DNA from: Herpomyces periplanetae
Lineage: Eukaryota; Ascomycota; Laboulbeniomycetes; Herpomycetales; Herpomycetaceae
Assembly (NCBI GenBank): GCA_009733715.1
Contig: WMKJ01000075.1
Span: 1-64,000, forward strand
Direction: 5' to 3'
Length of the DNA: 64,000 bases
Shown: in pieces, positions 1 through 64,000 of the stretch
Layout: each line of letters begins with the position of its first letter
Position numbering within the stretch: the first letter of the stretch is position 1
The notes under the pieces: model-generated
Told to the model about the DNA's origin: nothing
Databases searched by the model: none
Seen by the model: the letters and a program-made list of their open reading frames with translations, nothing else
Made by a program: the position numbers and the translations under genes

Positions 1-394
1 TAGTCACCTGAGGAGATTATTTTTAACTGGAAAGAAATTATTGGGGAGGGAGTTTGGAGGAGGGCCGGGATAGTTGTGCTGGCTGACTGGCTGGGTAGAT
101 GATGAGTTGAGGAGACAGTGAAATGATTGGGTAACGGATTGAAGTATATACGATTTGACGGACAGAAGTTATGTCGGCATCCAGTGCGGTAGACGATTTG
201 GGTTGTATTTTATTGTAGGTAGAATAGAATTAGAAGGATTGTACGATAGGTGAAATGGGGTGTTCATTATCATGATGATTGAAGAATAATGGACTATTAT
301 TTACTATATGCATTCCCCTGGGACATGAAATACACAGTACCTTGCTGCTGAGGCAATATAGAATTAGCTCCTTTTCAACTTGATATGTCCGTAA

Positions 395-482
395 CTGGTG
401 CTGCTGGTGCTGGTGCTGGTGCCGGTGCCGGTGCCGCTGTCGTTGTCGCTGCCACTGCCACTGCCACTGCCACTGTCACTAC
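395..482. repeat. Imperfect trinucleotide/hexanucleotide tandem repeat
   Basis: The stretch reads as imperfect GCTGGT, GCCGGT and GCCACT hexamers in series, about 88 bp in all. It resembles in style the larger minisatellite between the two PacC-like genes at 5578-5960. No host gene can be assigned to it. Confidence 0.75.
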
Positions 483-2355
483 TACCATGTCCACGATTTA
501 ATCGATAATTAGTACCAAATAAAGTAGACACCCTGGAGAAAGGTATATGTATTTCCAATGGGGTTCGAGAAGGTAATGGAGTATGAGCTTAACTGAACCT
601 TTAGGCATACTCATAACAAATTTTCATACTAACCCAAGAGTTTGGGTGGGTATACGCACCCTATCACTAAATAGTTTTAAGTATATTTAATAGAGTATTC
701 GCTTACAGAAGTCAAGTATATTTTATTTTCTTAATACTAACATTTACCATTTTCACATGTATTCATTTTCCCCGCTATTCCGCTAATCTTTTTTGGTAAT
801 TCCAGTGCCGACCTGCATTTATACATTCAAGTCACATGATGAATCCCGATATAAACTCAGGTGGATGGAAGGATGATAATGTAATATAGAGAAATTGTTT
901 TACAGGGTAGAGGGAAATATTGAGAGGTATTGGTATTGGTGTTGGTATTGTATGGACAGAAGTGGGAAAAGTAGGTGTGGATTCTAGGTGTTAATTGATG
1001 AAAGCATAGGTTAAGAGATGCTTCTAAAGATTTTAGTGTACTGTGTATATAAAAATCATTGTGAATTATACTATATATAGTCACCCAAAGACAACCTTAA
1101 AAACTAATATACAGTAGAGGGGAATTTTTCGGATATGATCACGATTTAGTTTCAGATGATACAAATAATTTAGTAGAATTTATAATACAAATTGATTGAC
1201 ATTGGAAATTTTGGTATATCAATTTTTAATTAGTAGTAAAGTAACCTTTTCTACAAAACAGTAAATAAATGTAACAAAATTCTCTAACTTGTACCATATC
1301 ATAGTATACTACACCGCTCTATCCCCTTGTATACATTTTTCACACTTCACTATACCGTGTATTTCATGCTACTAGACCAGTCACAGGTTTGGCTTAGTAA
1401 TTGTGAATCACGTGCAAGAATAGACGGGCGTGCGAGATGGGGGGATTTGATTGAAAATGGAGATTAAATGGTCGACGAATTGACGACGAGGTTAACGAGT
1501 GAGTGGGTGAGGGAATTCGGACGATATAGATACGGATATAATTGGTGTATTGGTAAATTGTTTAATGATTCTATGTGCTTTAATGTCCGAGTAACGTAGC
1601 TTCGAGTCATGGTAAGATTGATGAGAGTAAGTTAGATTTACCATTTCTCCTTTTTCCCGTGAACCATGCAGATATTCGTCGGGCCGTTTTTACATTCTAA
1701 TGTCATCAAGATAAAATTTCTACCGATTTGTTCACTTATTCAGTTAAGTTTGATATTTTATCCGCTGTAAGCATATTTAAGTAAATTCTATGGGTAGATT
1801 ACACACTTAAATTATTGTAGCAAGATTATGATTAAGATGAATTAAGTCTTCCAGTACAGCAATGTCTCTTAGCTAAATACCCTTACAAATAAAGTTTGTA
1901 CATGCACAGTTAAGATCATGAAAGATGTTACACACAACTTCCCTTCCTCACATTCATCACTATGTTAAAAGTGAGATTTTTCAAGCGCGGTTAGCACGCA
2001 TTTACTATTGAAAAATATTAATATCACGTATTTCATATACGTGGGAAAAACTTGCTGGTAAATTATATCGGCATACATTTTACGTAATACAACCACTGGG
2101 TGTCGATTACGTCAAACCCTTGCCACAAGCACGTGGGTAATTATTGAGGAGAAGGAATTTTGGTGACATTCACAGTTATAGTGAACACATACACTGAGTA
2201 CACGTTGAAATATGGAGTTTCAGGGTATGTATGTGTTGGGAAGAATTTTACTAGAAATAAAACAATTAGAAGTTACAAAAAGTGGCAACAAGTACTTTCA
2301 AGTGTATACGCATTCACACACGTGTATGTTTATGTAACTCTATGAAAGAATTATA

Positions 2356-2406
2356 GTATACGCATACGCACGTGCACATGTTAACGTATACGTATACGTA
2401 TACGTT
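2356..2406. repeat. Alternating purine-pyrimidine tract
   Basis: About 50 bp of almost strictly alternating purine and pyrimidine, with repeated TACGTA/GTATAC palindromes and an internal CACGTG. It is one of about ten such tracts scattered over non-coding parts of the window. Confidence 0.7.
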
Positions 2407-3292
2407 TACTAAGTGAAAGGTAGATTGTACTATGAGCTAGTTGGATCGGCGATAGGCAGATTATCACTGAATAAATTTACTTGTTCTCAACTGGTTCAAT
2501 TCAAATTTTCATATAACCTCATACATACATAGTCTAATAATTAATTTATACTTTCGTTACATTTATTCGTTCCATTCAAACTCGACATACCCCCAAGACT
2601 TTTCCCATTTTAGTCACGTGATCCCCTATTGTAATTGAATTAAGAGATTTTCCCCAGAGTGTGGCACATGCGGCACGTGATGGGGTAGTACGGGCCAAGG
2701 AAGGTGTGGCGGAGCTTGAGGTGGGTGGCTTGGGGAGATGATTTTGGCTCAAAAGTAGAGTGGTGATGATGAATATTTGGATTCAAGGGAAATAATGTTG
2801 GGATATTTCACCTTCCACTACCCTAAGGATAAGTTTATATGATTATTGTGAAATGATCAGTTGATTTAAACGTGTCTAAACAGGTATGTGTAAACCCCAC
2901 GTATATAATAATCTTTTAGAGATTTGAAAGTTTGTCGGTAGTTTAACGTAGAAGCTAACATAAAATTCGATGTAAGGAAAAATTTATAGAGATTTAATGT
3001 ATTTAAGCAATATTATTAAAATAGGGTAAGAGAAGTTGTTGATGGTACAGGATTAGCTTATATTCCTTCAAGCTACATAGGTGGAAGGACAAACGATATG
3101 AAATATTTGTTGGATGGCAGATTAAATATGGGGTAATCATTACGGAGAATTTAGATGTTGAGAGGGAAGAATGATAGACAGTGTTAGGGAGTAATTGAGA
3201 GAATAATTGAACAGGCTACGAATATTTATACGTAGAGTAGTAGTTGGTTGGTGGGAAGGATAAAATGTGAAATTGAATGAAGTCTGAACAAA

Positions 3293-5175
3293 TTATCTAG
3301 CAGTAACAGAATCACCGAGTAGATCACTAAGAGCCTCTAATACCGCACGATGACGGATTTCGAATGGTTCATCGGGCAAATTGGAAACGGAATCCTTTGG
3401 AGATCGAAGGGCGATATTATGGGAAGATTCAGCCGTGTTATTGTCGGGAAGGTTGTCAATGGCTGGTGTAGAAAGTTTATCTGAGGGATTGAATAACGGA
3501 GAGGGTATAGAGATGGGATTGGAATTGACAGAGTCTTCCGGATGAGGAAACGGGGAACTAGCTGCAGCCATGAAAGGGATCGTGCAAGCGGTGGTGGTTA
3601 AGGATGATTGTTCCTTAAGGGTAGTATTAACTAGCGAAAGACAAGGTTTAACGGTTTCATTGGAGGAAGGGATTTTAGTTAAAGTTGAAGTATCAGGAGA
3701 AATGGGCAAGGCATGGGGGGTTGAGGAGGAGGAGGAGGAGGAGGAAGACGATTGTTTAACGCTAGAGTAATAATTGGTGGCCGAAGTAGCGATTTGTCGA
3801 AGATCTTGAAAAGATTCAGTTAGAAGGGAAATATATATTGGAGAGGGGGATAAGTGAGCATGAGGGAAATGGGAATTGGGCGAAGAAGAAAGTTTCTTTG
3901 AAGGGGAAAGTTGCACAGGTGAAACTGGGGGAAGTTAAGGAGAATAATGAGTTAAATAAGGGAGTAGTACGAGGCGAGGCAATGGGATGGGATTGGAGAA
4001 GTAGAAGAAAAGGTATACACCTACGTTTTGAAGCTTTAGAATTTGGGGCGACAGGGGATAGTAATTTATCGCTTGATACGGGAGATGAATTGGCCAAAGG
4101 GGGAACGGTAGGTTGATCGGTGGTAGGGGTATGGGTTCGCAAATGTTTCTTCATATCTTGGGGTCGTTTAAAAGCCCGTAAACATAGTTCACATTTGTAT
4201 GGTTTAAGTGGTATATGAACGCGAACGTGAGATGTGATGTGATCTCGTTTTAGAGTTGTGATGCGACATGTCGCCCAGTGACATGTTAGGGTTAGATTAT
4301 TAGTACTTTTACGACCAATGTGTAGTTTACACACATGCTCCTAGTAGTTCAATGATAAAGTTAGGCTGATATTCGGATAAAAGAGGTTGAAGAATGGATA
4401 AATTTGTTATATTTTTAGAGGTAGGAGTACAAGTAGAAGGGTGATTGAATGGGGGATAGATATGAAAAGGAAGAAATAGAGGGATGGAAATGGGTAGAGA
4501 GAGGGTAAGAGAAGGGGAAATGGAAATGAAAATGTTAATGCGTACATAAAGTTGTGCAGCAGAGGGAAAACAGTCTCCGCAACCTAACCACTGACATATT
4601 AGCGTTTCGGATAGGTTAGCAAAGGGATTTGAAGTTAATGGGGAGGTGTGGGAAAGACGAAGAGGTGATAAGTTTGAAGGGATAGATGATGTGATGAATT
4701 GTGATAGAAAGGGAGGAGAAGGTTGATGGTTTAAGGTAGAATGAGGAGGTGTGTAAGAAGAGATGGATGAAGAGGTAGAAAGAAGGGAAATATTCGAGTT
4801 TTGTTTGGGGATTGAAGGGGAAGAGATGGGATATTCTTTGGAAGGGTTAGTATGAGGAATTGAGTAATTATCTGATAGTGAAAGAGGTGCATTAGTAGAG
4901 ATGGTAGAAGGTGATTTTTTGCGAAGGGGAATATCATGAATATTTGAGATGACGCCGGCGTCAGTTTGAGACGATGAATTTAAAGAAGAGCAAGAAGTGT
5001 GAGCAGGAGGTGAGGTGGAACATGCGGGTGATATTGAAGAGGACGTAGAAGCGCAAACTGCTGCGATTACACGATCTAGAGCTGAGCAAGAAGGGGAGGA
5101 CGAAGGAGAGGAAGAAATCGGAGATAAGCAATTAGCAAGAGGGAGGATATTTGAGGGGGAATAGGACGATGTCAT
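3293..5175 (-). CDS. pacC: PacC/Rim101-like C2H2 transcription factor, short copy
   Basis: Three exons on the minus strand: 5175-4546, 4340-4025 and 3804-3293, giving 485 residues. The zinc fingers are typical of PacC/Rim101, the ambient-pH regulator that binds GCCARG sites. Finger 1 uses C194, C199, H212 and H217 and is split by intron 1; finger 2 uses C230, C235, H248, H252 with the signature [12 protein letters not shown]; finger 3 uses C260, C263, H276, H280. The N-terminus is Ser/Pro-rich. The ATG at 5175 is the first in frame. Intron 1 (205 bp, phase 0) and intron 2 (220 bp, phase 1; donor chosen by matching the phase of the paralogue) fall at the same places as in the head-to-head copy at 6737-9069. 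After the shared LRQIA-SAT-Y block the protein ends within about 150 residues, so it lacks the long tail of its partner. The intron 2 donor is the least certain point. Confidence 0.85.
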
Positions 5176-5577
5176 GATTTGCGAGGATGGGTGCAACTGT
5201 GAACCGCTGAGACGCTGAACTAGAGAACAAGAGAACAAGAGGATATGTGGATGGGAGGGCCGGAGAACAAGTGGACCAGACAATAGGGGAAGAGGTGAAC
5301 CGGTGTATACAAGGAAACTTTTGCGCCGGGGAGAGTATTGGGAGGAGGGACATGAAGGTGGATTAGATGGTGTGATAACTGGGGAAAATGGATAGGGAAT
5401 AGAAGGTTAGGGATTAGTTGAATCGTCAAAGGGAAAATGTGGGTGCGTAGATTATGGATTTATCAAAGATTAGCTATTTGGCATTGAAGGAATGGAGGAG
5501 ATGGAGTAGTGGATGGGGGGGAGAGGGAAAAGAGAAGAAGGTGATAGAAATGGAGATGTTGGATTTGGGATGGATAA

Positions 5578-5960
5578 TGTTGTTGTAGTTGTAGTCGTAG
5601 TCGTTGTTGTAGTGGTAGTGGTAGTGGTAGTGGTAGTGGTAGTGGTAGTCGTAGTCGTAGTCGTAGTCGTTGTCGTTGTCGTAGTCGTTGTCGTTGTCGC
5701 TATCGCTGTAGTTGTAGTTGTCGGTTTTGCTTGCGGGTTCGCTTTCGGTTTTGCTTTCGGTTTTGCTTTCGGGATCGCTTTCGGGATCGCATCCGTTCTC
5801 GCTTTCGGGCTCGCTTCCGTTCTACCTTCCGTTCTCGCTTCCGTTCTACCTTCCGTTCTCGCTTCCGTTCTACCTTCCGTTCTCGCTTCCGTTCTACCTT
5901 CCGTTCTCCCTTCCGTTCTCCCCTCCGTTCTTCCTTCCGTTCTCGATTTCGCAGGCGCCG
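5578..5960. repeat. Two-part minisatellite in the divergent PacC promoter
   Basis: The first part (about 5578-5715) is a run of GTAGTG, GTAGTC and GTTGTC hexamers. The second (about 5720-5960) begins with imperfect GCTTTCGGTTTT-like 12-mers. It passes into about four copies of a 24-bp unit made of two 12-bp halves, GCTTCCGTTCTA and CCTTCCGTTCTC. Because periods are multiples of three, several frames stay open and translate as poly-Val or Arg-rich nonsense. Confidence 0.85.
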
Positions 5961-5977
5961 CCGCCCAAAAGAAACTT

Positions 5978-5983
5978 CACGTG
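5978..5983. promoter_or_regulatory. CACGTG E-box near the midpoint of the PacC pair
   Basis: The palindrome lies within TTCACGTGACA, 802 bp from the left start codon and 753 bp from the right one. It follows the minisatellite directly. CACGTG is the core bound by fungal bHLH factors of the Cbf1/Pho4 type; which factor acts here is not known. Confidence 0.55.
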
Positions 5984-6419
5984 ACACTGTATTGATGCGC
6001 CCGAGCCGAAGTGCCCAAGGCGGTTTGCGCTCCAAGTCTCGATTTATCGTCCTCATATCTAAATTTACACTATCCTTTCAAGTTTATATCATTTCCTATA
6101 TACCCTTCTACCCACCATCCAAACTATATCATACACCTAACATGTCTATAGCGCCCTAGCCTTTACAGTAAAATCATCATCCATATACGCCCATCACCAA
6201 TTATTCACAGTTTATCACCGTCCAACATGTAAATTATAACCCCCGCACACTAGCATCCATAATACCATAATTTTTGCCATCAAATTAAACCATCTACTAC
6301 ACTTCATCAAATTCCAATTCCAAATCATGGCAAATCACTACAAATCGTTCCAAACTTCTCGGACCGCCTAAACCGCCTGAACCGCCCGATCACCCCGACC
6401 CCCGAACCCGCCGGCATCT

Positions 6420-6425
6420 CACGTG
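6420..6425. promoter_or_regulatory. CACGTG E-box upstream of the right PacC-like gene
   Basis: Sequence TCTCACGTGACAT, 311 bp upstream of the start codon at 6737. It repeats the TCACGTGAC context seen at 5978, 50202 and 59519. Confidence 0.5.
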
Positions 6426-6736
6426 ACATACGAACCGAAGGAGAGTCATGTGACCTGGTTTCGTGCACAAAACGCGCGAAATTCTCGAGATTTTCAAAAG
6501 AATTTGTAGAATTGGATTCTTCCACAAGGAATTTTACATTGACATAAAATGGCATTTTACTCATAATATTTCGCAAAATATTAAAGTTTCAATGCTATCA
6601 ATTCATTTGATAAATTTTAATACCAACAAATATTGTATTTTCATGCCCGCACACATTCTTCTTATACTCTTTTCTCCACCTACACAATTGCTAAAATTCA
6701 CCCTCCCTTTCTATCATATTAATCACCACTTTATTT

Positions 6737-9069
6737 ATGACCACTTCTCTATTAAATACCAAATCCAATTTTGTTAACACTTCAAATTTATCCAGATTAT
6801 ATGGAAATTCTTCCTCCCTGCTCATGACAGTTTCCGAAGAGTTAACCGATTCGTCCATGTTTACACTAAATACGCTTTCAAACTCTTCCGAAAACGTGTG
6901 TTCTACAAAACTTTCTCTATCCTCGTTAAATCGTGAATCTAGACCTCAGGAAACCTTTCCAAAACATCCTTCATCCACCCCTACCCTTACAAAATCAAGC
7001 ATTCCCGATAGTGCAACATTAACGTCTTCAACAAACTCCCCGCTAGGGCGCCTTGCTTGTCAATGGCTAAATTGTACCGAACACTGTACATCTCCCGCTC
7101 AACTCTACGTACGGTTTCTTTGATATTTACCTAAACTTAAACATTTGGATTATTTATTACTGACGCCATTTAATTCTTCATTTACCCTCTTCTGATTCGT
7201 TTAATTTTACCAATTAATTTAGGATCATGTGTGCAGATCACATATCGGTCGCAAAAGTACAAATAATCTTAACCTTACATGTCAATGGGCTAGCTGTCGA
7301 ACTTCAACGTTGAAGCGTGATCATATCACGTCTCACGTACGTGTCCACGTTCCCTTAAAGCCTCACAAGTGTGAAAGCTGTGCAAAAGCATTTAAACGTC
7401 CCCAAGATTTGAAAAAACATTTGAAAACTCACGCCGATACTTTACCGACTTTTTCCTCTACCTCATCGCCTCAAAATCCCCCTCGTAAATCCCTTTCGTC
7501 CCACCGCCAATTTTCCAAAGGTAGCCCTTCCAACAAAGTTACTCAAACTAATCGCTTTTGTCCGTTCAATCGTACTGCTAATTACCACTTGCTTAACCCA
7601 AATTTTCCTACACTTTTGCCTCTATATTCATCACCCTTCACTTCTTATCTCCCTTTGAAATTTTCATGCGTGTAACAATTCCTTCTTTTTTCTCAACTCG
7701 TTCATCTTCCCCTCCCCATTTTTTAAATCTCCATTTCACCGGTATAATAAGCTAATCTCTTCTTCTTATAGTCTTGACAAATCTTAGACAAATTGCCGCC
7801 TCAGCTACTGATTATTGCGGTAGTGTATCCGATAATGCTAAACCTTTTGATGAACCAAATAACGTACCGTCAATTCCCTCAACTTCTCTCGACAATCCGG
7901 ATCATATTAAACATGACCCAACAACTATTTACCCTGAATCCTCCTCTTTCGACAAGGACAATCTTTCTCATGATACATCTTCTTCAATTTGTACATTATT
8001 TAATGTTCCATCCAAATCCGCCGGACCCTGTAAGGCTATGGAAGCCTTGATCAAATTTTTGTCCGGCATAAAAAATTCTAATATCTGTTCAACTGATCAT
8101 AACGATAGTTCATTATCACCACCTTCATCTCATGTTCACCAATGCTCTGCTGAAACGGACAATCCTTTTTTTTCTCACGCTCTACCTGACTTGACGTATA
8201 TATCCACAGAAATCCAAAACATTGTATCCAAGGAAGAGTTGCTCGTCATCGAAGGAATTTTAACTGATTACGTCGATATGATAATGTCGGGAAAGTTAGC
8301 TATGAATAAACCCAAATTTTCCAAGTGTACGGAATCTGACCTTTCTGCATTGCTATCCAAATCTGCTCCCTCCCCTTCATCATCTTTGGCATCTTCTTTA
8401 TCTTCGACCTCATTATCGTCATCCTGGTCTTCATCTGTCAATCATCCCGTGAAAGTAAAGGGAAACCTACCCTCCCAAGTCGGTTCAGCTGTCCTAACAC
8501 CATTGCTTCTTCATACAAACCTTAAAGATAATGTTAATCAGGATAACCAGATCCATACAGACAATTCTCCTATCTCTAATTTTTTAGTGAGAAATTCTTG
8601 GGATATCTTCAATCAATCTCATCGTGAAAATGTCACTACCCATGATGATTGTGTTGAAATATTTGATCAATCAAATAAATCATTTTGCCCCCATCGAGAA
8701 AATGATGATGTAGTGGAAAAGACTTATCCAATTGATAATACAATTGACCCATTGCTGTGTGCAGAAGAGTGCCATATAGACAAAGGAAATCTTGACCTTG
8801 TGAAGCCGTTGGTATTAATTGAACAATCCGATTCCAAAAATTCAGTTAAAATCCCGTTAATTTCATCTACCGTCAAAGTTATTCAATCGATAAAATTGCT
8901 CGTTCGTGAACGTTTAACGGCCCTAGACGCTGAATGTCAAAAAATTCTCCAATGCGTGAATACACAAGTACAAAGTTGTGCGCAGCATGGACAATGTGAT
9001 GATGATAATCATAACGGTAACAGTATCGACAACAATAATTCGATTGAATCAACTTTCTATTCCGACTAA
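6737..9069 (+). CDS. pacC: PacC/Rim101-like C2H2 transcription factor, long copy
   Basis: Three exons, 6737-7108, 7223-7520 and 7772-9069, encode 655 residues. Fingers are C108/C113/H126/H131 (split by intron 1 exactly between LY and DHVC), C144/C149/H162/H166 and C174/C177/H190/H194. The linker [13 protein letters not shown] and the block PLKPHKC are diagnostic of the PacC/Rim101 family, which activates alkaline-responsive genes after proteolytic removal of a C-terminal inhibitory region. Exon 3 carries the [11 protein letters not shown] block shared with the left copy and then about 400 residues of Ser/Asp/Asn-rich sequence with a hydrophobic segment near the end. Intron 1 is 114 bp (phase 0) and intron 2 is 251 bp (phase 1). 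The length fits full-length PacC proteins, so I take this as the canonical copy. Family assignment is firm; the intron 2 donor is inferred. Confidence 0.87.
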
Positions 9070-9394
9070 ATCCTCCAAACTTACATGACCAAATATATCT
9101 CCCGGTTTATTCCATCGTAATCATCCGTTTGTTTCTCGTATCGTATACGTTGTATCTTTTACTTCTTTTGGATACCTTTTTCCCTTACCGTCACCACTTC
9201 AATTGTCCATTTCCATCTACTAAACTCGTCCTTTTCACTTTGTTGAAAATTTACCTTATAATGTTCATTCGGTTTAAGCTTATATCAGTCACACCGTATT
9301 CTGCTATGCCAATGGGAAAAACTAAGTTTCATTCAACGTGAAATTATCACAAAATGTCGGCGGTGAAGCTAATCTGATTTTCTAGTTCTGTAAT
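9070..9394. other. Convergent 3' spacer, no gene seen
   Basis: A 325-bp AT-rich spacer between the stop codon of the long PacC-like gene and the stop codon of RPS12 on the other strand. Presumably it holds both 3' UTRs. Frames in it do not resemble proteins. Confidence 0.6.
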
Positions 9395-10049
9395 TCATCC
9401 TACCGTTGATCGATTTTTCAGGTAGTCCATGATCACGGATCTTTCAATACTCTCTTCTCCCCATCCCCTTACTACGACACATGAACATTTGACAACCTTT
9501 TTAGTATTTCCCTCCCTATCAACTTGACCTGTTGAATCGTGTTACCATGAATAATTCATCCATTCAATTGTGTGCATGAAAATATCCTTTCAAAGTAAAG
9601 TAATAGCTCATCATTGTCGTAACTTACATAGTCCCGCCATTTCCCCCAATTGAACTCCATCCGACACCTTCATCAAGGGAATATTATTCTCTTTGCAGAG
9701 TGCACAGACCAATTTTTTGTACGCATCCTCATCGCATCCGTCGTTCAATATACAAATATGCGCTTCCTCACGATCCAAAGCCTTGCAGCATTCTCGTAAT
9801 CCCCTAACTAAACCATCGTGAATTAACGCTATTTTTAAGGCTCCTTTTAACGCATCTGTAATCGGCATTTGACCCTTTGGTGTATCATTAGAAACTTCAA
9901 CATCTCCAGTTTCTTCATTACTATCGCTATGTTCACTTGAATGAACACTTTCTTCGTCCGACTAAATATATTTTGTTAGAATATACTATTCAAAAATAAT
10001 GTTTTCTTTCATCATGAAATCTTCAATTGACTTAATTTTTCCTCACCAT
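9395..10049 (-). CDS. RPS12: Ribosomal protein eS12 (RPS12)
   Basis: Three exons: 10049-10047 (just the ATG), 9961-9628 and 9528-9395; introns are 85 and 99 bp. The 156-residue product is the small-subunit ribosomal protein eS12. The N-terminus is acidic ([14 protein letters not shown], like yeast Rps12). The core contains [18 protein letters not shown] and [11 protein letters not shown], and the spliced end reads [19 protein letters not shown] followed by RGWGEES, matching the family C-terminus. The first intron follows the initiator codon directly. The exon 2/exon 3 junction splits the Cys codon TGT and restores the family sequence, which confirms the splice. The gene shares a 512-bp divergent promoter with PEX14. 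Expected to be highly and constitutively expressed. Confidence 0.95.
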
Positions 10050-10561
10050 ATTTCCTCCCTGTTTAACAAGATAATTTTAACTCCCAACTTTTAATATTTC
10101 TTCTAAACCTATTCCCGAAATAATTCTTTATCAAACCAAACCAAACCAATCCAATCCAATCCAAAAACTTCGCGGAAATTCCTCCCAATTTATTTTCCTC
10201 TTCGCTTAACCCATTTTCACGCCCAAATTTATCTTCTCCAAAAGTGTGCGCACCGCCACCCATTACTAAGCCCACTTCGCCACTCAGTCACGTGCTGATT
10301 CCTTTATAAACTCGATTTTTCGTGCCGAACGCGAAACTTTTTCTTTTCCTAAATTTTTTTCCATTTTTTGGCTGTTTAATCAATTTATTTCGTTGTGTAA
10401 AATCTTTGACAAATTATCTTGAAAATCTCTTGATTTGGTCTTTTTTAACTTGAACTTTGACTTATGGTCTTAACTTTCTCTTTAATTTCTCGTCCTCTCT
10501 TTTCCCTACTCTAATATATGCCGGTTCCACTCCCATTTATTTATCATTTTATCGTTTAATC
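10050..10561. promoter_or_regulatory. Bidirectional promoter RPS12/PEX14 with central CACGTG
   Basis: The start codons of RPS12 (minus) and PEX14 (plus) are 512 bp apart. A single CACGTG (10289-10294, in AGTCACGTGCT) lies 239 bp from one ATG and 267 bp from the other. An AAACC/AATCC pentamer repeat (10133-10167) lies on the RPS12 side, and a T-rich block lies on the PEX14 side near 10315-10450. Confidence 0.6.
10133..10167. repeat. Pentanucleotide repeat AAACC/AATCC
   Basis: Seven or so 5-bp units (AAACC then AATCC) lie in the upstream region of RPS12, probably in its 5' UTR or core promoter. On the RPS12 coding strand this reads GGATT and GGTTT repeats. Confidence 0.75.
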
Positions 10562-11923
10562 ATGTCTTTACGTGAGAGTTTAATCAATTCCGCCGTAAGT
10601 TATCATCTAAACTCTATACCTCTGCTAATCATCTTTATTTTTACTCATTTTTACTTACTATCCACAGGTTGTCTGTATGTACCTCCAATCTTTTCTATAC
10701 ATTTCATCTACCTTGCGCTTTCTAATTTTACTCTCCTAAAAGTTCTACGTGATCCAAACGTCGCCAATGCTCCCCTCGAAAAAAAAATCGCCTTTTTACA
10801 AGCTAAAAATTTATCTCAATTGGAAATTGATGCTGCTTTATCCCGCTCCACCACCAGTCCTACCCCTTCGTCCCCTACCAACATCGATTCTTCTTCACTT
10901 AATTCCACTTTTCCCCCAAAACCTTTTTTGCCCCCATTAAACCACTATGACTACTACTCGGATTCTTCTCGCAATTTGTACGTTATTTTCCCCTACTTTT
11001 TTTCATTGCAAATCATCCATCCCTCTTCTTCCTTTCACTGACTCTTCAATATCCTTCCCAAAATCCATCCAGCCCAAAACGCGATTGGAGAGATTGGTTC
11101 ATCATGGCCACTGTACTAAGTAGTTTTGGTTACGGTCTATACGTCACCGCAAAGGTATTCCCTCTTTTTCACTGGCATTATCATACTCTAGTTCTAATAC
11201 CTCATCTAGCGTTACATTGTCCCTTTGATAAAACCTCCAACGCCTTCTTTAATTGAACAAGACAAAGCCGAGATAAAAGCTACCTTCGATAAAGCATTTA
11301 CCCTTTTGGACCAATTAGCCTCCGAAACTGCTGCTATAAAAGCTTCGGAAGATGAACGTAAGGTTAAATTGGATACAATTCTAACCCAGCTTGAGACTAC
11401 CATATCAAACCTTAATGAGTCCGAATCTCGCCGTTACGAAGAATCCCGGAAAGTCTCCGATGAGCTGAAAGAATTGCGGGATCTTATTCCACGATCTGTT
11501 AATTCACAACGTGAATTGGCCGAATCAAGATTCACTGAGTTGAGTCAGGAATTAAAAAGTTTCAAAACCCTTTTCCGAAATCGTCTTGCTGCCGGTACGA
11601 TTAACAATACTACTAACCTTGCTTCACGCACTGTTAACTTTTCAACCCCAAATTCTGATGGTACTCACCTTTCAAATGGCATTAAAGAATCAACTGAACC
11701 CAATGCTATATCATCCATCGTTGAAGCCTCGATATCTGATTCTGGCGAACCCGATGAATGCATGACAAATGGTATAACTTCTACTTCGACTCCTCAACCA
11801 CATACTGATCTACCCCCTTCCGATGATTCTTCAGCCGGTATATTTACTTTTCTGCCCTCCAGATTCGTTGAAACGGGTAAAGTCTCCATCCCTGCCTGGC
11901 AATTAGCCGCTAAAAACGCTTAA
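10562..11923 (+). CDS. PEX14: Peroxisomal import docking protein Pex14
   Basis: Five exons: 10562-10594, 10668-10674 (a 7-nt microexon), 10743-10977, 11073-11154 and 11210-11923; 356 residues. Pex14 docks the PTS1/PTS2 receptors Pex5 and Pex7 at the peroxisomal membrane. The conserved N-terminal domain is assembled across the first three exons: RESLINSA, then VV from the microexon, then FLRDPNVANAPLEKK and AFLQAKNL. A Ser/Pro-rich linker follows, then RDWRDWFIMATV with the membrane segment near residues 101-120, the KRYIVPLIKPPTPS block and a coiled coil to about residue 240. Skipping the microexon shifts the frame out of the Pex14 domain, so it is required. All intron phases close. The gene is divergent from RPS12. 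Confidence 0.93.
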
Positions 11924-12633
11924 ATTTTCATTGTCCATGCACCTCGTAGTACCTTTATACTCTTTTTTTAATCCTTCTACTCACCTTCCCACCCTATATT
12001 GGTCAACTTTACTTTTACATCAAATTAATCCTTTGCTATACGTCTCTGTCATTATCATCATATCTCTACACGACAAGTGTTTTGTCGTCAAATTGTATAC
12101 ATATCTATTCCACTACTTTCATTATCGTCATATGTCATATAGCATCGTCATACTCTTTCTTGATATCCCCGTGTTCTTTCACTACTTGTGTATATTGTAT
12201 GTTTACTTTGATTATAATTTAACAATTACCTTTTCCCTACCATCCAACATTAAACTCTCCATCATTATAATCCTTCATTATTTTAACTTTCCCTCCATTT
12301 CTTCCCCTTCGCCGCCCAAAATTCGCGTTTTGCTGTACCTCTCTGTCCACGTGACACTCCCCGCATAGCTTAGTAATCTTTGTTTACACTTTGCTTGGGG
12401 ATCGTCACGTGTTTTGGTTTTTGTAAAAGGCGAAAAGTTGTGATGGTTGAAAGATAAATTTCACGGCCAGATGAGAATTTTTTTCGAAAATTGATGTTGT
12501 TTTACGCGTTAATCAGAATAATTTTCGATATCATTTATTTCTCATTTCGTCAAACCTTTTGATTATTTCGTTATTAATATCATATGGCAAATCATTTTCC
12601 CGTAGGGTATAAAGCATAACTAGTTTAATCAAA
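11924..12633. promoter_or_regulatory. Intergenic region upstream of NDC80
   Basis: A 710-bp spacer between PEX14 and NDC80. It is pyrimidine-rich to about 12310, then carries CACGTG at 12348-12353 (CCACGTGACAC) and at 12406-12411 (GTCACGTGTT), 223-286 bp upstream of the NDC80 start codon. The long frame at 11931-12368 is low-complexity hydrophobic translation of T/C-rich DNA and is not a gene. Confidence 0.55.
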
Positions 12634-14946
12634 ATGGACATTAATCCAAATTCAGTTCGTCGGCATCGTGAGGTAAGAAGATATTATATTTCTTGGAAGG
12701 AAAAACGCTAAATTGTCACGTTTAAACTTATTAACACATAATTTTGCATACAGACGCTAGGACCAATTAGTCAAAATATCTCGAGTATACCCATGCCCGC
12801 TTCTGCTATGAAACGATCAACATCAATCGCCAACTTTCATATTCTACCACCTTCTAAAATACATAAGCGTACCATGAGCTCGGTAATGGGCAGTGGGTCA
12901 TTAAATGCGTCAACTAACTCGGGAAACAACTCTACCGATGCTCTTTTACAGAGAAGAAGTAGCGTTTACAGTGCTCGTCAATCAATGGGAGCCGGTGTAA
13001 CGGCTAACCGACAATCGTTTTTTAGCTTTGCTCCCGTACCTCAAGTTCCTGTACCAGATCCTCGTTCATTGAAAAATCGTACTGTACAATCGGAAATGGT
13101 CCGTGAGCTAACAGATTACTTATCACGTAATAACTTTGAAGTTGAGACTAAAATGAATATTGCCAAATCCCTACGTGATTGTCCCTCACAAAAAGAGTTC
13201 AACGCACTGTTCAAGTGGCTATATAGTCGAGTTGACCCTTCTCATGTTTTTCAGAAAGGTTTGGATACTGAAATGCCAATTTTACTGCGGCAACTGCGCT
13301 ATCCTTGGGAGAAGTCCATCATGAAAAGTCAAATTACCGCTGTCGCACCAAACAATTGGCCAACATTCTTAGGCGTTTTACACTGGATTATGCAATTAGC
13401 CGAAATGATGGAAGCCTTTGCGGCCGGAAAGTACGATTATGCATGCGTTGAAGCGGGTTATGATATTTTCGGCGACCGAATTATTTTTGCTTTTTTAACA
13501 AATGCCTACCGTGATTGGTTACAAGTAGATGAGGATGATGAAGATGATAATGCCGATAGAATAATTGAACCTCACGTTCAAGAGATGGCCATGCGATTTG
13601 ACGAAGCTAACCGAGAGCATTTGGAACAAGTTAAGATACTAGAAGCAAAAAATAAAGAACTAAACGATAAAATTGAAGATATGGGAAAGATCGTTGAAAG
13701 GCGCAAAAAGCTGGACGAGACTGTCTGCGTTTTAGAGGAAGACTTGGGAAAATTTGAGCAATACAATGGGCTCATGAAGTCGAAAGTTGAACGTTACGAA
13801 AATCGTATTAAGATTTTAAAGGAAGAAACCGAAAAGGTTCAGTGTCGAGTAAGAGAAGTTGAGCGCGAAAAAGATGAACTCCAAAAAATCGTTGATGAAC
13901 GTGGCTTATCTATGGAGGATATGGATCGAATGAACGCAGAACGTGAACGGCTTCACAAAAACATCGATGTTACAGCATCTAAGCAAGAAGAAGCTACACG
14001 CCGTGCAAGACAATCTGAACTTGAAGCTGAAGCAAAATATGAGATGCTCGAATCTGCCGTAGAATCTTATAATACTCTAGGTTACCAAATTGCCATTATA
14101 CCATCAACAACCGCCAACGCAAATAATCAAAATTTCGAGTTAACAATAGCACTAAAGGATTTCGATTCATCATCAACTCTTAAAAATGAAATTGGAAATG
14201 ATGAAACTTGCTTCATACGTAGTACCACTGACAATAATCGTTTATTATTAGACTCATTTACAGGATATTCAGCTCATCAAGTATTAAGCCAAGATGTAAG
14301 AAGTGAATCTGATAGCATCCGCAGTCGACTTCAATCTTTACGTAAGGATATATGCGATCGAAGAAACGCTGCTCTCGAAAAAGATATGATTAACCAAGAA
14401 ATGCTTGGAAAAGTTAAAGAAACAATGGACGATAAAAAAACCGAAGTTGAAGCTCTAGGTCACCGAGTCCGCGCGGCTGAAGAAGAATTCGAAAAGACTC
14501 GAGAGGTAAGCTAGGAAAGCGCTACCCAAGTGCATAGGGGAATATGACGTAGTGGATGTGTAGGGCTGAACTAATCACGTGGTGTCATACAGATCACGAA
14601 CCAGCAGAAAATGGCATCGGACGCTCAGATTGAAAAGGTGGAAAAGGAGTTGGCTAATATGAGGGCTGAATTAACGCAGAGTGTACAATTGACTGAGCAA
14701 GAAGAAATGAATGCTAATTTACATTATGAGCAGTTGACATTGACGGCTAATCAGCTTCGGGAAAAATTTCATACTGAACTAGCTCGAATATTAGATGATG
14801 TTATAAACTTTAAAGTTCACGTTCAAAAATGTTTAGAGGAATACGAACAGTTTGTCGCCGAAGTTGTCGAAGCTGAGTGCAATAGTTTAGAAAGTGAATA
14901 TCAATCATCCGATAATGAAAATGGTCAATCAAATGATGCTGTGTAA
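12634..14946 (+). CDS. NDC80: Kinetochore protein Ndc80
   Basis: Three exons, 12634-12672, 12754-14505 and 14593-14946 (introns 81 and 87 bp), give 714 residues. Ndc80 (Hec1) is the microtubule-binding subunit of the outer-kinetochore Ndc80 complex. A basic, Ser-rich tail ([13 protein letters not shown] at the start) precedes the calponin-homology head beginning near [11 protein letters not shown] (residue 112), with [23 protein letters not shown] and [16 protein letters not shown], all family signatures. Two long heptad regions (about 270-430 and 560-690) form the coiled-coil rod. The start is chosen because the 13-residue first exon joins in phase 0 to the acceptor at 12753. Two CACGTG sites lie 220-290 bp upstream and another lies inside the last intron. 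It ends 56 bp from the convergent INO80C gene. Confidence 0.95.
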
Positions 14947-15002
14947 ATTTGAAAATCACAATATTCCAAGATTGACATTTTCATGTTAATGAGATGATTA
15001 TC

Positions 15003-15521
15003 TCATTTCAAAATAGTATGAGCAGCTCGTGCTTCAAGATACTTTTCCGGCATATCTTGTGATAGCGACAATATGAAAGCAAACACTTCTCGATTATGAT
15101 ATCGCAGCCTCGTTTTTGGATCCAAATATGGTGCCACTAAACCTGTAATATCACAATATCGACGTTGAGATTGTGGTTTAAGTGAAGGTGCTGCCTCCAT
15201 GCTAGAATATGATGGCCGTGTCCTTTTAATCGTTGGTAAAATATTCGTCGAGTTTATCGATTCATTATTTCCTTCTCCAGCCGTTACACTTGTCGCTGCC
15301 GCTGCCGCCGCTTGTTCTGCTTCGCGTCGTCCCACCTCTAGCATAATTTGTCGGATAGTTTTATTTCTTCTTTGAGGTGGACGCCAGTTTGAGTTCCGAA
15401 AATTTCGCTCATACGTGTTTATATTCAACTTGTCTAACAAATTTTGATGATTTATACTCTCTTCCGCCATTGCCGCTGCTATCACCGGATTTCCACCTGT
15501 CGATGGCGTTAATGGTGCCAT
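15003..15521 (-). CDS. IES6: INO80 chromatin-remodelling subunit Ies6/INO80C (YL1-C domain)
   Basis: A single exon of 172 residues. The N-terminal block RNFRNSNWRPPQRRNKTIRQ and the C-terminal YL1-C domain (RYCDITGLVAPYLDPKTRL, YHNREVFAFI) identify Ies6/INO80C. This subunit with Arp5 couples the INO80 ATPase to nucleosome sliding and H2A.Z exchange in the nucleus. An Ala-rich low-complexity linker joins the two parts. The length is normal for the family and the ATG at 15521 precedes all conserved sequence. The gene converges on NDC80 and shares a 310-bp bidirectional promoter with DAD4, with CACGTG at its centre. Confidence 0.92.
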   Translation of the reverse strand: MAPLTPSTGGNPVIAAAMAEESINHQNLLDKLNINTYERNFRNSNWRPPQRRNKTIRQIMLEVGRREAEQAAAAAATSVTAGEGNNESINSTNILPTIKRTRPSYSSMEAAPSLKPQSQRRYCDITGLVAPYLDPKTRLRYHNREVFAFILSLSQDMPEKYLEARAAHTILK

Positions 15522-15831
15522 TTACCACCTAAAAAAATTATCCTTGAATAAACAACTTATTTGCATCAACGTTTTTCTCAAATTCCCTACACCAATATCC
15601 CATCTAAATCCCTAATCAAATCATATTCTCCAAGCCTTTATTCCCTCCACTTGAATTTTCTTCCTCCGTATCACGTGCTCTGGTACGGGAATAAAGTTTG
15701 ATCTCAGGCGTGTGCGTCGTGAACCCAATTTTTAACGCAAATAGTTTGCTCTTTTAACAAAGTTAATCAAAATTTGATTCGCAAAAAAGTCAAATTAGGT
15801 TGTTTGTGAAAAGTTGAACCTGATAATAACA
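15522..15831. promoter_or_regulatory. Bidirectional promoter INO80C/DAD4 with central CACGTG
   Basis: A 310-bp region between divergent start codons. The only CACGTG (15672-15677, in TATCACGTGCTC) lies 150 bp from the INO80C ATG and 154 bp from the DAD4 ATG, essentially dead centre. Confidence 0.65.
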
Positions 15832-16377
15832 ATGGTACGTTAATCAAGTTAAGTTTCGATTTCCATAGTCTTTAATAGATAAGTTTATGTTAACAGTATT
15901 ATAGGAAAGCCCACACGAGCAACAACAATCGCTATTGTTAAATCGAATTATTAATAATGTTGTACGTGGGTACATATATTCATAGAAGGTTTTGAACTCT
16001 TCAAACTGTGTGTTTGCATGAATATATAATGGAATAGTGAAAATTATGCCTGGCTAAGCGTGTTAAGGGAAAACAAGATGGTATCCGTGTAGAGCAAGTT
16101 GAACGAATCAATCGTTTTATTGAATAAATCGCTGCACGTGAGTATTTATCATAAAGTTTACCAAATTGCGAAGGCTTACAGCGCAATAGGCTATAAATGT
16201 GGAAAATATGAACGCTGAGCTTGTAGCGCAGATGTTCAAAAATTACGAATCAAATGTCATGTTTCACTTGGAGGGTAAGTTGGGGTTGTGAACTAGTGTT
16301 TGCATGGTATGTGAATATTGCTTACAGAATTCAATTATCGTCATGTAGCTACAGGTGAAAGTGAAGATTTAGCTTGA
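15832..16377 (+). CDS. DAD4: DASH complex subunit Dad4
   Basis: Assembled by hand from five short exons: 15832-15834 (ATG alone), 15905-15961, 16093-16137, 16190-16274 and 16328-16377; 79 residues. The product starts [20 protein letters not shown] and continues [15 protein letters not shown], then [19 protein letters not shown] and ESNVMFHLE. Yeast Dad4 begins MENPHEQVQANILSRIIGNI and has LNESVAILN at the same place. Dad4 is part of the ten-protein DASH/Dam1 ring that couples kinetochores to microtubule plus ends. Exons 2-4 are well supported. The last intron (16275-16327) is uncertain: without it the protein would end a few codons after HLE. The introns are 70, 131, 52 and 53 bp. The gene shares a 310-bp promoter with INO80C and lies under 1 kb from NDC80, its functional partner. 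Confidence 0.88.
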
Positions 16378-16530
16378 TGTTGCCGATAAATTTACAGTAA
16401 CGAACAATTATAATGGTTAGCTGAAGCAAGATATGTGAGATGAAGTGAAGTATATATAATATATGTATATGCGTACACGCATGCACGCATGCGCGCCAAC
16501 ATGCATGTATACAAAGCAAAGGAAACAATA
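16378..16530. other. Short convergent spacer with alternating purine-pyrimidine tract
   Basis: The 3' spacer between DAD4 and the cytochrome b561-like gene. It contains GTATATGCGTACACGCATGC-type alternation at about 16455-16512. Both 3' ends point into it. Confidence 0.55.
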
Positions 16531-17334
16531 TCAAGGATTTTCCGGATCAGCAGTGTTGACGATAGCTTGATAACCGGACGGCCGTGTTAATGAATGTGTG
16601 ATGCGAGTAAAGCAGTCAACTGTGAAGGTATAGGTGTCGTTTAGCCTGTGTCGCAAAAGGTATACAGCATGACCGATGATAGCGGCGTAAAAGGTGGCAG
16701 ATACAAGGGTATACAATGTGTAAGCAGGAGAGACGGCAAAGGCGTGTCTAGCCAGACGAAATCCTAAAATTCCGTTAAACATACCGAGGCCGATAACGGC
16801 GCGGCCAAAATAAACGTGAAAATGTGTATAAACACTCGATATGCTGCGTTTCACGAAAATTCGATGGTGAAGGTATCCCGTTACAGGCTGGACAGCCAGT
16901 ATTCCGCAAACGAACATTCCGATAAGTGGATGAGTACGCGTAAGCTGCGTAAAATCCGGAGGGATAGTGTGTCAGAGTGTATGATGAAGATTAACTCTGG
17001 AAATATTTTTGAGCGTACACACGAGTCGACTTACTATATGCCAATTTAATGCTAATTTTAACCCCGTTCCCAAGCAAACTAGCATTACGCAACATGCAAA
17101 GCTTTGTACGTAAACGTGAGCTTTGAAAGCGTAAGTTGATGGAAGAAAGCGTATGGCGAGACTACCCATGGGAAAAAACAATGCCATAGCCAGCGCCCCA
17201 TGGAAACCATGCACGAGGATTAACTTTTTGGTGAAGCTGTAAGAAAGGGTTGAGATATTTGATGATGATGGTGTTGCTACATCCGACGTTGTTGTAACGT
17301 GAGATGGTAGAACATTGGAACTGGTTGGTAGCAT
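16531..17334 (-). CDS. Cytochrome b561/ferric-reductase-type transmembrane protein
   Basis: Two exons, 17334-17035 and 16944-16531, with a 90-bp phase-0 intron; 237 residues. It has about five clear membrane helices and conserved His positions of the cytochrome b561 (FRRS1/cellobiose-dehydrogenase-like) domain. These are HGFHGALAM (H42), HVYVQ (H73), HPLIGM (H105, just after the splice) and HFHVYFGR (H143). Such proteins bind two haems and carry electrons across a membrane, usually from ascorbate or a fused DOMON haem domain. Here there is no DOMON domain and no clear signal peptide before the first helix. An in-frame stop lies upstream of the chosen ATG, so any further N-terminus would need another exon. 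Substrate and membrane are unknown. Confidence 0.82.
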
Positions 17335-18679
17335 GAGGGAAAAGTTGCAAATGATAAATAATATTAAGTCTTTGTTATCTCAATATGGGAAGCGTTTAGG
17401 TTGATCTCACATTAGTGAAGTATAATATAACAGCAGATGAGAGTGAGTGTAAAGTGATGCTAACGGTATTGACGAGAAGTTTTTAGGCGTTAGGTGAATT
17501 ATGGAGCAGTGTGAATATAGTGTTTAGCCTATGGTATGTTTGTGTGTCCAGGCGCGGGGTCGGGTCGGGGTCGGCTAGATAAGGGAATTTACAGAAATGG
17601 AATCAAGTGTGAATAGACACGCATGTCAACTTGAAGGTTCTATTTTTCACGCAAGGGCGAATTAGTAGTTGAGGAGTAGAAGTGGATGTATAAACGTGAA
17701 ATTTACGCATAGATGGACATTCAAGTTTGACCAAGGTTAGCAAGTACAGGAATGGGAAACTTAATGCGGTTTAGATAGTATATTGTGTGTATAGGTATTT
17801 CATCTACTGACAAGATGAACAACGAATGCGGAGGTACGCAAACAACCCGAGTACATTAGTACTGCTTGCGTTTGGTTGAGCGTATATTTTTGCACAATAT
17901 TTTAACAAAGTGGTGAACAAACCAACGTTTAACGTGCCAATGTCAGAAATTGTACATTTTACGCTTAATATAAATGTGTGTACCGACCGTATACCGAGCA
18001 ATACATATTTGATCAATCTGGCACATAGCCAATAGGTATGCGCGGCTGGCATAAGTTTACACAAATCGAACTACCAACGAAGGGAATGAAAGTATGAGCT
18101 GGCGAAGGAACATGCGCGCGCTTGTAAATAAGTGTATGTGTGTATCTGTCATGTCATAGAAGTCAGGCTAATACAACTTCAGAGTTTAACGCTACAACGT
18201 ATCATTCACGATAATGTGTATACATGATAATCTTATGGGGGGCGAATAGGTTACAAGTTAAGTTTAAAAGAAGCAAATCTCTTCCAATGTATACTCACTT
18301 GGTGAAACTAAGTCAAAACACATTCTGATAACTTGTAGACAAGCTACCAGAGAAGATCAAGTCCAAAATTAGTACCGGTCAAGCAAGCCAAATCAAGCCT
18401 AAACATCAAGCTGTCCATGCCCAAGATCAAAAATACCTCGCACCAACTTACAACCCAGCATAAAACACGCCAAAACGCTTATCTCGAACACAATCTGGGG
18501 AAGCCAAAAATAGATTTCAGCCTTACAAGGCGGGGTTCCACTTTTCTGCCCCACTTTTCGTCTCAACTTTTGATGATTCCCGAATTGGGTAAGTTGCGTC
18601 CTACTTTGAGTTTCCGTTTTTTGTTAGCGGTTTGCTGGGGGAGCGGGGCAGAGAATTGGTTTATGGGAGGAGTTTGGTT

Positions 18680-18760
18680 GTGTTTTGTGTTGTGTGTTTT
18701 GTTCTTTGTGCTTTGTGCTTTGTGCTTTGCTCTTTGCTCTTTGCTCTTTGCGCTTTACTC
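18680..18760. repeat. Heptanucleotide CTTTGTG/CTTTGCT tandem repeat
   Basis: TTGTGTTTTG-like sequence passes into three CTTTGTG units and about four CTTTGCT/CTTTGCG units. Non-coding and pyrimidine-rich. Confidence 0.75.
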
Positions 18761-19714
18761 TTCATCCTCCGTTATCCATCTTCCCCATCCCTTCCCTTCT
18801 ACCCCACACCCCAAATCTTTCCCTTTCCATGCTAAGTTAATTTATCTTGTAATTTCATCAAACAAGGCTAAAAACATTTACATTCAATTCATACAGCGTC
18901 GTACTAATCTATCATGATATGTGGATATTTGGTGAATTTACAAAATGTAAACCCTTGCAATAGTAGTATGAAATTACTTATCTTTTCCCGATAAGTTGTC
19001 CTTGACAGTTATTAACCTCTCCTGTTAATCTGGTACAGATTAATGGCTCTATCATCATCATACTCAACAATCTATTTATACTATCCTTCGTTAAATTTTG
19101 AACCTTCTAATGTGTCAAATCAACAAGGAATATCTCAGGTCAGGTATATCTACTTATCACCATTTTAACCTTATATACCCCAACTACTTGAAATACGCAT
19201 ATTTTCGTATTCGCTAATCTCCAGACATAATTGCCAGCATCTAGAACTACCATTTTCTACTTCCATGCTTTTCCCTTCACTTTGCTGAACAATATCTCAA
19301 TCATATCCTAGCCAAGCTCTCCATTCAGCACAACCCAGCATTATTACTTTTCTTATGTATGAATACACTTTCTTGATAGATTGTTATGCTCAATCATGCT
19401 GCCTGTCGAATATTTCCTCATCAATGGTAAGCTCACTAAAATCTTGCTACTTCCCCTGCGATCAAAAGCAAGGAGTCTTATCGCATAAATTTACACTTAC
19501 ACTTACACACTTGTGTTTTATTTTCTCTATTTTCTTTTTTCACTTGTACTAATCTTCTTGCCATGATTCACATACTCTTTCGTTAACTCTCCCATCCATT
19601 TGTCCCTCTAAGCATACGTGAATCACTCAGCGACAAATCCCATCATCCTTCATGTTTGTTATACTACCCCTTGTTTGTGTGCACAGGTTCCCCAGTATAC
19701 TTACATGTGAGTAT

Positions 19715-19782
19715 GTGTACCCATATGCATGTGCCTATGCATACATGCATCCATGCGTGCGTGTGTGCGTGCGTGCGTACTC
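19715..19782. repeat. Alternating purine-pyrimidine tract (TGCATG/GTGCGT)
   Basis: ATGCATGTGCCTATGCATAC is followed by CATGCGTGCGTGTGTGCGTG-like sequence, mostly strictly alternating. It lies in the gene-free region upstream of the Zn2Cys6 gene. Confidence 0.65.
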
Positions 19783-20918
19783 TGACCACTAACATTTACC
19801 GTATATCAACCCTCCGTATCATTCGCCCTCTTACGGCTAAATTGGTTAACGTTCAACTTTGATATTGCTGCCGCTACTTCTTTCGTTGCTGTCGGTATCG
19901 TTACGTCTCAATCAAATCCTTTTAAACTTCCAACATGCATTAATTTCGTCAAACTCACTTAGCTAATTTACCCATTTGGTGGTTGGTTAATCAATCAGTT
20001 AACTTCTCGTCTTCACTAAGTTGTAAAGTAAGTTGCATACTTATCCGTTTATTAATTTTCCTTCAATGCAAACTAATATTCCCTTCCATTTTGTCGTTTA
20101 TATTAACATTTCCCCAGTTAATTTATCCTGCCATGCAGGACTTCGTCACTAGGTCGTGTTACCTTGCTCTTATCGTGCACTCGTTCTACCCTCACATTTC
20201 ACAATACATTCGGTAAACCATTTACCTTCTTCAACTCATACACACCCTCATACACTTTCCCTACTCCACTCATCCTCGATATTCCGTGTCTAGGTTTGCT
20301 TCCATGCGCGCACCTGCGCGCAAGAATTAGCACCCATAGCAAACGCTTCTTAATTCAGGTGTATACCAACTTTCATTCGCGCTCGCGCCCTAGCTTTTCA
20401 TACCCCGTTCTCTTACTTATATACTACCTATTCAGTCCTATCTACCCATCCTCTTTTTCTCACTTTCAATCAGTCCACTAATTTCTTTCAATCTAATCCG
20501 CTTCCCTCATCAAAGTTGCGTTTGTTTTGCATATAATCCAGTGCCTCGCTGAATTAACAAGCCCTTTGTTCTCTCCTCTCCTTTTCTCCACCTAACCTTA
20601 CTCACTCTAAATTCTATATACATTTAACGTGCTAAAGTTTGATGGAACTAGCCTTAATGATCCGGACTCTGCCGTATATTCCTTCGATTATTTTCCAACT
20701 TAGCTGGTCTAAGTTCCCTTCAACCTAACATTGTGACCTCATTCCCTTCTCCCCGATATTCTGCCAATCCATCGCTTATTTTTACCTTATAGTTTGCATC
20801 TACACTCAATATTACTCGTTATCTTCCTCGTTTTTCTTCACTATCTACTCTGAGATATACACATACTCTCTCAAACCTTCGTTTATATCTTTTATATTCC
20901 CCTCAAGTTCTCCCCAGC

Positions 20919-20924
20919 ACGTGT
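20919..20924. promoter_or_regulatory. CACGTG E-box upstream of the Zn2Cys6 regulator
   Basis: Context CAGCACGTGTGATG, 197 bp upstream of the start codon at 21122, a spacing similar to other genes in the window. Confidence 0.5.
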
Positions 20925-21121
20925 GATGTGTACAATCCATCGTTTAAATATTCCCTTATCATCATATTTACTTTGCTGAACAATCGTTTACTTGGTCTAC
21001 TAAATTATCGTTTTTGTTGTACTCCCTTGAGCGTACAAGTTCTTCTCACTTTTATCTTGACCATTGACTTTTATCGTATTATATGTACAACTTATAAATT
21101 GACCACAACCTTAACGCTATA

Positions 21122-24100
21122 ATGGAAAACCAAGCGGCCACATCACCCGAATCTCTGTATTTGGGAAATTATTTACTCGAATCATTGGCTAATACATTGG
21201 CCCATAATCAATCAAGGTATCCGGTCCCCGGATACCCTCAGTTATCAGCTTTATCGGCGCCTATTTTGGCTGACGAAATCTTTACCGGCGCTAGTTTGGT
21301 TCATAATCTTAATGAAATGAAGCGAAGACGCATTGCCAGAGTAAGTTTATTAGTTCAGTCCCACCATTTTGCCGTCTCTGCTTGCTCTCCCACCTTTCCC
21401 TTTATGTACTTAAAATTTCATACTTTTCACCCTGATCACACCCAACACTTTGTCTGCCGTATACAGGCTAATGCGGTATGGTATCGTTGCTAATTTACAC
21501 TTACTCGTATGTCTAGGCGTGTGATCGTTGTCGAAAAAAGAAGATAAAATGTGACGGCAAGTTACCAGCATGTACTCACTGTGAAACCCATAAAATCATA
21601 TGCAACTTTACCGTCGTTAAAAAGAAGCGCCCACCATTCCGAGGGTATGTACATCGTTGGCCCGCATACGCATGGACGCGCGCATGCATGCATGCAAATG
21701 CCCACGTCCTTTTTATTATTCATTTGACGAAGACGGAATTCTGGTATTTTGGATAATTGCTAATGATAGGTACTATTTTGATTCATTTAGTGCGAAGTAT
21801 GTGGAAGAGCTTGAATCACGTTTAGAACGTTTAGAATCAATTTTTCGACGCTCTGGTCTATTATCGGATAATGAAGATTTGCAAGTTGACCTGGAAGTAG
21901 TTGAAAAACGCTTGTGCCAACGAGCTGTTACCCAGCAGCGTTCAGTACCAAAGTTAGAAGAACCTGAACTTGATTGTGCCAGTGATGCAATTAGTGATAC
22001 AATCGAGTCAACATCAGATCTCAGTTTATCCGATCCTGTAGATCCCGATTCTTTAGAAGGATTAAGTGACCGCTTTTGCTCACTTGTTACGGATGACAGT
22101 GGTGAACACAGATATATAGGTACGCTTAATAGTTTTAAATATTCCTATTTTTGTTTCTTTGTAAACGTATATACATTTTACTAAGGCTCTTTCGTGCCTG
22201 AATTACTGTAGGTTCGAGTTCGGGATTTTCAATTTTTTCACCACAAGGTATACAATGGATCAACGAAAAAGTTGGCGACACTTCATTCCAGGATATGATA
22301 TTTTCAGCAGCAGGTATTGATAATATCTGGATACACTGGCGACCGGAAATATTTAAAGATATTTTCCAAAGATGTGTTTACCAGCCGTTAAGTTCCAAGG
22401 CCGAAGTCATGAATGATTTAAAAATTTACTTTGAACATTTCAATTGTATGTTTCCCTTATTTCACGAGGCTACGTTTATGCAACTAGTTGAAAAACAGTA
22501 CGAATGTGATAGTATTCTTGAAGAAACAGGATGGTGGGCTTGTCTGAACGTTGCGCTGGCTATTTCACGACGTTTACAAGCTATGGACAGTACTAAACCA
22601 GAATCAGAAGATTCTAAAGCCTGGGGATATATGAAAAATGCACTAGCTACGTATAACGAGTTAACCATTCGTAACACGGACTTTTGGAGCGTACAAGCAT
22701 TACTGGGAATGGCATTATTTCTTCAAGGAACACCTAATCCACAAGTTTCCTACTCTTTTGTTTCTTCGGCCTTGCGATTAGCCCATAGTCTAGGCCTTCA
22801 TAAGCGTGGTACAGGATTTGGTTTAACACCAATTGAAGTTGAACAGCGTAAACGGGTGTTTTGGATAGCATTTATGCTTGATAAAGAGTAAGTTAACGAT
22901 AAGATTTACCAGGAATTTAATGAATTAATTAAATGGATTCTAGTATAAGTTTAAGGTCAGGTCGTCCACCGATTCAAGATGTTGATGATATGAACATTGA
23001 TTTACCATCATTTAATCCACCGGATTGTGTGGTAGGAATATCTCTATCTGATACAGAACCCCGTATAAACTTATTCTTGATAATGTGCAAGTTTAGCATA
23101 ATATCATCATTAGTTTACAAAAAATTGTACAGTGTGAAAGTTAGCCGACAAAGCGAGGAACGTTTACTCCGGGCAATTTGTGACTTGGACGTGGAACTAG
23201 AAGAATGGAAAAATGAGATATGCGAAGTTATACGGCCTGGACAAGAATTAAGTGCCCTTCCAACGCCTGTAATGCTTCATGTTATCGTATTACACTTTGC
23301 ATATTACAACTGTTTAGCAACGATTCATAGGATTAGCGCTCATTATGGTCAATGCAACGATCGATTACAGAAAATTCTTTTTGCTAAACGAAATGCATCG
23401 TGGATCAGTCCCCGAATATTTTGTAGTGAAATGCAGTGTGTTAAAGCAGCGCGAGAAACTGTGAAACTTATAAAATATTTACCAAATGGAGACTTTTCGT
23501 GTGTATGGATGGTAATTTATTTTCCAGTTTCTGCTATGGTAACGCTGTTCGCAAATATTTTACAAAATCCTTTTGATCCATCGGCCGTGGACGATATTGA
23601 GCTAATGAAAGAAGTCGAGGGATTATTAGCTGTTTTAGCATCGGAAGAGAAAGGTGGAACTGTGAGTCGTATGAAGAATATTTGTGCAGAGTTTATACGA
23701 GTATCGAGTATACTGGTTGAAAAATCTCGTGGGGAAAATATCAATGATAAAAAGCGTAAATCTTTACATACAACGGAGGGCGATACGGATGAAATTACTG
23801 GAATTGTTCGAGCTGAACCTTTGTACATGGAATCTTTTTCTGAGGATGAAAAAGTTATGGATGAGTTAAACATTCCAGAGACATCAGTAACAATGCACCA
23901 GCATACTCTTTCGTTGAAGATAAATGGTAATGATCATGGTTTTGGTACTCCAGTGGTTGATGATTTTGAGCGAAGTTCATCGATTTCCGTGACCAATCCG
24001 AATAAAGTGAGTCAAAAGATCTTGAATGCTGCTATTAAGGATGATTTTTCATTTGGTTTAGCCAATAAATCCGTCAAAAATCCCGTTGTGACGTCTAATC

Positions 24101-24681
24101 CCAATTCTTCAATATTTACGACTGGTCATGGATCCGCTACACTAGACTTATGCGCTCCTCTGCTAACTACGACTAATGCAATGCCAATGGATTTTTATAA
24201 CCCTTTTCAAGGTTTACCCGATAATGATACAGATCTTCAAACAGAATTATCAGAAAGAGTTCGTAGTGATGCCGTGTTTCTCAATACTGATCCAATGAGT
24301 GCTCTTTCGACCGTTGGTTTAGACTTTTTTATCGATCCGGCCGATATTAATATGGGAAAGTTAATAGCATCGACGCCAACTGAATCTTCAACTACACTTG
24401 ATCCTTATACATCCTCCCTTCAAGATTCAACAGTGACAGCATCAACATTATCATCTACACCGACGGCGATGGCGACGGCAACGGTAACAGCGGCCCATAC
24501 ATCGGTCTGTGACGGAATTAACCCTCATCAAATTCACGAAACCGTTAAATTGCTTGTTCCAACTTCAGCTGAATCCTCCTTGCCATCAGTAGTTGCAAGA
24601 TCAGTTGTTAGTCTAACGAGTCAAACCTCATTTATTGATATGCTTAATGGAAATAAATCTGGTACATACACGGTGGATTAA
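21122..24681 (+). CDS. Zn2Cys6 fungal transcription factor with MHR domain
   Basis: Five exons: 21122-21340, 21517-21644, 21791-22119, 22212-22887 and 22944-24681; 1029 residues. The binuclear cluster is C75-x2-C78-x6-C85-x6-C92-x2-C95-x6-C102 ([14 protein letters not shown]). A basic linker, KKKRPPFRG, and a dimerisation helix, [16 protein letters not shown], follow across intron 2. The middle-homology (fungal_trans) region includes [31 protein letters not shown] and ARIYN-like segments, and [17 protein letters not shown] spans intron 4. The C-terminal third is Ser/Thr-rich and probably an activation region. All junctions close in phase and recreate family sequence. Intron 1 (176 bp) could conceal a 9-nt exon GCTAATGCG at 21468-21476, but joining directly gives the usual RIARACDRC. 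Target genes cannot be told from sequence; such factors often control nutrient use or secondary metabolism. Confidence 0.88.
21660..21702. repeat. Alternating purine-pyrimidine tract inside intron 2 of the Zn2Cys6 gene
   Basis: CGCATACGCATGGACGCGCG is followed by repeated CATG. It lies wholly inside the 146-bp intron 21645-21790, so it is tolerated in transcribed DNA. Confidence 0.6.
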
Positions 24682-26279
24682 CATGGGTGTTAGCGTGTGG
24701 CCAAGTTCGCACACTTGTTTTATCATTCCGGGTTTTTTAGTTCAAGACTTTTTCTCAAGTTAATAGAGCCGGCTTAATCCGGCATGTCAAACCATTTTGG
24801 TCCAGCAAAGGATGAAATTCTCCAACTACACTGTACACTGGCAAAACTAGAAACAATCTGGTTCTTCTGATACCTATTCCAATCGACCAATCTTTCTTCG
24901 CATTACATCACGACAACCCCGCTTATGTTGATTTTGGTGAATTGATCATTCTATCTACTCCACTTCACTCTCACCTCGTTCGTTCGTCTGTATCTTTACC
25001 CGTTGTCCTTACGGTCAAGTAACACTAGTGAAAATGTCGCATTTATACTCCCTTGCTGGTTCGTATATTGATTACTTCTTGTGGATTGTTGTTATTGTTT
25101 CTTGTACTAGGCAAATTTAGCTACTTTGGTCACACCTTTAATCTTTTATTCAACGTTTATTGCCCAAGTTTTAAATGCTAGGTTAAACCTTAAATGGTTT
25201 TGCTATACTCAAGTTTACTACATGTAAAGCACACCACTTATTCTTACTTGTGATCATAACAGGATAGAAAATAATGGAGGGAGAGGGGGAGGGACTGCCC
25301 AACGTAGACGGAACATTTTATGCCATATAGACATGTCTAGGGTATTTAAAGGATGTATTCGGTGTAAATGGGGGCTGATATGAGGGCAGATAAGGCCAAA
25401 ACTAAACTTGTCACTTTTCCATGTCTAAAACAGGATGAGATGTCAGGATTAATGCCTACTGCTGAATCTTCATCATCTTCGCCAGGCGTGACAATGTAAA
25501 ACCTTTAATCTTGATATTGAATTAGTAGAGCGTTTAACCATTTCAGGAACAACAAAATACGTTAGAATTTAAACAAACAAATGATATTCTCAGCTTCTAA
25601 TTAACGTAACGTCTACCTACGCCAACCCTTCAATGGATAAAATGTATAGAAAGGGGATGCAAACCATGTAGACAGTAAATTTATCCATCCATGCAGGGAT
25701 TGTTCTTTAACCGGTTCTTTTGCACATGATAGCGGAGCAGGAGTAGTAGTCAGTTTGGGATTCGAGAGATTCCGTACGGATTTAGCCAAATAGAATGCCC
25801 ATAAACATAGCTCGAGTCAACACACGTAGCATCAGGTGAAGCAGAGCCGTACATTCGGAAATATATTACGGCAATGTACGTAGACGGTTGAAACCGGAGG
25901 ATTTAGTTAGCGTGCGTGCGTGCGCGCGGACTCCCGCACGCACGCACGCACGCACGCATACCTTAATCAACCCTAACAAAACTTTACTCAAACGTCCAAA
26001 TACATATTTTACCTTTTTAACTTAACATCAACAACCCGTCCCGTTATCGGGTCTAAACGACAAAACGGGCACGCAACAGTCTCATGATGAAGTGAAAGAT
26101 TTGTGAGGCCCATCATCAAATTTTAAGGCTTGAAGCTAAATATAATATACTAGGGCGTAACATTTACCAAAATGAGATAAAAATCAGGTTTTAATACAGT
26201 CTGTGTTAATAGGGAAATAAAGCGTAGCAGATGATCGATTATCCATCCATCTGGTTAAAGCAAGATTTTGATTTCAAGA
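24682..26279. other. Intergenic region with a GC-rich inverted repeat
   Basis: 1.6 kb between the Zn2Cys6 gene and SPP1 with no recognisable gene. It contains the CGTG/CACG inverted repeat at 25910-25957 and no CACGTG upstream of SPP1. Confidence 0.6.
25910..25957. repeat. Hairpin-forming GCGTGCGT / ACGCACGC inverted repeat
   Basis: The left arm (25910-25924, GCGTGCGTGCGTGCG) and right arm (25935-25949, its exact reverse complement, with further ACGC units after it) are separated by about 10 bp around GGACTCC. The whole is alternating purine-pyrimidine and could form a cruciform or Z-DNA. It lies 330 bp upstream of SPP1. Confidence 0.8.
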
Positions 26280-27515
26280 ATGGGTCGAGCACGATCTAGT
26301 ACTTCGTATAATGGACCTGGTCGAAGCAAAACGGTAGGAAACGTTGACCTGGTTAACGAGATTTATACTAGTAAACTAGAAGAAAGTGGTGAACCTAACG
26401 GTAGTGAGCGAACAAGAGAAGTTTACTGTATATGTAAAGGACCGGATAATCATTCCAGAATGATAGCGTGTGATGGATGTGACGAATGGTTTCACGCTGA
26501 GTGCGTTAAATTAAGTCAAGCCGACTGTGATCGCATTGAGAAGTACATTTGTACAGCATGTACTACTCACGAACGTAAAACGTTGTGGAAAACGTTATGT
26601 CGTCGTCGTGATTGTGAAAATGCAGCTCGTTACACATCTACTCCGGACGCTTCGAATATATCATTTAGCATGTACTGCTCTCAAGCTTGTGGTGTTCAAT
26701 TCTTCGAGGAAAAATTACGCCAATCTTGTCAACAGTATACAAATTTATTACACCGTGAGACTACTACTCAATCAACCGTACACGGCTTGGATAGAGGAGA
26801 ACGTATTCGTGGTGATCCATTGTCATTAAGCTATGTTAAAGCGCTCGTAGACTACGTTAAAGGAGATTATACAACATTCCAAGCTTTAGGAACCTCTCCT
26901 GATGTTAACCCGCCTGGTAAACTAGATCAAAGTGAAGCGTTGGAAACGATTAGGGAAGATTTGTTTGTGGACGAAAGAAAAAAACTGGACGGAATTGAGA
27001 AAAGACTTGTTAAGATCAAAGATTTAATTGTATACTTAACAAATCGATTACAATTCGTTAAGCTTTGTGAGGAAAAGTATCATGAGTATGCGAATCGTGA
27101 ACATTTATCTTTAAAAGATGTATGCGGTTTTGATATTCGGCTCACATGGGATGATCATGCATGGGAAGAATGGTGGAGATCTGTTCATGATTCTTCCGAT
27201 GAAACTACTCGTACACAGGTTAAAAGGCAAGTTAAGGACATTTTACCCTTGTCTACACAAATTGATCAAAGCATTTCAGAGAAGTATATGTGCACCAAAG
27301 CACGATGCGAAAAGCACAAATTTTGGCATAAACTTCAACTTCATGATGCCTTTCTCGATTTAACAGAGTGTAAAAGAGAACAGGAAAGCTTGGAAAGTGA
27401 AGCTAAAAAGATTTTGAGACGAGTGAGACTGCGACGAGCTGCTCAAGCTTTGCAAGAAAGTGAAATAAATGTTGATGCTACACGAGCCGTCGAGCCAGGG
27501 CCAGATGAAAAGTAA
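26280..27515 (+). CDS. SPP1: COMPASS subunit Spp1 (PHD finger, CFP1 family)
   Basis: A single exon of 411 residues from the ATG at 26280. The PHD finger runs from C50 to C94 (YCICKGPDNHSRMIACDGCD, then EWFHAECV). It is followed by a second Cys cluster, C107/C112/C133/C137 (LCRRRDCENAARYTS and MYCSQACG), the arrangement of Spp1/CFP1. Spp1 reads H3K4 methylation and stimulates the Set1/COMPASS methyltransferase in the nucleus. There is no CXXC domain, as in yeasts and unlike animal CFP1. A long helical C-terminal part ends in PGPDEK. The gene converges on the OPT transporter, 206 bp away. Confidence 0.9.
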   Translation: MGRARSSTSYNGPGRSKTVGNVDLVNEIYTSKLEESGEPNGSERTREVYCICKGPDNHSRMIACDGCDEWFHAECVKLSQADCDRIEKYICTACTTHERKTLWKTLCRRRDCENAARYTSTPDASNISFSMYCSQACGVQFFEEKLRQSCQQYTNLLHRETTTQSTVHGLDRGERIRGDPLSLSYVKALVDYVKGDYTTFQALGTSPDVNPPGKLDQSEALETIREDLFVDERKKLDGIEKRLVKIKDLIVYLTNRLQFVKLCEEKYHEYANREHLSLKDVCGFDIRLTWDDHAWEEWWRSVHDSSDETTRTQVKRQVKDILPLSTQIDQSISEKYMCTKARCEKHKFWHKLQLHDAFLDLTECKREQESLESEAKKILRRVRLRRAAQALQESEINVDATRAVEPGPDEK

Positions 27516-27721
27516 GAAGTGAGGTTGTATAAAAGTGATCGAGTGTAGGGCTAGTGAACTAATAAAGATTGCTGCTGCTATCACGGCGGTCAATTTTAAG
27601 CGTTTAATATTAATTGGGACGGGGCAGTTAGAATGTTAATGTACGTGCGAGAATAGGCCAGCAGAGGATGATGGATCAGGATGTAGAACGGGTAAAAATG
27701 AAAGAATCTTGACTTTTAGAT

Positions 27722-30700
27722 TTAACACCAAGTGGACGGCCCAAATGTTTGGAGAGGTGGTAACTTTGAGAGAATAGCATCTCCTTTATAATCCTGATCA
27801 TCAAAAGTTATTGGATATAAGCTTATAAGGAAGTGTAATAATGTTAGAGTACGTACCATAGTGGATTTAAAGACATGATTGCCCCACCATCGAGGAGATT
27901 GAACTTGGGGAAGAAGAAGAGAAAAGAATATGACAATTGTACTAAGAAGTAGACCAGAATCAAGAGCAGCAGAAGTTATGTAGTTGTACTTTAACCACCA
28001 AGCTCTGTATCTAGCACGAATAAATTTATTGAAAATGAAGCCCACAATTCCCCAGGAGAGATAATTTAAAGGTGTAGCACTGTGAGCGAAAAGTTAGAAA
28101 ATAATTGATCAAACACAATTAAGAATATATAAGAAAAGCTTACGGAGGTATATTCGACAGACCACCTAGAATAACCGGAGCATTAAGATAACGTACAACG
28201 GATTTTGGATAACGTCGAGCGAATAAATAGATAATTAACGGTGAGATGGCACCCACAAGCCAGAACCTAATGAGTTCATCAGTAAGGCTATACGACAATT
28301 ATTACGAATTTACTGACCATTGAAGGCCCGAATAAGTACCACAATCCTTGGAAAACATTCGACGAGGTCCAATGACGCCCCATATTAAGCTGGCATCTAT
28401 GAAAAAGTCAATTGGATATAACGAGAAATGATAAAAGAGAATGAGACTTACTATAAAACAATCGACCGTTTGGACATGAGAAACGATTAGGTTGGTTTTC
28501 CGCACATAGGTCCTGGATTAGATCAAAGGCCCAGTACATACTTCAAGGTAATTAGTTGGTGATGATATTTGGGGCAGATTTTCAAACTCACACGATAACT
28601 TGAAGTACAGCACCCCATAAGGTTGATACACCTTGAATCCAAAACATGGTTAGCGGTGGAATCTTCATGTAATGGGCAAGTTTAAGGTTTTGCGAGAATA
28701 TTAAGCCTTGCTGAAGTGTGATAAAACTAATGAATAAGTTATAAATTAATGAACTGATAATCATCCAATTATAAGTTAACTTACCCGTAAGTTTTGAAGA
28801 TCATCATTGCAAGAGGTTTACCGGGTTGAATATAACCGAAGATGAATTCGGAGAGAACGTTTAAACCAAATTGAACATTGGTAACAGCTTGAAGCATACC
28901 GGCGGGAATCTAAGGAAGAATTATGTTACGATGATGATCAATTAATTGAATATTAAAAAACAACTTACAAACCACACGACACTGATAAGAACGGCGAGAA
29001 TATACGCCCACCATGATAAATCGGTAGACCAGCCTAAAGCAACACCAAATCCAAGGGCGAACATTATGATAAAATGAAGGGCGAACCTAGAATGAACTTA
29101 GCATAATAAGAAAAAAAGGATAGTTTGTACCACTTACCACCAGTTTGGTACATCGGGATACTTTTTCATAAGCTTCATATGAATATCATCTTCTTGATTG
29201 CGGGAAGATTTATAACGATACCATATATCCTTGGACGAGAAAAGGGCTGTGTGAACGATAACAGCTGTAATTGCAGCGAAGCTCAAACCATAGTGAACGG
29301 CAAAGGTTGTTGATAGGTAAAGCGGAGAGTAATTACGATAACTTTGTAAATCGAACGAGAAGTTTGACAATAAAATGCGCGATGAATTGTAAACTTTACC
29401 AGTATTATCGTAACTAGTCAAAGGGTCAGTCAGCATTAAAGAGAAAAATCACAACAAAGGAATATAAAACCTAGCAATATCACTAATGGGTAAAAAATGC
29501 GAGTTCCAAACGTTGGAATAACTAGAAATGAGATTTAAAGTTAATCAAAGTTATGATAGACGATGTGAAGAATGTATAACCTACTGTAGTGCAATGACCA
29601 AGATGATCATGAACAGAAACAATCCAATTACTGAAATTCAAGGAGGTTAACTGGGATTTTGAGACGAGTAAACGATTTGCTAAGGGTTAAACATACGTGT
29701 GTTTGCAATTGCATGCCACGGAGGAATCAAGGGACTTAACATGTATGCGGAGATATACGTCCAATCTAGGGTGATTGGAATCAATGAGAGTCCAGTATAA
29801 CCACCGAAAAGTTGATTAACAAGGGGATTATTGGGACGGATCCTGGATGAAAGATTATAAAAGGGTTAACATGCAGTGAGTTACGGAAAGAATTGAGATG
29901 TTATGGAGGAATTACCAAGTTACAAAGGCAAAAACGCTCAAGCTTTGCCAGATCCAACCGGGGAACCAATACCATAGAAAGGAGGCAATAAGAACATCTA
30001 ATTGATGATCAGTTAAAGGTGAAGCATGAAATAATTAGTAGTACTAACAGATGAACCATCGGGAACGAGATAATGTCCAGTTATTGGGAAATGATTTTGG
30101 CAATTTTTGGCGAGTTTTATGTAGTGAATAGAATAATGCACAATTAGGCAGTACAGCAGGCCAGATCATTGCAGCGGGGAAGATAAGAAAGCGTCTGAAG
30201 AGCTGAGTAGGTAAAACGGGAGGAAATTAATGAAGGTTAGAGAGAAGGTTTGGGGAGGTAAGTAAATCTTCAATAGAGCTAGAAAATCCTGGATACTAAC
30301 CCCAGCTAAACCAAAGCCTATCATTTGAGATGAAATAGCGTAAAGTATACTAAATAACCAACCCATATCGTGCTTATACTATGGGAATAAAGGAAAATAT
30401 TAGGCAAAGTTGAAGTTAAGGCTGGCCTAAAGAACTTACGAATCCATTTAAGGCTTGAATTAAGTCTGTAGCATACGCAGCGCCTTGACCAAAGGTGGCA
30501 TTTGCCATAATTGTAACAACGGTATGTTCTTTAACGTTGAAGGGACCTGGGTTTAAAGTCCATTTCAATGGGCCCAATTTGAATTGTCGCGTTGGTAGAA
30601 CGCGTTCGAATAATTTACCCACGGGATAAGCCAAAAGTTGGGCAACGATAGAAGTTATCACTAACGGGGGTTGCCTGAGGGAAAAAAGTACGTTTAACGT

Positions 30701-31155
30701 TGTACCGATAGTCGTAAAAAGTAAAGCGATTATCCAAGCTCGGAGTGTGTTTGACGGAACGTCGATATCAAAATTATTTACTGCTGCACGAACTTCTGCG
30801 TAAGGTGAATCTTTTGCTAGTTCATTTTGGATTAATTTTTGGGCAATTTGGTCCTTGGATGTGAGTATTCGATCTATTTCTTCTACTGTTGTGCCTAAAA
30901 GTTTTATATTGTTATTAAGTTTTATACGGGGGGAGAGGGAGGAGGAAGATTTAACTCACGATCCAAGTTTGGGTCCCATATATGAGAATCATTAAATTTG
31001 TGTAAGTCATTTGTCATGCCATCTTCATCATCATCATCATCACCATCACCGTCACCATCATCATCGAAGTGATGAGCATTACTTGTTAGAGAAATGCTTT
31101 CAAATGTAGTAGGGGATTTATCATAATCAAATTCCCCCGAGATTCGAGGCTCCAT
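27722..31155 (-). CDS. OPT-family oligopeptide transporter, 17 exons
   Basis: Reconstructed exons: 31155-30960, 30894-30440, 30378-30301, 30202-30049, 29997-29916, 29842-29697, 29630-29585, 29521-29471, 29413-29138, 29086-28969, 28909-28785, 28726-28592, 28540-28452, 28396-28318, 28266-28144, 28079-27857 and 27793-27722. They encode 815 residues with every phase closing. The protein is an OPT-family plasma-membrane symporter for small peptides. It has an acidic N-terminus, DSPYAEVRAAV, PLVITSIVAQLLAYPVGKLF, the family motif NPGPFNVKEH (near 180-189), SYDNTGKVYN, PNGRLFYSNASLIWG, GPRRMFS, and the C-terminal ATPLNYLSWGIVGFIFN and FGPSTWC. About a dozen hydrophobic helices are visible. Introns are mostly 50-100 bp. 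Sixteen introns is far more than in its neighbours. It lacks an upstream CACGTG. Substrate cannot be predicted. Confidence 0.93.
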
Positions 31156-31850
31156 AATGAGAAATACAAGTAAAACAGGTTATATCATTTGGAGTAAGTA
31201 TAAACTGGTATTGAAGTACGTTTAGAGACAGTGTAAACATTTGCGCAAAAAAAAAAAGAATCGTTAAGGTGATGCATGTGAAAGAACGTGCATAGCGATG
31301 TAAGAGTAGGATAAAAACGCGACAGACATTGTAAATGGAATAAGCTTGAAAACAGTAGATTGTGCAAACTTGGGGAAGAGGAAGCAAAAAAAACAGAATT
31401 AATCAAAACTTCCGGTTAAGAGCAAAAAAAAAGGGAAAATGGAAAAAATGAACAAAATTTGCATTGACAAATTACCCAAAAAGGAAATAAACGGATTTCC
31501 GAAAGAGGAAAATAGCCAAAATGCCCAAAAGGGAAGCAGCCAGATGGACCAAAAAAGGGAAGAGCACGGATTTCCCAAATAGGCAAGTAAAGGAATTACC
31601 TGAAGGGGAAACAACTGGCATTGACCGGTACCGGGAGAGAGAAGGAGCGTCAGGCCAGCTGACCGTTTGCCAGAAAGGGAAGGTGGTCTGGCATGGGGAA
31701 ATATTTACAGTTGAAGAGATGAAAAAAGTTTGGATTGGATGAAGATACGGTCAAAGTCCTGATAAGTTGGTTGGGGAATGAGACGAGAAAGGGTGTTAAT
31801 AAAAAGGGTAAAAGTTAGGAGAAGTTTTGAACTGGGAGATATGCATGATG
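31156..31850. other. Upstream region of the OPT gene with a degenerate purine-rich repeat
   Basis: 695 bp with no protein-like frame. From about 31400 to 31620 the plus strand is a purine-rich, loosely periodic series of CCAAAAAGGGAA-like blocks, including two copies of CGGATTTCC. No CACGTG is present. Confidence 0.5.
31400..31625. repeat. Degenerate purine-rich tandem repeat
   Basis: Blocks such as CCCAAAAAGGAAA, GCCCAAAAGGGAAG, ACCAAAAAAGGGAAG and CCCAAATAGGCAAG recur about every 23-30 bp. The motif CGGATTTCC recurs at about 31492 and 31567. The period is judged by eye and is imperfect. Confidence 0.45.
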
Positions 31851-33907
31851 TTATGTAAAGTTTTCGGAAAATCGTGATTCTCGTCCACCCGAACTACTAC
31901 CTCCACCATTTCGAGAATCTTTCGAACCAAGTTTGAATAATGGACCAGATGTATTAGAGTCGGATATTGGACTATTGGCAAAGTTGGTCGAGACACGAGA
32001 CGCTTGAAGTGCTGAATTTATCGAACTTGCACTACCAAAGGGTGAGTTAACCTCAACCTGACGACTTGACCCTAAGGGAAAATGATGAATGACGGGAGTT
32101 CGTGCCGGACTAGGCATTAATACTTCTCGACTAGATTTTCCAATATAATCACAAGAATCCGGGGAAAGATGGGCTGACACTGATGCAACTGAACCAGTAT
32201 CGGTTTTATCTGACGGTCGAACAAAATATCCAGTCGGTACAGTAGGTGATGATGATGTTGATAATACCGGTGGTAATTGTGGATTTTGCTGCGGTGACTG
32301 CGGCAACGGTAATGTCGGTGGAGTCGTTGGAACAGTTGGGCTATAAATTTGGGTTTGAACCGGTGCTGATATTGACTCTACCGTAGGTGTCGAAGTTGAC
32401 ATTATTGTTGATGCTACGTTTTGTGCCAACAAACTCCCCACCAATGGTGTTATAACTGTCTCCTGCTGGTTTAGATTTAAAATTGACGGTGAAGTCCGTG
32501 TTTGCGACTCTATAGTATCCGTTCGATTCCTTGAAGAATCCGGCGTTGAAACTGATTTAACGTTAGATTTAAATGCACAACTATTCGGACTATCCGGTGT
32601 CATTGTATTAAGATGACTAGGCAAAAATAAATCAGGTGGTGCATTGCGAGCAGATAACTTTTGAAATCCATGATTCTGCTTCGAATTGGACGTTCGTGTC
32701 CCGTTTCCTATGCCCGGTAAATTCAATGATTGCGAAACCAGCGTTCGAAACGAATTATCATTTTCCGGTGAATAATTGTATAATGATGACTCCTTATATG
32801 CCGATACCTGAAGTTTTCGTTTACGTCGATTTCGAACCCACAAAATGTAAAACCCAACCAAACACGATAGGAAAGCTACTCCGAAGAAACTTCCAACTAC
32901 AATCCCCACGATTTGGGTCGTTGATAAGTCTCGTGAATGATTTGAAGATTTATTCCAACTAGGATTTGATGACGATGTATGATACCGGCCTATAGTGTAT
33001 GAAGACGGCAAACTAATATGTCGATGTCGTGCCGTGTGAGGAGCACCAGATGAGCCACTAGGACTTATTCGACGTGAATTCACAACTCGAGGAACAGTTG
33101 TAGTCGGATGAAGTTTTCGATGAGAATCTCGTGTTTTAGGTCGAGTTATTGAAGGTGTCGAAGATGGCACATCTATAAATTAAATTGAATATATTAGTAA
33201 ATTTGCGCAAAATGTAAAATAATGTCAAATTAACCCAAGGCAAATGTATACATACAAATTTTCGTATGGCTTGGAGTTTTGAAGGAATTAGCATTGATAA
33301 TCTGATCAGAATCATCAGAAACATTCGATGGCTCCACAGACTGCCATGATACTTTATCGGATTGACTTGAATTGAACGACGAAGATAGAGGTGAGGGGGT
33401 GGAGTCCACAGGTGATTTAGAATCCACAATGACATTTCGCGATGAACCTGATACCCCAGATGAAATTGATGAGGTAGCAGTCGGTGATAGGGTAGCAGGC
33501 CTGGACGGTAAATCTTGTGATGGGTACGAAATATTTAATGACAAAGAAGGATGCTGGCCGTCGGATGAGCTAGGAGAGTGCCGCAGAACAGGAGTAGGTC
33601 CAAGACTGACAATTTTCGCTACTGTAGTCCATGAGATAAGTTGTGTGGAGGGTGATGATGATGACGATGATGATGATGAAGACGAAGAAGAAATAGTTAG
33701 ATGATGCGTTGGTTCAAGGGTATTTATTTCCAGGGGAAAAAGATCAGAAGCAACATGTGAAGGAGTAGTTAATCCCAATGCTTTATCGAGAGCTTTAGTT
33801 AAGCAAATATTCGACAGTAAGTTGGGTTCGCAAAGTTCAGAGGGAGCAGCGGGAAGTAGAGTCGGAACCGACGAAAAACTGATATACGATGCCTTGAACT
33901 CGTCCAT
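31851..33907 (-). CDS. Single-pass Ser/Thr-rich membrane protein, function unknown
   Basis: Two exons, 33907-33256 and 33172-31851 (83-bp phase-1 intron), encode 657 residues. An N-terminal Ser/Thr/Pro-rich region of about 300 residues, including a run of more than ten Ser, precedes one strong membrane helix near residues 300-325 (QIVGIVVGSFFGVAFLSC). A basic stop-transfer RNRRKRK and a 330-residue Ser/Pro/Thr-rich tail follow. The layout resembles fungal cell-surface sensors or axial-bud/Mid2-like proteins, but no WSC domain or cysteine module is seen. The N-terminus MDEFKASYISF is not a convincing signal peptide, so an extra upstream exon is possible. The pyrimidine-rich upstream DNA and lack of CACGTG set it apart from housekeeping genes nearby. 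Confidence 0.7.
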
Positions 33908-34730
33908 GGCAAGACAAGATACTTAACGTAAAGGTTAAATGAAAGGACGGAAAGAGAGCAAAGGACGGGGTAATGGAGTAAAGTAAGCACGCATGAGCGG
34001 GAAAGAAAGCATATATAATTCAAGGCAAAGGGAATGATCTGGTGAGTGCAAGTTCCTTTGAGGCCGAAAGGTAAGATGGCACCGAAAGGAGAGTTCAAGG
34101 TAAAGAGGAATTACATTTGAAGCGGTAATATGAATATTGAAGGGTTCGCGGGACAACTAGTACGTAACTTTTTGTATTTGGGAGACTTTAGTGTGAAAGG
34201 AAAAGGGATAGGCGAAAAAAGTGACAACTGGGAGATAATGATAGTGAAGGAATATAGAGGAAGGCAAATAAAGTCAAAGAGGAAAAAAGAAGCATACAAA
34301 TTGAAGAATTTGACTCCGGCAAGAGAAGAGGAAGCAATGGAAATATTGGAGGAGTAGAAACAATGATAAATATTACGGTGGGAGAGGCTAGAAAAAGCGA
34401 TACGGCCAAATTAATTTAAATGGAATAAGAGACTTATTCTCTTAAGAAACATTGGCATGGTATGGCGTGTCATTACCCATACATTGATGGTGGAATATTA
34501 AAGGGGGACGAGGAGGGAAGAGGAGAGGGGGAAGAAGAGCTTAAGGGAAAAGGGAGGAGGCGACAGTTTATGAAGAGGGCAGTAATGATAGAGATAAGAC
34601 GAGGAGGAAGAGGTAGATGCACGAGAGTAAGTAGAAATAGCTAAACCACTGTACGACGGAAGACGACGAAAAGAAATCAAGAGAAAGAAAAAGCAAGGTA
34701 AATGGAAAAGTGGACAGGCGATGAAGTGAG

Positions 34731-34840
34731 CCGCGCGCTCGCGCGTGCGTGCGTGAGTTAAGTGAAGGAAATGGAAGGAAGATCGAGTATCGAATATGGG
34801 TAAGAGAGGTAGAGTAGCGCGCGCGCGTGTGCGCGCGCGC
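34731..34840. repeat. Pair of GCGC alternating tracts
   Basis: CCGCGCGCTCGCGCGTGCGT at 34731-34750 and a 24-bp GC/GT alternating run at 34817-34840, only 60 bp apart in otherwise A/G-rich DNA. These are classic Z-DNA-prone sequences. Confidence 0.75.
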
Positions 34841-36786
34841 AAGAGTGATAAAAAAGTGAAAGCTGGGTCGACAACTAGCTAATATGGTACGGAGCTAGCG
34901 ATGAGATTAACGCCGGATAACGGTTAACAAAGCTCTCAGTTAAAGCCCCACTCCAGGTATACGGGATAAAAGGCACTAAGAGGAGCAACAAATAGAGGAA
35001 GCATAGTTTGTGACATGAATAAAAATGTAAGGTATAGTTGTAAAGGCGTATAGTGGCCAATGATAAGGTAGCGCGAAATAATAAGCTGGTTAGGGTGGTG
35101 TTTGTTCCAAATATTGCGATAAAATATGCGAATATAGATTATTACCGGGGGGGGGAAGGGTGGAGGGGGGGTTAAAAGAAAAAATATATCAATAAAGACA
35201 AGGTAAAAGAGAAACAGGGGAAAGCAAACATGTCAAGTACGGTAAACGCTGAGTGCGATAAATAGGAAAAGGAATGGATGATGATGGCAAGTTTTTACGA
35301 GAAAGATGTGCAGTATTTTGGGCAAGTGAATGGGCGAAGAGAGTAGGGTACGAATAGTAAGTTAACGAGGTATCTGGGATCAGAATCTAAGTTTTTGGAG
35401 GAGAATATAAAATAAGTGGAAAAACGGAGTAAGTAAATGAGCCAGGTTTGGGGGAAATAAAAAATACGAGGGAGATAGTGAAAAGTATGAAAAGTGGGAA
35501 AAAAATGAGAATAAAATTGTAGATAAGAGAAAATAGTAATGAATTTAATGAATGGTCAGGGAAAAGTATAAAAAGGAAAAAAAGGAGCAATTCAACCTGA
35601 AACCAAATGAAAAGCTTCTTCTTTTATTTTGCACTAGGGGATAGTATAAATGGTAAAAAAAAGAATAAAATTGTGAAGGAAAGAAAAATGGATCATCAAA
35701 AGTGTATAACATGCCACGAGAAATGTATAACTGTATAGAGGGATATTATCTAAGCAAATACACTGGATGAGTTGAAATAAAAGGGAAGGAGAAGAGATGA
35801 GACGAGACGAGGGGTAAATTTTGAGGGGAAAATGGAAGGGATGAAGAATAAGTTGAGACGAAAGCGGAGGAAGTAGGGAAAGCACCAACGGTGAACAGCT
35901 TGGAAAGAAAAGTAGGAAGGATTAAGGGACTCTAGGAAAATCCTAATTAGGCAAAAGCCAGGGAACAAAGTAGATCCGACGGAGTTGGGCTGAAGGTGGA
36001 GACTTGGTGGAAATGAAGAGGGAAAGTGCGATGTGCCGGGCTTGTGTAGGGCTGAAAACCAGGTTGTATTAGTTCGGGTTGTCGAGGTGGTGATGGGTTG
36101 GTGTGTAGGAGAAAAGGTGAGGGTGTGGGAGTGATCGAGGTAGCATTTACAAAAGGTTGTGAATTTTGGGGGATATTTTTGTTAGGATGGGCTATACCTT
36201 TTTCCTGTGCTGGGTCAGTTGGGTGTTTCAAGTATTCAAGTTTCCTTGAATCTATGCAGTAAGCAATCCGATGGATTTTGGATTTTCAAAGATTCATGAA
36301 TACTTTTAATCATTCAGAATAAAATGGATGGTTCATCTTTGGTACATTGACCTTTTCTTCGATTAAATTTTATTAAGCTTTATCCGGGGAAAACTCCAAA
36401 GTAATCCGTTTAATGTAAAAAAGTAATTAAGTTTCCCTTGTTTCGACATATCGAGTAAACTTTACCAGATTTTGCTTGTCAAATTCACAATTCATGTGGA
36501 AACAAAGACTTACCAATACACATCTTATCATCAATCTCGCATTCAATTTACTAATTTTTCGTGCTTTGTTTGTTTCATACGCTACACGCGTATCCATCGT
36601 AGCCCGTAAAATACTGATTTATCGAGTATCCGTACGCAATTGAAGCTCATTACCACCGTAAGATATTAATTTTATCCCGTAGCAAATCTACTCACTTGTA
36701 TAACAGAGTCTCGTTACAATGTGGGTCGTTGGGACGCGCATGAAAATATATTTACTCGCTTGCTTGACAATTCTTTTCTGTGAAGT

Positions 36787-36880
36787 GTATGTACGTGTGT
36801 GTATGCATGCATGCATGCATGTTCGTACGTGTGTACGTGTGCGTGCTTGCTTGCATACGTGCGTGCGTCCGTGCGTCCGC
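36787..36880. repeat. Alternating purine-pyrimidine tract, about 95 bp
   Basis: GTATGTACGTGTGTGTATGC is followed by repeated ATGC, TACG and GTGC/GTCC units. It is the longest such tract in the window, in gene-free DNA. Frames crossing it give meaningless Cys/Val/Met or His/Arg/Thr repeats. Confidence 0.8.
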
Positions 36881-39642
36881 AAGTGTATCCTTGAACGCTT
36901 CAAACCCCCGTAAACGATTAACCAACTCTTCCTTCAAATGTACATGCACCATTATGCATCCTCATCTGATAATTGCATTCTCGTGATTTTCCAAAAACTT
37001 CTTGTAATGCATACCACTAAAAGTTTCATTCCTCCCCCCCCATTGACCTACTGTTATTAATGCCTATTTCAACCACTCACCTTGTTCATCTTTACGATAG
37101 AGCTGTAAAACTCGTATCCGTGCCCCAGATAAAAGATTCCCTATACCTTTTAACTTACAAAATACCGGCCAGATTTAAATTTTTAGTCTGAATTAGTAGT
37201 AAATTGTAAATGTTTTGCTTTGAAATAGTTAAACGTTACAATGATAATTATTTTTTGATTTTTCATTATCAATGTGTAAATGATCAAGGTAATATCCTTC
37301 GTTTTGATGGTTTACACTAGAAATTTTCATCGCAAAGATGCTAAAAATGTCTATTGAATATAATTCTGCGGAGCGAGGGTCGAATTTGCCTATGGATCAT
37401 AACTAATGCCCCATTTTCCACATTCCTATCTACCTTGCCTTTGAACAGAATGGTTTATACTGGCCTAAATTTTACGATTTTATCATATAAATTAATAGGT
37501 TTTCATCTACCAGGACCGTGATAGCTTGGCCAAATTCCACGCCGTGTAAAAATTCTTTTTACCATTTAGTATTTGACCCCTTTTTCCCATTTTATATCGG
37601 CGTATGTCGACATCGTGAAATATCACTTTTCCCCATATTAGCGGTAAGACGACAGCTAGAACCCTGCTATATTTACGTTATTCCGTTTTTCTACCTAACC
37701 GACTAATCTAAATCAAGCGTTTAACTTTTCCACATAGTAAGCTTACGGTATAAGCTAAAATCATTTGTCCTAGTCTATAGTAACCTTTAGTACCCATAGT
37801 TCTTCATCATCACAATGTTCGTAATACATACGTTAAACTCTTTACCTACAATGCGCTCGTTTATCACTCAATCAACATCCCATATCCTCAGACAACCCGT
37901 ATATTCAACTAGCTTGATTACACTTGTAGGGTAAAATTTGGAGGGTATTTTGTCCATGTACTTAAATTCCCGTTAAAACACACTCTATATTTCATGTGGC
38001 AATTTTTTTGCACGGACATATGAATCTGGGTAACTTTCTGTTGCCTCAGCTTTACGGATTTTTACTTCCACGCTGAGTTAAATTATCAAATGAGCTATCA
38101 GATCGTATAGTTTGATGGTACATTTTGAGCATTGAGGTATCGTGGAGATGGAAAATTTAAATATATAGGTATAAGCTTATGCGATGTTTGACCACTTATC
38201 CACGCAACCTTTAACCAGGTTGATGCACCGTCTCTTGGACAGTCATGTCTTGCAATTTATACAAGATCAGCAATTTTACGGCAGTGAAGGTGGAGTGGGG
38301 TTGGGTTAAATGGTTAAAAATGATGTTCACATAGATCTACTGGACATTGCTCAGTTTAGAAAATTGTTAAAGGCATTAAGTTATCATCAGTGTCAGACAA
38401 GCTTACAGTTATCAAGTACATTGGAAAACTTCAATAAGTACTCACCTATACTTAACACTTTACCCGGGTTAATTCATTTGGTGTAATTAATCTTCGATTA
38501 AGCAATTTAACAAAGTAATGAAAAATTACAAATTAATAAGGAGTTAAAGGCATGCACATCTCTCAATCAACAGACTAAATAGGTAGATAGTGTGACAAAC
38601 TATCCAATTTTTTAACGATCTTTAAAATACAAAAAGGTTAGGGTTAACTCCAGTTACCATTAACGGACAGATTCCGTCGCATATGTCAGTATTGACAAGT
38701 TGCGGGTTGATTACTCCGACATAACTTTGCAAATTGTGTTTGGTACGGGCGTGTTCAGTTGCCTTGATAAAAAACTTTTCACATAATAGATCGAAGTCGA
38801 GTAATATCACGTTAAAGAGAAAATTTGCCAGTGTAATGCGCAGATATTCTGATAATCGCAAGGGATGCTCTCATGATCATTCCATTATAACAAGTTTTAA
38901 TACTATAAAATGGTATATTGAAAACCTTATGCTCCATGTGCTTTATGCAACAGTGAATAGCTTTGTCAAATGATCAAGCTATCATGATTAAAATAGAATA
39001 TTCCGTATATTTAACTGTTATAAAGCTTATAATGTTAACGGATTTAGATAACTATTTAGTTGGCTTAAGTGTATCTGAAGAATGGGTGTAAGAACATATG
39101 GAAGTTCTCCCAGTTTCACATATCCAAGAGAATTATTATCCCATTATTTCAATGTTTTCAGTGGAATGATCACAAAGTAATAGGGGAATCGAGGAAAAGG
39201 ATATTGCTTAACGTTAAAAATTAGTCCAAATTTTGTATACATTTTATGGAATTGGAGAGGATAAGTTAAGTAACAGACTTGTGGTTTTTGGGTGTATAAC
39301 TCATTCAATTCAAGATGAATTAGGCGCAGAGATAGCATATTTGTACAAATTAAGCTCATCTTCACTAAAGTACGGACCGTAAACCGGTAGATTCTCGTGT
39401 ATGGTTTGACGGGGTTTACGATGTTTCACCGAATTACCAATTACCGACAAATGGTAGTTTAAGCCAGTATACGTTATAAGAACATACGTTTCAGTTAGAA
39501 AGAGGTCAAATCAGTGAGTTAGCCTTAACGACACTTTAAATGCAAGGAATAAAACAAAATGTTAAACCAATTGCTTAATACTGAGGGTACTGAGGAGACA
39601 TCTATCGCCACAACCAACATCACCATTAATACTTACATACGA

Positions 39643-39853
39643 CTACCCTGATTTTATCACTATTGTCATTTGTTTAACAGTCCAATTATATATTTTCATG
39701 TGAGTTCTCATGCAGTAGAGCATTTCCACGCAATTTGTATTGTCTGAATCTTGCAGACGATAACCGGCCTGTAAGCGTATAAAGCCGTTAATCAGTTGAA
39801 CATCAATTTGCGTACCACCATGTAATAACTGTCGCATGGCATACATAAACTAT
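39643..39853 (-). CDS. Weak candidate exon, unknown protein
   Basis: A minus-strand frame reads MYAMRQLLHGGTQIDVQLIN and runs 67 codons to a stop. It has an acceptor-like TTCGATAG just before it and mixed, non-repetitive composition, unlike other frames in this gene-free region. I cannot match it to a family or find convincing companion exons. It may be chance. Confidence 0.15.
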
Positions 39854-41135
39854 CGAATGAGTATAGATTTATTCATGCAAACTTTCCCTTTAATCGAAAT
39901 TTTATTATTATATTGACCAAGTTTTTTTTCCCTTTTCATTTTCATTCAAACAAGAAATTTTCCCAAAAACCTCCTGTCGGCTAAATCTTCTCCCGATCCG
40001 ATCCAAGCCACAGCCGCTCTGACGTCATGTGCTGAATAAGCGTTTTCGTGGCGCAGGTGTGGCGGAAAGTTTGTGGATTGCGACAATTTTGGAGGGACGC
40101 GAGGGAATTTTACTTGAAAAGAAAGTAAATCTTTGGAAATTACAGACACCGTTTTTTTTTGGGGGGGACTGGATAATCTATACCTAAGCATATTGTATTT
40201 GGTTGGCGTTAAAATTGATTGGCAAATTAATTGCTAAATTGGGCAAAACAGGCAAGCATACAGTCAAGTTAATTATTCCAGGTCAAGCCGTCCTTATACA
40301 CATGCTGTATGTTTAATCGTTGCAGGTCTTGTTCATAATGGTTAGCAGTGTTGTGGTTAACTAACAGTATGTATGGCATGCATTATCCTGGAATGTGGTA
40401 CGTAGAAACAAGATTTTCTCCCGTTACGCGTTGCGTATTCACATAACCATCACTATTGTTTTTCTAGTGAATCCGTGCGGCGAAACTAGTTGAAATGTTG
40501 AATATGAAATGGAACTATTTATTAAGGTTTTTCATATCGCCAATAATTTCATGTGACAATTAAAATCTTGTACACCTTAACGGACTATAAACTTGAAAGT
40601 TGGTGGTGATCTAGTCTACAACTTAGTTAACTGTGTTTACACAGGGCAATTTTACTCTTGAATCATTCGGCAAAATTGACATTAATAAATACATGGTGAT
40701 GATAGATTGATTTATTGCCCGGATAAGGTTGTGATGAAATACTTCACATCTCAGTGCATCGTATATTGCGTAAATGTCAAAGGTCAACTGCTATAGGGGC
40801 TTAATATGAGTCGGGGAGACCATTGAGATTATGTTACCCGGCATAAAATTATTTACTCAGTCGTCAGAATGATCACTGTCAAATCTTTAACACATAGTTA
40901 ATTCAAAGGTCAACACGAGCAGATATTCGTTTTATTGCTTTATGCTGTGAGTGCGTGTGTGAATGTGTACGTACACTTGTACGCTGTGTTGCATCTTTAG
41001 TAAGTACCAATTCACCATTACAGCCTTGCCACGAATGAGAAAAAAAGATGTTTGATATGCGATTTAAAGGTGTACGTCTTGCCCATGTTTGCAATTCTAC
41101 TGAAAGGAACACTATGAATTCAAGTACACCCTTTT

Positions 41136-42162
41136 TTAACTCCTTAGATTGGGCGATTGTATGCGACGAAAGCATATTGTTGTAACAGTTTGACCGGTCT
41201 TTCCTCCGAAGGTGAACTTTGGGTAATCGATTACGTGGAATACATGAAAACAGAAGGGTTGATTTGTTATGAACCAGTCAATTAATTCTTCTTTGCTCCA
41301 ATTACAACTTGTAATTATGAAGAGAGCGTTGGGTCGCATTAATCGGAATATCTTGTTAGGGTAGATGGAACAAATTGGATTTCCTTGTTCGGTAACCCCT
41401 CCAGATAATGAGATAGCATCAAAAGTTCCCTTATCTAGCACAATGTCATAACCTTTGGATGTATTTGGAAACATTTTCAATAATTTATCACCATCTTGTT
41501 CCAGTACATCGTGAACCATAAAGGAAAAGTTGTCTCCAAAAGATGGGGGATCACGTGAAGCATCACGGGAACTCGGAGGTTCCCCGATGACCTGCTCACG
41601 TGCTTGGCGCTGACCAATGGCGCGAGCGAGAGCAATGCTTTGTAAGCTATAGTCAATGCCAAGCATAGATCCCGTCCAGCCACGTTTACGTAATTGGAAG
41701 AGCATGTGACCGTTTCCGGTCCCGACGTCGATAATTGTGGCTGAGGACTTTTGGAGCGGATTTTGCGGATTAACGGCTAAGTGATCGAGGAAATTGATAA
41801 CACGCTTCTCGACACCAGACTCTTCAAACCAAATGGTTCCCTTGTTTTGAGGAGAATTGATGTGATTGCGTAGATCAGTTGAGTAAACTTCATCCCAACT
41901 AAATGATTAAAAATGTGCGATAATTCAATAAATTTGTGTGTTAGTACCCGTTTACGTGCGTACACGTACATATATAATTGGATCAAGTTTATTAAACACC
42001 ACAGACAGTAATAAGGAGGAAAAATTAATTGAGCAATGTTCAACTCGAATAATTTTTCCTAATGGTACTATGCTGAATTTTCTCAATTGATATTGCTCTA
42101 TACACAACGTTAACTTACTATTCTCTTGTGCCTAGAATACTCGTGGAAAGTGATGCTGGCAT
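41136..42162 (-). CDS. EFM4: eEF1A lysine methyltransferase Efm4 (METTL10 family)
   Basis: Two exons, 42162-42119 and 41898-41136, with a 220-bp phase-2 intron; 268 residues. The exon junction rebuilds LGTREYWDEVY, the usual start of this family. Class I SAM-methyltransferase motifs follow: IIDVGTGNGHM (motif I, residues 70-80), LGIDYS (acidic residue of motif II), DIVLDKGTFDAISL (about 166-179) and the C-terminal GGKTGQTVTTICF. Efm4 methylates a lysine of translation elongation factor eEF1A in the cytoplasm. Length agrees with yeast Efm4 (about 257). Two CACGTG hexamers in its coding region (41552, 41596) are probably coincidental. It shares a 384-bp divergent promoter with RAD30. Confidence 0.92.
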
Positions 42163-42546
42163 TATAATTTGATTCAGTACTTTGCTGAACAGTTACCCTT
42201 AACTAAATACCCATTTAATTGACACGTCGAGTGCACACTTAATAAAACTCTCACAATAACCCTTTTACGTTTCCTCATAGTAGCATGGAGAAGGCATAAA
42301 ATTCCAAAAATGCACTTCAGCCCTATGGGTCACGGGACACATTGTAGCCATTCGTCACGTGGTCTACCGTTGGCGCGTCAAAATCGTGTTGGAACACCAT
42401 TTTTATGGATTTCGTGCACTTCTTCGTCAAAATGTCTACTTCATCATAATCCTTGATAATCTTAACAATATATCATGGTTGTCGATACTTGATATTTATC
42501 ACTGTATGGTTTGAAGTGAATTTTACGATCAAGTTTACATATTTGA
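42163..42546. promoter_or_regulatory. Bidirectional promoter EFM4/RAD30 with central CACGTG
   Basis: Start codons are separated by 384 bp. A single CACGTG (42356-42361, in TCGTCACGTGGTC) lies 193 bp from the EFM4 ATG and 185 bp from the RAD30 ATG, at the midpoint. It repeats the layout of the INO80C/DAD4 and RPS12/PEX14 promoters. Confidence 0.65.
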
Positions 42547-44763
42547 ATGTCATTATCATCGGTATCATTGTCGGTTGATTCGTCGACTTCAGTACGTCAG
42601 TCCCAGTTTACATTTCGGGATTTACAGCAACTTAGTCTGTGTAAAAGTTCATCACCTCTACGAATTATTGCTCATATTGATCTTGATGCGTTTTACGCCC
42701 AATGTGAATCTGTACGTCTGAACCTTACGCCTGAAGTACCCTTGGCAGTTCAACAATGGCAGGGTTTGATTGCTATCAACTATCCGGCTCGTGCCTCCGG
42801 TCTACAAAGGCATTGTACAGCAGCTGAAGCTCGGGAAAAGTGTCCCAATATTGTCTTACAGCATGTTGCTACGTGGAAAGTTGGTGAAGAGTCGTGGAAG
42901 TATCGAGATGATACAACAGTACATAATCCTGCGACGGAAAAAGTTAGCCTTGACCCGTATAGGCAAGCTAGTCGCAAAATACTTCAGTGTGTTAGAGAAT
43001 CCCTGAAACCACAATCCTTACAGAGAATTGAGAAAGCTAGTGTGGATGAATTTTTTTTCGACTTATCTGCTATTGTACACTCAATTCTCCTTTCAAAATT
43101 TCCCCAACTTAATCAATCAAAGTCAAATGCAGATTTAAATGAATTCTTACCGGCTCCACCACGCAAAACGCTTCGATGGCATAAAAATGATTTTGTATTT
43201 CGACCCAGCTCGCACGGCTTGAATGACGGTATAATGCAGGACTGGGATGATTTTGCGTTTCTCATTGCGAGTGGGTTAATTCAATACATTCGAGAAGCCA
43301 TATTTAAAAAGTTCCACTTTACATGCTCTGCTGGGCTTGCAAAAAACAAAATGTTGGCCAAGCTAGGCTCATCTTATCGAAAGCCTAACTCGCAAACCAT
43401 AATACTTAACCGTTACGTTACAAAGTTTTTAGAGGGTAGAAAATTTACGGACATTCGAGGTTTGGGGGGAAAATTGGGCGATCAACTAGTAGAAAAATTC
43501 CAGGTCGAACTTATCGACGATATTCTTCAAATTCCATTATTACGTCTTCGCAATCACTTTGACGAATCCATTGCAGCATGGCTCTACGATACATTTCGTG
43601 GAAATGACTTTAGTGATGTTAGTCCATTTGTATCTATTAAAACGATGCTATCGGCCAAATCATTTCGACCTGGCATTACGGACTTTGAAACCCTTTGTTC
43701 TTGGTTGCGCATTTTTTCATCGGATATTCATTCCAGGTTTATCGACGATGAAGTTTTTGAGCAAAACCGTCGACCGCGTACACTTACCATTACATTGCGT
43801 ACGCAAGTAACGAGTAAATCTAAGCAAGCTTCCGTTCCTTTAAATGATGCGTTAACGGAATTTTCCATGTTCGAACTTGCGAAAAACTTACTGGTACAAC
43901 TTTGTGGATCTCGCAGAACATTTCCGTGTATGGGATTAAGCTTAAGTTTTGGAAATTTTGAGGGTATGGGTAGCGGATCGAAAAAAATTGAAAATTTCTT
44001 TGCGCCCAAGCCAGTGTTGGATCAACTTCCCGAAACTCCGCGTGCAAAATGTTTGAATCGAGAATCTAATGTTGAAGTTGTACAATCTTGTAAACGTTCT
44101 AGATCACAGGCTGATTTGCCAGGAGGATTATTGGTCTCGTCAAGCAAAAAGTCGCATATGGAGTGTCAGATTAGTCTTAAAGAAGTTGAAAGGCGAAAGC
44201 GGTGTACTGGACGTATTGATACATTTTTTAGTGCATTACCATCTTCATCATCATTATTGTTAACAAGCAATGTGAAAAAAGCCAATGAAATGACACGTAA
44301 AGTTGAACCGTTAATATCTTTTAGCAAATTCCACCTTGATAAGTTAGATCAACTTATGAAAAAGTATAAATTGTATGCATCGGATGATACTAAGACTACA
44401 TTGTGCTTGCGAAGGACGGTTTCAAATGAAATGTTTTCCGCGCGAGTTAAAGTATCATCGTTGTCACTACGTTCAAGAGGTTTGTTTAGCATGCGACGAA
44501 GTTATTCGATGCCGGAAATGTCTAGCAGGGTGAGTTTATCGGTATCGACTAGTTCACGAATTGAATCTCCGTACTTTATGCCGGAATTTTTCCAATCATT
44601 TCCCAGAACATCATGCAGCAAACCATGTACTTCACTTGAAACGTGTGCCTTGACAAGATGCACAAAGTGTTCCATGATGATTCCAAACTCTCCTACCCAA
44701 CGTTCCATTATTGAACATAGTGATTGGCACATTGCCCAACAGCTTCAGAGTCAGTACAGTTAG
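42547..44763 (+). CDS. RAD30: DNA polymerase eta (Rad30)
   Basis: A single exon of 738 residues. Y-family translesion polymerase that bypasses UV cyclobutane dimers. The catalytic core starts with AHIDLDAFYAQCE (metal ligand D45) and contains ASVDEFFFDLS (D167/E168). GLIAINYPARASGL, FTCSAGLAKNKMLAKLGSSY and FTDIRGLGGKLG are diagnostic of eta. The little-finger domain ends near SLSFGNFEG. Two PIP-like motifs that may bind PCNA lie in the tail: SKKIENFF (478-485) and GRIDTFF (555-561). The last 55 residues form a UBZ3-type ubiquitin-binding zinc finger (CTKC, then HSDWH). The ATG at 42547 is the first in frame. It is divergent from EFM4. Confidence 0.95.
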   Translation: MSLSSVSLSVDSSTSVRQSQFTFRDLQQLSLCKSSSPLRIIAHIDLDAFYAQCESVRLNLTPEVPLAVQQWQGLIAINYPARASGLQRHCTAAEAREKCPNIVLQHVATWKVGEESWKYRDDTTVHNPATEKVSLDPYRQASRKILQCVRESLKPQSLQRIEKASVDEFFFDLSAIVHSILLSKFPQLNQSKSNADLNEFLPAPPRKTLRWHKNDFVFRPSSHGLNDGIMQDWDDFAFLIASGLIQYIREAIFKKFHFTCSAGLAKNKMLAKLGSSYRKPNSQTIILNRYVTKFLEGRKFTDIRGLGGKLGDQLVEKFQVELIDDILQIPLLRLRNHFDESIAAWLYDTFRGNDFSDVSPFVSIKTMLSAKSFRPGITDFETLCSWLRIFSSDIHSRFIDDEVFEQNRRPRTLTITLRTQVTSKSKQASVPLNDALTEFSMFELAKNLLVQLCGSRRTFPCMGLSLSFGNFEGMGSGSKKIENFFAPKPVLDQLPETPRAKCLNRESNVEVVQSCKRSRSQADLPGGLLVSSSKKSHMECQISLKEVERRKRCTGRIDTFFSALPSSSSLLLTSNVKKANEMTRKVEPLISFSKFHLDKLDQLMKKYKLYASDDTKTTLCLRRTVSNEMFSARVKVSSLSLRSRGLFSMRRSYSMPEMSSRVSLSVSTSSRIESPYFMPEFFQSFPRTSCSKPCTSLETCALTRCTKCSMMIPNSPTQRSIIEHSDWHIAQQLQSQYS

Positions 44764-45102
44764 TGGTTGTGATATTCAAATTATTGAACGTATATGAGAT
44801 GTATAGACAATAACTTGAGTATTGTATTATAATAGTGTAAGGTATATTTAAGAGCAAAGAAAGTTTGATGATAGTTTTATGAGGAAAAGTTCAAGTGAAA
44901 CATGATGATTGCAACATAACGTTGAAAGGTCATAGAATAGAATTTACAGGATTGAAAAGAATCATTTAATAAGAGAAGGGAATATTAAAGTAAAAGAGAG
45001 AATACTGAACAAGTCAACTTAATCAATACTAGAATAAAGGGATGAACTACGGGTATATGCAAGATTAACGGGTAGAAGATGAAGAAAAGTTGAAGAGTGT
45101 AA
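44764..45102. other. Convergent 3' spacer, no gene seen
   Basis: 339 bp of AT-rich DNA between the RAD30 stop and the stop of the TMEM135-like gene. It presumably carries both transcription ends. Confidence 0.6.
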
Positions 45103-46839
45103 TTAATTACCAAGAATCATGGAACAGAAACGATTCAAAGCAGAGCCGGGAAGAGATTGCGATGAATTAGATTTGATCAATTGAAGAATAACAAGTCCAG
45201 TAAGAAAAAGAGTTACATCGTAGTTTGCACGGGGGAATTTAGTATTTGGGGGATTGTAAATGGAGCGATAATAAACCGATGAAGCAGCAGAACGAGCCGA
45301 ATAGAAAAAAATGGCATTGGCAAATGAATTATTTCTTTCGAAGAATCCCCATAACCCGGCTAAAGCGCCAGCTAGAGCCCATCTAGCACGAGGAATGAAT
45401 TGAGGTGAAATGATTCTGTTAAATGCGCAAATACAAAACCAAGCTGTTCCCAAGGACGCGGACAACATGGAGCTGATACGGAGAATACGAAGGAGAAAAT
45501 TATAGCAAAATTTCATAGACAGTCGGGTTTTCATGACCTGGCCTGATTTAAAGGTTAATCGACGTACGAAAAGTTTCAGAAGGCTAAGGGTAACAATGGC
45601 CGTTGCGAGTGAACGGGTAATTTTAGGAAGAACGGTCAAGTGAAACTTTATTTGAGTACAGAGACACGAAGGATCATTAGGATGAAGCAATGCACAACTT
45701 AGATAGGAGATGCGAGGATGAGCGGGCATAATGATTGGAGCAAGGGACTTCAAGGCCAACGGGAATGATGCAATATAGTCAGGATATAGGACAGGACTGA
45801 CAAACTTGGGCCAATTCATATCAGAAATTTCCGAAAGGCCATCAACAATTTGGTTTTTGTCAGGCCATGATAGAGTAAGAGGATATTCCTTGGGACGAAG
45901 TTTAATGTAAGGCCCGGAAAATTTCATAGCGAAGGAAGCGTAAGATGAAGGAATACATGAACGATGATATACATATGTGTAGAGAAGTTGAGCGCAAGAC
46001 AGGGGCATGAGAATCCATGATCGACAAAACCACGATAATGTGGGATGAATAAATCCGCGGAACTGAAGAAAATTATAGAGCGATTCTAACGCACGACTTA
46101 AAATGTAGATGGATAAAGTAACTCTCAAGGGATTTTCCGGAAGTAAAGACCAAAACGACCCTCCAATGAGTGAAGCAGCAATTAGAGAAAAGCCTTTGGA
46201 CTTAAGTAGTATATGATAAACTAGTGGATAGTTCAGGGGAAATGTTTTAGGCATAACGGAGAATAAGATTAATCGAACATTTTGAATACTGTGGAAAGTT
46301 AAACGACCCATTAGTGTGATAAGGGATAAAGCGAGGGCAACTTGAATTTTCCAATTAAGCCAACGTTCTGAGCCATGATTAAGGTGAATTGATTTATCCG
46401 ACTTTGAATTTCGAGGTAGCATAAGAGATAAGCTATTGAAAGCTTTAATTATGGTTAAAGAACCGCAAAATATTCGAAATGAAGCTCGACCCGCTTGAAA
46501 GGCATATTCAAAGGAAGAGTTAACGATGGATGAATTATAATGACAAGGATGAATCAGCGATTTGGTTAACGGGGGATACCTTTGGTAAAGGGCCGTATAA
46601 AGAGTATGATATTCTCCAGGGGAAAAGAGGAGGCGAAGTAAAATATGGTCGAGCTTATGGGAGGAAGAATCCGAGTTATTGGAAGATGAAAAGTTGCTAG
46701 TTGATGCAGATGACGCCAATAGAAACGAATTATCATTCTCATGAGAAGTTGACTTGGCTAATGGATGACTTGATGACTTTAACGGATCAATAGGATCCGA
46801 ATCAAAGCAATCGTTAGCCTGATTAGAATTTGTGTCCAT
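45103..46839 (-). CDS. TMEM135-like polytopic membrane protein
   Basis: A single exon of 578 residues from the ATG at 46839. A Ser/Asn-rich, polar N-terminus of about 75 residues precedes several hydrophobic segments. The pattern LLHPNDPSC (about residue 383), and ARWALAGALAGLWGFFER near the C-terminus, are typical of the TMEM135/fungal TMEM135-like family. Those proteins are linked to peroxisome and mitochondrial dynamics and lipid traffic in animals; the role in fungi is unclear. The frame stays open upstream to another ATG at 47112, overlapping the TAZ1 stop. I reject that start because the extension looks non-coding and contains the CACGTG promoter element at 47019. Confidence 0.72.
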   Translation of the reverse strand: MDTNSNQANDCFDSDPIDPLKSSSHPLAKSTSHENDNSFLLASSASTSNFSSSNNSDSSSHKLDHILLRLLFSPGEYHTLYTALYQRYPPLTKSLIHPCHYNSSIVNSSFEYAFQAGRASFRIFCGSLTIIKAFNSLSLMLPRNSKSDKSIHLNHGSERWLNWKIQVALALSLITLMGRLTFHSIQNVRLILFSVMPKTFPLNYPLVYHILLKSKGFSLIAASLIGGSFWSLLPENPLRVTLSIYILSRALESLYNFLQFRGFIHPTLSWFCRSWILMPLSCAQLLYTYVYHRSCIPSSYASFAMKFSGPYIKLRPKEYPLTLSWPDKNQIVDGLSEISDMNWPKFVSPVLYPDYIASFPLALKSLAPIIMPAHPRISYLSCALLHPNDPSCLCTQIKFHLTVLPKITRSLATAIVTLSLLKLFVRRLTFKSGQVMKTRLSMKFCYNFLLRILRISSMLSASLGTAWFCICAFNRIISPQFIPRARWALAGALAGLWGFFERNNSFANAIFFYSARSAASSVYYRSIYNPPNTKFPRANYDVTLFLTGLVILQLIKSNSSQSLPGSALNRFCSMILGN

Positions 46840-47108
46840 TTGTGGGATAAAGATAGAAAAGATGAAGCAAAATAAAGTAAAGAGAATAGATAAAAAGTAG
46901 ATGAGACGATTGTGAAGAAGAAAAAAAACCTTTGTGGGAATCGAGCGTCGCGAGAAATAGAAAAATTGGATGCGGAGTCCGGATAAAACGAATTCTCCGA
47001 GCAAGGCCGAAGAGACGGCACGTGACAGCGGTGGAGAAGGAGAAAGCTGGGACAAGAGAAAGATTGGGTATGACAAGGTATGGGGAAATCGAATGGGATA
47101 GAGATCTT
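46840..47108. promoter_or_regulatory. Promoter of the TMEM135-like gene
   Basis: A 269-bp tandem spacer after TAZ1. It holds CACGTG at 47019-47024 (GGCACGTGACAG), 180 bp upstream of the chosen start codon, which supports the shorter start. Confidence 0.5.
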
Positions 47109-49781
47109 TCATGAGGAATTATCTCGCATGGCACGTTTCCGAGAAATTGATTCATGGGCTAAAGCAGCCTCGGCTTCACGGCGCTCACGGAACTTTTCGA
47201 TTTGTTCCTTTTGGGTTTTTTTTAATGTTACAAGCTCAAAACCGGGTAAAACTTGTCCAGACTTTTCCATTAACATACGCATATTTCTAGCTTTATCCTT
47301 TAAATCAACCTGCGATCGACCTTTGAAAATATTTAATCCAGCCTCATCCTTTCGTTTAATTTCTGCCCATTGACATGGCCTTTGACGCATATGCTCAATT
47401 AAAGCTTGATGCTCTTGCATAGACCATTGCCGACGCCCCATTCTCTTTCTTCTTTCACCAATACTACCACCATCATTAACAAAACTTCCAAATTCTCGAA
47501 CCAAACGAGTTTGTTCGGCAAATTGGGTTGCTGCCGATAGATCGGCTAATAGTTCTTCCGCTTCCCCGCACGGTTGGTTTAGAAAGTTTAGTTTATCGGT
47601 ATGTGAAGTAATAGAGTCATGATCGTCTGGACTATCCGATGGTAAATTAACTTCTGCGTTATGGGAGGAAGAAGAAAATGAATCTTCGTGTGTGTTAATG
47701 ACATCTTCTAAATTTTCTGTTGCATTATCTTCAACAATTTTTCCGTCTTTTGCATCTCTCTCCAAGTCTCCGCCACCGCCACAAATTTCTCCGCGCCGCC
47801 CTCCGGAAGAATCCACTTCCGCTGCCGGTGGTGTAAAGTTGATTCGCGTGGCGGTGCTCTGTCGGTCGACAAAACGGTTTCGTGTGGCTTGATTAGGGCG
47901 TTTGGTGCGGTTTTGCGACGGGATTTGCGATCCAGTTTGGCCTTGCGACTGAGTTTGCGATCCAGTTTGGCCCTGCGACTGAGTTTGCGATCCAGTTTGG
48001 CCCTGCGACTGAGTTTGCGATCCAGTTTGGCCCTGCGACTGAGTTTGAGACCCAACTTGGCTTTGTGACAGGCTTTGCGACCGCCTTCCACACTCTTCCC
48101 AACCCTCACTCGACAAAATACAACTCCCTTCATGCCTACTCACCATACCATTCAACCCAGTTTCATCTTTATCATTACTCCGCTCATTCATCCCGGTTAG
48201 ATTTTCAACCACAGCTCGACCAAATTGCTCAAATTGCTCATCCTCTGTATGATAGTTCACATCATATTCGTGAGAATTCACTTCGCTCAAAAATGATTCA
48301 TGTAACCCTTCTCGATCTATCCGTGTAAAAGTTTTGTCATCTTTTTCAATTGATGCACAATCTGCATCACTAAACGCTGATGAACTAACTTCAGCTTCCG
48401 TCGAATCTGTAAGTACAGGCTGGCTCGCTACATCAACTTCTTGCAACAAATTTGACGTCCGATAATGCAACTTTTCAAAGCCTCCATTAAGCGCAAAATA
48501 TTTATTTATCGCAGCATCTTCATCCCTAGAAAACTTCAGTGCATACTCCACAAACCGTTGCCAACTATACTTGAACTGAAGCGATGAAAGGTCAACAAAA
48601 TCATTTTGAAGTGTAGAAAGCTTGGTAAATTCCTTAAAATGATCTAGTAGTATGCTATTCTGTTCATTATTCCATTCATCGCGATGAAAACATTCGTAAT
48701 CCCATCCCTTTAACAAGGGTAAACCAGCCGAAAGTGTATCCGTAACGTCGGATTTATCAGGGTGCTCACAAAATATTAACTTGATAATATCTCCATGACA
48801 AGTCCGCGACTGATCAGAAAGTAAAGTTTGAACACACAATTGTATGCGCAATAAAAGCGCAAACTCAAATAATGATTGAACACCTGCTGAAGCTTTTTCA
48901 CATGTATGTAATTGAATAAAACATTTGGGCAGTTCGGCATCCATCTGTCGAAGAAATTGTAAAACTTGGGAGGATTCAGGGTTCACTTGAATCAGTGAAC
49001 CTGTGAAAATTGCCAAATTAGCTTTAACCAGAACATCATTTAAAAACCGTAGAATATCCCGGGGAAAATTATTCGAACCAGAAAATGACTCAAGCACAAT
49101 AGTAGCAAGTGCCGTATCTATAAGAAGCCTATTCGGACTTAGGATTTGTGCTCTTTGTGTTAACATATTAGTTAGATGGGCAATGCGATTCTTAACTTTG
49201 GACAATGGGCGACACACTCGAGCATAAAATGATTCAAAGTTAGAGTCCCCTGGCATAAATGAGCGAATAATTTTGAATATTGCGCAAGAATCTGCATACA
49301 ACCCCATTGAATTATGAATTATATCCATAAAATCTGCATGAAGATCAACGTCAGGAGAAGTATCAGATCCTACATTGGATATTTTTTCACTATTTGTTAA
49401 ACTTGGATTTTCCGAAGATATTGTTCGATTGGCTGTAAATTGATTCTCCAGTAAGGTGGGACCCACTGGTAAAAATTCCTCTCCATATTCATCAAAATTA
49501 TCTAAATCAGACTGCACGGATTTGAGGGAGGTCGAAGTGTCATTTGGTTCTTTAGTCAATGCACTCGGTGGTGCGGAATTTCGCGACGCTTGCAAATTCC
49601 TAATACGCCGCACAGACTTGCTTCGTTTTGCCTGAGATTTAGTTATTCTTCGCAAGGATGATTTGGTCCCATCAATAGATCCAATAGGTAGTTGAACAGG
49701 CGAAGTACGCTCCGTGGAAGAGGAATCCGGTACAAAGTCTAAACCTTGTGAGCGAGTTCGTGCCGATGTGATACGTGTCAT
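47109..49781 (-). CDS. taz1: Telomere-binding protein of the TRF/Taz1 family
   Basis: A single exon of 890 residues from the ATG at 49781. A C-terminal Myb/telobox domain (about 780-840: RRQWSMQEHQALIEHM, IFKGRSQ, VDLKDKARNMRML) carries the VDLKDKxRN signature of double-strand telomere-repeat binders. The helical region at about 140-440 fits a TRFH dimerisation domain by position and composition, though similarity there is weak. This layout is that of TRF1/TRF2 and fission-yeast Taz1. A low-complexity linker contains five 10-residue repeats of TGSQTQSQGQ (about 574-620), encoded by a 30-bp tandem repeat. The C-terminus is basic and helical (KKTQKEQIEKFRERREAEAA). It shares a divergent promoter with GDT1. 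Confidence 0.88.
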   Translation of the reverse strand: MTRITSARTRSQGLDFVPDSSSTERTSPVQLPIGSIDGTKSSLRRITKSQAKRSKSVRRIRNLQASRNSAPPSALTKEPNDTSTSLKSVQSDLDNFDEYGEEFLPVGPTLLENQFTANRTISSENPSLTNSEKISNVGSDTSPDVDLHADFMDIIHNSMGLYADSCAIFKIIRSFMPGDSNFESFYARVCRPLSKVKNRIAHLTNMLTQRAQILSPNRLLIDTALATIVLESFSGSNNFPRDILRFLNDVLVKANLAIFTGSLIQVNPESSQVLQFLRQMDAELPKCFIQLHTCEKASAGVQSLFEFALLLRIQLCVQTLLSDQSRTCHGDIIKLIFCEHPDKSDVTDTLSAGLPLLKGWDYECFHRDEWNNEQNSILLDHFKEFTKLSTLQNDFVDLSSLQFKYSWQRFVEYALKFSRDEDAAINKYFALNGGFEKLHYRTSNLLQEVDVASQPVLTDSTEAEVSSSAFSDADCASIEKDDKTFTRIDREGLHESFLSEVNSHEYDVNYHTEDEQFEQFGRAVVENLTGMNERSNDKDETGLNGMVSRHEGSCILSSEGWEECGRRSQSLSQSQVGSQTQSQGQTGSQTQSQGQTGSQTQSQGQTGSQTQSQGQTGSQIPSQNRTKRPNQATRNRFVDRQSTATRINFTPPAAEVDSSGGRRGEICGGGGDLERDAKDGKIVEDNATENLEDVINTHEDSFSSSSHNAEVNLPSDSPDDHDSITSHTDKLNFLNQPCGEAEELLADLSAATQFAEQTRLVREFGSFVNDGGSIGERRKRMGRRQWSMQEHQALIEHMRQRPCQWAEIKRKDEAGLNIFKGRSQVDLKDKARNMRMLMEKSGQVLPGFELVTLKKTQKEQIEKFRERREAEAALAHESISRKRAMRDNSS
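47915..48065. repeat. 30-bp coding tandem repeat in the TAZ1-like gene
   Basis: About five copies of a 30-bp unit (TTGGCCCTGCGACTGAGTTT followed by GCGATCCAGT on the plus strand). The central copies are identical. They encode Gln/Ser/Gly decapeptides between the TRFH-like region and the Myb domain. Confidence 0.9.
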
Positions 49782-51153
49782 GATATTCTCCCAATAAATG
49801 GTAAATATCACTAGGAAACATCAAGGGGTGTATAATTTGCGTAGCGCATTAGCGCTACTGTATAGTTTGAAGATGAAGAAAGCCGATTCAAAAGCTAGTT
49901 GTTGAGTAACGCAAATAGTAAATAGAAAACCCTGAAGGAATGATAGGGTAACTTTATATATGTTTTCAAAATGAATACACGGAGATTGAGGGTCGTCGTT
50001 CTACCGTCGAGAAAAATCCTTAAACTGGGTGGTACGATGTTACAATAGATAATATAGAAACAGTCTAGACAAATTCAATAAATTCCACTGCTTTCCGAAA
50101 ACGAAAATTTAAATAAGATAAACTTTTCCCAAAAGTTTATCTCTTAAATGTGAATGAAACACTTGTTCAAATAAGTTTTGGTGATAAGTAAATTTCGCTG
50201 TCACGTGACTCCAAAGAAGGGTCGCATAGTCGAGGGGCGATGTAGAGGTGATAGTGAGGACGAATGATGGAAGATGAGGATGGTGGTGTACATGAAAAAG
50301 AAAACCACTATTGGGGTTAGAAAAATTTTGTGTTCATAGATAAATTTTTAGGATAAATTTTGGCATGAAAAACAAAAATGCATATTTGTCTAGTGTATAT
50401 AGACAAAAATCGCTTAAGATTGAAAATTCAAAGTTACCCGTTTGTAAACGTACTCCCGTAAAATTCAGATATAAAAGCATTAGAAGTAGAGTTTTCAACT
50501 GACTTATTAAGTCAAAAGAAAAATTCTATCAATCAACCAAAAAGTTTTTTAAAAATCCACTTCATTTAAACACTTTTGTGTAAATTCTTCCGTCAAATCT
50601 GTAAACCCCATTCACACGTCACATGACAGATTTCCTTATTAGGGCAACACGTGCAGCAAAGAATTACTGACTTGCCAGCACGATTTGTCAGGAAATCCGG
50701 AAGCGGAAGGAGCAAAAGTGGTTGGGAGCTTACCATTCAGACAGGGGCGATCAAAGAATCTCGTGATGGCGGCTTAGTAATAGAAAAGCATAAAGCCCGC
50801 AATTTTACTTTTCCGAGCCGAAAAGGGTCAAAATTGGCGTTTCGACGCCGCGAAAGAAGCTTTTTTCTTTCAATCCACTTTATCTGCTTCAATATCAAAT
50901 GCCTTTTGCGAGGGCATCGGTTTATCACATTTAAGGCTAATATTTCATCCTCCTTTGTATGATTTGCCGAATTTTGTTGACCTTAACCTTTTTTTCCGAC
51001 GAGCGTATTGCTAAAACCAACTTTTCAGCACACTTTGTTTAGGATTTTTTCACGTTTTTACTCCGAGTTATACGAAAAGAATTGGATTCCAATTTTTACA
51101 CGAATGTGGTGGACGACTTTCTCGTGTCAGCCAGTGAAACAACCTGTTAAATT
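49782..51153. promoter_or_regulatory. Divergent promoter TAZ1/GDT1
   Basis: 1372 bp between start codons. TCACGTGAC (hexamer 50202-50207) lies 420 bp from the TAZ1 ATG, and ACACGTGC (hexamer 50648-50653) lies 500 bp from the GDT1 ATG, so each side has one site. A degenerate TCACATGAC is at about 50618. A frame at 50651-50962 starts at a GTG, has no recognisable features and is not called. Confidence 0.5.
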
Positions 51154-52813
51154 ATGCATTTCCCTCAGCTCATTACTAGTCTAGTCTATTTACAAGGTGT
51201 TGTAGCCGTTCTCACTGTGGAAAATGTCCAAGTAAACAGGATTGCTTTGAAGAATTTAGTAGTTCGTGAACTAAATCTTCACGATTCCTCTGTCTCGCGA
51301 AATACGTTGGATATTTCTCTACATGAACAAAATGGTAGTGATCGAACTTCTCACACTCCTGTGGATGGCTTAGACGGTAAACCGCATATTGGACCGTTTA
51401 TCGGACGATCACATGGCGATAACAATTTGGATTTATTACCTACAAAGTCACGAGATTCGGTGGCCTCTTTTACGCATGATATATCGGTAAATCCAAAGTC
51501 TTTGGTAAATGAAATTCAAAATCAAAACAGTATCCCGTCGCACGGAGAACTGGAAAGTGGTGCGCCAATACAAGGGGATACTCATGAACAAGACGAGTTG
51601 AGTTCGGGCAAACAGGACAAGATAGGCTGGGATAGTCGTGTAAATTCAGAAACATCCTTTGCAAAGCATAGCTCAGATTTGCATACCGATTATGAAGACA
51701 CAGTTATGGGGGAGCAAACGTTACTATCCGAACAGGATGTAAATGACGGGGATAAAGTATTATCGGTAAGGAACCATACTTTCGTTTATTAACAAGTTAC
51801 GTGGGTGAATAATCTTCTAACATCGATGGGGTAAAACACACTAGGGTACTGTTGAAAAGTCTACTTCACTGGGTGACAGGATTATGGGAGCAGATGAATT
51901 ATACGATGAAGTGGGTCGAGCTGGAGTGGTGCATCCGTTGCACACATTTTTTCTCTCTGTGGCAATGGTTATATTTTCGGAAATTGGAGATAAGACATTT
52001 TTTATCGCGGCATTAATGGCGGTACGGCATTCACGGATCGTAGTGTTTTCAGCAGCGTTTTCAGCGTTGCTGATCATGACACTATTCTCGGCTGGATTAG
52101 GCCACGCAGTTCCGTTTTTACTACCACAACGATTGACATGTTTTGTAGCTTCTCTTCTCTTTATATTTTTTGGATTTCGGCTTTTGTCGGAAGGAATTAA
52201 AATGAATAAAAATGATAATGCAGTCAATGAGATGAAAGAAGTGGAACAGGTTGTGGAGGAAAAGGATCATGAGCAGTTGCGTGGCCGTTCTAAGCACCGA
52301 AAGTTTGGACAGCAATCTGTATCAATATACGAATTGGAATCAGGTAGGTCGCCATCAGTATCACCATCGCCATCGCGGCGGGGTAGTCCACTGTCACCGG
52401 GTTCAAAAACGCTTAAGCAGCAATTATCACACTTTGTGTCGGGCATTAATAATTTATTATGCTTATTACTTTCACCGGCGTGGGTTCAAACGTTTGCTAT
52501 GACATTTTTGGGAGAATGGGGAGATCGAAGTCAGATTGCAACATTAGCAATGGCATCAGGGCCGGATTATCCTTGGATCACATTAGGGGCAATAATTGGT
52601 CACGGAATTTGTTCAGCAATAGCAGTTATTGGAGGTCGAGCGGTAGCGGGACGAGTGAGCATGAAGCTAGTTACATTGTGTGGAGCGGTAGCATTTTTTG
52701 CATTTGGATTGATTTATTTAGTTGAATCGGTATTTTTCACACCAGCTGATTTAACGACTTCTACGACGATTATTCCATCATCATCATCATCATTATCACC
52801 ATCAAAATCATGA
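51154..52813 (+). CDS. GDT1: Golgi Mn2+/Ca2+ transporter Gdt1 (UPF0016/TMEM165)
   Basis: Two exons, 51154-51765 and 51845-52813 (79-bp phase-0 intron), give 526 residues. UPF0016 proteins exchange Mn2+ or Ca2+ for H+ across the Golgi membrane and supply Mn2+ for glycosylation. Both family motifs are present: SEIGDKTFFIAALMA (about residue 249) and GEWGDRSQIATLAMA (about 427), each on a helix pair. They are separated by a cytosolic loop with an RSPSVSPSPSRRGSP-like Ser-rich stretch. The N-terminus has a signal-like segment (MHFPQLITSLVYLQGVVAVL). About 200 polar residues encoded by exon 1 follow before the first motif, which makes the protein much longer than yeast Gdt1 (280). The C-terminus is Ser-rich. 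Confidence 0.93.
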
Positions 52814-53768
52814 GATTTGTTACCGAAACCCAACGTTATAGTCAATGGTTAAGCAGGACTTTTGAAAGGTTTTAAGTTGACGTTTAACCAAGGTATTCGA
52901 AGGATCAATATACGGGAAACCGCTACACAATAGCGAATTGGTGAAGCTTTAGTGTAGCTTAGCTATTGAAGTAGCGGGGGGAATGAGTATGAAAGAACAA
53001 GTAGAATGTGCAAACTGCGGGAATCGGTATGCACAAAGGAGGGAGGGAAGGATGTTGGGGTTTTTGTTTGGTGAAGGGTTAAATTAGGTACACTGGTAAC
53101 GTATGTATACGACAGACAGTGAGTGATGTTAGGAAGAGTAAAATAACTGTTTATTTCACTGATTGACAAACATCATTTGTCTGTGCATAAGTTTGGATTG
53201 AATTGTCAAATTTTTTTAAAGCTTCGTGTAACTAATTAAAGGTAGTATAAACGTAGGAAGGCTAATAATGAAGAATGGACCTGTATGCACACATACACAC
53301 ATCATATGGTCTAAAACAGTTAAAGCGAGATTAAGCACGCAATAGTACATAGGTGGTAGAACGGAGGGGGAAAAGGGACGGGGGAGGGGTTGAGGAGGAA
53401 GAGTAAATTGACGGAATTGTATAAAGAGTGGGAGTATACAAGATAATATATAATTGGAAGTATGTAGAAAGCATAAATTTAACATAAATAAATGTATAGC
53501 GTTGCGTTAATCAATCAATCAACAAGATATACACGAAGATATTAAATGGGAAAAATACACCGAGGGTATAAGATGTATATTACCGTAAAGGGAAAAATCT
53601 CCGAGGAATTATGGGAAAGAGTCGATATAGACGAGACGAGACGAGGGGTCAAAACGGCGTGGAGAAGGTGAATAAAGTGGAGCGGCAGTACGGAGAATTA
53701 GCTAGAAGGAGAAGGAAGCAAGCAAAGGGGGAGGAGACGAAAGGAAAGTGAGAGGGTTGCAACTGGCG
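52814..53768. other. Convergent spacer, purine-rich
   Basis: 955 bp between the GDT1 stop and the LSM7 stop on the other strand. It becomes A/G-rich on the plus strand from about 53240 to 53768. No gene was recognised. Confidence 0.55.
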
Positions 53769-54498
53769 TTAACGAGGAGAAGGTGAGGGGGAATGTGTAG
53801 CGGTGGCAGTCAAGGGAAATTCGGCGGGCGGTGGTTCGGTATGATCGAGAAATGGATTGGCAATGGATTCGATACCGTTCACAGGGGCAAGAAATGTGAG
53901 TAAACTACCACGGGCTACAAGTAATCCGAGAGATCGTTCAATAGTGTTGCCTTGTTCGTCTAGATGATAATGTTAACAGCGTAGAGGAGGCAGAGGGGAG
54001 AATAGGTTAATGTTCTACGTACCGTGTAATGTTTCGTGAACTTGGTCTAACACTAGATTCATTAATTGATCGTAACCTTTGAAAATTCCGGTTACTAGAA
54101 TTAGTGTTGATAGAAGTTTGTATATGGTTGATTAGCTTTGTGATGGATAGGCGGGTATACAGGGCAAGGGTAAGTTATACAAGTATATACTTACTTTCAC
54201 GTCCACCGTTGAAGCGTACGCGTACACTTTGATCGAGAAAACGTTCTAAGTTTAGACCGCGTACACGCTCTTGTTCACGACGATTTACCTTTCCATCATT
54301 TCCACCGCTACTTATATTTCCACTACCACGCTTAGGCGCTGTGCCGCGAAAAGCTCCACTGCCTAAAGTTGCTGACATTGCCGCCGATGGCATGATACCC
54401 GCTATACTTGTACTATCACCAGTTGTGTAACTGTGTCCAGGATTGTTAATATTATGATGAGGACGACGATAATTGTGCTGTTGATTTGAATGATCCAT
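53769..54498 (-). CDS. LSM7: U6 snRNA/mRNA-decay Sm-like protein Lsm7
   Basis: Three exons, 54498-54195, 54094-54023 and 53959-53769 (introns 100 and 63 bp), encode 188 residues. Sm motif 1 is rebuilt over intron 1: LERFLDQSVRVRFNGGRE joined to ITGIFKGYDQLMNLVLDQV. Motif 2 is SLGLLVARGSLLTFLAPVNG, and ESIANPF is typical of Lsm7. Lsm7 belongs to the Lsm1-7 ring (mRNA decapping, cytoplasm) and Lsm2-8 ring (U6 snRNP, nucleus). The N-terminus carries about 75 extra residues rich in Asn, His, Gly and Ser, and the C-terminus has a Pro/Ser tail, so it is longer than the usual 100-115. Internal Met codons could give a shorter start. TCACATGAT lies 106 bp upstream. Confidence 0.92.
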
Positions 54499-55499
54499 AA
54501 CGTGATAGTAGGATTATTTGTAGAGGATATAGACGGGTAAACATGAAATTTGTGCACACTATACAATCCATGTGGCCAAACCAAATCTTGGGATTTGGTA
54601 ATATCACATGATCAATTAGATCTGGGGGCGAACGTTGGTGTGAGTAGAGGGTTGATGGCGAACATCCTGGAAAGTTTATCAAGTGACGCACTGTACCCCA
54701 AGACCAAATTTCAGCCTTATCGAAGGTAGGTGGTGTGGTTGAGCGGCATGTAGCGTAGGTTGAAGAAAGGTTACAGGGATTCGGAAATGACTCGTTTACA
54801 TAGGAGTGGGCGTGAGGGTGTCAGGTTAGCATGCTTCTACCAAGGGTACACGTACACGTACATGTGTACGAGCAAACGGTAATAATGAGTACACCAGAGT
54901 ACGAGACACGTTTGACGGTGGGGTTGTCAATAGTTAGCCAGTACAAAGTAAGCGAAACTAGGCAAAGTGATGGTGATGGGGGTTTAAAAAGTGGTGATGG
55001 GATAGCCAATAGCCAAATTATTGGTAAAGGGTCCGAGTGGGATGGTGGTGAAAATTGTACGACGTTAAGTTGATATGTGAAAAGGAATAAATTTAGTGGA
55101 ATTGATGGGGAAGATGAAAGAATTTAGAGCGGGAGTGGGCAAGGTTAAAGTGGTCAAAGGCTAATAAATTGGTAGGCTAAAAGTAATAGATACAATGGAG
55201 AAAATAGTTCTTAGAAAATAATCATATATACTCGGGGAGAAAATAAGACATGGACCAAGGAATGTGACAAATAGAATAATATTAGTACCACAAATATTGT
55301 ACGATTCAAAAAAGAAATCATCAGAGAGGCGTGTAACATGATGGATAGTAAAATTGAATTAACCTTATGAATGAGTGTGGAGGGAAGATATGATCATGGA
55401 GAATCCTTGAAGTAGAAGCGGGCCGTAATGATAAATTGGGGGACGATGGAGATGATAGGGAAGTCAAGTTAACCATAATAGAACTGGTGGATAAATGGA
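54499..55499. other. Intergenic region between LSM7 and the lysozyme-like gene
   Basis: 1 kb, with TCACATGAT at 54604-54612 and an alternating GTACACGTACACGTACATGT tract at 54846-54867. The frame at 54831-55073 crosses that tract and is not called. The rest is AT/purine-rich 3' flank of the lysozyme-like gene. Confidence 0.55.
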
Positions 55500-56558
55500 T
55501 TAATTGGTAGTTTGGATGGGAGCATTAAGAGTTACGGTAGTTTGAAGAAATTGGGTTGACGTAAAGAGATGAAGCACAGCTGTGACGGTTTTAGTAACGG
55601 TAGCAGTATAGCCAATTTCGTCTTGGGGAGATGAAGAATTCACAAAAGCTGCCACGGCAATAGAATCATTTGATAGAGAAATGGATGATTGCGCAAGCTT
55701 TTCAATAGGCTGAACGGTAGAAGTAGAATTAACGGGAGACGCCATGGGGGAAACATCACTGGTAAGTTCATTATCGGGTAAATTAGAAGGAAGTTCCTCG
55801 GATGAACATCCTCGATCCAAACAGCATCGGCTAGGTCCATTAGACCAACCGACTAAACGATTAGCCAAATCAGAGACATAACATCGAACACCAACACCGA
55901 TACCGAGATCGTGATCCTGGGACACTCGACCAGAATTGTAGATTCGAGCTGCGCGATAGTATCGTACACTTGGATCCAAGGCGACACCACGATTGGATAG
56001 GCCAATATCAAGAAGATTTGGATCACCAGCTTGCAATAAACATTGCAATAAACCATCGCCGTGAGGCGTCCCTTTAGCGCCATCACGAATCATTTGAGCA
56101 ATGGATTCAGCAGGGCATGGAGACAAAATATTACCATTTTCATTACACGTTGCGCTACCATTATGATCTTGCATGAGGCCAGGATTGCGAACTCCATTGT
56201 TAGTAGTTGGAGCACGTACACATCCATTTGACTCTTGTAGAATTATAGCTAATAAAAACCGAGGGTCGATAGATGATTCTTTGGCTACATTTTGAGTTTC
56301 GCGGAAGATGGTTTGAATTTCCTCATCGGAGTTCAAGGGAACGTGAAATTGGCCGCAGGAACTTTTCATGACGGGGCGATTAAGTTCGAATAATTGTTCA
56401 TAAGAAATCCATTGTTCCTGACGTGGCCATCCTTCAAATTGACTTCCCCGTCCCACAAACATCGTATAAGTTCGACTTGTACCAACGGATGGAAGCGCAG
56501 ATACATGAAAGAGCACGAGCCATGTTAAACTAACGAATGTAAGAACCAAGGCGCTCAT
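55500..56558 (-). CDS. Secreted lysozyme/transglycosylase-like protein
   Basis: A single exon of 352 residues. The start at 56558 gives a clear signal peptide (MSALVLTFVSLTWLVLFHVS, then ALPSVG). The fold signature is that of fungal secreted SLT/goose-lysozyme-like proteins: FLLAIILQESNGCVRAPTTN with candidate catalytic E109, VRNPGLMQDHNGSATCNE, CPAESIAQMIRDG, GDGLLQCL, YYRAARIYNSG and CYVSDLANRLVGW. Paired cysteines suggest disulphides. A Ser/Thr-rich tail of about 90 residues follows. Likely substrates are bacterial peptidoglycan or cell-wall glycans, by family inference only. The frame continues 35 codons upstream, but that extension would hide the signal peptide. No CACGTG lies upstream, in keeping with a non-housekeeping gene. 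Confidence 0.82.
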   Translation of the reverse strand: MSALVLTFVSLTWLVLFHVSALPSVGTSRTYTMFVGRGSQFEGWPRQEQWISYEQLFELNRPVMKSSCGQFHVPLNSDEEIQTIFRETQNVAKESSIDPRFLLAIILQESNGCVRAPTTNNGVRNPGLMQDHNGSATCNENGNILSPCPAESIAQMIRDGAKGTPHGDGLLQCLLQAGDPNLLDIGLSNRGVALDPSVRYYRAARIYNSGRVSQDHDLGIGVGVRCYVSDLANRLVGWSNGPSRCCLDRGCSSEELPSNLPDNELTSDVSPMASPVNSTSTVQPIEKLAQSSISLSNDSIAVAAFVNSSSPQDEIGYTATVTKTVTAVLHLFTSTQFLQTTVTLNAPIQTTN

Positions 56559-57515
56559 TTTGGCGAAAGACCGGGTAACTTTAAAGTTGGGATGTGAACA
56601 ATTCAATGTTGTATGGGAATAGATTGAAGTAAAAAGGACCGAGTGGATGCCACATCGATGCAAACGAGGTAGCTTTTATACCCGTTCCCGAAAACCGAGA
56701 GCTTACAAGGGCGGGCGCGCTTGAACACTTAAGAGAGGATAGACCGAAATGTGTGAGCGAATCAATTACGCGGCTGAAGGATAATTGCGCAACGACAACG
56801 GCGGCTGGAACGAGACAAGATAATAACGGCAAATAGACACGCTAATAGTCAAACCATGAATCGAGATGACCAGACGATACACTAATACGGTACGTTAAGT
56901 GTACACGGCAACCTTGGATAATGACATGGATATAGGTTGACTCCAAAGCCAGTGCGAACATGAAGATGAGATTGATGGTGACCTCAAAATTAGAATTTCA
57001 TGTTTCACTGGATCATGAATCAACATACAAGCGCCGTTGCGGGAATCACCGTAAAGCGAAGTAATAGCGTATTGAATAGATCAACATATAGTAAATCCGG
57101 GTTCACCGGAGCCGGGGTTAAGTTAGGTTTTGGAGTAAACGATGCGCGCACACACATAGACAATTGCACAAATGGTATCGTTTCAAGTCTTCTGCACGCC
57201 CAAGTGAAACGGTTCATTTGACTGAGAAAAAGTAAAGGTAAAAACAGGCACAGCCGTCCGCGCAAACGCAAAAGCAAACGCATGAGAAAAGGTGGGTGGC
57301 CGGCGTGAAGTTGCAAATATTTCTCCAGTTTTGATATATATCAATAGTATGTACGCAATTCCATAGGTTAATAGTTTCCATCAAACGCCGTAATGTTCAT
57401 CGATTAATTTGGATTTGCGAATTTTACCAGTTCATAATTCAACGGTCCAATCCAAAATGTCAAAGAAACCCGTCAAAAAATGAACATAAAAACACCACCA
57501 TCCTTTTGGTCTATT
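56559..57515. other. Intergenic region, no gene seen
   Basis: 957 bp between the lysozyme-like gene's start and the 3' end of the next minus-strand gene. Its frames (for example 57000-57221 plus, 57020-57316 minus) lack protein character. Confidence 0.55.
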
Positions 57516-59149
57516 TCAACCACCGGTAACCCAGCAGAAAATCATACCAACTAATACGCTGCTCGTGGCCCAGATTAATCCCCAGATTAACGCACCCCAC
57601 GCGTGAGCGTTCAAAATTGTACATCCGGTTCGCAAGAACACGTTGATGATTGTGTAAAAGCATAACATAGTTGTACGTCCAATTATAACGCGAGTTCTAG
57701 GTGATGGATATAGAATGTTGAAAAATTTAACGACTCCCTTGCCCAAATGTTCAGCTTTGCACTTGGAAGTCATTAACAAAGTTTCTGAAACAGAATCTTT
57801 CAGCCCAGTATCACCAAATTCATTTACTTCATCGGCTTTTCGCCTACCACGGGATACTTTGCTATGCACATTACCAAAACAGTTTCCGGTATCCATAGGT
57901 CCATCGACTAAACGACTTTCAGCGGGAGAAAAGATTAAAACTTGAGCAGCCCATCCTAAGGGTATAAAGACTATGATCAGTCGGAATATATGAGATAAAG
58001 AATCATAGGTGAGAGTTAGTTCGTTTAGTCTTTCATTTCTTCGACCACTGGCCAGGCTAGTGTTTATAAAGTCTTTGAATATATCCAATCGGCAAGCTGC
58101 TGGTATGGTGATAGCGTAGACAGCCGAACTGGTGAGAATATTTATGATCATGGTTAAAGCATCCAACCGGAGGAATTGTTTGGAAAGTTCAAATCTATGA
58201 TCGGGTGATCGCACTCGGAACAGCATAAATGGTATGGCAGCACATAATGCATCTGTTAACAAAGATGCAAGTAATGGAAATGGTTTAAGAGTATAAAATG
58301 TGTAAAGAAACATGAAATGTGGAGCATGACTCAATAAAGTTTGGGAAAAGACATCATGATCTAAGGGAGGTGAGAGTATAAAAAGTTAGTAAAATCACTT
58401 TGTGTTGTATACACGGTGATAAGGAGGAGATGTTTGGGGGAGTGTGGTTGACTAGTTTCATGGAAGTGTGTACAGAATTGAAGGTATATAACTTGACGGA
58501 GAGACGATCTATAAGGGAACTTACAATCTAAGCCAGCGGACCAGGCTAGGATTAATTCCAAGCTACGCCAAATTAATAGTGCGCCCATGAACCACGAATT
58601 TTCAGTACGACGACTAATGGTAGCTAAATCATGATCGGCCAAGTTTAGGCCGGATATGATCGAAACGAGCAGGAAGTTTAGAGTGAAGTTAACAAGAATT
58701 AACAATGGTAAAGCGAGGGCGAAGGGAGGATCATGTTTGCAAAGGGGAAACAAGGCTGATGAAGGCAGACGATCGTTGCACGGGAGGAGTTTTGATTTCA
58801 ACGAACCAGGAGTTGATTTAACACGAGAGCGGGAACTAGCACGGGCATCAGTACTGGAACTTCTGTCACGATGTAAGGGAGAAATATGATTAACGGAGGC
58901 AGCAACATATCCGTTAACATCATGTCTAGAGTTTTGACGCGTATGACGACGCGATAGATCCACGGGTGTAGAAGTTGATGAAGCGGGATGCAATAGGGAA
59001 TTTTTTTTGGTATTGCATGACTTGTTAAGATTTTCAGATGATCTGCGAGGACGCATGGACGATAATTTTGTTGAAGAAGTTGTCATGTGGGTATCGTCGT
59101 CATCATCAAAGTCAGCATCAATGTACGCAAGTTTTCGGGAGTAAGCCAT
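57516..59149 (-). CDS. Polytopic membrane protein of unknown function
   Basis: Two exons, 59149-58525 and 58360-57516 (164-bp phase-1 intron), give 489 residues. A polar, Ser/Arg-rich N-terminus of about 140 residues (MAYSRKLAYIDADFDDDDD at the start) precedes six to eight hydrophobic segments: PPFALALPLLILVNFTLNFL, the GLDYHDVFSQTLLSHAPHF junction, an ITIPAACRLDIF loop, LIIVFIPLGWAAQVLIF and the C-terminal ALIWGLIWATSSVLVGMIF. The layout matches a conserved but uncharacterised group of fungal membrane proteins as far as I can judge; I know no function. TCACGTGAC lies 370 bp upstream at 59518. Confidence 0.75.
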
Positions 59150-59518
59150 AAGTATGAACCACTATGGCATAAAGGTAAACCAAAGGTATGTAGGATGTTA
59201 TTCGTTCAGGATAATAATGAATTTTGTAAGTATATATTTGTAGCGATTTTGATGATATTAGCAGTTGCAAACTATTACGGCCAGGTATGGTACTGTCAAA
59301 GAATTTTACGAAATTATACCCTGAAGACTTTTAGCGTAGTGTTGCCCAAAATTCCACTATAATTCATAAAACAATTATTCGAAGAATTTTGAAGTTTTGA
59401 GATTATTGAACGACAAAAAGAATAAGAATTGCCATGATAAATTTTGGTCTTAACGCGAATAAATTTAAACGGACGCGTTGAAAAAACAAAATTTTTGGAA
59501 AATTGTGTTCGTGATCAT

Positions 59519-59524
59519 CACGTG
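59519..59524. promoter_or_regulatory. CACGTG E-box upstream of the polytopic membrane protein gene
   Basis: Context CATCACGTGACACG, the same TCACGTGAC nonamer as at 5977, 6419 and 50201. It is 370 bp from the start codon at 59149. Confidence 0.5.
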
Positions 59525-62500
59525 ACACGACATTTCTGCAGGAAAAGCGTTTTTCCGATTGGATGGAACGAAGCCGGATTAAATATATAGCGAGACAAGA
59601 ATGTACATATTTGCCGAAGTTGATCCGAAGGCGGGAAGGTAGGGAATTGGATCATGTGATTTACGGGTTTGGAGGAATAAAAGATTTTCCTGCCGGGTGT
59701 GTCGTCTCGTCTGGACTTGGGCGGGAGGACTTTCCTTTTTGGGCTAAGTCATTTTCAAAATTTGCAAAAGAATTTGATGATATTAGAGTATAAATAACGG
59801 TTGATTTAAATGGTTTTTTTTTATATGAAAAAAATTAAAGAGAAAAGTCGGGATTTGGGTCGGTGAATTAAAAAAAAAGGTCGGAAATTTAACGGGAATT
59901 TGGAGAACATTGATGAGTTCGCGTTGGCCTTGTGAGTAAGATTTCATTAGAATTATTCTGTCAAATAAGGCTGATGAAGATTTGAAGAAATGTTGCAGTG
60001 GTGACGATATTTACGTAGAATTCAAGCATATAAAGTTCACAAGTGCAATACACGTATAGTGTGAATTGTTAAATCGATGGAGCAATTGAATACGAGATTG
60101 TATAGGGATAGAAGTACGGGAAAGAAAGGGAAAATAACCCTTTAAAGTTAGCTATAGCTCCTTTTCATTCGATTTGGTTTTCACGCTTCACCCGATAAAG
60201 GGAGAAGGGTAAAGGTGGGTACGGATGCAGTATGGCTTTTAACCAATCAATTAGTTTGAGCAGGGTACATGTTATCCCAGTACATTTAAGCATCGGGTAG
60301 ACAGTACTCGATACTGACTACGTATCAAGCGCGGCATTAAAAGTTAAGAAAAGGGTTCCTTTAACGTAATTTGATGGGTAAAAGGGTCACCGTGCGTAAG
60401 TTAGTGTAATGTATGAAATGGAATAGTGTAGAGTAGTGGTTCAAGTTTAGCGAGTAGCGCGCAATTGATTTGACAATTGATGCGCATTAATTCTTGTATC
60501 GGGTAAGATGCATTCATAAACAAAGGAAATAAGAGTAAAAACAGTTGAAGGGTTCATAGGATGATCAACGGGAAAATAAGAGTATTTAATGCTCGTTAAT
60601 ATAAAATGCTGGTAGCGGTATTATGTTAAGTGAGAAACTGGGACTTTCATGAAAAATGTTTAATAAAGTATTCATAGCAGAGAGATGTGGCAACTATGGC
60701 AGTAGTGCTTGAATGGAAGATCACGTTAAGAATTCTGTGATGACAGTAGAAAATTTGAACACGAAAGCAAGGAGTGAGAGGGAATTGTAGTAAAAGTTGT
60801 TGGAATACGTTTAGTATTTAACGATATTCGTGGCAGCCTTATTCACGGATACATGATGTATGCATGGTAAGCTAGATGACATAGATAATGGAGGTGAAAT
60901 GTGGATAAATTAGCGGGTGGATAATTGATACACACGGGCTCAGATTGTTAGTTTGAAGGGAGAAGATTCGTTTTGATTATTCGCAAGGAAGAGGAAATGA
61001 AAGTTATGCTTGGGTCATATGTATGTACAGGGTGGATTGAAGGGGTATTGTATTTGCTTGGGATATTACTACGGTTAATCCCCATGATAAAAATTGTATG
61101 AAGTCTTCGTAGGTGGTTAGGGTGATATTATGGCGTAAATTGAGGATTGTTTCATGATGGTATTCAAACGAGACCAGTGTTACTTTGACGAGATTCGGAT
61201 TTATAAGGTTAGCAAAGGGGAAGGGTGAATTCGAGTTGAATTATGTGGGATATTCAGGGTCGGTAAGGGGAACTCTCCGGTTGGTTACGATGTTAATTAT
61301 GGTTAGGGTATAAACCAGGTAGTTAACAAGTATATTGATGAGTTTAACCAAGGGAGAAATCATGGTAAATTGAGACGGGATATAAACAGTTGGTGATTTT
61401 ATGAATAAGTCATTTATCAAGAAGATAGTATTCTGAAGAGGTAACTAGGTTGGAAGATTTTAATTGCATATGAAGCTACTATATAAGTGGAATAAGTTAG
61501 TAAATTATTTGATAGTGGCGATGATAGATTGGGGACAATATGCGAACGAGAAAAACTTTAGCACGTTTGCGCATTTTACATTGTCGCAGCTATGCTGCCC
61601 CCATTTGCATGATTGGTATACAGATTTGGATTCATACATGGTAGTTTAACGTAACATATTCCTTTGAATCAATGCAAAGGTAAAGGTGTAACATTTATAC
61701 GGTAAACGAGACCATTTAATATATTCATCATGTATATATCCAATCAAAGATTGGGGAGAGGGGGGACCAAGGACGGGATTATAAACGGGGGACGATTCAT
61801 CCATGTTAGAGCTTTGAAGTTGCCAATTACGCATTTACTGCATACTTAGTTAAAATCACGAAGATAATGATTGAATTTCCCTGAAAATAACCAACGTACA
61901 TTATCACTTAGCAAATAATTTTATCAAATTGACCAAAGAAGTTGTTTCTTATTACGAGATATTTACAAAGGTAAAGGACCATGGGACTAGTTGAGTTTCG
62001 ATATTGTCAAGATTCAATTATACTATCCGCGGTTAACCAAGTAGCTAGTCGCTTAAGGAGATTATTACAAGCTATCCATAAATGAGTATATTCGTGAAAG
62101 TGAGGGTGCATGCAGACTTTCAAGTATAAATGTACAAAACTCCACCACGCATCAGAAATGGATGCATATGTATGGTATGGGGAGAAGGTATCTGGTCAAG
62201 TTAATCCGGCAAGGAATATAGAGTAATTGAGTATAATCAAACTCCACTTGTCAGGACAAGGTATTATGGAAATGGAATAGTAACTAGATGGATAATGCGA
62301 CATGGCTTGGATAACTAGTTAGCGGTGAGTGGGAAAGATTTAATATCGGAGATAATATAGTTTAGCTACCAACAGCTGTCCATATCGTGTAGTGTTTCAT
62401 AGTGAATACGCTTCGAGGTGTGTTTCAAGGAAAAGTAGTTCCGTTATGGGATTTTATGGTAGCACATATTCGCAAGCACCAAACGAACTATATTCCATGG

Positions 62501-62549
62501 GTACTAAATTTAACGTAAGAAGTTGATGCCTGGTAAAGTAAATGATTGA

Positions 62550-62576
62550 ATGGGGGGGAGGGGGGGGGGAGGAGGA
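62550..62576. repeat. Poly-G tract
   Basis: Seven G, then A, then nine G, then GGAGGAGG-like sequence in AT-rich flanks. Could form a G-quadruplex on the plus strand. Similar G-runs occur near 35144-35171. Confidence 0.6.
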
Positions 62577-64000
62577 AGAAGGGAAAGTATTCTCGTTATA
62601 AGAAGCTGGATTCAATTTGTGTCGTTTATGGTATTTATTTCCTGGAATAGCATAAGGTAGAATGGAACCAATTTGGTAAATTTTTACCTTAATCGGAGCA
62701 TTTTAAGTTTGATAAATCTTATTACACTACGTAAAATGACACACTAGTTAAAAGCCAGCATCCGTACGCGGTTAAGTTATCAGGACGTTTAGATTAACCA
62801 GAATTTATGCGAATCGCCGACTTGCACGCACATGCGTCAAGACATTTGGGCAGGTTAACTTGCCAAAGGGCGGGAAATGAGTGGGTTTAGTGCAGGAGAA
62901 AGCGTTTAAGGATGGAATGGTTAGAGGAGTGGGAGTGCTGGTGTAGTATGATTAAAAATTTTCCAGGGAGCTGTTGAAGAGAGCATCATGCGAATCTCGA
63001 GAGGGTGAATGCACGAACGTTTGTATTATGAGTGGGCAAAAATGGACGCACGTTTCTCGTAGAGTCAGGTTAGGGGCATTTTCAGTAAAAAGGTATTCTC
63101 ATTATACCAACTTTATATGATCCTTTACCCTTGAAGCAAGTCATCTCAGGCGTGCAGTATGTGTATGGATATAGGAATGTAGTTAACTTGACTACTGATA
63201 TCACCAACTTTATGCCTGGGAAAGCTAGTTTGACTATTTCATTTTATGCATTAAGAAACGTAAAGTATGAATATACATGTAAATGTATAGAGGCTTGTAC
63301 AGTAAAGTCACTGGAGATAAGGTGACAGCACCCTGTAATAATCAGAGCTACCACACCATATTGATTGAGTTAGGGAAAATGATGATTAGTATTGATGAGA
63401 AAAGGCTAGTCTAGCATTTTAGAAATGAAAATTGGATTTATCTGGCAGACATGGCAGCTTTATAAAAATAGTGTATGAAATGCATGAACATTGTAAGGGA
63501 TTAATGTGTCTCAGGATAGATTTAACAGTAACATACATAGGTTGGCAATATGATATCGTACTAACAGTAAGAAGATTTGATTTCATAAGGACAAGGCAGT
63601 AATAATACAGATAGATATAGAATATGATGTGCAATTGATATTTTAGGGATCTAGTGAGATTAGGAAAATTGTATGCAATGGGGGCAAAAGAGTAACGAAG
63701 ATATGTATAGAATGGAGCGGTTATTACGAGTTAGAGTTTATGTAGGAAATAATGGGAAATTTTGATAATGAAACTATGAATGTTGGTTATAAGTATAATA
63801 ATGGTGTATTGGGCATGACATAGAGCGGGAGGAAGGGGGGGAAGAATGTTTATTTGTATTGAAAGGTGAAGCGATATAGAGTGGAGGTGAGATTTAAGGA
63901 AGAGATCAAAGTATTACAACGGATATTAGCATTATTCGAGGTAGTTTATTCTTAATGGGTTAGAGAGTCTGATAAGAGGTGACGGGAAGAGGTTCTAAGG

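What the first reader, a model, noticed from the sequence alone, without database searches (positions are those of the whole stretch)
5978..42361. A CACGTG palindrome sits at the midpoint of divergent gene pairs
In four of five divergent pairs one CACGTG lies almost at the geometric centre between the two start codons. The distances are 150/154 bp (INO80C/DAD4), 193/185 bp (EFM4/RAD30), 239/267 bp (RPS12/PEX14) and 802/753 bp (PacC pair). In the three compact pairs it is the only CACGTG in the region, always as TCACGTG. Such symmetry suggests one E-box factor (Cbf1-, Reb1-like in role) that sets a shared nucleosome-free region for both directions. The distances are read from sequence; the mechanism is inference.
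Basis: partly seen in the sequence, partly recalled or inferred. Interest (0 to 1): 0.75.

Follow-up and report, generated by a model that had tools for sequence, protein, structure and literature searches.

The report
E-box promoter motif in an ascomycete
A short DNA word that is probably bound by a common fungal protein (Cbf1-type) sits in many promoters of this fungus; its near-perfect centring between three closely spaced gene pairs in this stretch is real here, but was not seen in the other closely spaced pairs examined.

Summary
I count six divergent pairs, not five; two are not central, and the PacC-like pair has a second, off-centre site. Inside the window CACGTG is the most central of the 32 hexamers (of 2080) present in all three compact pairs. 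Outside the window exact centring fails: 0 of 9 sites in 6 compact divergent regions (up to 1000 bp) lie within 6% of the midpoint. The sites do lean to the middle (mean u 0.32, controls 0.54), as an upstream-distance preference (13 sites, 144-656 bp, median 246) predicts without a midpoint rule. The motif is real: TCACGTGA occurs 666 times against 119 for its reversed control, while GCACGTGC, ACACGTGT and CCACGTGG show no excess, and the genome encodes a clear Cbf1 homologue. Best reading: Cbf1-type E-box sites in upstream regions, shared by both genes where divergent promoters are short. The kind is known from yeasts and Aspergillus; binding and nucleosome depletion here are inference. Ordinary, with a small unexplained local coincidence.

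The parts
15672..15677 (.). CACGTG (TCACGTGC) between INO80C-like (start 15521, -) and DAD4 (start 15832, +); gaps 150/154
42356..42361 (.). CACGTG (TCACGTGG) between EFM4 (start 42162, -) and RAD30 (start 42547, +); gaps 193/185
10289..10294 (.). CACGTG (TCACGTGC) between RPS12 (start 10049, -) and PEX14 (start 10562, +); gaps 239/267
5978..5983 (.). CACGTG (TCACGTGA) near the centre between the two PacC-like zinc-finger genes (starts 5175, - and 6737, +); gaps 802/753; lies at the edge of a low-complexity tract
6420..6425 (.). second CACGTG (TCACGTGA) of the PacC-like pair, off centre (gaps 1244/311)
50202..50207 (.). CACGTG in divergent region 49781/51154 (Tbf1-like gene / GDT1-like gene), off centre (gaps 420/946)
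50648..50653 (.). second CACGTG of that region, off centre (gaps 866/500)
20918..20923 (.). CACGTG in divergent region 17334/21122, 198 bp from the right start, not central
   Evidence: the left start 17334 was set by hand

Best explanation
The sites are binding sites for a Cbf1-type basic helix-loop-helix factor. They lie where such sites usually lie in this genome, about 140-460 bp upstream of a start codon. When two divergent genes are only about 300-500 bp apart, one site at that distance from one start is necessarily not far from the middle and can serve both genes. The factor most likely displaces nucleosomes and keeps the shared upstream region open. The near-perfect centring of the three compact pairs in this window is mostly coincidence on top of that broad preference. 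Shown here: the motif, its flank specificity, its noncoding enrichment, the Cbf1 gene, and the absence of exact centring in the compact regions examined elsewhere. Inferred: binding, nucleosome displacement, action in both directions.
For: TCACGTGA 666 against 119 reversed, other palindromic flank forms not in excess. Noncoding enrichment in C10 and 22 of 24 noncoding sites with the T/A flank against 106 of 190 control sites, p 0.00034. Cbf1 homologue, E 2.7e-26 to yeast Cbf1. Upstream distances 144-656 bp in 13 of 14 non-divergent sites. The distance model predicts the outside lean (mean u 0.326 expected, 0.280 seen, P 0.29). Published: CACGTG nucleosome-depleted in most pre-WGD yeasts (PMC2897762, passages); TCACGTGATC among the top 5 de novo footprint motifs in A. 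niger (PMC8419926, passages); Cbf1 site tCACGTGa kept between yeasts (PMC2834713, passage).
Against: The three compact window pairs are more central than the distance model predicts (P 0.0012) and differ from the outside set (3/3 vs 0/6, p 0.012). The three compact sites carry the T on one side only, and the flank bias is not significant within the window (13 of 18 vs 40 of 63, p 0.35). CACGTG is not nucleosome-depleted in Y. lipolytica or C. albicans, so extension to this fungus is uncertain. Total CACGTG in C10 (33) is barely above three other palindromes (31 each). Gene starts outside the window come from my own gene model.
Confidence: 0.7

Rival explanations
1. A true midpoint rule: selection holds one E-box at the geometric centre of compact divergent pairs so that one nucleosome-free region serves both directions equally.
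For: CACGTG ranks first of the 32 hexamers found in all three compact window pairs; a lean to the middle is seen outside as well (mean u 0.320 vs 0.538, p 0.007 for regions up to 1000 bp, with several sites per region counted).
Against: 0 of 9 outside sites in 6 compact regions with u <= 0.06, so at most about 39% of such regions could be exactly central at 95%; the lean weakens with region length (p 0.072 up to 2000 bp, 0.038 up to 5000 bp); the distance model explains it.
Confidence: 0.08
2. The sites belong to another bHLH factor with the same T-flanked E-box, such as the MITF/USF-like protein L018, rather than to Cbf1.
For: Three bHLH genes were found, a lower bound; L018 resembles MITF and USF (E 1.1e-5), whose preference for T-flanked E-boxes is recalled.
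Against: L017 is by far the closest to a protein known to bind tCACGTGa.
Confidence: 0.12
3. The bound factor acts mainly as a roadblock or insulator that keeps the two divergent promoters from interfering, rather than as a shared opener.
For: In S. [quoted passage not shown]
Against: That effect depends on closeness to the repressed start (20 bp in the reporter), whereas the compact window sites are 150-267 bp from the start codons; transcript starts here are unknown.
Confidence: 0.07
4. Chance: the word is common by composition and means nothing.
For: Exact centring does not repeat in compact regions outside the window; CACGTG in C10 is barely above three other palindromes.
Against: 5.6-fold genome-wide excess of TCACGTGA with no excess of the other three palindromic flank forms; noncoding enrichment and flank bias in C10.
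Confidence: 0.03

Closest known systems
Cbf1 sites as general regulatory factor sites in yeasts (PMC2897762, PMC2834713; passages seen)
   Same: Same core and flanks (tCACGTGa); Cbf1 homologue present; sites in upstream regions.
   Different: Nucleosome depletion was measured there and not here; Y. lipolytica and C. albicans lack it; no midpoint rule appears in the passages I saw.
bHLH E-box TCACGTGATC in Aspergillus niger ATAC-seq footprints (PMC8419926; passages seen)
   Same: Same T-flanked palindrome as a leading promoter motif; linked there to ribosome and translation genes, as RPS12 is here.
   Different: Accessibility was measured there; divergent pairs are not discussed in the passages seen (the words divergent and bidirectional do not occur in its main text).
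General factors that set promoter directionality in S. cerevisiae (PMC9481977; passages seen)
   Same: A sequence-specific factor between two opposing transcription starts.
   Different: There the factor limits divergent noncoding transcription when placed near that start; the direction of effect here is unknown.

Membership tests
Cbf1-type E-box promoter element | Core CACGTG with a flanking T (TCACGTGA) | tested here: met
   TCACGTGA 666 vs 119 reversed; GCACGTGC 146 vs 157, ACACGTGT 126 vs 236, CCACGTGG 71 vs 91. In the window alone the flank bias is not significant.
Cbf1-type E-box promoter element | Enriched upstream of genes rather than in coding DNA | tested here: met
   C10 noncoding 0.280/kb vs coding 0.096/kb; controls 0.096 and 0.151; window 0.526 vs 0.131, controls 0.080 and 0.117
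Cbf1-type E-box promoter element | A Cbf1 bHLH-zipper protein in the genome | tested here: met
   L017, HLH domain over cut-off, 121-residue alignment to yeast Cbf1 at E 2.7e-26
Cbf1-type E-box promoter element | Bound in vivo and nucleosome-depleted | not testable with these tools
   needs ChIP-seq and MNase-seq
   C10: 13 of 23 intergenic sites in divergent regions (40% of length), p 0.08; with predicted genes under 100 aa dropped, 10 of 23; promoters with a site within 600 bp: 7/24 divergent, 4/22 tandem; window 8 of 11, p 0.006
   window 3 of 3; outside 0 of 9 sites in 6 regions up to 1000 bp
   outside regions: p 0.007 (up to 1000 bp), 0.072 (2000), 0.038 (5000); sites in one region are not independent

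The most novel reading that the evidence does not exclude
A subset of compact housekeeping divergent pairs (INO80C/DAD4, EFM4/RAD30, RPS12/PEX14) is under selection to keep a single Cbf1 site within about 15 bp of the midpoint: a geometric rule for symmetric sharing of one nucleosome-free region, while pairs with unequal promoters keep the site nearer to one gene.
Probability: 0.08. Interest if true: 0.6.

Novelty: new member of a known kind. Interest (0 to 1): 0.25.

Why it matters
It extends the known Cbf1/E-box promoter grammar to a small unnamed ascomycete genome, and shows that apparent geometric symmetry in compact promoters can largely follow from an upstream-distance preference. If the midpoint rule were true, it would give a simple sequence-level test of how one factor shares a promoter between two genes.

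Tried and rejected
Rejected: composition alone as the source of the motif. Rejected as a general property: an exact midpoint. Not decisive: preference for divergent over tandem promoters.

Literature: seven searches; passages read in five papers; one paper on divergent genes was not held. The search for CACGTG with bidirectional, promoter, fungi, motif and intergenic found 1 paper, on plants. I saw no report of midpoint placement of CACGTG in those listings and passages; that is not proof that none exists.

Conservation of site positions in relatives could not be tested: the genome tool states that this genome has no relatives there. No structure was predicted.

Rows dropped or set by hand. 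Window annotation: two HMM models (375-488 and 5470-5792, low-complexity) were dropped; DAD4, the EFM4 first exon and the gene 16531-17334 were added by hand, and the NDC80 start was set to 12793 instead of the HMM's 12634. C10: predicted genes under 50 aa were dropped, and region 132457/132471 (13 bp between starts, left model 66 aa) was left out. Of 15 motif-centred loci, 6 regions entered the divergent test (L001, L008, L010 with L011, L012, L013 with L014, L015); L002-L004 were coding, L005 was tandem and used for distances, and L006, L007, L009 lacked a clear neighbour on one side. The outside region 134169/134725 has a doubtful left gene (0 Pfam families); without it the outside set is 5 regions and 8 sites, still 0 central. 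The right start of L012 (24891) is probably not the true start of that gene, by its sequence; that region is longer than 1000 bp and not in the compact set.

Full report
The observation. CACGTG occurs 22 times in the window against 8.25 +/- 3.06 in 100 dinucleotide shuffles, largest 19. I read the start codons of the four pairs directly. EFM4 exon 1 begins at 42162 and joins as LGTREY|WDEVY. RPS12 and DAD4 each begin with an exon that is only ATG. PEX14 begins at 10562, the INO80C-like gene at 15521, RAD30 at 42547, and the two PacC-like genes at 5175 and 6737. Pfam supports RAD30, a methyltransferase (EFM4), YL1_C (INO80C), the L7Ae/S12e family and Pex14_N; the C2H2 fingers of the PacC-like genes score below their curated cut-offs.

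How special it is inside the window. With u = 0 at the midpoint and 1 at a start codon, the three compact pairs have u = 0.013, 0.021 and 0.055. Of 2080 canonical hexamers 32 occur in all three regions; CACGTG is first and the overlapping ACGTGA second. There are six divergent pairs, not five: 49781/51154 (u 0.385 and 0.268) and 17334/21122 (u 0.895; left start set by hand) are not central, and the PacC-like pair has a second site at u 0.600.

Independent test. The window is contig C192 of a 13.79 Mb, 220-contig genome. The polymerase eta protein is at best 54% identical over 64% of its length among the 120 hits listed of 2110, and the named ones among them that I know are mostly Dothideomycetes and other Pezizomycotina (classes recalled). 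I took 180 kb of contig C10 and 15 loci of 3 kb around TCACGTGA, and wrote a gene-finding HMM. It recovered the ATG-only exon of RPS12; it missed DAD4 and the first exon of EFM4. Outside the window there are 7 divergent regions up to 1000 bp, of which 6 hold CACGTG; four of those six were fetched because they hold the motif, so this is not a rate. Their 9 sites have u from 0.182 to 0.716; none is at or below 0.06. The best supported case is MCM2 against a UBR-box gene: 287 bp, gaps 93/188. Mean u is 0.320 against 0.538 for 12 control-palindrome sites (p 0.007); for regions up to 2000 bp 0.402 vs 0.510 (p 0.072), up to 5000 bp 0.413 vs 0.513 (p 0.038), where 1 of 21 sites and 1 of 72 control sites have u <= 0.06. 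Sites in one region are not independent. So there is a lean to the middle but no sharp centre.

Why the lean. I counted 14 CACGTG sites upstream of genes not known to be divergent (four from the window; two with unknown far neighbour). Thirteen lie 144-656 bp from the start codon (median 246), one at 2157. Drawing distances from the thirteen gives an expected mean u of 0.326 for the six outside regions; taking the most central site of each, 0.280 was observed (P 0.29). The three compact window pairs remain unusual under that model (P 0.0012 for the mean; 0.0021 for all u <= 0.06) and differ from the outside set (3/3 vs 0/6, p 0.012).

What the motif is. Genome-wide CACGTG occurs 3315 times against 2258 for GTGCAC, and TCACGTGA 666 times against 119. 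GCACGTGC (146 vs 157), ACACGTGT (126 vs 236) and CCACGTGG (71 vs 91) are not in excess. In C10, 22 of 24 noncoding sites have T before or A after the core, against 106 of 190 control sites (p 0.00034); in the window alone 13 of 18 vs 40 of 63 (p 0.35). A 5' T is reported to keep out Pho4-like proteins (PMC8419926, passage). Three bHLH genes were found, a lower bound. L017 is a Cbf1 homologue (E 2.7e-26); L018 resembles MITF/USF (E 1.1e-5) and L016 Max (E 1.8e-4).

Mechanism. In yeasts CACGTG is nucleosome-depleted in most pre-WGD species, but not in Y. lipolytica or C. albicans, and Cbf1 is proposed as an ancestral general factor (PMC2897762, passages). In A. niger TCACGTGATC is among the top 5 de novo footprint motifs and linked to ribosomal genes (PMC8419926, passages); in A. 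nidulans TCACGTGAC is enriched in VeA and LaeA ChIP peaks (PMC10101098, passages). In S. cerevisiae general factors, Cbf1 among those tested, were reported able to repress the divergent direction (PMC9481977, passages). The most likely reading is a Cbf1-type opener in the upstream region that serves both genes where the region is short. Binding and nucleosome effects were not tested.

Divergent preference. In C10, 13 of 23 intergenic sites fall in divergent regions that make up 40% of intergenic length (p 0.08), more than any of 23 control palindromes (mean 3.26, max 8); with predicted genes under 100 aa dropped it is 10 of 23 (controls mean 2.78, max 8). Promoters with a site within 600 bp: 7/24 divergent and 4/22 tandem in C10; 10/12 and 2/8 in the window. 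A preference for divergent pairs is suggestive only.

Verdict. The exact symmetry is local and did not appear in the compact regions examined elsewhere. The element is a well-known kind of promoter site in a further organism.

Noticed in passing
window 47109-49781 (-): The gene left of region 49781/51154 encodes a C-terminal Myb-like domain closest to Tbf1 (E 9.3e-9; Pfam Myb below cut-off). Tbf1 and Cbf1 are both studied as ribosomal-gene regulators in yeasts (PMC2834713, abstract start and listing), so a second general factor may be encoded here with two CACGTG upstream.
   Followed up: partly
window 20918-41552: A 20.6 kb stretch with no CACGTG (P 0.007 at the genome rate, post hoc), including a gene-poor stretch from about 33.9 to 41.1 kb in the HMM annotation.
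   Followed up: no
window 1409-2679: Six CACGTG in 1.3 kb with no gene model there.
   Followed up: no
window 3293-5175 (-) and 6737-9069 (+): Two divergent, clearly related zinc-finger genes (PacC-like; similar finger exons), with a long low-complexity tract (about 5560-5960) between them.
   Followed up: partly
window 10047-10049 (-) and 15832-15834 (+): RPS12 and DAD4 both start with an exon that consists only of the ATG, followed at once by an intron.
   Followed up: partly
window 14576 and 16135: Two CACGTG lie in splice features: one inside the predicted last intron of the NDC80 gene, one spanning the likely exon-intron boundary of DAD4 (read). Probably not regulatory.
   Followed up: no
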